From Planctomycetota bacterium (GTDB taxonomy: Bacteria; Planctomycetota; UBA8742; JACQVU01; JANLHZ01), in assembly GCA_024653775.1 (NCBI GenBank), contig JANLHZ010000251.1, forward strand, positions 1 through 42,735: a stretch of DNA of 42,735 bases, given 5' to 3'. Shown in pieces: positions 1 to 42,735 of the stretch; the first letter of the stretch is position 1, and the number at the start of each line of letters is the position of its first letter. The notes below the pieces were generated by a model. It saw only the letters and a list, made by a program, of their open reading frames with translations, did no database searches and was not told the DNA's origin. The position numbers and the translations under genes were made by a program.

Positions 1-296
1 GTGTGTTTCGAGCCGGAAAGGACAACGTAATCCGCGCGTCCTCGTCGATCGAACCCTCTGGAATTCGCACCGTCACGTCGAGGCGGTTTCTGTCCGTGCG
101 CCGGTTTCTGTCGCTACCACGTCGAAGTTCCGACGCTTGACCCTCGCTTACGACCGCGCCTGCGCCTTCGGGAACATCTTCAACGCTTTTAGCGGTGGCG
201 ATTTTAAAAGACGCCGACGAATCGCAGGTTGATAGCGCGAAGATCAAGGTAGCGGCGATTACCCCCCCCCCTGCAAACTGGAAGCCAATTACGCAT
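1..296 (-). CDS. N-terminal part of a lipoprotein; frame interrupted at a poly-G tract; continues past the left edge
   Basis: Two adjacent ATG codons (299-297 and 296-294) follow a GGAG Shine-Dalgarno at 303-306; the second has the better spacing (6 bases). From these ATGs the frame runs through ten G and stops after about 31 codons at 204-206. One base fewer in the run (9 G) joins the ATG to a frame that is open to base 1. That joined product would start MRNWLPVCRGG, then a hydrophobic stretch ending in the lipobox-like LSTC, then DSSASFKIATAKSVEDV and so on, so a lipoprotein signal peptide is split exactly at the G run. The visible mature part is polar, with a short duplicated DRNR motif, and I recognise no domain. 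In the open frame there is no usable alternative start upstream of the hydrophobic core, only a TGA. Either the gene is switched off in this sequence by slippage or the run length is miscalled. The function is unknown. Confidence 0.6.
262..271 (-). repeat. Homopolymer of ten G (C on the plus strand) inside a signal-peptide coding region
   Basis: Ten consecutive C on the plus strand, read as G10 in the sense direction of the lipoprotein gene, about 25 bases after its ATG. Nine or twelve G would restore the frame into the hydrophobic core and lipobox. Long G runs of this kind are the usual substrate for slipped-strand phase variation, and they are also error-prone in sequencing. Confidence 0.85.
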
Positions 297-356
297 CATT
301 TTCTCCACCGAGTCGACCTTTGCGATAGTTCCATAGCAAGTTGCACTGTGGGACTG

Positions 357-385
357 ACAATAATCTACACCTGATGTGCGGTCAA
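357..385 (-). promoter_or_regulatory. Sigma-70-like promoter for the left-edge lipoprotein gene
   Basis: On the minus strand there is a -35 TTGACC (380-385, 5 of 6 to consensus), a 17-base spacer and a -10 TATTGT (357-362, 4 of 6). It lies 58 bases upstream of the ATG pair and points toward it, downstream of the TIG lipoprotein stop. It suggests the poly-G gene has its own transcription start. Confidence 0.5.
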
Positions 386-450
386 GCGCAAAACCAGAAA
401 ATTTTGCGATTCCTAAGTTATAATAATCGCCACGTTCGAAAAATTCATGG

Positions 451-3400
451 CTAATTCTTTTCCGTAAACGCGCCTCTGCCGTCGTTCAGGAAGATATGAA
501 CCTCGGTTCCCGCCTTCGCGACGTAATCGAGGTCGCCGTCGCGGTCGAGGTCCGCTAGCGCGTTCGCTGTCGTGCTTATCGAAGCTCCGCCAAGATCCAG
601 AACGGCGAACGATCCACCGCCTTGGTTAATATAGACTTTATCGGGGGCGTTCGTCGTCCCCGATACGAAATCCACGTCGCCGTCGGAATCGAGGTCGCCT
701 GAGCAGATCGCGTACGTCGAAGCCATCGCTCCGGGAAGCGCGCCCGCGGTGAATCCGCCTGCGCCGTCGCCGAAGGAGAGAACGTTCTGGTCCGAGCCGC
801 CGCAGCCGAGGACGAAATCGTGCTTGCCGTCGCCGTTGAAGTCCGCGACTTCCATGCACATTATCTTCGGCTGGGTCGCGCCTTCGAAGGTGTTCGCGAG
901 GGTGAACGATCCCGCGCCGTCGCCCGTGTAGAGCCGGACTCCCGCGCGATAGTTCGCGGTAAGCACGTCGAGGTTTCCGTCGCAGTCGATATCTTCGAGG
1001 AAGATTGCGCGGGTGAAATCGCCGTCTGCCGGGAGCGTGCCCGCGGTGAATCCGCCTGCGCCGTCGCCGAGGAAGATCTCGTTCGATTCGCCGTAGCCTG
1101 CAACGACGAAATCGAGGTTTCCGTCCTTGTCGACGTCTCCCGCGGCGACGTCCATCGCGAACTGCGCGCTGGTCGGAATCGAAAGTTCCGTCAGGAACGT
1201 TCCGTCTGGCGCTCCGAGCATCAGCGTTACGGGCGCGCCCTTGACTCCCTTGACGATGTCCACCATGCCGTCCTCGTTGACGTCGATCACTTTGAAGAAC
1301 GCGCTGTCGATCGAATCCGCGTTCAGGGGCGCCATACCGGACTCCTCTATATTCGCGGCGACGTCGATCGGAGGCTCAGTCCCCGCTGGGACGTTGCCGC
1401 TTATATCGGCAAGCACGTCCGCACCGGAAACCGTCGCGAACCTTATTCCGCTCGGGCCGTGCGGGTCGGCGCCCGCGCCATCGAACTGACCCGTAATGTT
1501 CAGCGTCGGCGAAGTCCCGAGGGTTATAGTGAACGTGGTGACATCGATCGCAATGTCGGCGTAGGACGGTTCCGTCGCAGAGATGACGATCGCTTCGTCT
1601 CCGAGTGCGTCGAGCGAATCCGCGAATGCGAAAATCGCGGCGTCTCCGCTGGACGAACCCACGACGCTTTCGCTCACAATCGCGAGTATCGTATCGCCCG
1701 CATCGAGAAGGTTGTTTCCGTTGACGTCGGTGAAAATCGCCTCGCCGTAGAGCACCGGCGCGGCTTTGTCCGACTCAGTGAGGTCGGAAGCCGCGACGTC
1801 CGGAAGGAAACCTCCGGAGCTATCCGTGAGCAGCCCCGCGGCGCTCTGGTAGAGAAGGTCCATCAGCCCTGTGCCGGGCACTTCATCCGCGAATTGAAGG
1901 TCGAAAAACGAATCGTCCGCCGCGCTTCCGGTGATTATCGACGCGGGCGACTTCCCGAGGAGAGTAAACCCCGCGAGCGTCAGCGACGAATCTAGCACGG
2001 GACGGCTGAACGTCAGCGCCACGCGATCGATCTTTCCGTTCTGGTTATCGTCGAAGAGCTGCGCGTCGAGAATTTCGACCGACGGGACGTCCTGCGTGTA
2101 TTCGACCGCATCGGGAAGAATTTCCATCTGGTCGTCCGGGTTTCGGACGATGACTTCCGCGAAACCCTCTGGACCGGATGGAACGCGAACGATAAGCGAC
2201 GTCTCGCTCTCGTGTACGATGACCTCCGCCTGCACTCCGCCGACGTAGACGACGACCCCGGGCTGGAAGTTCTCGCCGACGATTCGGACGAGGCTCGAAC
2301 CTCCGGGCAGAACCTTCGTCGGAACGATGCTCGAAACTATCGGCGGCGGGATCAGGGCGTACGCGCTTTCTAGCGTGACGCTCTGGCCGTCGATGTTCGT
2401 GACGACGATATCGGAGACGCTTGGAAGTCCGCTTGGGACGGTTCCGACGATTTCGGTCATATTGACTCGGGTGACGTTAAGTAGAGCGAGTCCGCCGATG
2501 GTGACCGCGACTCCCGTGCGGAATCGATCTCCGCGGATGGTGATGGTGTTGCCGCCCGCGGTCGGTCCTTCGCTCGGCTCGACCAGCGCGACCTGCGGCG
2601 CTCCGATGTACGTGAACTTGTCGGACGCGGTGAGGACTTCCGCGCCGAGCGTGAACGTGAGGTTGACCGTGGTATCGTCCTGCCCCGGCGGGACTTCGAC
2701 GACGAGAAGCTCCGTGCTAGACACCGACACCGAAATCGCGGGTGTGTCGTCGAAAAGAACGTTTATGCCGCTTTTGAAGCCGAAGCCTTGTATTTCGACG
2801 ACGGCTCCGCCCTGGGCTGGTCCGAAGTCTGGGGTTACCCGCGCAAAGCCGAGGGTCGCGCCCGGCGGCAGATAGCGGAACATAGTCGCGGTCTGGTGGA
2901 TCAGACCATTAGGCTTTTCGACCCGGACCACCGCTGGTCCGGTGATCCCTGGCGGCACGGTGACTTCGAGTTCGTTCGCGGAAAGGAACGTCGTTTCGAT
3001 CGCTGATACTCCGCCAACGTACGCGCGCGAACCGTCCTGGAAGCGAAGTCCGACGATGCGCACATTCGATCCTCCGGACGAAGGCGCGACGCCAGGCACG
3101 ACGTCGGTGATATAAGGCGGTATGTAATCGTCCTCTGTTATCGTGTAGCGTAGGGTGAAATTCTGGACGCCCTGCTGATTCGGGTTCGCATCGACCGCGT
3201 TCTGATAGAGGTCGCTGTACGCCGTCGTTATCGTCAGCACCACGCTGGCGCCCAGAGCTTGATAGTCCCGCGGGGTGAACGTCAGCTTGCGCCCGCCTTC
3301 GGTGAGTGTGTAGGTTCCGTCCACCACGTTTCCGTTCGCGCGCACGGGGACCTTCACCGAGTTAGGAGTAACCATCGGCTCCGAGAACCTTATCCAGACC

Positions 3401-6400
3401 TCCTCGTTCGGCAGGACGTTCGTATCGTCCGGCCGCGGGTAGAAATCCACTACCCACGGACTCTTGGGCGTGACCTCGAACGAAATCGAAGGCGACGCGA
3501 CGCCGTCGGAAACGACCTGCAAGTCCACCGGTCCGGGCGGGAAGCTCTCTGGAATGTTGAAAGTGATGCTCGTCGCGGTGACTCCCGTCACCTGCACGGG
3601 CTGGCCTCCGACGAGGACGGTGTTCGTTCCGCCGAGACTGAATCCGCTGCCGGTGATGGTCACGGGTTTGCCAGGGTCGGCGGAAGTCGACCACTGACTG
3701 TTCGTCTGGTTCGCGGCGCCTGTCACAGTCGGTGGAGTCGAGCCTAGGTAGTGGATCTCGCATACTCCCGGCTCGAAGAGCGTTACGAAAATGTTAGCGC
3801 CGTTCGACTGCACCGCGACTCCCGTGGGAGTGACCCCGGTGGGCATCACCCAGCGGTTCCCGGTAGCGGACGGGTTCACCGCCTCGACGAAATTCAGCTC
3901 CGGAAAGGCGACGAAGAGGGTTCCATCCGCGGGGGAGATTGCGATATTCGAAGGATGGTTGCCACTCAGTTCGAGGTGCCCGATTTTTTCGAGGAAGTCC
4001 GCGCTGAAGGTTTCAAGAATGCCGTCGGTCGAGAGGACGAACAGCTTCTCCCGGTCGCGCGACGCGATCAGTTTGTGCGGCGCGGAATTCTCGGTTACAA
4101 GTTCGTTCACGCCGGTCTGAGGATTGTCGGGAACGGAGATGTACGTCCGATGTTCGAGGTTTTTGTAAAGCAGCTCGTTCCCGAGATCGTCGACCACGCG
4201 AAGGCTCTTTTCGAACAGTACCGCAATCGGGGAGCCTTCCCTTCCGAGGCAGACGACGTCAAGCGGTCTCTCGTCGAAGTCGGCGATGAAGATGCTCGAT
4301 CCAGTGGTCGGGTCGATGCTCACGAGTTCGCCCTTGCTGAAATCGCCTGGCTCGCTACCGATGACGTAGACGTCCGTTCCCGCGGCGGAGCGCGCCATCG
4401 CGACGGGTCTCGCCGGGGCTGAGAACGTTCGGCTCAGGAACATCGTCGTTTCGTCGAGCCTGAAAAGCTGCCCGCGTCCGTCCAGTTGATGGGCTAGCAC
4501 AAGGACCGTGCTATCGACGGGCGAAAGTACGAGGTCGTCCGCGAGTCCCGGAAGCGGCAGAGTCAGAATCGGGTTTACGGTCGTGTCGAAATCGACGCGC
4601 GAAACTCCGCGTCCTTCGCGGGAGATGAACCACGTCACTCGTCCGTCGCGTCCGGCGATCGCTTCCCGCGCGCCGCGTTGGTGCAGCTCGCCCACGCCTA
4701 TGATTTCGCCCTGCATCGCCACGCGGAACCCCGGCACGCTGAACGGAACTCCGGAAATCCGGACGTCCAGTCCCGCCGCTGGAGTCTCGGGCGCGCGGAA
4801 CCTCACCATATGCGGCTCGACTAGCGTCACCTGCGCGGCTTTCCCTCCGACAAGGACCTCGATGTTCGATAGGTCGTTTCCGAACGGCCCGCCGAGGACG
4901 TCGACCACAGTTCCCGGACGCGCGACGTCGGGGACGATCTTCGCGAGTCCGGGCCGGACCATGAACCCAGTCGCTCCGGGATTCGAAAGACTCGTCCCCG
5001 CGAGACTGCGGATTCCCGCCGCGAGGGTCAGCGTGAAGTTCGCGCCCGCTGCGAGTCCGGGGAATTCATAGCCGCTGGACGCGATAACCGTCTTCTTCGG
5101 CGTTATGACGACTTCCGTCGCGTTCGTCAGAACCGCGAAGTCCGCCTGCACGGTGAGTCCGGGCGCGGTCAGCGCGAAATTCTCGGGGTTCACGGTGGAC
5201 GGATCGACGGGCGCGGTGAACGTCACCTTCACCGGAGCGTTCCATTCGACGTTTATCTCCGCGTTCGCAGGGACGAACCCCGCCGCGGTGAAATCCTCCG
5301 CGATCTCCGCGTCGATCGTCGTGAACAGCGACGACCAGTTCCTGCTCGGGACGCGGATTTCGTAGTCCTCCGCGGGCGAAAGCGGTGTGGTCGGCGTAAA
5401 GATGAACGATCTGCCGTCGACGGCTTTCGCGATGGTTCCGCCGATGGCGGAGCCGCCGACGCGGCGGACGCTGAGACTTGCGGTCGTAAGCTCCGCGCCT
5501 TCGCGATCGAAACTGACGACGATCTTCGTGTTCACGCTGACTCCCGCGGAATCCGGAGCGGGAAGCACGAACGCAACCTTCGGCTGGATTGTCGCTTCCA
5601 CGCTCCCTCCGCTGGTGACTCCGCCTACCGTGACCTCCACTGGTCCGCTGATCCCTCCTTCGGGGACGCGCACGACGATCTGATCGCCACGGACTTCGAC
5701 GACCTCCGCGGGTACTCCGCCGAACCTTACGAACGTCGGCTTCTCGCCGAAACCGAAGTTCGCGCCGTTAATAGTCACGAGGTCCCCCGGCTGTGGGCCG
5801 CCCGCGTCGCCTTCGAAGTCGATGCCCGTGACGACCGGAAGCGTCGGACCCGCCACCGGGATCGACTCGGAGTGAGTCAGGGTCTCGTCCGTGGTTCTGA
5901 TGCTGCTCGTGAGCTTCAGTTCCACCGGGCTTAGGGACGCATCGAGGTAGAACCGCTCGCGGAAATACACGTTCCCGCAGAAATCGACGAAGAAGCCGGG
6001 CAGCTCGGGCGACGCGCGCACAACGAGCTGGGCCGCCTGGTTTTTCTCGAAAAGTCCGCCGTCGAGGGTGAGGATTACCTTCGCGTCCATCGGGCAGCCC
6101 TTGTCCGCCTCGACCTTCACGATCGCTTCCGCCCAGATTTCCTCGTAAAGCACCAGCTCGTCCGGCGAGAGTATGAAGTCGACGAGGCCGACGTAATCCT
6201 CGGCGCCGATTATCGGATTCGTAAACGCGCGGGTCTCTTCCACTCCGTCGAGACTTACATCGATGACATACGCGCGATCTCCGGAATCGATCGAGCCGGA
6301 GCCGTTGATGTCGTACTTGTCGTCGGCGCGCTCGCCGAAGGCGCCGTCGAGATCGACGTCGTAGAACGAAAGTCCGTCGTGGAAATCGAGGCGCATAATG

Positions 6401-7038
6401 TCGTTCTCGGTTCCGTTTCCGCTGAAATCCGGAATGCGCGTGGTGTAGACGAGGCGCGGCGCGAGGGTCGAAGCATCGCCGTCCTCCTCGACTGGGGCGC
6501 AGACGAGCGTGTCGCGGCCGTTTCCGTGGAAGTAGACGTTGAACACCCAGTTCGGGACCTTCTGGAAGCAGAGACCCGGAAGTTCGAACGAGGTCGTCTC
6601 CTGACCCGATGCCGCGTCCAGCACAAAGAAAACCATAGGCGAATCGAGGTCAGTCTGATCGAGGAAGCCTGCGAGGCTGAAACCTTCTGTGTCGAGGGCG
6701 GATTCGAACTTCTTGCCGGTGTCCGTGAACGTCACGCGGATTGCGAATGCCGAGGAGTCGGTTGACGTAACGAAGCTGCTGAGGTCGGTTCCGTCGACGG
6801 CTTTCAGCGCGCGCGACCCGAGGCTTGCAAGCGGCGTCGTGAGCTTCGACTCCGCGCGGCGCAGCGAACTCCCCGCTGGAACGAGGATCTCGCCCGCCAT
6901 TTCGAAATACGTCGCGTCCGCAGGCTGGACGACCGTCACCTTGTTCGGAGCTTCGCTCGTTCCCGTGCCGCCGCCGCAGGCCGCGAGGGCGAGCGCGGAA
7001 AGCGTAAGGATCATTGCAAGAATAGAAAATTTATTCAT
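451..7038 (-). CDS. Large TIG/Ig-like lipoprotein with C-terminal FG-GAP repeats
   Basis: Predicted surface lipoprotein of 2,195 residues. I place the start at the ATG at 7036-7038, preceded by GAGG about 8 bases upstream; a longer in-frame start at 7164 would be encoded by REP hairpin DNA and would bury the signal peptide. The signal peptide begins MNKFSILAMILTLSAL and ends in LAAC (Cys21), a canonical lipobox followed by GGG. Domains in order: dockerin/EF-hand-like calcium motifs near residues 216-265; an IPT/TIG domain near 398; two Big_5-like Ig domains near 490-690; TIG near 694; a region resembling a strand-repeat propeller at 776-1090; TIG near 1101; a Big_5-like domain; four TIG domains in tandem at about 1307-1650; an EF-like DDNQNGKID segment; and at about 1910-2195 six FG-GAP/VCBS motifs of the DxDxDGxxD type. 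TIG and FG-GAP domains are usually extracellular binding or scaffold folds. The ligand is unknown. It shares its terminal FG-GAP fold with the giant protein next door. Confidence 0.85.
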   Translation of the reverse strand: MNKFSILAMILTLSALALAACGGGTGTSEAPNKVTVVQPADATYFEMAGEILVPAGSSLRRAESKLTTPLASLGSRALKAVDGTDLSSFVTSTDSSAFAIRVTFTDTGKKFESALDTEGFSLAGFLDQTDLDSPMVFFVLDAASGQETTSFELPGLCFQKVPNWVFNVYFHGNGRDTLVCAPVEEDGDASTLAPRLVYTTRIPDFSGNGTENDIMRLDFHDGLSFYDVDLDGAFGERADDKYDINGSGSIDSGDRAYVIDVSLDGVEETRAFTNPIIGAEDYVGLVDFILSPDELVLYEEIWAEAIVKVEADKGCPMDAKVILTLDGGLFEKNQAAQLVVRASPELPGFFVDFCGNVYFRERFYLDASLSPVELKLTSSIRTTDETLTHSESIPVAGPTLPVVTGIDFEGDAGGPQPGDLVTINGANFGFGEKPTFVRFGGVPAEVVEVRGDQIVVRVPEGGISGPVEVTVGGVTSGGSVEATIQPKVAFVLPAPDSAGVSVNTKIVVSFDREGAELTTASLSVRRVGGSAIGGTIAKAVDGRSFIFTPTTPLSPAEDYEIRVPSRNWSSLFTTIDAEIAEDFTAAGFVPANAEINVEWNAPVKVTFTAPVDPSTVNPENFALTAPGLTVQADFAVLTNATEVVITPKKTVIASSGYEFPGLAAGANFTLTLAAGIRSLAGTSLSNPGATGFMVRPGLAKIVPDVARPGTVVDVLGGPFGNDLSNIEVLVGGKAAQVTLVEPHMVRFRAPETPAAGLDVRISGVPFSVPGFRVAMQGEIIGVGELHQRGAREAIAGRDGRVTWFISREGRGVSRVDFDTTVNPILTLPLPGLADDLVLSPVDSTVLVLAHQLDGRGQLFRLDETTMFLSRTFSAPARPVAMARSAAGTDVYVIGSEPGDFSKGELVSIDPTTGSSIFIADFDERPLDVVCLGREGSPIAVLFEKSLRVVDDLGNELLYKNLEHRTYISVPDNPQTGVNELVTENSAPHKLIASRDREKLFVLSTDGILETFSADFLEKIGHLELSGNHPSNIAISPADGTLFVAFPELNFVEAVNPSATGNRWVMPTGVTPTGVAVQSNGANIFVTLFEPGVCEIHYLGSTPPTVTGAANQTNSQWSTSADPGKPVTITGSGFSLGGTNTVLVGGQPVQVTGVTATSITFNIPESFPPGPVDLQVVSDGVASPSISFEVTPKSPWVVDFYPRPDDTNVLPNEEVWIRFSEPMVTPNSVKVPVRANGNVVDGTYTLTEGGRKLTFTPRDYQALGASVVLTITTAYSDLYQNAVDANPNQQGVQNFTLRYTITEDDYIPPYITDVVPGVAPSSGGSNVRIVGLRFQDGSRAYVGGVSAIETTFLSANELEVTVPPGITGPAVVRVEKPNGLIHQTATMFRYLPPGATLGFARVTPDFGPAQGGAVVEIQGFGFKSGINVLFDDTPAISVSVSSTELLVVEVPPGQDDTTVNLTFTLGAEVLTASDKFTYIGAPQVALVEPSEGPTAGGNTITIRGDRFRTGVAVTIGGLALLNVTRVNMTEIVGTVPSGLPSVSDIVVTNIDGQSVTLESAYALIPPPIVSSIVPTKVLPGGSSLVRIVGENFQPGVVVYVGGVQAEVIVHESETSLIVRVPSGPEGFAEVIVRNPDDQMEILPDAVEYTQDVPSVEILDAQLFDDNQNGKIDRVALTFSRPVLDSSLTLAGFTLLGKSPASIITGSAADDSFFDLQFADEVPGTGLMDLLYQSAAGLLTDSSGGFLPDVAASDLTESDKAAPVLYGEAIFTDVNGNNLLDAGDTILAIVSESVVGSSSGDAAIFAFADSLDALGDEAIVISATEPSYADIAIDVTTFTITLGTSPTLNITGQFDGAGADPHGPSGIRFATVSGADVLADISGNVPAGTEPPIDVAANIEESGMAPLNADSIDSAFFKVIDVNEDGMVDIVKGVKGAPVTLMLGAPDGTFLTELSIPTSAQFAMDVAAGDVDKDGNLDFVVAGYGESNEIFLGDGAGGFTAGTLPADGDFTRAIFLEDIDCDGNLDVLTANYRAGVRLYTGDGAGSFTLANTFEGATQPKIMCMEVADFNGDGKHDFVLGCGGSDQNVLSFGDGAGGFTAGALPGAMASTYAICSGDLDSDGDVDFVSGTTNAPDKVYINQGGGSFAVLDLGGASISTTANALADLDRDGDLDYVAKAGTEVHIFLNDGRGAFTEKN

Positions 7039-7052
7039 AGTTGTTGCCTCGT

Positions 7053-7129
7053 TTTGGAGTGAAACGCGCAAGCGTTTCTTTGAGTACCTTGCGCAAGCGT
7101 TTCTTTGGAGTGAAACGCGCGAGCGTTTC
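7053..7129 (+). repeat. Cluster of three REP hairpins
   Basis: Three related units read on the plus strand. Units 1 and 3 have the head TTTGGAGT and then a perfect 7-bp hairpin, GAAACGC/GCGTTTC, with loop GCAA (stem 7061-7078) or GCGA (stem 7112-7129). Unit 2 (7082-7103) keeps the loop and right arm, but its left arm is ACCTTGC, so it cannot pair fully. The cluster ends right beside the Shine-Dalgarno of the TIG lipoprotein (GAGG, 7047-7050), so the hairpins would be in that gene's mRNA leader if transcription enters from the right. Confidence 0.8.
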
Positions 7130-7164
7130 TTTGGTTTCAAGGCTTGTCTTAAAATTCGTGTCAT

Positions 7165-7734
7165 CTAGAACTCGTCTTCTACCTTGATCTTGTCGAACTT
7201 GAAAGATTTCACCTTCATTTTGAATTCTTGTTCCGCGTTTCGTTCAAACCATCCCGCGGAACAGAACGGATAATCCTCAGCGCGTTTCACGATGCCGTGG
7301 TGAACGGCGTTATTATTCACGTAGCCGATTCTGGGATAGTAGCTCTTTTCGTGCGTCAAACAGGTATCCCAGAACTGAAACCACACCTTTCTTCCCGGCG
7401 TGGCATCTTCAAGATTCAGGGCTCTTGAAGATACTGAATGAAGTCTGCCGACAAGTCTCGAAACTGAGGTCTGACTACTTCCGGAACACGCCACGAGATG
7501 ATAATGATTGCTTAACACCGCCCAGGCTTGAAGTAGCCAGCCTTCTTCATCGAGAATCTCGAACATTTTCGTCTGAACAATCATGAGCTTCCGATTGCTG
7601 TCGATAATGCGCTGTTTGTACATCGTTCCCGCGGTGACCATGTACACGGTGTTCGACGCGAACATGTGCGATGGCGCATGAGGATAGTGTTTAAGGAATT
7701 CGCCGATATTGTCTTGCATCGTTTTTAACAGCAC
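7165..7734 (-). CDS. REP-associated tyrosine transposase (RAYT, Y1/IS200-like family)
   Basis: Single-stranded-DNA nuclease/transposase of the HUH Y1 family. In a 189-residue product starting at the GTG at 7734, the metal-binding HUH motif is SNHYHLVA (His77, His79), preceded by the family-typical WLLQAWAVL. The candidate nucleophile is Tyr138 in GYVNNNAVHHGIV, the place where RAYTs carry Y-x-x-x-N-P-V-type sequences. The N-terminal SNTVYMVTAGT segment also fits the family. The length is normal, with no frameshift, so it is probably active. An ATG at 7717-7719 would give a product five residues shorter; neither start has a Shine-Dalgarno at normal distance. A GGAG lies just before the REP hairpin at 7743-7760, and folding that hairpin would bring it closer to the GTG. 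The stop codon lies 36 bases from the left REP cluster. It probably maintains or mobilises the adjacent REP sequences. Confidence 0.88.
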   Translation of the reverse strand: MLLKTMQDNIGEFLKHYPHAPSHMFASNTVYMVTAGTMYKQRIIDSNRKLMIVQTKMFEILDEEGWLLQAWAVLSNHYHLVACSGSSQTSVSRLVGRLHSVSSRALNLEDATPGRKVWFQFWDTCLTHEKSYYPRIGYVNNNAVHHGIVKRAEDYPFCSAGWFERNAEQEFKMKVKSFKFDKIKVEDEF

Positions 7735-7742
7735 TGTTTATG

Positions 7743-7768
7743 GCAACACTTGCGTGTTGCACTCCAAA
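7743..7768 (-). repeat. REP hairpin on the right flank of the RAYT gene
   Basis: On the minus strand, the head TTTGGAGT is followed by the 7-bp perfect hairpin GCAACAC/GTGTTGC with loop GCAA (stem 7743-7760). It differs from the left copies in two stem positions, and both are compensated in the other arm, which indicates that pairing is selected. It starts a few bases after the stop of the giant gene (7774) and ends just upstream of the RAYT start, so it could also influence mRNA 3' ends. Confidence 0.8.
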
Positions 7769-7773
7769 GTTCA

Positions 7774-10700
7774 TCATCTCGACTCCCTCCTCGCCACAGC
7801 GAAGTAGCGAACGCCGGTGCCGGAGGTAGTCGCGATCACGCCCGAGAGTCCGAAGCGATCGTTTTCGATGAAGGTCAGCCCCGTGATCGGATCTCCCCCG
7901 GCGGATGAGAAGGCATCCGCGTCAGAGAATGTGCCTGCGTCATTCGAGAGCAGCACGGGCGAGTCCTGCCCCGGAATCTGCGCGACGATGTCCGCGTCGC
8001 CGTCGAAGTCGACATCCGCGAGCAGCACGAGCTGCGTGTCGTCCGTGCTGAGGCTTTCCGCGGTGAACGAACCGCTCGAGTTCCGGAGGATCGAAATTCC
8101 AGTGCTCGCGACAGTAACGAGATCGAGGTCGCCGTCGTTATCGACGTCCGCGGCTTTCGCGCCGCGCGCCCCCGCGAGCGTTCCCGCGCCGGTGAACATC
8201 CCGGAGCCGTCGTTCAAAAGCAGCTCGAGACCCGCTGCGTCGCCGTAGACGACATCGAGATCGCCGTCCGAGTCCGCGTCGAAGGCGGTCGCGAACGCCG
8301 CGTTCTGCGCGAGCGCCGGGAGATATGTCGCGGTGACGTCTGTGAAGACGCCGCCGCCTGAGTTGGCGTAAAGTTTCAGCGCGCCCGCCTGCACGAGGAG
8401 CAGATCCTCGTCGCAGTCGCGGTCGATATTTATCGCAATGACCGCGTCAGTGCTCGCGACCGACGCCGGGAGGTTCGCGCCCGTCGCGTCCGCATAGACG
8501 CCGCTCGAGTTCAGCCAAAGCTCGTCCTGCGCGCTCGCAGCGACGAAAATATCGAGGTCGCCGTCGCAGTCGGCGTCGAAGAGAATCGCTTCGTTCGTAG
8601 CCGGAGAAGTCGCCGGAAGCGCGCCTGCCGCAGTTTCGTACACGCCGGCGTTGTCCAGTATCAGCGTGAACGTCCCGCTCGCGGACGCGACGAGAATATC
8701 GACGTCGCCGTCGTTATCCACGTCTCCCGCGGCGATTGCGCTCGCAGTCGCGCCGAATCCCGGAATCGCTGCTGCGTCTTCCTCCCACGACGGTCTGAAG
8801 CTGACGCTGTGGTTTCGCATAACGCGCTCGCCCGCGGGACCTTCGTCGAGGATGTCCGCGTCGGTGTCTCTGTCGAGATCGACCGCGGCAAGGCCCACCC
8901 TGCGCGGAACCTCGACCGCTATCGCTCCCGCCGCGTCGCCGAAGCCCGTGCGTCCCGCGAGGTCGGTCGCGGTCACGCGGATCGTGACGGAATTCGAATC
9001 GATAAGCGAAATCGGATCCCAGGTGTAGGCTCCGTCGTCTGTTTCGCTCAATGCGAAGTCCGTGAAGTTGACGCCGTCCGTAGAGTACGAAAGCGCGACG
9101 ACGTCGGGATTGCCGTCGACGGTGTTCCATGTGATGAGGGTCGTGTCTCCTGGGATGAAGCTCTCGCCGCCCGCGGGCGCCATCACGGTAACGACGGGAT
9201 CGCTCAGATCGAGGATCACGCCGTCCGACGGTGCGCTGAACGTGCTGAAGTTGCCCTCGGTGTCGAACGCCTGCACGCTCAGGAAGTAACTCACGCCCTC
9301 GATTCCCGAACCGAAATCGTAGCTTGGGGATCCGCCCACGTTTTCGAGCGCGAGCACGTCGTCTGCGCCGGGGGTGCTGCCAAGGTTCGCAACGTAGTGA
9401 TCGATCGCGCTGTCCGCGTCGACCGCGTCCGTCCACGAGAAACTGAGCGGGTTCGCCATCTCCGCGACGCCCGCGTCCACCGGAGTTCCCGGAACGCCCG
9501 GCGCGGTGCGATCGGGGATCGCGATCACGATGTTCGGCGACAAGCTTCCGACCGCGCCGAACGCGTCCTTCAGTTGCACCGTGTACGTGACGTTCTGATT
9601 GTCCGCGAGGTCGGCGTCGGTATAGGGAGCTGTACTGACGCTGATAAAGCCCGCGCTCGAATCGCCGCCCGTCCCGCTGACACAGACGATCTCCCACTCC
9701 GTAGCGTCCGCGTGGAGCGGCGATGGCAGTTCGACCTGCGCTCCCTGGGTGTCTTCGGAATTCGGTCCGGAATCGACGTGCGACCCGGCCGGCGCTGTAG
9801 CGAGATTCAGATTGGTGTTGATCCAGTCGATCGCGATCCCGGAGTCGTCGTCGTTGATCTCGCCTCTGCCGGTTCCGCCGGCGTCCTCGATGACGATCGG
9901 CGCGGTGCTGCTCGACGATGCGCTCGTGCGGATGTTGTAAGGTGCGCCGCCTGCGCCATCGAAGCTTAGCGCGGTCCACGTGGTGTCGCTGAACGCGAGG
10001 TTCCCGGTGGTGCCGTCAAGGACGACGTGCGTGCCCGAGTTATTCTGGAAGGCGACGTTGTCGAATCTGTTGATCGTCACCGTCCCGCCCGATGGCGCGA
10101 TATTTATGCCGCCGCCGGAGCCGGAGATCGTGAGTCCGAAGAAGTTGATCGTGCCCTGCTCGACGTTGAACGCGTAGCCGCCGCTTCCGGAGGTCGCTAT
10201 GGCCGACGCTGAGTTGACCGACTTCAGCGTGCCGCCGACGAGTTCGATGGTGCTCGAATCGCTCAGCGCGACTGTCTGTCCGTTCAGATCGAATGTGCCG
10301 TCCTGGATGCTGAGCGTGCCGTCTACTCCGCAGTTCGCAATGACGGTATTCACCTGCGCGGGCGTATTGACGTTCAGATTTCCGAAAGTGACTCCGGGAA
10401 TGTTGTATCCGTTCGTCGTGGAGTTCATGGTGACGGTGCTTCCAGCCACCGCGGTGAAGGAGCCGATGTTTGTCAGCGTCCCCGAAAGCGTGAGCGAGCC
10501 AGCGCCGCTGATTCCGGTGGTCGCGCCTGTCGCGCTAAAGTCGCCATCAACCTGCGCGCTTCCCGCGCTGATGGTGAACGTACCGCCAGACGCGTCGAGC
10601 GCGGCGCTTGCGGTGAGCGAACCGTCCGCGAGATCGAAGTTGCCCGTCAATATCCGCAGATCGCCGCCGACGGTGACGGTCCCGGTGGTGTTCGTGAACG

Positions 10701-13700
10701 AGCCTCCGTCAAGAGTGAAGACGTTCGTAACGCTCACTGTGCCCGAGGTGCATGCGATCGTTCCGCCCGTCGCGTCGAGGCCGGCGCTCGCGGTAAGCGC
10801 GCCGTCGTTCAGCGTGAGCGTTCCTGGGAGCGTGAAATTCCCCGTGCTCGAAAGCGAGCCAGCGCTGCTGAAGTCCGCGGCGCCGGAGATCGAAGTCGTT
10901 CCGCCGACCGTCATCGAGCCGCCGCCCGCGTCGACGTTTCCGGACGCTGTGACGTTATTCGTCACGTTCGCGGCGCCGCCTTCAAGATTCAGATCCCCTG
11001 TGACGCCCAGATCGTTCGTGATAGTGATCGTGCCGCCGCCTGCGTTGACGGTGCCGCCTGTATCGATCGTTACATCTGTAGCGTTCATCGTGGCGGTGCC
11101 CGCGGTGAAATCGAGCGTTCCGGTGATCGTGGTCGCTCCGGTGACGGAAAGCGCGCCGCCGCCGAGGTCGAAGGTGCCGCTGACGCTTAGCGTATCGCCA
11201 AGCGTCGACGAGCCGCCGCCGATATCGAGCGATCCGGAGACGTCCACGGGCAGAGTCGCGTCGCAGTCGCCGCTGGTCGTCGTTACCGCGCCTGTCCCGG
11301 CGATCGTCATTCCGCCGGTCACGCCAATGTTCCCGCCCGTCGTGTCGAGTGTTCCCGTGACAGTCAGATTCCCGCCGACCGTGACGGCGCCAGCATTCGT
11401 GTCTAGGTCGCCGTCCGCGTCGAGATTGCCTGTGACTGCGAGCGTGCCGCCGTTCGTGTTCAGCGTGCCGTCCGCGTCGAGGTTTCCCGTGACGGTGACG
11501 TTCCCGCCTTCCCCGTCGCAGGAACCCGTGAGCGTGAAGTCGTTACCGACGTTCAGCGCCGCGCCGCCCATCGTGAGCGACGTCGGTACGTCGAGATTGT
11601 TCGTCACGTCGATCTGATTGTTGTCGGCGTCGAGCAGAGGTCCGTTCACGAACAGATCGTTCGCGCAGGAAAGCGCGCCCGTGAGCGTGACGTTCATCGC
11701 GGTCGCGTCGATGGTGAGATCGTAGAGCGTCGCGGCGGGCAGCGTGATATTCGAACCCGTGTTTATGAGGGTGGTAGCGCTCGTGCCCGGATCCCACGAC
11801 GCGCCGAAGCTCGTCACGGTTCCGCGCAGCGTCACGGGCACCGCAGCGGTGAAGGTCGCGGTTCCGTTCGTCGCGTCGAGATCGCCCGTCAGGTCGATAA
11901 GACCGCTATTTGCGGTGAGATCTCCGTCGAGGATGAAGTTATCGCTGACGGTGAGATCGCCGTCGAGGATGAACCCGTGCGCGAGCTTCACGCGCAGATC
12001 GACCCCCGCGAGCGGAGCCAGCGTCGTCGCTGTCACCGTGAACGGCGTGTCGTCGGGATCGGGATTCGTGTCGACAACGTCCAGGATGTCCGTAAGCGCG
12101 AGGACGAACGTCGCGTGGTCGCTGCGTAGATGCAACTCGCCGTCAATGAGGTCCATATCGAGCGCGTCCTGACCGATGCGCGTCACCGCGCCGCCGAGCG
12201 CGCCTCCCGGGCCGTCGTCGTAGTAGACCATCATCACCTGGCCGTCGTTGGGCGTCAGTCCGAAGCTGAACGCTCCGGGGCCAGCGTCGCTCGCGACGAC
12301 GATGTCGTCGAGCATCACGCTGATATTCGCCGCAACGTCGCGGGTTCCCGCCACCGTCACGTTGACGACCCAGTCGATGGTAGTGCCCGTGTCGTTATCG
12401 TTCGCTTCGCCCGCGCCGGCGCCGGAGTACGACGCGAGGGTGATCGTGCTCGAGCCTGTGGTTGTCGTGATGTTGAACGGAGCACCGCCTCCGCCGTCGT
12501 AGCTGTGGTTCGTCCAGTTGTCATCGGTGAGGGTGATCCCCATCCCGGCGTCCTCGTCGATCGTTATGTGAGTCGTAGTTGCGTTCGTGAAGTCGATGTC
12601 GTCGAAATTCGTAACGACTATCGCCGCTACGTCCGGCACGAACTTGAATCCTTCCGCGCCAGCGCAACTGAAGCTGAAGTCGGTTACGTCAAGCTCGCCG
12701 CCGTGGATTTCGAAGGTGAAGCCGCCTGCGCCCGCGCCGGTCTTCGTGACCTCGCTCGCCGAGTTACTCGCGGCGAAGATTCCGCCGTTCATCGCGAAAG
12801 TCGCGGTGTCTCCTAGCTGGAGCGAATTGCCATCGCAGTCGAATGTGCCGTCCGTCAGCGTGAAGCTGTTCATCACTTCCGTCGCTCCGGTCAGCGTGGT
12901 CGTCTGCCCGGTGCAGTTGACCTCCACGTCGTAGTAGGTCGAAGGCGCGATCGTCCCGGCGCCGGTCGTGTTCTTGAACTTGACGGTGCCGTTACCGTGG
13001 CTGAAAGTTCCAAGGCTGGTGCAGGTTCCCGTCGAAATAAGGATTCCTGTCGGATCTGTGAAGTTGACTGTGCCCGCGCTCGCGTCGATGTCTCCCGCGA
13101 CGGTGAACGTGGTCGCGTCGAGATTGAACACGCCGCCCAGGGGGGTTTTGAAGTTGCCCGTGATGCTCATTGGCCCAGTTAGTAGCGATGCGCCGGCGGT
13201 GTTCTCGACGTGCAGATGTTTGTACGTCTCCGGATAGATGGTCTGCGCCAAGGTTCCGTCGTAGACGAACGTCGTCGTGCCGGGCGAGAACGTCCCAAGA
13301 TTCGTGACGGTTCCCGCGACGCGGACGAATCCGCCGACGGTGCCGAAGAAGCTGCCCGAAATATCGAGGTCGGTTTCGACGTCGAGCAGTCCGGAGCTGA
13401 TCGTGATGAAGCCGTCGACGTCGCAGAGGTTTGCAACGCTGAGCGTATCGCCGCCGACGTCGAGTAGCGCGCCGGGTTGCACGAGGACGTCTGTCGCGCT
13501 GATGTTCGCGCCGATCGCGCGTGTGCCAGTTGTCATTTCGAGCATGTTGTACGTCGCGCCAAGCCCGGAGGCGTCGATGGCGGGATCGCCTGAGCCGTCG
13601 CCGTCGAATTTGACGGTGCCGGAAAGCGTGATGTTTCCGTTCGAGAAGCCGCTGCCTCCGCCGCCTTCGTTTACGTGGAGCACCCGCGTGGCGTTCAGCG

Positions 13701-16700
13701 TGAACGTAGGCGTCGCGACCGCGGTGCACACGTTCGTGTCGAAATCCATCAGCGGCGTGTCGATCAGGATGCTGCCGCGGACGCTGATCGCGCCGCCAAG
13801 CGTGGCGTCGGTGGAACTCTCGACGATGAGATTGTAATACGTGGTCGGACTGACGGTCTGCGAAGTTCCGTTGTAACGCACGGTGCCGATAAGATCGGAG
13901 ATCGTGCCAAGGCTGACGACGGTGCCGCCCAGGTAGAGCGTGCCCGCGCCGACGAAGTCGGAGGTGCCGCCGGTCGCGTCGTAGACGTTCGTTACGCTGA
14001 CGGTTCCCGTGCTGATCGAGAGAGTTCCAAAGATGGTCGCGTCGCTTTGCACCGTCACGTTTCCGCTTCCGATGCTCATCTCGTGCCCCGCGGCGACGCT
14101 CACGTCGTTCGTGACGCCCAGATCGTACGATGACACGCTCATTGTTCCAGTCGTGACCGTAACGTTGTTGTTCACCACCACGTTCCCCGTCTGAATCGCG
14201 GCGTTTCCGCCGCCGACGTCGACTTCGAGGTTGTAGTAGGTGTCCGCGATTATGAACTGCGTTCCCGCGCGATCGTAGATCACGGTGCCGATAGTATCCG
14301 TCATCGTGCCGAGGCTCGTAGGCGTCATCCCGCCGAGGCGGATCGTCGCGGCTCCGGAAATGGTGAGGTTACCGCCCGTTGCATCCATATCGCCGTCGAC
14401 GTCGAAGACGCCAGTGCTTAGGAGAGCGTCTCCGGGAATCGTTGCGTCGTTCGATACGCTGACTGTGAACGTATCGATGTCGAGGGTCGCGCCTGCGTCG
14501 ACGGTGAGATTCTGGCAGTCGAAGCCCGCTCCCGCGGCGCGGGAACCGCTCAGAATGTGAATGTCCGTCCCGGTGAAGCTCGCGCCGACTCCGAGGGCGG
14601 TAACGTCGCGCACTGGCGGGGGGAGCGTCCCCTGAAGTTCGAGAGTCGCGCCCGTCAGCGTATTCGGCCCCGCGAAGTTGACGAACTGCCCGCTCGATCC
14701 GAACGCGATCGTCGTCCCAGACGCGGCGGTGATCGAGTTGGCGCCGCTGCCGGTGACGTCGTACTGATCTATGTCGAAAGTGCCGGTAGTTATCGTGAGG
14801 TCGCCGTCGATTCCGACCGCGCCCGCCACGGTGACGGTCTGCGCGGTCACGTCGATCTCGACCGCGGGGTACGTTCCCGCCCCCGGCACCGGCATGGTGC
14901 GATCGCTGACTCCGTCGTTAAACTTCACATTCCCCGACCCCGGCGTGAGCGTTCCGATGGCGATAATGTCGTCCTGGAAAACGATGGTCCCGGTTCCCGA
15001 GAACTGGAGCGTTCCAGCGATTGTCGCGGAGCCGCTGCAAGTAGTGTCGCCGTTTCCGATGTCGATGGTTCCCGGAACGCTGAGCGTCGTTACGGTGACG
15101 GTTCCTGCGTCTGTATTTAGCTGCGAGGTGACGGTGCTCGAACCTGTGACGTCAAGATCGTTACCCGCGAGATCGAAGGTTCCGGTGTTGACGTTCAGCG
15201 CGAGCGCGACGTTCGCGTTTCCGCCTGCGCTGACGGTGCCGCCGGAATCGATATCCAGATTCGGATACGTGTCTGCGAATAGGGTCTGCGCGCCGCCTCC
15301 GTCGTAGCTGACGGTTCCCTGCGTGGTCGTCAGCGTTCCGAGGTCGGTAACAGTTCCCGCGAGTTCTAGCCTACCCGCGCCCGAGAACGTAATCGTTCCG
15401 CCCGTCGCGTCGAAAGCGCCGTCCGCGTCGAACGTCCCGGCTGCGATGTCGACGGTGCCCGCGATTGTCGATGTTCCGCTCACCTGCGCGCTACCGCCGC
15501 CGACGAGGAGTTCTTCGCCGTTCGCGACGTCCGCGTTATTCGTTATGGCGAGCGTGACGGTGTTCGTATCCAGGTCGAAGATGCCGGTCGTCACCGTAAG
15601 ATCGTTCAGCACGTTTATCGCGCCCTGCGCCTCCGCGGTGTTGCCGTTTCCGACATTGACCACAAGATCGTAGTAATCGTCCGCGAGCACGTCCATACCC
15701 GCGGAGTTAGCGTAGACGGTCGTTCCCGCAGACGTATCGAGCGTGCCGAGGCTGACCGCGGTTCCGAGCAGCCTGAGCGTACCCGCGCCTGGGAAGTTGA
15801 CGTTTCCGCCCGTCGCGTCGAAGTTCCCGCTGACCGCAATCTCCGCCGCGGCGCTGACGTCGAGGTTTCCCGCGTTAGTAAGCCCGCCGGTCGCGGTAAC
15901 CGCTCCGGAACTGATCGTCAGCGTACCCGCGGTGATCGTCACCGCGCCGAGGTCCATATCCGCGCTGACGGTGCGCGCGCCCGAGGCGAGTTCGAGCGTT
16001 GCGAGAGTCGTCCCGAGGCCGAGCGAGTCGACGTCGATGTCTCCCGCGCCGTCGCCGTCGAGGACGACGTCGCCGTCGATGGTGAACGTGGACATACCGC
16101 TTAACTGCCCGGCGTCGATGAAGTGGATCGTGGAGCCAGCGGTGATTGTGACGTCACCCGTACCAGAGATAGTGACGTCGTCCACATCGAGGGTTCCCGT
16201 GGTCACGAGGAGGTCACCCGTGATTGCGAATCCGGCGCTTACGGTGGCTACCTGCGCCACGTTATCGATCTCGATATGATAGTACGTGAGCGCGGGGAGC
16301 GTCCGCGGGTTCGCGGCGTCGTTGAACTCGATCGTGCCCGTGCCCTCGGTGAAAGTATTGATCGTCGTGAAGGAGTCACCGAGTTCCAGCCGTCCAGCGC
16401 CGAGGAACATCACCGTGCCCGCGGATGCTACGAATGGACCGTTGCAATCGACGGTGCCCGTGTCGATGGTGGCGTCCCCGGTCGCGCTTATAGTTAGAGT
16501 CCCCGCGATGGTCACGCCGGCGCCGTTGACGTTCAGCGAGCCGTCGACGTCCGCGTTACCCGTGACGCCCAGCGTTGTAAACGCGCAGTCGAGAGTTCCC
16601 GCCTGCACCGTGAGATCCCCCGCGGCGGTGGTCGCGCCGCCAAGGGTCGCGGTGCCTCCCGAGTTGACTGCGAGGGAATAATAATCGTCCGCGAAGATAG

Positions 16701-19700
16701 TCTGCCCCGCGCCGTTGTAGCTCACGGTCCCCGCTGTGGTCGAAAGCGTCCCGATATCCGTCACCGTGCCCGCGAGTTCGAGCAGTCCGGCGCCAGTGAA
16801 GGTGACGTTTCCACCCGTGGCGTCGAAAGTGCCGTCGACGTTCAGCGTTCCGGTATTTATGCTGACGGTTCCCGTGACTGTAGCGTTATTCGTGACGTCC
16901 ACTGTGAACGTGTCTATGTCGAGAGTTCCTGTGACGTCGAGGTCGGTCGCGATTGTCAGATTCGCACCAGCAGCCCTCGATCCGGAGTCTATGAAAAGCG
17001 AATCGAAGCTCGTCCCGACTCCTGCGAGGTTGATGTCGAGATCGCCCGCGCCGTCGCCGTCGAAGACGACGTCGCCCAGGACGCTCGTTGCGCCTCCCGC
17101 GACGACGCTCGCCGCGCCGCGGTCTCCGATCTTGAAGGTCGTCCCCGCCGCGGTGCTGAAGTTATTCCCGGCGTTGACCTCGTTCGCGACCGCGTCGACG
17201 GTTCCAGTCGTAAGGGTGAAATCGTTCGTCACCGTGAGGTCGGCGCCTATGCTCGCTACCTGCGTATCGTTATCGAAGGTGAGGTTGTAGTAAGTGACGT
17301 TGGCGACGCTCTGCCCCGCGGTCTGATCGTCGTAGACGACCGTCGATGTCGATTCGGTGAATGTGCCGAGACTCGTGACGCCGCCGCCGAGTTCGAGTGT
17401 TCCCGCCCCAGTGAGCGTGACGTTTCCGCCCGTTGCGTCGAAGGCTCCGCCCACATCGACGGTTTCGCCGGCGCCGATGGTGATCGTGCCGTCAACGTCC
17501 ATCGCGCCTCCGGTCAGCGTTACGTCGCCTCCGGGAGTGAAGCTCATTCCCGTATCGACGAGAACGTTCGTCCCCGCGGTGAACGTGACGTCGCTTCCCG
17601 CGATTGAAACTATCATGTCCGTCGCGTCGTCCGCGGTGGTGTAGTGCCCGAGGTTCGTGTTTGCCGCGCCGTACGCGTTCGACTCCATAATCGCGAACTG
17701 ATCCGTCACGAGATCGACGTTCGAAAGATCCCCGGTGTGCGCGGGGATGTACGTCGCTGCGTCGTTACCCGCCGCGTTGTCGTCGTAGAACACCGTGAGG
17801 TTGTCGCCTTCCGCGATGTCGTTTATCATTATCGAGTACGTCGCGCCCGGTCCGGCGTCGTTTCCGACCACCACGCCGTTATGAGCGATGCTGACGTTGA
17901 GCGTGGCGTTGTCGCGCGCGCCCGATACCGTGATATTCCAGTCCCAGTTGATCTGCGTGCCGGCGGGATCGTCCGCGTCGTTAGTCTCACCTATGCCGAC
18001 TCCGGTGGCGTTCTGAATGTTCGCCGCGCCTGTCGAGCCAGCGAGCGTCGTCACCGAGAACGGCGCGCCGCCGCCCCCGTCGAATGAACCTCCGTCCCAC
18101 ACGTTGTCGGTGAAGGTCAGCGACCCGGCGTTTATCTCGATCAGCATGTGCGTGGTGGTTCCGTTTGTGAAGTCGACGCCGTCGAAATTCAGGAAGTCCA
18201 CCGCGCCCGTGGCATCCACATGGAAACCGCTGGCGTCCGCGTAGCTGAAGTCGAGGTCGGTGATGTCTATATTCCCCACGTTGACGTCGAAGCTGAAGCT
18301 GCCTGCGCCGCTGCGGGTCACTCCCGCGCCCGCGCTGTCCGAGAAGAACGTCCCTCCGCTCTGGACGAAGGCCGCGCCTGCGCTCATCTGAAGCTGGAAG
18401 GTCTGGAGGTCGAAAGTGCCCGCGCTAAGCTGCACGCCGACGTCGACGATCGTATTCGCTATGAGCTGGTTCGTGCCCGTCCCCGCGAGCGCAAGGTTTC
18501 CGTAGGTGAGCGCCTGCACGTTCGTAGTTCCGCTGCCCTCGTAGCTGACGGTGCCCGTCACGCCGTAGTCGAGCGTCCCGAGGTCGACCGTGGCGGACAC
18601 GCCGTCGATGCGAAGCACGCCGTCCGCGAGCATGGTCGTGCCGCCGGAGTTATCGATATCCGCGGAACAGATAAGCTCGTTTCCATTTAGATCGATGGTG
18701 CCGCCGCTGACGGTTAGCTGGCCGTCCACGTCGATGTTGCTCGAAAGCTGCAAGACCCCGCCTGCGCCCGACTTAGTCAGATTGAAGTAAGGCGCGCCCG
18801 GATCGAATATTGGCTGCGTCCCCGCCGCGGCGTTGTACTCGACGGTGCCGGTGCCTGTCGTGAGCGTCCCGAGGTCCACCGCGCCCACGAGTCCGATTTC
18901 GAGAGTTCCGGAGTCGAGGTCGATTCCGAAGCCGTTTGCGTCGATGTTTCCGGTGGTGGTGACGGTGAAGGTTTGCAGGTCGAGAACCCCAGCGTCGACG
19001 TGCAGCGCGGTCGTAACGCTGAACGCCGCGCCCGCTTCGCAGTTCGCCGCATTCGCGCAGTAGAGGGTCGCGTACGCGCCGGCTACTATCGTCTGCGTCG
19101 CGCCGCCGTCGTAGTGGACCGCACCCGCGCCCGCGGTGAACGTTCCAAGGCTTGTGACGGTGCTTGCGAAATTCAGATCTCCCGCGCCGCTGAAAGTGGT
19201 GTTGCCGCCCGTGGCGTCGTAGGTTCCGTTGACGTCGATCGTTCCGCCCGCCGCGATGTCGAGGGTGCCGTCGACGTCGAGCGATCCCGTGACGGTTCCT
19301 GTGCCCGTGCCCGAGGTCAGCGTCGCGCCGGCGTCAATTACAACGTCGTCAAGCGTGATCGCAGTCCCGATATCGCGCGTGTTATCGACAACGCGAAGCG
19401 TTCCCGTCATCGGACTCACGACGCCGAGCGCGTCCACGTCCGTCGGCGTCGTGCTTCCAGAGAGCTGCACCTCTCCGGTAAAGGTCTGCGTTCCCGTGAA
19501 CGACGCCATCACGCCGTCGTCGACGAAGTTCAGTTGACCGTTCGCGGTGACGTCGAAATTCGAGGTTCCGCCGCCGCCGGTGAGGGTGACGCCGTTTCCG
19601 ATTTCGAAAATGCCGGACGTCACGGTGACGCTGCCGGTCATCGAAAGCGTTACAGCGCTCGCGACGTTCGCAAGCGGCGGTCCCGCCTGCTGTACGTCGA

Positions 19701-22700
19701 TTTCGAGATCGAAGTACGTCGCCGCGAGGATCGCCAAATTCCCCTGGTAATCGTACTCGACGACGGACGATCCCGCGGTCAATGTACCAAGGCTGGTGTT
19801 CGCCGCGGCGCCGAGCTCGAGTCTGCCCGCGCCCGTGAAGGTGGTCGCGCCAGTCGTGTTTCCGTCGTACGCGCCGCCCACGTCGATTGTCGCGGTGCTC
19901 GCGGTGAGAGTCGCGCCGTCCGCGATGGTCACCGTCTCCGCGACGCTCAGATCGTTCGCGGCGAGATCGAGGGTGCCGTTCAGGATCGTTAGCGCGCCGC
20001 TGACGGTTGTCACCCCGCCCGAATCGCCGGTGAATCCCGCCTTGTCGATTTCGAGATCGTGATACGTGATCGCAAGCAGAGTCTGATCCGCTGCGGCGCT
20101 GTCGTAGCTTACTAACCCCATCGTCGTCGTGAGTGTCCCGAGGCTCGTGACGGTCGTCGTCTCGAGTTCGAGCCTGCCCTCGCCCGAGAACGTGACGTTC
20201 GCTGCGGTCGCGTCGAACGCTCCTGCCGCGTGGTACGTTCCCGTGTCGATGGAAAGCGTATCTGAGATCGTCGTCGCGCCCGTGACGGTGATCGTCTCCC
20301 CACCGACGTCGAATGTGCCGTTCAGGACGTCGAGCGTCCCGCCCACTGTCAGCGGACCCGCGGCGGCGGTGGCGGTCTGCCCCGTAACGTCGATTTCGAG
20401 GCCAAAGTAGCTGACGTTTATCACCGTCTGCCCGGCGGTGGCGTCGTCGTATACCACGGTGCCCGCGCCTGCGGTGAACGTGCCGAAGTCTCCGGTTATC
20501 GTTCCGGTGATTTCAAGTCTTCCCGCTCCCGAGAACGTCACCGCGCCCGTGCCTCCGTCGACGTCGATGGTTCCGTCGGTGTCGAGAGTTCCAGTGCCGA
20601 TGTCGAGGGTTCCGTCGACGTCGATCAGCGTATTCACCTGCGTGGTGAACGCTCCGGTGGCGAAGGTCGCGCCGCTGTCGATGATGAGCGTATCGACCGT
20701 GAACCCCGCGCCCACCGTCCGCGTGTTTCCGACGACTCGCACCGTCCCCGCTATCGTCGCGCCGAAGCCGAGCGCCTCTACGTCCGTCGGCGTGGTTGCG
20801 CCGGTGCACCAGATTTCGCCCGTCAGCGTGAACGTTCCCGCGAAGGTGCTTATCGTCGCGTCGTCGGTGAATTCGAGCGCGCCGTTCGCGGAGATCGTAA
20901 TGTCGCTCGCCACGGCGCCCGTCAGCACCTCGCCGTTTCCGACGTCGAGGATTCCGGAGGTGATCGTGAGATCGCCTGTGATCGTCACCGACCCCGCGAG
21001 GCTCGCGATCGTCGTCAGCGGCGGACCTCCGGGCTGGACGTCGATTTCGAGATGGTGATAGCTCGCGACCGCCACCGTAGACGCGCCCGCGGTGTAATCG
21101 TATTCGACGGTGCCCTGGGAATTCGTCGTCAGCGTCCCGAACGTCGGCGGGTTGCTTCCTCCAAGCTGGAGCCTGCCGTCGCCGTTAAAGAGCGTCACGC
21201 CCGCCGCGGTGTAATCGCCTCCGACGTCGACGACGCCTGCGTCCGTCCACTCGAGAGTTCCGTCCACGTTAAGAGTTCCCGTGACGGTCAGCGTCCCCGT
21301 GCTGAGCGTCACCGTCCCCGCCGCGGCGATGTCCATCGACGGACAATCCCAGGTCTGCGCGCCGAGGCTCAGTGTGCCATCGGTGACTGTGACGGTGCCG
21401 TTTACGACGACCGCGCCTGAGACGGTCGCGGTCTGCCCGGTGACGTCGATTTCGAGATCGAAGTAGGTGTCCGCTACGACGCTCGTGCCTCCGCCGGTGT
21501 ACGCGTATACGACGCCGCCCGCCGCGGTGTCGAGAGTCCCGAGGCTCGTTACCGTTGCGCCTTCGAGCCTTAGGAACCCGGCTCCGGTGAAATCGATGGT
21601 TCCCGTGGCGTTCGCGTCGAAGGCTCCCTGGCAGGTGAGCGTTCCTGTGCTTGTGGCGAACGTGCCGCCATCGACGATATCGACGTTACCTGTGACCGTA
21701 AGGGTATTGCCCGCGCTGACAGTTGCAGTCGCGGTGTTTTCGACGTAGAGATACGCGATCGTAACAGCATCGAAGGTGCGATTGCCGCCGTCGACGTAAA
21801 TATCGAGTCCGGAGTTGTCCGCGAGATTCAGATTCGAGAGATTCCCGGTGCCCGTGAAGCGCACGTCCCCCGTCTGCGTCCCTGCGGGCTGATTCTGGAA
21901 GTCCGCCGTCGCGTCGGCGTAGAGCACTGCGGTTGCAGGGAGGTTGAAGGTGAGGCCCGCGCCCTGCACCTCGAAGCTTCCGAGATCGAGATTGTGTCCC
22001 GCCGCGATGTCTATAGTGCCTCCGCCTGTGAGGTTGCAGTCGTTCTGCATCCGCCATCCGCCGGTGGTGACTGTGAGGTTTCCAGCGACGGTGGTCGCAC
22101 CACCGGCTGAGGTGATGATGTATCTGTTCGTGGTGTTGACGATCACATGGTTGAAACTCGTCGCGCCTGGCGTGCTGTCGGCTCCCGAGTACGTGAAGTT
22201 CACGGTGCTCGAATTCGGCGTGAATGTACCCAGCCCCGTGAGCGGTCCGTTTACGTCGAGCTGGCAAGTCCCGAGGAGCGTCAGCGAGCCGCCCGTAGCG
22301 TCGAGGGTGCCATCGACGTTAGTCGTCGCTCCGCTTGCAAGTTCGATCACGCCCGACGTTACCGTGAGATTGCCCTGAATGTCGAGCGCGGCGCCAGCAG
22401 TGGCAGTCTGCGCGGTGGTATCGATCTCGAGGTTGCCGTACTGGTTGTCCGGCGTCATTATCGGTGTAGCCTGAGTCGCATCGTTATAAACAATCGTGCT
22501 CGTCGCGCCCGGATCGAAAGAACCGGAGTTGCTGTTAGTTCCGCTTAGGGTGATCGTCCCCGTACCTGTGACGGTGACCGCTCCCGTCGCGCCTATTGTG
22601 AAGTCGCCTCCCGAATCGAAGCTGCCCGAGCCGGAGATGGTGAGGGTGCCGTCGACGGTGGTGTTCCCGGTGACTGTTTGCGACGCGGTGCCGATATCGA

Positions 22701-25700
22701 GGGTGCCGTCCTGCACGTAGAGATCGCCTGCGATGTTGACGCCGCCCGCGAGGGTAGAGGTTTGACCCGTGGTGTTGATCGTGACGCTGTAGTAGTTATT
22801 CGCGGGGACGGTCGTCGCGCCTACGGTGTACGCGAATTCGAGCGTGCCGTCGCTACCGTCGAGCGTGCCCGTGATATTCACCGTCGCGCCCGACATTATC
22901 AGCGTCCCCGTCGCGCTCGCTGCGAAGTCGATGGCACCGGTTGCGCTGCATGTGAAAGTACCTGTGACGTTTATGTCTCCGGAGTCGATGTAGAGCGTGC
23001 CGTCGATTGTCGCGGGGCCGCTAACCGTGAGCGTGCTCGTGTTAGCCTGGAGGGTCGCGCCGTTCGTAACGGTAAGGTCTACCATCGCGAGGTTGCCTCC
23101 CTGCGCGCGGACACCTGTATTTACGACGACGGTGGCGTTACTGAAATCGGTGCCGAGGCCGACGCTGACGAGGTCCGTGTCCGCGGTTCCGTCGCCATCG
23201 AACTGCACGGTGCCGTTCAGAGTCGGCGGGAGCGTGAGACCGCTGAACGCGACGGTCGCGCTGTCGCCTACGTGTATCTCCCCCGCGGCGTTTAGCGTCA
23301 GCGTCACCGCGCCCGCGCCGACGAGTTCGAAGGTGGACACGTCGAGCACGCCGTCAGTGACCGTGAGGCCGTTCTCGACGTCCGTATCCGCAGTCAGCAC
23401 GATCGTCTGCCCCGTGGCGTCGATTTCGAGGTCGTAGTACCCGCCCGCTGGCGCCGGGAGGTTCGCGCCCGCTGCGGCGTCGTCGAACTTGACGAGCGAA
23501 GTCGCACGGGTGAACGTCCCGAGGGAATCTCCGGTGAGCGCACCGCCCACGTGTAGCTGTCCCGCGCCACTGAACGTCAGCGTTCCCGCGCTCAGGTCCG
23601 CGGCGTCGTCGAGATCGAGAGTTCCGGTGCTTATAGTGATCGTCCCAAGGTTCGTAAGCGACGCGCCCGCGTTAAGGGTGACAGTGTTTGCTCCAATCGC
23701 GAGAGTTGCGCCTACCTGAATATCGACGGTGTTATCGATGGAAATCGCGCCGCCGGGAGCGCGGGTTCCCGTCGTTATATCGAGCGCGGGCAGCGGGTCC
23801 GGGAGTCCGAGGGCGTTCAGCGCCGCGCCGGAGCCGGTCTCGTCGAGTTGCACGGTCCCCGCCACCGTCGAGTTCGCGGGAGTGGTATCCATCGCGCTGA
23901 AGACGGACGCATCGAGCATTATGATCGTCGTCCCCGCGGCGCTGTCGAGTTCGCTCGCGCCGCCGCCGGTGATATTGAAGCCCGCCATATCGAGAGAGCT
24001 TGTACCCTGCACGTCTACGTTCCCTGCGAGGGTGAGGTTCCCGCCGAGGGTGAACGTGCCGTCCTGCACGATGAGATCGCCGGTCATTGCTGCGATGGCT
24101 CCCGCGGTGGTCGCGGTCTGCCCGGTGGTATTGATCGTGAGATCATAGAAATTCTCCGCGGGCACCGTCGTTGCGCCCGCCGCGTACGCGAATATCACTT
24201 CGCTACTGCCCGCGGTGAAGGTTCCGAGTCCGCTGAAGGTGCCGCGCAGGTCGAGGATCGCGGTTCCGGTGAACGTGATCGTGCCGCCGCTGGCATCGAA
24301 GTCTCCGGTTGCGCTCGAAATGAGCGTTCCTGTGCCCGCGTCGTCCTTTAGCGTACCGCTGATGAGGGTGTTTCCGCTGACGGTGATCGTGCCGGAAGTG
24401 AGAGTCGCGAAGGCTCCGCCGCTGACGGTGAACGCCACAACCGTGAGCGTCTCGCCCGCGAGGTCGAATGTCCCGCCCGCGATTGTAAGCTGGTTCGCGA
24501 TGCTCGAAGTCGCGCCTGGGAAGGACGCTGTCTGCCCAGGGCAGTTGATCGTGACGTTGTAATAATCCGCCGCGACGATCGTCGGGCTGCCCGCGCTGTC
24601 GTAAACGATGGTGCCGTTCGTGTTATCGAGCGTCCCGAACCCGAGCGGCGCGGTGTCCGCGATGTTCACCGTGCCCGCGCCTGTCATCGTGATCGTTCCC
24701 GTGCTGCAATCGAAAGCGCCGTCGGTATCGAGGAGCGCGCCCGCGCCGAGATCGACGGTGCCGGTGATGACGGTATCCCCCGCGGCGGTTACGCTCTCCG
24801 CCGCCCCGAGAGTCAGCGTTCCCGCCACTTCGAGATCGCCGCAGTCGATGGCGTTTCCGGCGGTGCGCGATCCGCTGGTTATCAGGATCTTCGCAGTGCC
24901 GAAATTCGTGATGCCCATAACCGTATCGAGGTCTGGAGCGCCTCCCGTATCCGTGAATTCGAGAATTCCCGTGCTGAGATCGACGGTGCCGCCAAAGCCT
25001 GTTATCGTGCCGCCTTCATCGAAGAGCAGCGTGCTTCCCGCGACCAGCGTGAGGTTGTTCCCGCCCGTCAGCGCGAAGCCCGCCGTATCTACCACGCCCG
25101 TTCCGCCGAGGGTGAGGTCGTTCGTTACCGCAAGCGCGCCGCCGAGTCTGAACGTGCCGGTAGTGACGTCCAGATCGTTTCCGATAGCCGCGCCGCTTGC
25201 GGCGGTGACGACTTGATTCGTTGTGTCGATCTCTACGTCGTAATAGGTCTTTGCGGGCGCCGTCACTCCCGCAGCGGTGTTCAGGAACTTCACGAGACTC
25301 GAACCCGCGGTGAAGTTCGTGAGGTCCACGACGTCGCCGCTGAGTTCGAGCGTTCCCGCGCCCGTGAACGTGACGGTGCCGTTCGTACCGTCGAAGTCGC
25401 CGTTTGCGAGAAGGCTTCCGGTGCTGAGGGTCGCGGTGCCGTCGAGGTCGGTGAGCCCGGTTACAGTCACGGTCGTCGTATCAATGGTGATCGTGGTTCC
25501 GCCCGCGACTACGAGATCTCCGCCTACGTCCAGTGTGAAGTTCCCAAGGTCGAAAATCCCGGCGCTGACGTTCACCGCGTCGGCGGTCGTGATCGCGCCC
25601 GCAAGCGTGGCGGTCCCCGCAGACTGATTGATCGTCAGAATGTTGTAGCTGACGTTATCGACGGTCTGCCCGGTTCCGTCGTACTCGATGGTGCCCGTGC

Positions 25701-28700
25701 CCGCGGTGAGCGATCCGACGTCGGTGACGGTGCTCGAAAGAACGAGGCTCCCCGCACCCGTGAACGTGGTCGTACCCGTGGCGTTCGCGTTGTAATCCCC
25801 GTCGGCGTTGTAAGTCCCCGCGCCGATGGTGAGGTCGCCGCCCGCCTGCACGTCCGTCGCGCCCGCGCAGGTGATCGTCGCGGCGCCAACGTCGGCGGAC
25901 GCGGTGTTCACCACTGTGAGCGCCTGGATGCTGTACGTCGCGCTTCCGAAGGGACGAGTCCCGGAGTTAACGGTGACGTTGGTGTTCGTGAGCGTCGTCC
26001 CTATTCCGAGCGCGTCGATTGCGGTTCCCGGCGCGCCGTTATCGCAAACGAGGTCGCAATCCGTGGTGATTGTGCCCCCGAAACTTGCGAACTTACCCGT
26101 GGAGTCGACGGCGAGCGTCGCGCCGAGGTCGAGTGTGAGATTGTTTCCGCCCGTTACCGTGAACGTCGCGAGATCGAGAGTTCCGGAGATCAGATGGACG
26201 TCGTTACCAGCGGTAATCGCGCCCTGTACCGTCGCGGTCTGCCCGCTGACGTCCACGTCGATATTGTAGTACGTTCCCGCCGCGACGTTCGATGCGCCGG
26301 CCTGATCGTTGTAAATGACTTTTCCCGTGCCCGCGGTGAATCCCGCGAGATCGTCGATACTTCCGGTGACTGTAAGCTGTCCGGATGTGAAGACCAGCGT
26401 TCCACCTGTAAGAGTGAGATCGTCCGCTAGTGTGAGATTCTTATCGTTTACTGTCGCGGTTCCAGCGATGGTTGCGCCGCTCGTAACGGTTGCATGCCCT
26501 CCGGGCGCCCAAGTGTGTCCGGATGGAACGAGCAGCGCGGTAGTTCCTGAGAACGTGATGTTCGGACCTGCGTTACTGTACGGAATGTCTGCGTCTCCGC
26601 CGCTGTCGAACATCGCGACCTCGGTATTCGTGATGTCCGTCGCTCCGGTGTAATCGTTTCTGAAAATGGCGACGTTCGCGCTGAGGTCCATGTTAGTCAG
26701 CGTGGTTGCCGCGGGGGCGTGAGTAACGATGACTCCGTCGCTGGCGCCTCCATCGAGGTAGATGTGGAGCACATCGCCCTCGACGGCAGTCACGACGACG
26801 CTGTAGTTCCCCGTTCCGGCGGAGTCGGTCTGCGGGCCAGCGCCGTTCACGACGACGGTGACGTTTATCCCGGCGGGCGCGGTGCCCGTGATAGTGATGA
26901 CGTTCTGCCAGACGACGGTGATGCCGCCGTCGCTGTCGTTGCTTTCGCCCGCTCCCGCGCCGACGCTGTCCTCCATCGTGATCGTCGCCGCGCCAGCGCC
27001 GGGGTCGGTGGTGACGTTAGTTATCCCCCCGGCGTAACTGTGGTCCTGCCAGGTCGCGTCGGTGAGCGTAAGCCCGCTTGTGTCGTTCACGTAAACGTAG
27101 GTAGCGCCCGCGCCGTTCGTGAAGGTGACGCCGTCGAAATTCGTGATCGTGACCGTCGCGGTGGCTGCGCTGATATTGAAGCCGCTGCCGCCGGCGTAAT
27201 CGAAGTTCAGCGTGGTGACGTCGACGAACCCGCCCGCCACCGTGAACGTGTATCCACCCGTCCCCGCCGCGCTCTTCGTCACCGTCCCCGCCGCGCTCGA
27301 AGCGAAGGTTCCGCCTGTCTGCGAGTACGCCGCCGCGTCGTCGATGCGAAGCGTCTGCGCGTTCAGATCGATGGACCCGCTTTGAAGGTTGAGCGCGGTC
27401 GCGATGTCCGTCGTCCCCGCGAAGCTGACGTCGTTTCCGTTAATCGTGAGCGTGTCGAACGCGAGCGCCGGAAGGCTCGTCGCGCCGCTTCCGGAGAGAA
27501 GGAACGTGCCGCCGCTGTGGTTCAGCGTGCCGATGGAAATCGTCGGCGACGCGCCGGAAAGCTCGATCTGCCCGGCGCTTAGGTCGATCGTCCCCGCCGC
27601 GGCGCTCAGGTCGGTGCCGACGATGATCGACGGACCCGCGAGGCTGACTGTGCTCCCGCCGCTGATCGTGAGCGTGCCGTTAATCGTCGCGGCGCCCGCG
27701 AAGTCGGCCGTCGCGCCTCCGGTCACTGAGAATTCCGTGTACGTCTCGCTCGGAGCCGTCTGCGTCCCCGCCGCGGCGCTGAATTCCACGGTCCCGGTAT
27801 CCGGCGTGAACGTTCCGAGAACGAAAGTCGTCGTTCCCTGCCATTCAAGGGTGCCGCCGCCAAGGGTGGTCGCGAACCCTGTGGCGTCGTAGTCGCCGAC
27901 GACAGTCACCGTCTGTGCGTTCAAATTGAACGTGCCCGCGTCGACGTCGAGGTTGCCGTTAACCGTGATCGCGCCGCCTGCGCTGGTGCCAGCGGCGTTC
28001 TCGAGGTCGAGGTGATGATACGTCTGCGAGTGGACGGTCTGCGCCACGCCTCCGTTATAGCGAACGATGCTGCCCACAGCGGCGCTGAGACTTCCGAGGC
28101 TGGTTACAGTCCCGGAGACGACGAGGACGCCGGCGCCTGTAATGTTGACGTTGCCGCCCGTTGCGTCGATGGCGCCCGTCGCCGTATACGTCCCAGTGGA
28201 AATATTTATCGTCCCGGACGCCACTGTCCCCGCGCTTGCGTTAAATGCCCCCGTGTCGACGTCGAGGGTTCCGCTTACGTCCGCTGCGCCGCTCGATGTG
28301 AACGTGCCGCCATTCATCGTCATCGACGCTCCGAGAGACACGGTCACGCTCGCCGCGCTCGATGTGAACCCCGCCGCGTCGAGAGTCCCGCTCGTCACGG
28401 TGAGCGCTCCCCCTATAGCAAGTCCGGCGGGAAGCGCGCAGCTCTGTCCGCTGACGTCGATATCGAGATTGTTGTACGTTTCATTGTAAACGGTGCTTCC
28501 GGCTGACTGCTTGTTGTAGCGCACCGTCCCGGTTCCCTCGGTGAGCGTGCCGAGGCTTGTAACCGTCCCCGCAAGTTCGAGAACGCCAGCGCCGCTAAAG
28601 GTGACGTTGCCTCCGGTTGCGTTCATCGTTCCATCGACGTTCAGCGTCCCGGCTCCGATGGTCGCTGTTCCCGCGACCGTCAGATTTCCGGACAGATTAA

Positions 28701-31700
28701 GCGTATCGCCGGCGACGTCGAGATTCGAGTTGACCGCAATGTGCGTTGCGCCCACTGTGCTTCCTACTCCGCGCGTACCCGTCGAGATGATCAGAGTCGC
28801 GGCGCCGTAGTCGGTCCCGAGGCCGATGGAATCGAGGTCGGTGCTGACACCCGCGCTGTCGAAAAATATGTTCCCGGTCATCGTGTGGGAGCCGGTGCTG
28901 AAATTCGTGAAGACGCCGCCGTCGCCGATCTCGAGATTCGCCGCCCCGGCGATATTCATGTCCCTCCCCGCGCTCCCGCCGTTTATTGCGAAGGTTTTTA
29001 TGTCGAGCGTTCCGCCGTTCACGTACACGTCTCCGGTGAGCGCGACGTTCCCCGCGAGATCGAAGGCGCCGCTCGTAACCGTGAGATCGCCACCGATCGT
29101 GAGCGCGCCCGCCGCCGTCGCGGTCTGCCCGCTGACGTCGAGTTCGATGCTGTAGTAGCTCGCGACGTTCGCAATGGTTGACGCCCCGCTCTGGTTGTTG
29201 TAGAGCACCGTCGACGTCCCCGGCGTCAGCCCCGCGAACGCCGTAATCGACCCCGTGAGTTCGAGCGTTCCCGCGCCCGTGAATGTGAACGTTCCCGTGC
29301 TGTCGAGATCTCCCGTGCTCGTCATTGTTCCCGTGGACGCTGTTATCGCGGTATCGTTATTCACCGCGCCGCCGACGTCGATTATCGTCGCTACGAAGTC
29401 GAACGTCCCCGCGATCACCCACAGATCGTTCGTCACGCTGATGTTCCCCGCCGCGGTGGCGGTCTGCCCCGCTACGTCGATCCGTAGATCGTAATACGTC
29501 TCCGCGATGACGCTGCTTCCAGCCGCGGTGTTTCCGTACTTCACCGCGCCCGTGCTTTCCGTGAATGTCCCGAGGCTCGTCACGGTGCCATCAAGCTCAA
29601 GAACGCCTGCGCCGGTGAACGTCGTCAGTCCGCCCGTCGCGTCGTAATCTCCAGCGATCGTGAAAGTCCCCGTGCTGATGCTCGCCGTTCCGCTCACCGC
29701 TGCGTCTCCGTTGACCGTGACCGTATCCGCGCCCACCGTCAGAGTCGCCGCCACGTCGAGAGTTCCGACTGTTATCGTCCCCCCAACTGTGCGCGATCCG
29801 CCGGAGACGCTAACCGTCGCGCCGCTGAAATCCGTCCCGAGTCCGACGCTCGCGATCGCGGTTCCGCCCGCGCCGACGAACTCGACCGTCCCGCTGAGCG
29901 TCGGCGCGACGATTCCCGAGAACGCGCCCGTCTGCCCGACGATCACGGTCGATGCCACGCCAGCGCTGAGGCTCGCCGCCGTCAGGGTGAACGTCTGCAC
30001 GTTCAGAGTGTCCGTCACTACTGCGTTACCCGTGACCGTGAGGTTGCCGAGCAGACGAATCGATCCCGACGTCGAAGTCAGATCGCCCCCGACTGTCGCT
30101 CCAGACGCGATGCTGACGATCCGCGATGTCGTATCCGCATCGAGACTGTAGTACGCCTCCGCCGGCGCTGTGATGTCCGCTCCGGTGTTGTTGAACAGCG
30201 CCGTTCCCGCGGACGCGCTGATCGTTCCGATGGAGGTAACCGTTCCGGAGAATTCGAAAACGCCCGCGCCCGACATCGAAAGCGTCCCCGCGAAGTTGAC
30301 GTCGCCGTTACAGTCGACCGTTCCCGTGGTGACGCTCACCGTGCCCGCGCCTTCGAGGGAGCCGTCCGACGTGAACGTATCCGCTCCGACCGAAACCTCT
30401 TCCGTCACGGTCGCGGTGCCCGTCACCGTGAGCGTATTTCCGTTCAGGGTCAGAACGCCGCTCGTTACAGTCAGATCGCCAGCGACGGTCTGCGCGCCGC
30501 TGAGGTTCACCGCGTTCGCCGCGCCTGCGGTGATCGTCAGATCGAAATAGCTCTCGCTTAGCACCGTCACCGCGCCAGAAGCGTACGTGTACTCGATCTC
30601 TCCTGACCCAGGAGTCAGCGTCCCCACGCTAGTCGGCGCCGCCGCTCCGAGCTTCAGCGTGCCCGTTCCCGAGAACGTCGTGTTTCCGCCCGTCCCGTCG
30701 TAGTCGCCCTGCGCGTCGTAGATGCCGGATGAAATCGTCAGCGTGCCGTTTATGTCAGACGTGCCCGTCGTCGTCACTGTACCTGACCCAACCGAAAGAC
30801 TCTGCGACGATGCAACGTAGAGAGTCCCAGTGACGTCGAGATCGTTCGCTCCAGTGCTGACGTCGCCTGTCGTCAGCGTGAACCCGCCGTTCGTGATTAC
30901 GTTCCCTGCAAGCGTCACTCCGTTGCCTGCGCCCACCGCGACCTCGATATTATTGTACGTGTCCGCCGGAATCACCGTGCCAGCGCCTCCGGTGAACCGC
31001 ACCGTGCCCGCGCTCGAATCGAGCGTGCCAAGACTCGTCACGGTAGTCGATGCGATCGTGAAGTTACCCGCTCCGAGGAACGTAATCGTCCCCGCGTTCA
31101 CGTCCGTCGTTACCGTGACGTTTCCGGTGTTGATCGAAATCGTATCAGTGATAGTCGCCGTGCCCGCGACTGTGAGCGTGCTGTTCCCGACGCTGAGCGT
31201 TCCAGTGGCAATCGAAAGATCGCCGCTGACCGCGGTGGTCCCGCCGGAAAGCGAAACCGTGTTCCCGCCGCCCGGATCGATGGCGAGATCGAAATACGTC
31301 GTCAGCTCCACCGTCGAACCCGTCAGGCTGTACTTCACCGTCCCCGCGGTCGTCGTCAGCGTCCCGAGCTGCGGAGTCGTGTCCCCCGCGATATCGATCG
31401 TTCCCGCTCCTGTGAACGTGGTACTTCCAGCGCTGGCGTCGTAGGTTCCGTTTGTAGTCGCAGTGCCCGCGCCGATGCTTAGAACGCCGCTCACCGTCGC
31501 GCCTCCGTCGAACGTGATCGACCCCGCGCCAACGCTCAGCGTCGTGCTCCCCGCGACGGTCGACGTTCCCGTCACCTGCAGCGTGTTACCGCCCACCGCG
31601 AGATTCCCCGTCGTGACGTTAAGATCGCCGCCGACAGTCACCGCTCCAGTCAGACTCGCCGTGTTGCCACCTGTAAGCTGGATCGTCAGATGATGATAAT

Positions 31701-33033
31701 CCGCCGCGGGCACGTCCTGCGCCGCGCTTCCCTCGAACTTCACTATGCCCGTGCCTCCGCCGACGGTGCCGAGGCTCGTGACGGTGCTCTGAAGGCGGAG
31801 AGTGCCGTTCGCGGTGAACGTGACGTTGCCACCAGTCGCGTCGAAGGTGCTCTGCGCGATCGCCGACCCCGTTCCGATCTGCAGCGTGCCGTCGACGTCC
31901 GCGGTCCCAGCGATCGTTAGCACCTGGGAACCCGCGTCAAGTGTTCCGCCGGAAACTACGATAACGTCGTCAAGATCGACGTCTCCGCCGATTCCCCGTG
32001 TGCCGCCCTCGATCCGCACCGTCGGCGGTATGACCGTCAGCCCCATCGCGTCCAGATCGTTCCCGGTGCCGGAGGCGATGACGGTTCCGTTTATCGTCTG
32101 CGTGCTGTAATTCGTTATCGTGCCCGTGGTTCCGAATTTGAGGAACGCGCTCGCGCCGATCGTAATCGTGTTCGACGACCCCGTCAGCGTGTACGCGTCC
32201 ACGCTCAGGGTCGCGGTCCCGCTGACTGTCAGATTGCCCGCAGTCGATGCGTTTCCGAGAAGCGCCTTCTCCCCTGTGTTAGAGCAGTTCAGAATGCCGT
32301 AGGCGTACCCGCCGATGCTCTGCGCGCCGCCTCCATTGATATTAACGGTGCTTGTCGAATTGAACGTCGTGCTGTCGATCCCACCCGCGAGATTCCCCGT
32401 AAGATTCAGAGTGCCGCCCGCGCCGAGTCTGAAGTCTGTGGTTCCGGATTCCGTGATGTCTCCGTTCACGTTGAGGGTCTGCGCCCCCGCGTTGAAAACG
32501 CCGCCGCTGAGAATCAATCCGTCCATCGTCACTGGACTCGTGCTGATCGTTCTCGTACCGCCGGTTATCTCGACGAGATCGAACCCCGTCTCCGCGTTCG
32601 TGATCGCGCCGCCGCCGGTGAACCTCACCTTGCTTGCCGCGCCTGCGTTGAAAACGCCGCTGTTCGTCCAGTCGCCGCCAACGAGTACCACCGCGCCCGC
32701 CGATAGCGTCAGCGTCCCTCCGGGCGCCCCGGGGTCGATCGTCAGAATCCCGGTAATCGTCAGCGTCGACGCCGGGTTCGAACTGCTCACCGTTACGACT
32801 CCTCCATCGCTGATCGTCATGTTAGCGCACTGCGCAAAGCTCGATATCAGGGGATTCGTCCCTCCGGGATCGATTACGACGTCGTCCGTTATCGCCGGCG
32901 CTACGCCGCCTACCCAGTTAACGCCAAGAGACCAGTCGGTCCCGGCGCCCCCCTGCCAGGTTTTCGTCGCGGCGCTCGAAATCGTGGCGAATGAAACCAG
33001 AGCGCATAGGGCAATAACGAAGCGAATCCTCAT
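7774..33033 (-). CDS. Giant secreted beta-strand-repeat protein (about 8,419 residues) with C-terminal FG-GAP propeller
   Basis: A single open frame of 25.3 kb. The ATG at 33031-33033 is preferred, with AAAGG 8 bases upstream; a GTG nine bases earlier overlaps that site. The Sec signal peptide ends at about ISSA-AT (residue 21). The mature N-terminus has TWQGGAGTDWSLGVNW followed by DDVVIDPGG, a cap motif seen at the start of many bacterial beta-helix surface proteins. About 42 copies of a ~112-residue unit follow (GTLxVxGNTLTVTG ... GTVxYxxxxxxVxAxTYYxLEID). They are broken by four copies of a ~300-residue module near residues 1888, 4871, 6728 and 7578, with a 19-residue repeat block at about 7175-7429. 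The tail has a fibronectin-III-like domain (about 7838-7940), an Ig-like domain (to about 8040) and seven FG-GAP/VCBS motifs (for example DVDNDGDVDIL) to the end. Composition is Thr/Gly/Ala/Val/Ser-rich, acidic and poor in Lys and Cys. There is no LPXTG motif, no autotransporter barrel and no obvious sorting tail. Likely a filamentous surface or released adhesin/scaffold; the exact role is unknown. Confidence 0.9.
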   Translation of the reverse strand: MRIRFVIALCALVSFATISSAATKTWQGGAGTDWSLGVNWVGGVAPAITDDVVIDPGGTNPLISSFAQCANMTISDGGVVTVSSSNPASTLTITGILTIDPGAPGGTLTLSAGAVVLVGGDWTNSGVFNAGAASKVRFTGGGAITNAETGFDLVEITGGTRTISTSPVTMDGLILSGGVFNAGAQTLNVNGDITESGTTDFRLGAGGTLNLTGNLAGGIDSTTFNSTSTVNINGGGAQSIGGYAYGILNCSNTGEKALLGNASTAGNLTVSGTATLSVDAYTLTGSSNTITIGASAFLKFGTTGTITNYSTQTINGTVIASGTGNDLDAMGLTVIPPTVRIEGGTRGIGGDVDLDDVIVVSGGTLDAGSQVLTIAGTADVDGTLQIGTGSAIAQSTFDATGGNVTFTANGTLRLQSTVTSLGTVGGGTGIVKFEGSAAQDVPAADYHHLTIQLTGGNTASLTGAVTVGGDLNVTTGNLAVGGNTLQVTGTSTVAGSTTLSVGAGSITFDGGATVSGVLSIGAGTATTNGTYDASAGSTTFTGAGTIDIAGDTTPQLGTLTTTAGTVKYSLTGSTVELTTYFDLAIDPGGGNTVSLSGGTTAVSGDLSIATGTLSVGNSTLTVAGTATITDTISINTGNVTVTTDVNAGTITFLGAGNFTIASTTVTSLGTLDSSAGTVRFTGGAGTVIPADTYNNIEVAVGAGNGVTLAGNVITNGGFTLTTGDVSTGANDLDVTGTLYVASSQSLSVGSGTVTTTGTSDINGTLTISSGIYDAQGDYDGTGGNTTFSGTGTLKLGAAAPTSVGTLTPGSGEIEYTYASGAVTVLSESYFDLTITAGAANAVNLSGAQTVAGDLTVTSGVLTLNGNTLTVTGTATVTEEVSVGADTFTSDGSLEGAGTVSVTTGTVDCNGDVNFAGTLSMSGAGVFEFSGTVTSIGTISASAGTALFNNTGADITAPAEAYYSLDADTTSRIVSIASGATVGGDLTSTSGSIRLLGNLTVTGNAVVTDTLNVQTFTLTAASLSAGVASTVIVGQTGAFSGIVAPTLSGTVEFVGAGGTAIASVGLGTDFSGATVSVSGGSRTVGGTITVGTLDVAATLTVGADTVTVNGDAAVSGTASISTGTFTIAGDYDATGGLTTFTGAGVLELDGTVTSLGTFTESTGAVKYGNTAAGSSVIAETYYDLRIDVAGQTATAAGNISVTNDLWVIAGTFDFVATIIDVGGAVNNDTAITASTGTMTSTGDLDSTGTFTFTGAGTLELTGSITAFAGLTPGTSTVLYNNQSGASTIANVASYYSIELDVSGQTATAAGALTIGGDLTVTSGAFDLAGNVALTGDVYVNGGTLDIKTFAINGGSAGRDMNIAGAANLEIGDGGVFTNFSTGSHTMTGNIFFDSAGVSTDLDSIGLGTDYGAATLIISTGTRGVGSTVGATHIAVNSNLDVAGDTLNLSGNLTVAGTATIGAGTLNVDGTMNATGGNVTFSGAGVLELAGTVTSLGTLTEGTGTVRYNKQSAGSTVYNETYNNLDIDVSGQSCALPAGLAIGGALTVTSGTLDAAGFTSSAASVTVSLGASMTMNGGTFTSSGAADVSGTLDVDTGAFNASAGTVASGTINISTGTYTATGAIDATGGNVNITGAGVLVVSGTVTSLGSLSAAVGSIVRYNGGVAQTVHSQTYHHLDLENAAGTSAGGAITVNGNLDVDAGTFNLNAQTVTVVGDYDATGFATTLGGGTLEWQGTTTFVLGTFTPDTGTVEFSAAAGTQTAPSETYTEFSVTGGATADFAGAATINGTLTISGGSTVSLAGPSIIVGTDLSAAAGTIDLSAGQIELSGASPTISIGTLNHSGGTFLLSGSGATSLPALAFDTLTINGNDVSFAGTTDIATALNLQSGSIDLNAQTLRIDDAAAYSQTGGTFASSAAGTVTKSAAGTGGYTFTVAGGFVDVTTLNFDYAGGSGFNISAATATVTITNFDGVTFTNGAGATYVYVNDTSGLTLTDATWQDHSYAGGITNVTTDPGAGAATITMEDSVGAGAGESNDSDGGITVVWQNVITITGTAPAGINVTVVVNGAGPQTDSAGTGNYSVVVTAVEGDVLHIYLDGGASDGVIVTHAPAATTLTNMDLSANVAIFRNDYTGATDITNTEVAMFDSGGDADIPYSNAGPNITFSGTTALLVPSGHTWAPGGHATVTSGATIAGTATVNDKNLTLADDLTLTGGTLVFTSGQLTVTGSIDDLAGFTAGTGKVIYNDQAGASNVAAGTYYNIDVDVSGQTATVQGAITAGNDVHLISGTLDLATFTVTGGNNLTLDLGATLAVDSTGKFASFGGTITTDCDLVCDNGAPGTAIDALGIGTTLTNTNVTVNSGTRPFGSATYSIQALTVVNTASADVGAATITCAGATDVQAGGDLTIGAGTYNADGDYNANATGTTTFTGAGSLVLSSTVTDVGSLTAGTGTIEYDGTGQTVDNVSYNILTINQSAGTATLAGAITTADAVNVSAGIFDLGNFTLDVGGDLVVAGGTTITIDTTTVTVTGLTDLDGTATLSTGSLLANGDFDGTNGTVTFTGAGTLELSGDVVDLTNFTAGSSLVKFLNTAAGVTAPAKTYYDVEIDTTNQVVTAASGAAIGNDLDVTTGTFRLGGALAVTNDLTLGGTGVVDTAGFALTGGNNLTLVAGSTLLFDEGGTITGFGGTVDLSTGILEFTDTGGAPDLDTVMGITNFGTAKILITSGSRTAGNAIDCGDLEVAGTLTLGAAESVTAAGDTVITGTVDLGAGALLDTDGAFDCSTGTITMTGAGTVNIADTAPLGFGTLDNTNGTIVYDSAGSPTIVAADYYNVTINCPGQTASFPGATSSIANQLTIAGGTFDLAGETLTVVAFTVSGGAFATLTSGTITVSGNTLISGTLKDDAGTGTLISSATGDFDASGGTITFTGTAILDLRGTFSGLGTFTAGSSEVIFAYAAGATTVPAENFYDLTINTTGQTATTAGAIAAMTGDLIVQDGTFTLGGNLTLAGNVDVQGTSSLDMAGFNITGGGASELDSAAGTTIIMLDASVFSAMDTTPANSTVAGTVQLDETGSGAALNALGLPDPLPALDITTGTRAPGGAISIDNTVDIQVGATLAIGANTVTLNAGASLTNLGTITISTGTLDLDDAADLSAGTLTFSGAGQLHVGGALTGDSLGTFTRATSLVKFDDAAAGANLPAPAGGYYDLEIDATGQTIVLTADTDVENGLTVTDGVLDVSTFELVGAGAVTLTLNAAGEIHVGDSATVAFSGLTLPPTLNGTVQFDGDGTADTDLVSVGLGTDFSNATVVVNTGVRAQGGNLAMVDLTVTNGATLQANTSTLTVSGPATIDGTLYIDSGDINVTGTFTCSATGAIDFAASATGTLIMSGATVNITGTLDGSDGTLEFAYTVGATTVPANNYYSVTINTTGQTSTLAGGVNIAGDLYVQDGTLDIGTASQTVTGNTTVDGTLTISGSGSFDSGGDFTIGATGAVTVTGTGTITLSGTNSNSGSFDPGATSTIVYNDATQATPIMTPDNQYGNLEIDTTAQTATAGAALDIQGNLTVTSGVIELASGATTNVDGTLDATGGSLTLLGTCQLDVNGPLTGLGTFTPNSSTVNFTYSGADSTPGATSFNHVIVNTTNRYIITSAGGATTVAGNLTVTTGGWRMQNDCNLTGGGTIDIAAGHNLDLGSFEVQGAGLTFNLPATAVLYADATADFQNQPAGTQTGDVRFTGTGNLSNLNLADNSGLDIYVDGGNRTFDAVTIAYLYVENTATATVSAGNTLTVTGNVDIVDGGTFATSTGTLTCQGAFDANATGTIDFTGAGFLRLEGATVTSLGTLDTAAGGVVYAYTGGGTSVVADTYFDLEIDVTGQTATVSGAVVVNGTVTVTDGTLSLGAQTWDCPSMDIAAAGTVTLSTGTLTVTGTLNVDGTLEWTDAGVVDVGGDYTAAGVTLFNGDGRLQLGGSNPPTFGTLTTNSQGTVEYDYTAGASTVAVASYHHLEIDVQPGGPPLTTIASLAGSVTITGDLTITSGILDVGNGEVLTGAVASDITISANGALEFTDDATISTFAGTFTLTGEIWCTGATTPTDVEALGFGATIAGTVRVVGNTRTVGAGFTVDTLIIDSGATFATGAFTTQVNTLIDVDGTLDIGTGTLDTDGTIDVDGGTGAVTFSGAGRLEITGTITGDFGTFTAGAGTVVYDDATAGQTVINVSYFGLEIDVTGQTATAAAGPLTVGGTLDVLNGTFDVGGETITVTGATTISDTLSIDTGTYHAAGAFDATAANVTFSGEGRLELETTTVTSLGTLTTTMGLVSYDSAAADQTLLAITYHDLEIDKAGFTGDSGGVTTVSGALTILNGTLDLAANDLSVAETVTIADGATLTASTATIDVGGAYDGNTTGATTFTGAGRLELGAAANTSLGTLTAGSSVVEYDYQGNLAILAATYFDLEIDVQQAGPPLANVASAVTLSMTGSVTVTSGIFEIGNGVTLTGGGGTSNFDVTANGQLNFVDDGVMASFTGTQTFTGEVQLSGSTTPTDVDALGVVSPMTGTLRVVDNTRDIGTAITLDDVVIDAGATLTSGTGTGTVTGSLDVDGTLDIAAGGTIDVNGTYDATGGNTTFSGAGDLNFASTVTSLGTFTAGAGAVHYDGGATQTIVAGAYATLYCANAANCEAGAAFSVTTALHVDAGVLDLQTFTVTTTGNIDANGFGIDLDSGTLEIGLVGAVDLGTLTTGTGTVEYNAAAGTQPIFDPGAPYFNLTKSGAGGVLQLSSNIDVDGQLTVSGGTIDLNGNELICSADIDNSGGTTMLADGVLRIDGVSATVDLGTLDYGVTGTVSYEGSGTTNVQALTYGNLALAGTGTNQLIANTIVDVGVQLSAGTFDLQTFQLQMSAGAAFVQSGGTFFSDSAGAGVTRSGAGSFSFDVNVGNIDITDLDFSYADASGFHVDATGAVDFLNFDGVDFTNGTTTHMLIEINAGSLTFTDNVWDGGSFDGGGGAPFSVTTLAGSTGAANIQNATGVGIGETNDADDPAGTQINWDWNITVSGARDNATLNVSIAHNGVVVGNDAGPGATYSIMINDIAEGDNLTVFYDDNAAGNDAATYIPAHTGDLSNVDLVTDQFAIMESNAYGAANTNLGHYTTADDATDMIVSIAGSDVTFTAGTNVLVDTGMSFTPGGDVTLTGGAMDVDGTITIGAGETVDVGGAFDATGGNVTLTGAGTLELGGGVTSLGTFTESTSTVVYDDQTAGQSVANVTYYNLTFDNDTQVASIGADLTVTNDFTLTTGTVDAVANEVNAGNNFSTAAGTTFKIGDRGAASVVAGGATSVLGDVVFDGDGAGDLDINLAGVGTSFDSLFIDSGSRAAGANLTIATDLDVTGTLDIDTFTVDVTNNATVTGTVSINTGTLNVDGTFDATGGNVTFTGAGLLELAGTVTDIGTLSTTAGTVSYNGAGQTIFADDYYSLAVNSGGTATLGGATTAAGDLTVQAGTLDCAFTTLGVTGNADVDGSLNVNGAGVTIAGTLTISATGDATIDTGTVDCNGPFVASAGTVMFLGAGRLELGDSFTTINTFTEGTGTIEFNDAANPRTLPALTYYHIEIDNVAQVATVSAGFAITGDLLVTTGTLDVDDVTISGTGDVTITAGSTIHFIDAGQLSGMSTFTIDGDVVLDGDGAGDIDVDSLGLGTTLATLELASGARTVSADMDLGAVTITAGTLTISSGAVTATGGLTNAGNLDVSAAAEIAVSGNFDATGGNVNFPGAGTLRLLGTAVSLGTLDTSAGTTVYANSAGMDVLADDYYDLVVNVGNGNTAEAQGAINVLNDLTVTTGIFDLDTNTVTLAITNNADVANGEELLVGGGSAQVSGTSTIAGTVDIAAGTFDADGAFDATGGTITFSGAGRLELAGTVTDLGTLTTTQGTVSYDGGGAQTLFADTYPNLDIDSGGTVSAGGNANVALALNVNTGTFDLAGNDLDVTGSSTVTSQLNTDAGTVTVTTLSVPGTIDIGNGDTTCSGSATIAGTLQFSGTGTIVFQDDIIAIGTLTPGSGNVKFNDGVSDRTMPVPGAGTYPAVEIDVTAQTVTVAGAVGIDGDLTITTGTFDIDQYDVTGSGANSITAASGTTIAFGSSGQFVNFAGPNTLTGATLELQGTLPPPVRDVTALGVGASFTGTDIHILSGSRAAGAGFDCQNLTVDAGATLDIDTFTVSVSNDATIPGDALLSTGVFDVDGDMDATGGNLTISGAATIRLGGMTPTSLGTMTDTIGTVIYDRAGTQFIIADTYYNLEVDVGGGNAAIQTGNVVVNNNVTVTTGTMSVSSYDLGVTNDVSVAAGHEMSIGSGNVTVQSDATIFGTLSISTGTVSVTNVYDATGGTSDFVGAGTLYLGGTVVSLGTISDLIGTVRYNGTSQTVSPTTYYNLIVESSTDATLGGAISVRGSILIDTPLMDFDTNVCTAVATPTFTLNATRVLHVNEGGGGSGFSNGNITLSGTVKFDGDGSGDPAIDASGLGATYNMLEMTTGTRAIGANISATDVLVQPGALLDVGGDTLSVANLCDVDGFITISSGLLDVETDLDISGSFFGTVGGFVRVAGTVTNLGTFSPGTTTFVYDGTLAQTIYPETYKHLHVENTAGASLLTGPMSITGNFKTPLGGVFNLDATTFTVAGDIDASAGTVNFTDPTGILISTGTCTSLGTFSHGNGTVKFKNTTGAGTIAPSTYYDVEVNCTGQTTTLTGATEVMNSFTLTDGTFDCDGNSLQLGDTATFAMNGGIFAASNSASEVTKTGAGAGGFTFEIHGGELDVTDFSFSCAGAEGFKFVPDVAAIVVTNFDDIDFTNATTTHITIDEDAGMGITLTDDNWTNHSYDGGGGAPFNITTTTGSSTITLASYSGAGAGEANDNDTGTTIDWVVNVTVAGTRDVAANISVMLDDIVVASDAGPGAFSFGLTPNDGQVMMVYYDDGPGGALGGAVTRIGQDALDMDLIDGELHLRSDHATFVLALTDILDVVDTNPDPDDTPFTVTATTLAPLAGVDLRVKLAHGFILDGDLTVSDNFILDGDLTANSGLIDLTGDLDATNGTATFTAAVPVTLRGTVTSFGASWDPGTSATTLINTGSNITLPAATLYDLTIDATAMNVTLTGALSCANDLFVNGPLLDADNNQIDVTNNLDVPTSLTMGGAALNVGNDFTLTGSCDGEGGNVTVTGNLDADGTLNTNGGTLAVTGNLDADGDLDTNAGAVTVGGNLTVTGTLDTTGGNIGVTGGMTIAGTGAVTTTSGDCDATLPVDVSGSLDIGGGSSTLGDTLSVSGTFDLGGGALSVTGATTITGTLDFTAGTATMNATDVTIDTGGTVNAGGGTITITNDLGVTGDLNLEGGAANVTNNVTASGNVDAGGGSMTVGGTTSISGAADFSSAGSLSSTGNFTLPGTLTLNDGALTASAGLDATGGTIACTSGTVSVTNVFTLDGGSFTNTTGTVTVGGDLRILTGNFDLADGSLTASAALDASGGTFTISAGSAQVDGDFSATGATTGISGAGSLTLSGTLTNIGSFTAVAGSTVTMNSTTNGYNIPGVTFGNLNVNTPAQVNTVIANCGVDGTLSIQDGTFDLNGQTVALSDSSTIELVGGTLKSVNSASAIATSGSGGYAFNVEQGTINFFGLTISGSGGGINIAPSGGTVTINRFDNVAFQNNSGTHVVLDGTTGNLAFSDTTWTALSFDGAGGAPYNIRTSASSSSTAPIVIEDAGGTGRGEINDDDSGIAIDWINTNLNLATAPAGSHVDSGPNSEDTQGAQVELPSPLHADATEWEIVCVSGTGGDSSAGFISVSTAPYTDADLADNQNVTYTVQLKDAFGAVGSLSPNIVIAIPDRTAPGVPGTPVDAGVAEMANPLSFSWTDAVDADSAIDHYVANLGSTPGADDVLALENVGGSPSYDFGSGIEGVSYFLSVQAFDTEGNFSTFSAPSDGVILDLSDPVVTVMAPAGGESFIPGDTTLITWNTVDGNPDVVALSYSTDGVNFTDFALSETDDGAYTWDPISLIDSNSVTIRVTATDLAGRTGFGDAAGAIAVEVPRRVGLAAVDLDRDTDADILDEGPAGERVMRNHSVSFRPSWEEDAAAIPGFGATASAIAAGDVDNDGDVDILVASASGTFTLILDNAGVYETAAGALPATSPATNEAILFDADCDGDLDIFVAASAQDELWLNSSGVYADATGANLPASVASTDAVIAINIDRDCDEDLLLVQAGALKLYANSGGGVFTDVTATYLPALAQNAAFATAFDADSDGDLDVVYGDAAGLELLLNDGSGMFTGAGTLAGARGAKAADVDNDGDLDLVTVASTGISILRNSSGSFTAESLSTDDTQLVLLADVDFDGDADIVAQIPGQDSPVLLSNDAGTFSDADAFSSAGGDPITGLTFIENDRFGLSGVIATTSGTGVRYFAVARRESR
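9800..10305 (-). other. Module 4 of the giant protein, truncated
   Basis: Residues about 7578-7745. It has the opening (TIELVGGTLKSVNSASAIA), RFDNVAFQNNSGTH, SFDGAGGAPYNI and GRGEINDDDSGIAIDW, but the Ig-like second half is replaced by a different segment leading into the fibronectin-III-like domain. It thus marks the boundary between the repeat stalk and the C-terminal head. Confidence 0.6.
10745..11508 (-). repeat. Block of about 13 strict 19-residue (57-bp) repeats in the giant gene
   Basis: Residues about 7175-7429 repeat with a 19-residue period, for example GTLAVTGNLDADGDLDTNA followed by GAVTVGGNLTVTGTLDTTG. Most copies are exactly 19 residues, with a few of 20-22. The pattern V-x-V-x-G-x-(L/T)-x-(V/A)-x-G-x-L-(D)-x-x-x-G is what one expects for a single beta-solenoid rung per repeat. 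It is distinct from the ~112-residue unit of the rest of the protein. Confidence 0.75.
11930..12855 (-). other. Module 3 of the giant protein
   Basis: Residues about 6728-7035. Landmarks: FAMNGGIFAASNSASEVTK, NFDDIDFTNATTTH, SYDGGGGAPFNITT, GAGEANDNDTGTTIDW, and GQVMMVYYDDG. The closing part (VDLRVKLAHGF) differs from the PGG closure of modules 1 and 2. Confidence 0.6.
17500..18425 (-). other. Module 2 of the giant protein
   Basis: Residues about 4871-5177. Matching landmarks: FVQSGGTFFSDSAGAGVTR, NFDGVDFTNGTTTH, SFDGGGGAPFSVTT, GIGETNDADD, then INDIAEGDNLTVFYDDN and SFTPGGDVTLTGG. This copy is full length. Confidence 0.65.
26415..27375 (-). other. Module 1 of the giant protein (first ~300-residue interruption)
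   Basis: Residues about 1888-2205. It opens with LNAQTLRIDDAAAYSQTGG, passes through NFDGVTFTNG, a Trp-containing TLTDATWQDHSYAGG, GAGESNDSDGG and an Ig-like stretch with EGDVLHIYLDGG, and closes with a PGGHATVTSG segment that re-enters the strand array. The order of motifs is the same in the later copies. Confidence 0.65.
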
Positions 33034-33265
33034 GAGACTCACCTTTCAATTTTTCACTGTGAATTTGAGTTTATTTTCGAGGTCGAGGCCTAATTCTCAG
33101 GCGGCACAAACTAGAATGAACCGCCGGACAATTATCTATGCCTCTTTTGCACCAAAGCTACACCATGTTCTCGGTATGCCCAAATGAAATTGGGCCCGCA
33201 ATCGTAATTGTGCGCAGTATCACAGAATGCAACGTGAATATTTACACTCCCAGCGACGCGCGAGC
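33034..33265. other. Intergenic region upstream of the giant gene
   Basis: 232 bases between the solenoid protein and the giant gene. It holds a small perfect hairpin GCCCAA-N6-TTGGGC (33178-33195) without a T tail and a looser GGCGG/CCGCC pairing (33100-33125). AT-rich stretches could include a promoter (GATAAT on the minus strand near 33134), but I find no well-spaced -35. The length and AT richness suggest that the giant gene has its own promoter here. Confidence 0.4.
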
Positions 33266-35281
33266 CTAGTTGGAAAGAGCCTCACTTATGAGTTGTTTTA
33301 CTCTCGTATCGCTGTGATTGGTTGACGCCCGCTCAAGAACTTGCAATGCAGCGTCGGTTTCTTTCAGATTAAGCAACGCTTCGGCTGCCTTTTCGAAAGT
33401 TTCGAATTCACATCGCGAATCGAAGAGCAAGGTTCCAAAAATTTGAATTGCATATTCCGTCGATTTTCCCGCAGGCAGAATCTTAAGTTCGTCGATTAAG
33501 TTGTTCTTCTGCGAAGTTGAAAGAACTCCATTACCGACCTGCTCCTTGATAACTTCCAGAGCTTGCGGCAGATTTTCATCGGAAGGATCGTCCAGCGAAA
33601 CGGCGGCTTTGACAAAAGATTGCCAGCGAATTTTCCAGTTGGAAACACTGACGGATTCCCGGATTCCATAGGCGATGAATTCCGAAAGCGCGTCTTCGAC
33701 TTCCTCGTCAAACGCTTCCTCCGCATCCGTAGACGAGCGAATCATTCTTATCGCATCAGTTAGTAGCTGCGACGCCACAAGCCCTTCTCCAAACTCGTTC
33801 GAAATCGGATCGCTGCGAAGATGCTCGACGATTCTCTTTACAGCGCCCATTCTGAACGAAACGATGTCTTCGTAGTTTTCAGATGGGTTACGAGGCGCGC
33901 TGATTCTTGCGACGTGCTGAAGAGAAACAACGACGTTGATTCGAACCATGTATTGGACAGCGCTCGTCCGAATAATCTGCATAAGATAGTCGAGAGTATC
34001 GTCTGTGGGCGGCAACCGTCTTAGCGCATTCGCTGCTGCCATTCCTTTTTCTCTGTCTCCCCCGTATATTGCTGTTGTCAGCGCGGCTCTGTTTCGATTC
34101 GGGTCCATCGATGAAAGAGTCGCAAGCTCGATCTCTTTTGAATCCGTGTTCAACGCTTCCGTAGCGAGGAAGTTCTGGACGACATCATCCGAACCTCCCC
34201 ACTCGTTTAAAAACTTCAGAAGCTCCGCGCGAAGCAGAACGTCTTCCGATTCTCGATACCACGAAAACACGAGATCGCGATTCTCCTGCGTAAAGCTGTT
34301 TTCATCTTCTACAACTACAGCACCTGTTTCGATACTCGTAAAACCTCGATACGTAGTGCTGAACGGTTCTTTCATCGCATAGTATTCGTCTCTCGACGTT
34401 GAAATATAGGTTCGTTCGCCGAACGGCTCCACGAAACGCTTCGCAGGCTTTACCGAAAACCTCGCCCGAAGTGCGAGCCTCCTAGCTTTGATGTCGGTAT
34501 CCGCATTAAAAAGCACCTGCTCCATATTCGAAAGAGCTTCGTTATCGTTCACCGTTCCGACTAGTCCGGTCAGGACAATCGATTTACGGGCGTCTCCGCT
34601 CTGTATCGAGATTCTTAGAAGCTCTGCCGCGTGGTGGAATACCAGCCTGCTTTCGCTAAGACTCCTGCACAGCTTATTAAGTAGGACGGGATTTAGGGGA
34701 TCGTCTTCAAGGGCAGTTTCAAGAAGATTGTCGAATTCCGATAAAATCGAAGTAAGCTCCGCTCCCTCCAGCCTCGTATCGAAAAACTCGGACAGAACAA
34801 TACTTTGTGAACGTCTGCGCTGCAGAATCGCCTCTCGCAGACGACCGTCCCGTTCTTCATCTCCTCGCGCAAGTCTTTCTCTGAATTCTTCGCTGGCTCT
34901 CCGGGTCTCTTCCACGCGTCTATTCGATTCTTCCAGAGCGCGCCTTCTCTCCTCGTCGAGAGCACGTCTTCTCTCTTCATCGCTCATAGACATAAAATTC
35001 TGTAACCTCGAATCAATCTCGCGATTGATCTCTTCAAGCAATCGGTCGTTTTCCTCAATTTCCCGCTCGGCCTCTTCGATCTCTGTTAGGAGATCCTGTG
35101 GAAACAGTTCGCCCTGCTTCTGTTTAGCGATGTCGACGTTTGAAACCGGCTCTAACTTACTGCCGTTATAGACAACACGGTGTTGGGTATCTTTCCCGAT
35201 GACGTACCCGATATAAACACCGACGCAGGAAGTTACGATTAATCCGAAAAGGACAAGACGACCCTTGGTTGATTTGCGCAT
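33266..35281 (-). CDS. Membrane-anchored coiled-coil/alpha-solenoid protein, function unknown
   Basis: 671 residues. The ATG at 35279-35281 has AGGAG 7 bases upstream. A short basic N-terminus (MRKSTKGR) is followed by one hydrophobic segment at about 9-28 (LVLFGLIVTSCVGVYIGYVI), a signal anchor. Residues about 60-155 are highly charged and Glu/Arg-rich (EERRRALDEERRRALEESNR), a predicted coiled coil. The remaining 500 residues are helical with repeated Leu/Ala-rich pairs, resembling a HEAT/TPR-like alpha-solenoid. I see no catalytic motif. Such proteins often act as periplasmic scaffolds. It begins 17 bases after the stop of the 73-residue gene, so the two are probably co-transcribed. Exact family not recognised. 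Confidence 0.75.
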   Translation of the reverse strand: MRKSTKGRLVLFGLIVTSCVGVYIGYVIGKDTQHRVVYNGSKLEPVSNVDIAKQKQGELFPQDLLTEIEEAEREIEENDRLLEEINREIDSRLQNFMSMSDEERRRALDEERRRALEESNRRVEETRRASEEFRERLARGDEERDGRLREAILQRRRSQSIVLSEFFDTRLEGAELTSILSEFDNLLETALEDDPLNPVLLNKLCRSLSESRLVFHHAAELLRISIQSGDARKSIVLTGLVGTVNDNEALSNMEQVLFNADTDIKARRLALRARFSVKPAKRFVEPFGERTYISTSRDEYYAMKEPFSTTYRGFTSIETGAVVVEDENSFTQENRDLVFSWYRESEDVLLRAELLKFLNEWGGSDDVVQNFLATEALNTDSKEIELATLSSMDPNRNRAALTTAIYGGDREKGMAAANALRRLPPTDDTLDYLMQIIRTSAVQYMVRINVVVSLQHVARISAPRNPSENYEDIVSFRMGAVKRIVEHLRSDPISNEFGEGLVASQLLTDAIRMIRSSTDAEEAFDEEVEDALSEFIAYGIRESVSVSNWKIRWQSFVKAAVSLDDPSDENLPQALEVIKEQVGNGVLSTSQKNNLIDELKILPAGKSTEYAIQIFGTLLFDSRCEFETFEKAAEALLNLKETDAALQVLERASTNHSDTRVKQLISEALSN

Positions 35282-35298
35282 TTCTTACTCCTGAATCT

Positions 35299-35514
35299 TC
35301 AATCGGGGCACTGGGCGAAGGAAGTCAGAATTCCGTCTAAATATTGACCGAGCTTGGCAAGAGCAGACTCCGCATAGCCGATGTATAATTGTACAACTGA
35401 TATTTCGTTGGTCAGATGGTTAATTTCCTGATTGGAGAGAAAGATCAGTTCATTGGCGGCATCAATAATTTGTTGAGCGCTCGTAATGTCATCCTGAACA
35501 ATAGTCTTATCCAT
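35299..35514 (-). CDS. Small helical protein of unknown function
   Basis: 71 residues from the ATG at 35512-35514 (MDKTIVQDD...). A TTG at 35520 would add two residues, and the frame stays open for a further 13 codons back to a TAG near 35564. No good Shine-Dalgarno is visible for either start, so the real N-terminus is uncertain. The sequence is almost entirely amphipathic helix (ITSAQQIIDAANELIFLSNQ, INHLTNEISVVQLY) with one Cys near the end (AQCPD). No signal peptide, no membrane segment and no known motif. It lies 17 bases upstream of the solenoid/coiled-coil gene and may be a partner of that protein's coiled coil; this is inference from position and helicity only. Confidence 0.55.
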   Translation of the reverse strand: MDKTIVQDDITSAQQIIDAANELIFLSNQEINHLTNEISVVQLYIGYAESALAKLGQYLDGILTSFAQCPD

Positions 35515-35547
35515 TTCCAACGCCGAAATCTTCTGCTCGATGATCTC

Positions 35548-35561
35548 AGGACGCGCGTCCT
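35548..35561. promoter_or_regulatory. Perfect 14-bp palindrome, possible operator
   Basis: AGGACGCGCGTCCT is its own reverse complement. It lies in the 87-base gap between the BatA-like gene and the 73-residue gene, 34 bases upstream of the latter's ATG, a sensible position for a repressor site or a short RNA hairpin. No T tail follows, so it is not a typical terminator. Confidence 0.35.
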
Positions 35562-35601
35562 AAGATGGTCTTCAAGTGTAAAGTCAGTCGATTTTTTTGC
35601 T

Positions 35602-37272
35602 TTAATTGCGTACTAGAAGCCAAGCGACAAGTTGTGCCAAAGCAACGGCGAATAACGCCAGCAGAATCATTTTCCCGGTCTGTATTCCTTCGTTCGCGGA
35701 CGTCGGGAGCGAACGCTCGAAAAGCGCCCGGATTCCAGGGCCCGGATTCACTCGTCGGTATCCATTTTCGAAGATCGTCACTCCCGTTTCGACGCTGCCG
35801 GCGTTTTCGATATCCTTCGCAAGCATCGAAACGAACTCGGATATCAGCACCGGAAACACGTCCACGAGGTAAACGAGGTTCGAATGTTCTTTGTCGATGT
35901 CGAACCCGATCAGCAGATTCGGATGGCTCGTGCCACGTACTATGGAAATCATCGATCCTTCCGCGGTTCCCGCAATCGACGTGACTCCTTCGCCGAAGAT
36001 TGCCTGCGAGGGTCCACGGACGAATATTTCGTTTGCGCCGATCGTCCCGAGGATAGTCGCGCCGAGGTCCGTAGCGCGAAGCTGCGCGAAACGCTCGATC
36101 GTTCTTACGCTCGCGCCCGGAATTTCGGCGTCCGACGGAATCGGACCAACAAGAATCGACGGACCTCCGCCCAGCATCGCGCTCAGTTCCTCTTTCGTCT
36201 CCGGCGCGCGCGACACCGAAATTTCTATCTCCCCGCCTCCAGCAGACGTCTGGCGGAGACTTTCGAGAACGAAATCCAGATACGGGTTCTGAAAACTACC
36301 GTCGGTCCTGAAACTGATCCCCGGCTTCGTTTTCGACCTGACCGCTGCGCTGTCGTCCTGCGGGAAACCATCCCTCTGCGCGAGTCGAAGCTCAAGCACC
36401 CCTGCGAAATCGAAGTTCGAATCGATCGTCGCGACACCGTCATTCACCGCAATGGCGAACCGCCGGACGACGCGCTCGGACCCGCCAATCGCGATAAGCT
36501 GAATTTCGTTCGCCGCGCCTTCGACGCGCAATTTTGCGCGAAGGTGCTCGCCGTCGAAGAAAGCGTTTTCGAAACCGGCGTTTTCGACGTCGGTTCCATA
36601 AACCACTATCGCGAACGAGCTTGCGAGAAAATTCAAATCCTGCTCGCTGAGGTTCGAAATCGAGCAGCCGTCCGTGAGGAGAAATTTTCGATCGATCTCG
36701 AACGCCTCCGGAATCCCGTCCCCGGCCCCGAACGCGTCAAAATTCATCCTCGCGGCAGCATCGAACGATCCGCCCGATACGCCGAGCTTCGACACTATCT
36801 CCGCGGCGGCGGTTTTGTCGACGGGACCGCGAAACTCCGGAGCGTCCTTTTCGGACTTGCCGTTTGCGCCGACGATAAACATTCTTCGAGAGCCCGAACT
36901 CCCGATGAATTCGAGCGCGTCATCCTTCAGGAGTTTGTACCGCGCGCCGGAATCGTCGGACGCGAGCAGAGACGCGGAGTTGTCGATGAAAATCACGTCC
37001 ACTTTGATTTTTCCATCGTCAAACCTGGGCGTCGCCGCGTAAACCGAGGTAAGCGCCACAAAAACAATCGTGAGTACGAGATGAAGGGGGAGCGCGCTCC
37101 TCTTTCCGGGCGACGAACGTCCGAGTTCCTCCGCCGCGGCTTTCCAGTGGGCGAAAGCCCCGGTGACGTAAACCTGGCGCGGTCCCTTTTCGCTTTTTCG
37201 AAAATGAATGAAAATCAGCGCCGGAATGAGGAGCAGCGCTAGCAGCCAAAGAGGTTCGTCGAAATTGGGCAT
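35602..37272 (-). CDS. BatA-like membrane protein with von Willebrand A domain
   Basis: 556 residues. The N-terminus (DEPLWLLALLLIPALIFIHF) plus a second hydrophobic segment at about 62-80 is the double-transmembrane BatA N-terminal domain. A vWA-like domain follows: MIDAS motif DNSAS (Asp97, Ser99, Ser101) after the hydrophobic strand VDVIFI, and a later FLLTDG strand with the Asp that usually completes the fold. The middle (about 280-480) is beta-rich and of unknown fold, and a final membrane segment (about 535-553) ends at LVRN. BatA-like proteins usually sit beside MoxR ATPase and DUF58 genes and act in envelope stress or assembly. Neither partner is in this window. The start is the first ATG; no Shine-Dalgarno is visible. 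It is divergent from the DUF1294 gene, and the 272-base space contains a shared inverted module. Confidence 0.8.
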   Translation of the reverse strand: MPNFDEPLWLLALLLIPALIFIHFRKSEKGPRQVYVTGAFAHWKAAAEELGRSSPGKRSALPLHLVLTIVFVALTSVYAATPRFDDGKIKVDVIFIDNSASLLASDDSGARYKLLKDDALEFIGSSGSRRMFIVGANGKSEKDAPEFRGPVDKTAAAEIVSKLGVSGGSFDAAARMNFDAFGAGDGIPEAFEIDRKFLLTDGCSISNLSEQDLNFLASSFAIVVYGTDVENAGFENAFFDGEHLRAKLRVEGAANEIQLIAIGGSERVVRRFAIAVNDGVATIDSNFDFAGVLELRLAQRDGFPQDDSAAVRSKTKPGISFRTDGSFQNPYLDFVLESLRQTSAGGGEIEISVSRAPETKEELSAMLGGGPSILVGPIPSDAEIPGASVRTIERFAQLRATDLGATILGTIGANEIFVRGPSQAIFGEGVTSIAGTAEGSMISIVRGTSHPNLLIGFDIDKEHSNLVYLVDVFPVLISEFVSMLAKDIENAGSVETGVTIFENGYRRVNPGPGIRALFERSLPTSANEGIQTGKMILLALFAVALAQLVAWLLVRN

Positions 37273-37358
37273 TGGAAAATATTGCCTTACGGAATCGAGG
37301 AATGCAGAATGAAGCAGTCCTTCTGTAGATTCAAGTTGTCAGTTCTGGAATAGGACGG

Positions 37359-37390
37359 GTAAAATAATAAGTTACCGAAAATCGCGCTCA
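37359..37390 (-). promoter_or_regulatory. Operator-like module facing the BatA-like gene
   Basis: On the minus strand: TGAGCGCGAT, four bases, then CGGTAACTTATTATTTTAC, which contains a TATTAT -10-like core. The AT-rich part is itself a dyad, GGTAA-N9-TTACC. The same two blocks recur on the plus strand at 37467-37526 in front of the divergent gene. No convincing -35 is visible. Confidence 0.4.
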
Positions 37391-37466
37391 GATTTGTGTC
37401 AGGTTCGTATTGCGCGATAGAGTCAAACCGGAGTCGTAGCCATAGTTCCGATGAGGATTTGACGAC

Positions 37467-37526
37467 TGAGCGCGATGTGAAAATGGCGCGAAGATGTGAT
37501 GCGAGATCGGTAAGATATTATTTTAC
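37467..37526 (+). promoter_or_regulatory. Operator-like module facing the DUF1294 gene
   Basis: On the plus strand: TGAGCGCGAT (37467-37476), 31 bases, then CGGTAAGATATTATTTTAC (37508-37526), which matches 17 of 19 bases of the left copy in inverted orientation. It ends 18 bases upstream of the ATG at 37545, so the TATTAT core could be a -10 with a very short leader. Confidence 0.4.
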
Positions 37527-37544
37527 ACGTCCTTAAGATTCGAA

Positions 37545-37937
37545 ATGCGGAGACCAAAGATTTTCTGGACGCTCTCGGCCCTCGGAATCGCCGCCGGTGC
37601 GAGCGCGCCGCTATATTTTTTCGATCTCGTCCCGGCGCTGGTCGCGTGGGTTTTCGGGATAAGCGCCACGACGATGGTGTTTTACGGAATGGACAAGTTC
37701 TTTTCACGGCACGACGCTCCGAGAATTCCGGAGCTGACTCTGCACTCCCTCGCACTTTTCGGCGGAACTGTGGGCGCGTTAGTTGGTCAAGTAATATTTA
37801 AGCACAAAACGGCTAAAATAAGCTTCAGAATCGTGTTCCTCGCCATCGCGGCGGCGCAGGCTGCTGCGATCGCATATTTAGTTGTTAACCAGGATCAAAT
37901 TCCAGAGTGGTACTTTTCGCTGGTCGAAATGCCGTAG
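37545..37937 (+). CDS. DUF1294 family small integral membrane protein
   Basis: 130 residues and the only plus-strand gene in the window. Hydrophobic helices lie at about 8-27, 30-48, 68-84 and 95-116. The conserved DUF1294 signature is present: a YGMDK-type motif, then R-IPE-TLH-LALFGG, GALVGQ and the basic FKHKTAKISFR loop. In this family the K-HKT-K-SFR loop between membrane helices is the hallmark; the biochemical role is unknown. Some family members carry an N-terminal cold-shock domain, which is absent here. The ATG has no clear Shine-Dalgarno. It converges on the zinc-ribbon gene across 319 non-coding bases. Confidence 0.85.
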   Translation: MRRPKIFWTLSALGIAAGASAPLYFFDLVPALVAWVFGISATTMVFYGMDKFFSRHDAPRIPELTLHSLALFGGTVGALVGQVIFKHKTAKISFRIVFLAIAAAQAAAIAYLVVNQDQIPEWYFSLVEMP

Positions 37938-37998
37938 TACATTCAATTCGTGCCGTCTACGAATTATTCGTACGATTCTGCGGATACGTTTGTGAACC

Positions 37999-38199
37999 TT
38001 GTGCGTAATCGAAAGTCCGTGAACCACATGGCATGGACGTCTCTTTGCGATTTCACGGTCAGGATGACCGCGCCGCGAATGATTTCACCTAATAATAAGT
38101 TGTAAAGAATAGACCCACTATTATTTTTCTTTATGTTTGTAAAAGTGTGATCGCTCCGGGGATGTGGTTCACCGAACTGATGCGATTACGCGCAACGGC
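37999..38199. repeat. Imperfect terminal inverted repeats bounding a ~200-base segment (possible MITE-like remnant)
   Basis: The left arm reads TTGTGCGTAATCG, 7 bases, GTGAACCACAT. The right arm, on the other strand, reads TTGCGCGTAATCG, 10 bases, GTGAACCACAT. The outer blocks match 12 of 13 and the inner block 11 of 11. There is no coding capacity between the arms and no clear target duplication outside. Confidence 0.4.
38109..38129 (+). terminator. Weak T-tailed hairpin downstream of the DUF1294 gene
   Basis: AATAG-ACCCA-CTATT followed by ATTTTT and a T-rich stretch. A longer pairing AATAATA/TATTATT encloses it (38092-38125). The stem is only five AT-rich pairs, so its strength is doubtful. 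Confidence 0.3.
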
Positions 38200-38256
38200 G
38201 AGTTTGTTTCCGACGCGGATTTCCGATGCCGGTTAAGAGGTCTCTACAAGGAAAAC

Positions 38257-38586
38257 TCAGACGAAGAGAATCACGAAGACTATCAGGTTGGCGGCGATTC
38301 CCACTGCAAGCGCGACGTACGCTACCGCGGCTTCGGTGAGCTTCAGTTGTTTTTTCAGCGAACGAAGGGATTTCGTCGAAAACTGAAAATCGCAGTTCCC
38401 GCAGATTATCGCGCCTTTGGGATTCGTTTCGCTGCACTGCGGGCAGATCACCGCCTCGCATTCGTCGCAGAACTTCGCGCCTTTTTTATATATCGAACCG
38501 CAGAACTTGCAGATGCCGCCCGCGTCGATCTTTTTCGCGTCGGCCTCGAAGTCCATATTGAAATCGCCGGATTTATTTTTTGCCAT
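38257..38586 (-). CDS. Double zinc-ribbon protein with C-terminal membrane anchor
   Basis: 109 residues. Four CxxC knuckles in order, CKFC, CDEC, CPQC and CGNC, form two zinc-ribbon folds at about residues 26-65. A basic linker (KSLRSLKKQLKL) and one hydrophobic segment running to the C-terminus (about 84-108, ending NLIVFVILFV) follow, so the protein is a tail-anchored cytoplasmic zinc ribbon. The ATG is 5 bases after the response-regulator stop and has no Shine-Dalgarno of its own, so it is probably translated by coupling. The role is unknown; co-expression with the regulator is the only clue. Confidence 0.8.
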   Translation of the reverse strand: MAKNKSGDFNMDFEADAKKIDAGGICKFCGSIYKKGAKFCDECEAVICPQCSETNPKGAIICGNCDFQFSTKSLRSLKKQLKLTEAAVAYVALAVGIAANLIVFVILFV

Positions 38587-38591
38587 GGTTC

Positions 38592-39308
38592 TCAGGAAAA
38601 CGTCACGTCCGCGATGAATTTATACCCGATATTCCTGACGGTCGTTATGTAAGTCGGCTTTTCGGGTTTGTCTTCGATCTTGGTCCGCAGTTTGTTGATG
38701 AAATTGTCGACGGTGCGGTCGGTTCCGTAATAGTCGTAGCCCCAGACGCGGTTCAGGATTTCGCTCCTCGAAAGGGCTGTGCCTTCGTTCTGAAGGAAGA
38801 AGATCAGAAGGTCGAACTCCTTGCTCGAAAGTTCGATGTCGTTCTTGCCACGGCGGAGCGACCTTCCGCGCAGGTCGATCACGAAAGGTCCAAACTTCGC
38901 GCCGTCGAAGGCGCTTTCGTATTCGCGCTTCCTCCTAAGCTGCGCGTTCACCCGCGCAAGCACCTCCCGTAGCGAAAACGGCTTTGTGATGTAATCGTCC
39001 GCGCCGAGGTCGAAGCCGATGAGTTTGTCCATCTCCTCACTTTTCGCGGTGATCATTATTATCGGGCAACTGATTCCGTTCTTGCGGATCGTCTTGCAGA
39101 TTTCGTAGCCGTTTACGTTCGGAAGCATGATGTCGAGCAGGATGAGGTCTGGCTGTTTATCGACCGCGAGTTGCAGTCCGCGCTCTCCGTCGTCCGCGGT
39201 GAGAACGCTGTAACCTTCGAGTCGAAGGTTCATCTCAAGCCCCTGCTGAATCTTGGGATCGTCTTCGACAACGAGGATGGTAGACGTCTGGGAGTTCCTG
39301 CCCTGCAT
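38592..39308 (-). CDS. OmpR/PhoB-family response regulator (orphan)
   Basis: 238 residues. The receiver domain has the acidic cluster Glu15-Asp16-Asp17, phosphoacceptor Asp59 (LILLDIMLP), Thr87 (MITAK) and Lys109 (YITKPF), so all residues needed for phosphorylation are present. A winged-helix DNA-binding domain follows, with ELSSKEFDLLIFFLQNEG, LNRVWGYDYYGTDRTVDNFI and the C-terminal hairpin TVRNIGYKF. Length and order are typical of OmpR/PhoB proteins, which activate or repress sigma-70 promoters. There is no histidine kinase beside it. It leads a two-gene unit with the zinc-ribbon protein. The start is the first ATG, with no Shine-Dalgarno and a -10-like element immediately upstream, so a leaderless transcript is possible. 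Confidence 0.92.
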   Translation of the reverse strand: MQGRNSQTSTILVVEDDPKIQQGLEMNLRLEGYSVLTADDGERGLQLAVDKQPDLILLDIMLPNVNGYEICKTIRKNGISCPIIMITAKSEEMDKLIGFDLGADDYITKPFSLREVLARVNAQLRRKREYESAFDGAKFGPFVIDLRGRSLRRGKNDIELSSKEFDLLIFFLQNEGTALSRSEILNRVWGYDYYGTDRTVDNFINKLRTKIEDKPEKPTYITTVRNIGYKFIADVTFS

Positions 39309-39314
39309 TCGCTA

Positions 39315-39343
39315 AGTATGCACCAAGTCGAGCGACTCTGCAA
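39315..39343 (-). promoter_or_regulatory. Candidate promoter of the response-regulator gene, leaderless spacing
   Basis: -35 TTGCAG (39338-39343), 17-base spacer, -10 CATACT (39315-39320), then only six bases to the ATG. The hexamers match consensus at 3 and 4 of 6 positions, so this is tentative. Confidence 0.3.
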
Positions 39344-39399
39344 GTAGTCATCGAAGGGTCGACAAATGAAATGAGCGCCGCGCGGACGGAACCGCCCAT

Positions 39400-42102
39400 T
39401 CACTCTCTCGCAATGGATTCGAGAAACTCGCGGATCGGGCCGCTGAGTTCCTCCGGAACCTCCGTCGTTGTCGGTCTGCGGAGCCTTGGAATTCCTTCGA
39501 CGGAGTTCGCGGTGCGAAGCGATTCGATTCTTTCGAGGATCGCGCGCTGAACTTCGATGTCCGCGTAATCAGGATTCCCGCGGCCTGGCTCGCCTTGCCC
39601 TCCGCCAGCGTCCGCGCCTTCCCGCGCAAGCTCCTCGCGACCTCGTCTCAGCGTTTCAAGCCTTTCCCGGTCGAGACCGAGAAGACCCAGATCCTCATCG
39701 GAAAGCTCCGAGCCGCGAAGGGCGCTGTCCTCGATTCGCATCAGCCTTCCCGAAAGGTCGGGGACGTCCGTACGTTCGAAACCGCCCGAAGCGTCGGACG
39801 CGCTCGGCTCTCTGGCTCCCGGTGCGGTCCCGAAACGCGAACCTTCCGAGTTCGAAAGCGGATCGTCCGCGCCCGCAATATCAGGCGCGGCGGCTTCCTC
39901 CGAATTCGAGGCCGGGTCCGCCGTGGTCGCTTGCGACTCTCCGGAGTTCGAAAGAGTCTGGTCGGAAGCATCGTTCTCGCCGACGCTCTCGGTTTCGCCT
40001 TCTCCCGTCGCGTCCAGAGACGTCGTCTGGCCGCCGTCCCCCGTTTCCCCGGACGCGTCGCCCGCAGACGCGTCGCCGCCTGCCGCGCCGACCGACTGTG
40101 CCTCGCCCTCGGTTCCGGACTCGCTTCGACTCGATCCTTCCGCGCCTTCGGTAGACTCCCGGAGGCTCGCATTCTCCGGACTGCGCTCAGCCGCGCTATC
40201 CGGGCTGTTCGAACTCGTCCGGAGCGGACCGTTCGGGGTTTCCTGAACGTTCGCATCGTCTTCCCGCGTTCCCTCGGGCGCGTCGCCCTCCGTTCCGGAT
40301 GAGTTCGCGGTAGTGTTCTGTTCGCTTTCGCGATCCGAATTCTCGTCCGCGCGCTCGCCCACTCCCTCGGGCGAGTCCTGCGCGTCCGGAAGCGGCGTCT
40401 CTCCGCCAAGTCCGTGATCCGTCGCGAACAGAACGTCCTCCTCGCCTTCCTCCATTTCCCCCTCCGGCGGTTTTCGCGCGTCGTCCTGCGCCTGCGGTTC
40501 CGCGCCCCGCTCTTCTTCGGAGGCGCCGACCTCCGGAACTTCATCTGCCGGCTCCACTAAGATCCAGCCGACCGGGAACCGCGCGGATGCTCGTCCGGGT
40601 TCCGCGACGTCGGCGAAAATCCGGATCAGCTCCCCTTCGACAAATCCGCCGACCTCATCGTCGCCTGGCGCGAAGCGGAGTCGTCCGTCCTCGCCAATGT
40701 CGAATCTCGCTCCGAACTCCCCGTCATTACCGGCGAGTTCGAAAATCGTTTCCTGCGCGCCCGCGACGATGGCGAGAGAGATGCCCGGCACCGGGTAATC
40801 GTCTTCGACTGAAATCCCGACTTCGTGACTCTCGCCCGCGCGTACGATCTCTACAGGCTGGAACTTCCGTCCGTCGATGGTCGCAAGAACTTTCGCGTTT
40901 TCGTTCCTCTGAACCGCAAGAAGATACTGCGGACTGACGTACCTGCGGCCTCGCTCGCCTAAGACCTCGAAGTGAAAACTCGTCTCCGTTTCGATGATGA
41001 AACTCGCGGTCGCGACCCTGTCTGGAATGTCCCTGTCCCGAAAGTCCCCGGACGAAATCTCCGGCTGGTGCATTCGCACGATCCTCAGTTCCTCGGCTCT
41101 GTCGATCACGGGCACGCTCAGCGCGACGTCGCTTCCGAGCGGAATCGTTTCCCGCGTCGGAAGTTCGAGCCTGACTCGCGATCCCGTGACGACGTCCCGG
41201 TAAACGACGAACGGCTCTCCGACGCGCATCGGCCCGGCGTACTCGATTTCGCGCGGCAGAGAGCTTGCGCTCCCGACGAAGACGCGAAGCGTCGCGGGAG
41301 ATTTCGATTCGAACAGACTCGCCGGGAACGATCCCGCATAAACGCGCTTCTTCGCTGAATTCCGCGAGAGCGAAACGAACGTCGATTCGCCCTGGATCGA
41401 AAGCTCCGCCGCGGGCGTTTCGAGGAACTCCATCTCGAACTCCGCCTCGATAGCGAGGTCCTCGTTTTCTCGCGCGATTGCGCTCTCTTCGGAGATTACG
41501 ATCTTCGATCCGTCCGCGAAAACGAGATCGTCGCGGCACACCGACCTGAGAAAGAGCAGCGCTGTCTTGTCCGTCCCGAGAACGAGGAACGCCGCGCACA
41601 GAGTGGCCGCGCAGGAGAGGATAAGTAAAGTCGTAAGGGAAATATCGAGCACCCGATACTTTTTCGCGCCGAGATTCGAAAGCCGCGAATATGCGGAATC
41701 GAGCGACGACCTTGGGACGATATCGCCTTCGACCGCGTCGACCGCGAGAAGCAGGCTGCCGCTGAACTCCGGATGGCGCTGTTCGAGCGCGGACGCAAGC
41801 GCTTTCACGTCCTTCGGATTCGACCGCGTTCGCAGGTACGCCATCATCGCGAGCAGCGCCGTGATAACGAGGCACGCCGAAAGCCCGAAAACTCTCGCGC
41901 GGACTCCGAGGACGAACTCCAGATCGGTGAGCGCGAGCAGAGTCAGCGCCGCCCAGAGACCTCCGACCAGCGCGAAAATGACGCTCGTAACTCCAATGGA
42001 ACGCTGGGACGCTACGGCTTCGGAAAGTTCGAGACCGAGAGCTTCGATGATTGCGTCGTCCCGCTCGCCAGCGGATTCAAGACCTGTCTTCGGCTTCTTC
42101 AT
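39400..42102 (-). CDS. DUF4175-like membrane protein with long acidic disordered region
   Basis: 900 residues. A cytoplasmic N-terminus is followed by hydrophobic helices at about 38-63, 68-90 and 155-180. A beta-rich, presumably periplasmic part to about residue 520 follows; it ends with the ...HEVGISVEDDYPVPGISLAIV... and GELIRIFADV... strands that resemble the DUF4175-type repeat of Planctomycetota-like proteins. Residues about 520-790 are low complexity, rich in Glu, Asp, Ser, Gly, Thr and Ala and very poor in hydrophobic residues. The C-terminus (about 800-900) is structured and charged (LSDEDLGLLGLDRERLETLR ... ILERIESLR). Proteins of this type are often encoded near BatA-like genes, and one lies about 2 kb away. 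The exact function is unknown. No Shine-Dalgarno; the TATAAT eight bases before the ATG implies a nearly leaderless mRNA. Confidence 0.7.
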   Translation of the reverse strand: MKKPKTGLESAGERDDAIIEALGLELSEAVASQRSIGVTSVIFALVGGLWAALTLLALTDLEFVLGVRARVFGLSACLVITALLAMMAYLRTRSNPKDVKALASALEQRHPEFSGSLLLAVDAVEGDIVPRSSLDSAYSRLSNLGAKKYRVLDISLTTLLILSCAATLCAAFLVLGTDKTALLFLRSVCRDDLVFADGSKIVISEESAIARENEDLAIEAEFEMEFLETPAAELSIQGESTFVSLSRNSAKKRVYAGSFPASLFESKSPATLRVFVGSASSLPREIEYAGPMRVGEPFVVYRDVVTGSRVRLELPTRETIPLGSDVALSVPVIDRAEELRIVRMHQPEISSGDFRDRDIPDRVATASFIIETETSFHFEVLGERGRRYVSPQYLLAVQRNENAKVLATIDGRKFQPVEIVRAGESHEVGISVEDDYPVPGISLAIVAGAQETIFELAGNDGEFGARFDIGEDGRLRFAPGDDEVGGFVEGELIRIFADVAEPGRASARFPVGWILVEPADEVPEVGASEEERGAEPQAQDDARKPPEGEMEEGEEDVLFATDHGLGGETPLPDAQDSPEGVGERADENSDRESEQNTTANSSGTEGDAPEGTREDDANVQETPNGPLRTSSNSPDSAAERSPENASLRESTEGAEGSSRSESGTEGEAQSVGAAGGDASAGDASGETGDGGQTTSLDATGEGETESVGENDASDQTLSNSGESQATTADPASNSEEAAAPDIAGADDPLSNSEGSRFGTAPGAREPSASDASGGFERTDVPDLSGRLMRIEDSALRGSELSDEDLGLLGLDRERLETLRRGREELAREGADAGGGQGEPGRGNPDYADIEVQRAILERIESLRTANSVEGIPRLRRPTTTEVPEELSGPIREFLESIARE

Positions 42103-42110
42103 CTAAGAAG

Positions 42111-42139
42111 ATTATACCCCCGCGACTCGCAATCGCCAG
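42111..42139 (-). promoter_or_regulatory. Promoter of the DUF4175-like gene, nearly leaderless
   Basis: A perfect -10 TATAAT (42111-42116) with a 17-base spacer to a weak -35 CTGGCG (42134-42139, 3 of 6). Only eight bases separate the -10 from the ATG, so the transcript would start at or within a base or two of the start codon. Confidence 0.5.
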
Positions 42140-42158
42140 GGTATTGTTTTACGTCTCC

Positions 42159-42419
42159 TTACCTACTCGCAAGCCAGGCGTCGGTCATCGGAACCGAATC
42201 GAGATAAAGAGTGTCGAGACAGATGTCCTGACCTTCGGGCCAGCAGATCGTTCCGTCCAGAACCCGGAGTTGTCTGAAATAATTTTCATCTTTCAAGCGC
42301 TTGAATACGCCAAACTCAAGTATCGCGGAACAGTCATATACTCGAAACTCTCCGTTAGAGAATTCGATCTCGACTTTGAAGTTCTCGATAGCTTTCGCTT
42401 TTCGTACGCGTGGATTCAT
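42159..42419 (-). CDS. DUF2442 domain protein
   Basis: 86 residues and full length for the family. Recognisable by the small alpha/beta pattern: NPRV-KAKAIENFKVEIEFSN, then F-V-YDCSAILEFGVFKRL, the YFRQLRVLDGTICWPEGQD segment and LDTLY-DSV. DUF2442 genes often occur next to a DUF4160 gene in a toxin-antitoxin-like pair. No DUF4160 gene is present here: the upstream 150 bases hold only palindromic repeats, so this is an orphan. Its start has no clear Shine-Dalgarno. The function is unknown. Confidence 0.85.
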   Translation of the reverse strand: MNPRVRKAKAIENFKVEIEFSNGEFRVYDCSAILEFGVFKRLKDENYFRQLRVLDGTICWPEGQDICLDTLYLDSVPMTDAWLASR

Positions 42420-42474
42420 TTCAAAGGCTCAATCTTAAGAAACTGGCTCAAGCAAAGGTTCCCGTCTTTTCGGA

Positions 42475-42525
42475 GCCTTCAGACGAGACGCCTGAAGGCT
42501 TTTGCGCAGGCGAGACGCCTGGCGC
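42475..42525. repeat. Two palindromic repeats downstream of fumarase
   Basis: Hairpin 1 has an 8-bp perfect stem GCCTTCAG/CTGAAGGC (42475-42499), followed by TTTT on the plus strand. Hairpin 2 is GCGCAGGCG-AGA-CGCCTGGCGC (42504-42525), with one bulged base. Both contain the core GACGCCT at the same place, so they are related units of a REP-like family that differs from the TTTGGAGT type near the RAYT gene. They may also serve as a transcription end for fumarase. Confidence 0.65.
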
Positions 42526-42569
42526 TCCCACGAGAACATCGAAAGTGCAGGCATAATCGCTCCTCGACG

Positions 42570-42735
42570 TTACTTCGGCCCGGTCATTGTCTCCGGACGG
42601 ACCCATTCCGCGAATTGCTCCTTCGTCAGGATTTTCAGCGCGATCGCGGCTTCCTCGAGAGTCGTGCCATCGCGGTGCGCCTTTTTCGCGATCTTCGCGG
42701 CGTTGTCGTAACCGATGTGCGGGTTCAGCGCGGTT
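42570..42735 (-). CDS. fumC: Class II fumarate hydratase, C-terminal fragment
   Basis: The last 54 codons of a gene that continues beyond the right edge; stop TAA at 42570-42572. The translated end reads [20 protein letters not shown]..., with [20 protein letters not shown] and RPETMTGPK. The [17 protein letters not shown] and EQFxxWVRPExM segments are diagnostic of the class II fumarase/aspartase C-terminal domain, and the LNPHIGYD and WVRPE forms favour fumarase over aspartase. The enzyme interconverts fumarate and malate in the TCA cycle, in the cytoplasm. No catalytic residues of the upstream part are visible. It is the only clear central-metabolism gene in the window. Confidence 0.9.

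Follow-up and report, generated by a model that had tools for sequence, protein, structure and literature searches.

A 25,260-nt gene of a Planctomycetota bacterium encoding a predicted beta-solenoid fibre with an FG-GAP propeller head

The gene at positions 7774-33033 encodes a secreted protein of 8,419 amino acids. Judging from domain scans and structural models, its most probable shape is a stiff fibre of about 0.15 micrometre that carries a calcium-binding propeller at one end, the tip. We consider it probable that this protein is an exported rod-like adhesive or matrix-scaffold fibre in which the propeller acts as the binding head. The window, that is the whole stretch of 42,735 nucleotides analysed, is the entire contig C19 of a draft genome of 331 contigs and contains 0 N bases. 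The gene and the parts distinguished in its product are as follows:

7774..33033, minus strand: giant gene, ATG to stop, 8,419 aa; open frame, uniform GC3, Shine-Dalgarno AAAGGTGAG ahead of the ATG
32962..33033, minus strand: Sec/SPI-type signal peptide (MRIRFVIALCALVSFATISSA-A), residues 1-24, by direct reading of the sequence
32854..32976, minus strand: N-terminal 'NW' cap (W..G..TDW...NW..G..P..DDVVI), residues 20-60; motif shared with relatives and with paralogues of the same genome
27370..32853, minus strand: solenoid block 1, residues 61-1888, by the unit HMM
26908..27357, minus strand: block-closing cap 1, residues 1893-2042, by alignment of the four copies and HMM matches in relatives
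26704..26907, minus strand: Ig-like linker 1, residues 2043-2110 (approximate bounds), by the insert alignment; putative fold
18394..26703, minus strand: solenoid block 2, residues 2111-4880, by the unit HMM
17944..18393, minus strand: block-closing cap 2, residues 4881-5030, by the four-copy alignment and HMM matches in relatives
17704..17943, minus strand: Ig-like linker 2, residues 5031-5110 (approximate bounds), by the insert alignment; putative fold
12820..17703, minus strand: solenoid block 3, residues 5111-6738, by the unit HMM; residues 5190-5620 modelled, pLDDT 90.8
12370..12819, minus strand: block-closing cap 3, residues 6739-6888, by the four-copy alignment and HMM matches in relatives
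12124..12369, minus strand: Ig-like linker 3, residues 6889-6970 (approximate bounds), by the insert alignment; putative fold
10273..12123, minus strand: solenoid block 4, residues 6971-7587, by the unit HMM, partly weak (12-19 bits in mid-block)
9823..10272, minus strand: block-closing cap 4, residues 7588-7737, by the four-copy alignment and HMM matches in relatives
8899..9822, minus strand: fn3-like and Ig-like linker domains, residues 7738-8045; fn3 sub-threshold, low-confidence model
7777..8898, minus strand: FG-GAP beta-propeller head, to the C-terminus; PF13517, seven motifs, model and Foldseek

The initial annotation had described an uninterrupted frame of 25 kb preceded by a plausible Shine-Dalgarno, and this description holds. 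From the ATG at 33033 to the stop at 7774 on the minus strand, the gene spans 25,260 nt and encodes 8,419 residues plus the stop without any internal stop codon. Mechanical prediction places the ORF at 7774-33042 (minus strand), open across 8,422 codons from a GTG start at 33042; since this GTG falls inside the Shine-Dalgarno AAAGGTGAG, which lies at normal spacing ahead of the ATG at 33033, the latter is almost certainly the real start. The longest stop-free run in 20 base shuffles of the gene was 352 codons, and GC3 lies between 0.76 and 0.82 in each slice of 1,000 codons. A collapse or expansion of arrays during assembly is unlikely because no exact direct repeats of 30 nt or more exist within the gene and TRF detected there only short arrays, with units of 17-24 nt. 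An assembly artefact is thus an unlikely origin for the gene.

For 23 of the repeat units, aligned as protein with the codons mapped back onto the alignment, inter-unit identity was 0.575 at codon position 1 and 0.594 at position 2 (0.34 and 0.26 by chance), and 0.404 at fourfold third positions (0.33 by chance). Since the first two positions are well above chance and the fourfold third positions close to it, the units have long been kept at the protein level; the copies are old, and their silent sites are almost saturated while their protein sequences still resemble one another. This pattern, with conserved first and second positions and nearly randomised fourfold sites, is the best evidence for selection on the reading frame, which had previously been argued from the intact frame itself. 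The draft assembly of 331 contigs could speak for a non-functional gene, either an assembly chimera or a decaying repeat array. Against this stand the lack of long exact repeats able to cause mis-joins, the uniform GC3, the purifying pattern between units and the matching plan in other families, and we give such an origin hardly any credence.

The stalk is built from a unit of about 89 residues, defined by an iterated HMM that found 52 stretches above 20 bits in the protein (38 of them above 50 bits), whereas the reversed protein and 18 other reversed frames gave at most 14.4 bits; the repeat stalk noticed earlier is therefore real. Four modules with a G-E-x-N-D-x-D…(I/V)-x-W end, finishing at residues 2042, 5030, 6888 and 7737, are read from the sequence as closing caps that partition the stalk into blocks, four in all. 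According to the insert alignment, a putative Ig-like stretch follows each of the first three caps before the next block begins. The recurring insert modules of the initial annotation are real, but they turn out to be largely these block-closing caps, common to giants elsewhere in the phylum. In the composition of the stalk, T, G and A are abundant and basic residues scarce (H 0.6%, K 0.4%, R 0.8%). Searches of stalk pieces against Pfam and NCBIfam returned only sub-threshold names of solenoid type (Fil_haemagg, PIC solenoid, G8), neither Pfam (2025) nor NCBIfam (2026) gave a family for the unit or the caps at the cut-offs applied, and a search of the PDB by sequence gave nothing convincing for the protein.

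Structure prediction, one of the checks that had been proposed, returned an all-beta solenoid. The AlphaFold model of residues 5190-5620, for which the alignment consisted only of other stretches of the same protein, had a mean pLDDT of 90.8 and a pTM of 0.87 and was made nearly entirely of short strands, with a strand periodicity of 7 and 20 residues. This agrees with the autocorrelation of the stalk sequence at 6-7, 13 and 19-21 residues, and points to a beta-solenoid whose turns take about 20 residues each, with a predicted fold and a putative register. Autotransporter beta-helices (TibA, Ag43, EspC) came first in Foldseek against the PDB; as these matches were not significant (best E 0.04), we predict the fold class and claim no homology. 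Further weak matches were to RsaA (not significant) and to PL6 alginate lyases, and Foldseek against viral models gave a few beta-helix matches that were significant but of low TM, which are read as fold class only. Beta-solenoids rise 0.48 nm per turn, so that some 7,250 residues, coiled with 20-25 to the turn, would form a rod of 139-174 nm.

At the C-terminal end, the fn3 match (E 0.026) is below the cut-off, and in the model of the head region the linkers are mostly under pLDDT 50 and most of the propeller is at about 80-94. The head itself matches PF13517 (E 2.1e-20) and contains seven DxDxDG-like calcium loops, at residues 8052, 8104, 8153, about 8204, 8252, 8296 and 8340, and the C-terminus of the protein directly follows the propeller. 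The calcium-binding head suggested earlier is supported by this match and these motifs, and the structure prediction that had been called for gave a propeller, with Foldseek matches to CRTAC1 (E 1.1e-12) and to the PVL lectin (E 1.1e-9; fungal GlcNAc lectins about 1e-9). We therefore describe it as a predicted seven-bladed calcium-binding FG-GAP propeller of the integrin-alpha, CRTAC1 and fungal GlcNAc-lectin type. By the published definition of fibrillar adhesins (PMC8286594), repeated stalk domains are present, with a unit that is not a listed Pfam stalk family, and the FG-GAP propeller is the sole candidate for a known adhesive domain; that paper nowhere uses the term 'FG-GAP'. FG-GAP propellers are very common in secreted proteins and alone are no proof of adhesion.

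The signal peptide claimed at the outset is, by inspection, of Sec type and covers residues 1-24, and it is followed by the NW cap (W26…W…NW). Inspection revealed no acceptable lipobox at Cys10. Most paralogues of the same genome carry lipobox-like N-termini, also by inspection (C60, C8, both C129, C107, C281, C234 and the neighbour at 451-7164). These lipoprotein-like sister giants would for the most part give the class an anchor, though its 8,419-residue member has none; as this member is without the lipobox that most of its sisters have, it is suggested to be released or held in a matrix rather than tethered.

Other means of export or retention were also sought. No TPS domain was matched by Pfam in residues 1-5000 or 1-378, and Pfam and NCBIfam gave no RTX or SLH domains and no LPXTG tail in the protein. 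The T9SS C-terminal sorting domain TIGR04183 is absent from it and was not found in the genome, where the control gave signal. An autotransporter beta-barrel is likewise absent from the C-terminus, which ends in the FG-GAP propeller. The earlier statement that the protein has neither barrel nor sorting tail agrees with these scans and with the models. The search of the genome for ShlB, the TpsB partner, had no match, and its control also matched nowhere. Neither a secretion partner nor an anchor was found for the protein, nor any known tail or partner gene that would account for its passage across, or retention at, the outer membrane.

The giant is large, not unique, among the giant surface-type proteins of this bacterium and its phylum. 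Its unit occurs in further frames of the same genome (5,896, 3,854, 3,521, 3,191, 3,069 and 2,775 aa) and FG-GAP repeats in others (5,378, 3,889, 3,267, 2,440, 2,237 and 2,172 aa), and open frames of this general type, about 2,000-5,900 residues long, number at least a dozen in the genome besides the giant. Using the unit HMM with a cut-off of E 1e-6, we detected the unit in 19 of 392 sampled genomes of the phylum, this one included; unit-bearing frames measure 8,478, 5,321 and 4,840 aa in genome G159 and 4,488 aa in G288. The size had been considered rare, and while the protein is indeed large, frames in the phylum reach 12,929 residues. Two such open frames were observed in G036, one of 12,929 aa (C31 near 159782) that matches the N-terminal region of the giant and another of 11,954 aa (C46 near 35332) that matches the unit.

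A search for relatives with the same plan had also been recommended, and the unit, the caps and the plan do recur in giants of other families. The whole-insert HMM gave no match in relatives; cut at the I-x-W motif and run with filters off, it detected closing caps in G159, G288, G094 and G281, with scores reaching 40 bits (4.7 at most for reversed sequences). These caps are usually followed, without a gap, by the NW cap that opens the next block, which argues that the blocks are real building units. The NW motif stands after the signal peptide and at the opening of later blocks in the giants of G159, and opens blocks in G288, G094, G281 and the paralogues of the same genome. Heads vary, with FG-GAP in the giant, Peptidase C25 in G281 and a weak propeller match in G094. 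The G281 frame (L103, contig C264) has 2,125 aa, the same units and caps and a C-terminal Peptidase C25 of the gingipain family (E 5.2e-68). Most unit-bearing giants of the own genome (L086, L087, L089/L090, L091, L092, L094) have a common conserved C-terminus with the motifs WYDRL, VWAVTD, LYAFYCPN, GDDG, GYP.RI.DA and SLESGRT.A.RIK, for which the copies tested had no Pfam match. There is about an even chance, in our estimation, that all these proteins form an undescribed, phylum-wide class of modular giant fibres, with solenoid blocks opened by NW and closed by NDxD...IxW, and with heads and N-terminal anchoring (lipobox or free) swapped between members. The swapped heads would be FG-GAP, the unnamed conserved or propeller-like ends of the own paralogues and of G159 and G094, and the C25 peptidase of G281.

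Regarding the surroundings of the gene, a REP-associated tyrosine transposase (Y1_Tnp; NF047646, 79.2 bits against a cut-off of 80) lies at 7165-7734. On either side of it, at 7053-7133 and 7745-7769, are REP-like palindromes TTTGGAGTGMAACRCGCRAGYGTT of opposite orientation, one of them just past the stop of the giant. This palindrome has 18 copies in the genome with up to 3 mismatches (0 in the backwards control). The 2,237-aa ORF at 451-7164 probably starts at ATG 7038 (MNKFSILAMILTLSALALAAC, lipobox), as the 42 codons upstream include translated REP palindromes. Its product, with TIG, Big_5 and FG-GAP domains, is a large surface-type lipoprotein and a second FG-GAP-ended protein adjoining the giant. 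Just upstream of the giant, positions 33266-35281 encode a 671-aa protein; three other copies of it, diverged and either partial or full, occur in the genome, and 30 relatives have none. Synteny based on this neighbour was uninformative, since it belongs to a genome-specific paralogue family. The draft genome, for which 2.8% contamination is stated, also contains two quite different RecA genes (C132:13382-14341 and C256:18275-19222), which could be two genes or the sign of a foreign contig. A RecA tree did not assign the genome to a phylum, and the DUF1559 signature had no match in it, with a control that was silent as well.

In the reading that we favour, the protein would enter the periplasm via Sec with cleavage of its signal peptide, a step read from sequence alone, and would then be exported beyond the outer membrane. 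Some 7,250 residues would coil into a beta-solenoid of four blocks, each with its closing cap, and the fn3/Ig-like domains would connect this rod to the C-terminal propeller. The most likely ligand of the latter is a glycan or protein carried by the matrix, by particles or by adjacent cells, so that the molecule may serve as a long-reach adhesive or matrix-scaffold fibre, released or held in the matrix rather than tethered. The very long surface fibre proposed initially fits the domain scans and models as a secreted fibre with stalk and head, and its surface location is plausible.

The main rival, which we hold to be unlikely, is a structural coat or S-layer/matrix protein whose solenoids pack side by side and whose propeller attaches to the cell's own surface polysaccharide instead of reaching outwards. 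Since no membrane or wall anchor is present, the propeller could be a retention domain. Several giants are made by the one genome, and for Omnitrophota a role of giants as 'coats' has been suggested (PMC10066038). The weak fold matches include RsaA, an S-layer protein of solved structure; this match is not significant, however, and SLH and RTX domains are missing. We find it considerably less probable that the solenoid is catalytic, resembling pectate or alginate lyases, and attacks polysaccharides or cell walls. Giants of predatory bacteria have been assigned such roles, as have giants of other PVC bacteria (PMC12057145), in each case as a proposal, and the PL6 matches and the C25 peptidase of the related G281 giant could be cited in favour, but no catalytic Pfam or NCBIfam domain was found in the protein and its T/G/A-rich stalk has few basic residues. 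A contact-dependent toxin stick of FHA/CdiA type, using two-partner secretion and bearing a C-terminal effector, has in its favour a solenoid stalk with an FHA-like turn length of about 19-20 residues on a giant secreted protein. TPS and toxin domains are absent, the C-terminus is a propeller and the genome gave no ShlB match (nor did its control), and we regard this as highly improbable. The adhesive or matrix-scaffold fibre is our preferred interpretation.

Giant genes above 20 kb have been documented in Planctomycetota, including Fuerstia marisgermanicae (PMC5177795), in Omnitrophota (PMC10066038) and in a survey of huge proteins (PMC11573180), and the giants of bacteria fall mainly into two groups, surface proteins and NRPS/PKS (PMC5177795, PMC11573180); the present one has no NRPS/PKS domain. 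The class is defined by a single ORF above 5 kb (20 kb for the largest), here 25,260 nt, by an export signal, here the Sec-type peptide recognised by inspection, and by a surface location, which is plausible here. What is known is thus the broad kind of giant surface protein, and what is new is the unit with its caps, which have no Pfam or NCBIfam family. The gene adds a very large and clearly selected example to the poorly understood giants of uncultured bacteria. Moreover, the unit, the opening cap and the closing cap are modules by which related giants can be recognised and aligned, and their natural boundaries allow giants to be split into expressible blocks.

Like the bacterial 'giant genes' of Reva and Tuemmler, it is longer than 20 kb, secreted, repeat-rich, one of several per genome and without a clear enzyme; it differs in that its unit and caps are without a Pfam family. 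Giant1-5 of Apilactobacillus kunkeei have a Sec signal peptide, 3,000-8,000 aa, diverged internal repeats and loose cell attachment, and Giant3 is predicted to be an elongated rod of about 0.2 micrometre (PMC12863079). Sec signal, size, an elongated rod of similar predicted length, diverged repeats and the presence of a beta-solenoid are common to both. In A. kunkeei, however, the solenoid forms an N-terminal domain, and alpha-helices or beta-domains make up the rod, whereas here the solenoid would be the rod and the propeller the head. Filamentous haemagglutinin (FHA) and CdiA, of the two-partner secretion type, resemble the giant in its predicted long beta-solenoid rod, with turns of about 19-20 residues in FHA; the giant differs from them by having no TPS domain, another C-terminus and no TpsB partner found (in a search whose control was silent too). 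The passengers of the autotransporters Ag43, TibA and EspC are the nearest solved beta-helix folds by Foldseek, though not significantly so, and in contrast to them the giant has no translocator barrel and is many times longer. For the head only, the bacterial integrin-type FG-GAP propellers (PMC3192720), CRTAC1 and the Psathyrella velutina lectin provide the likeness, with seven DxDxDG-like loops and a significant fold match; the propeller of the giant, with its predicted ligand binding, differs from them in riding on a giant solenoid.
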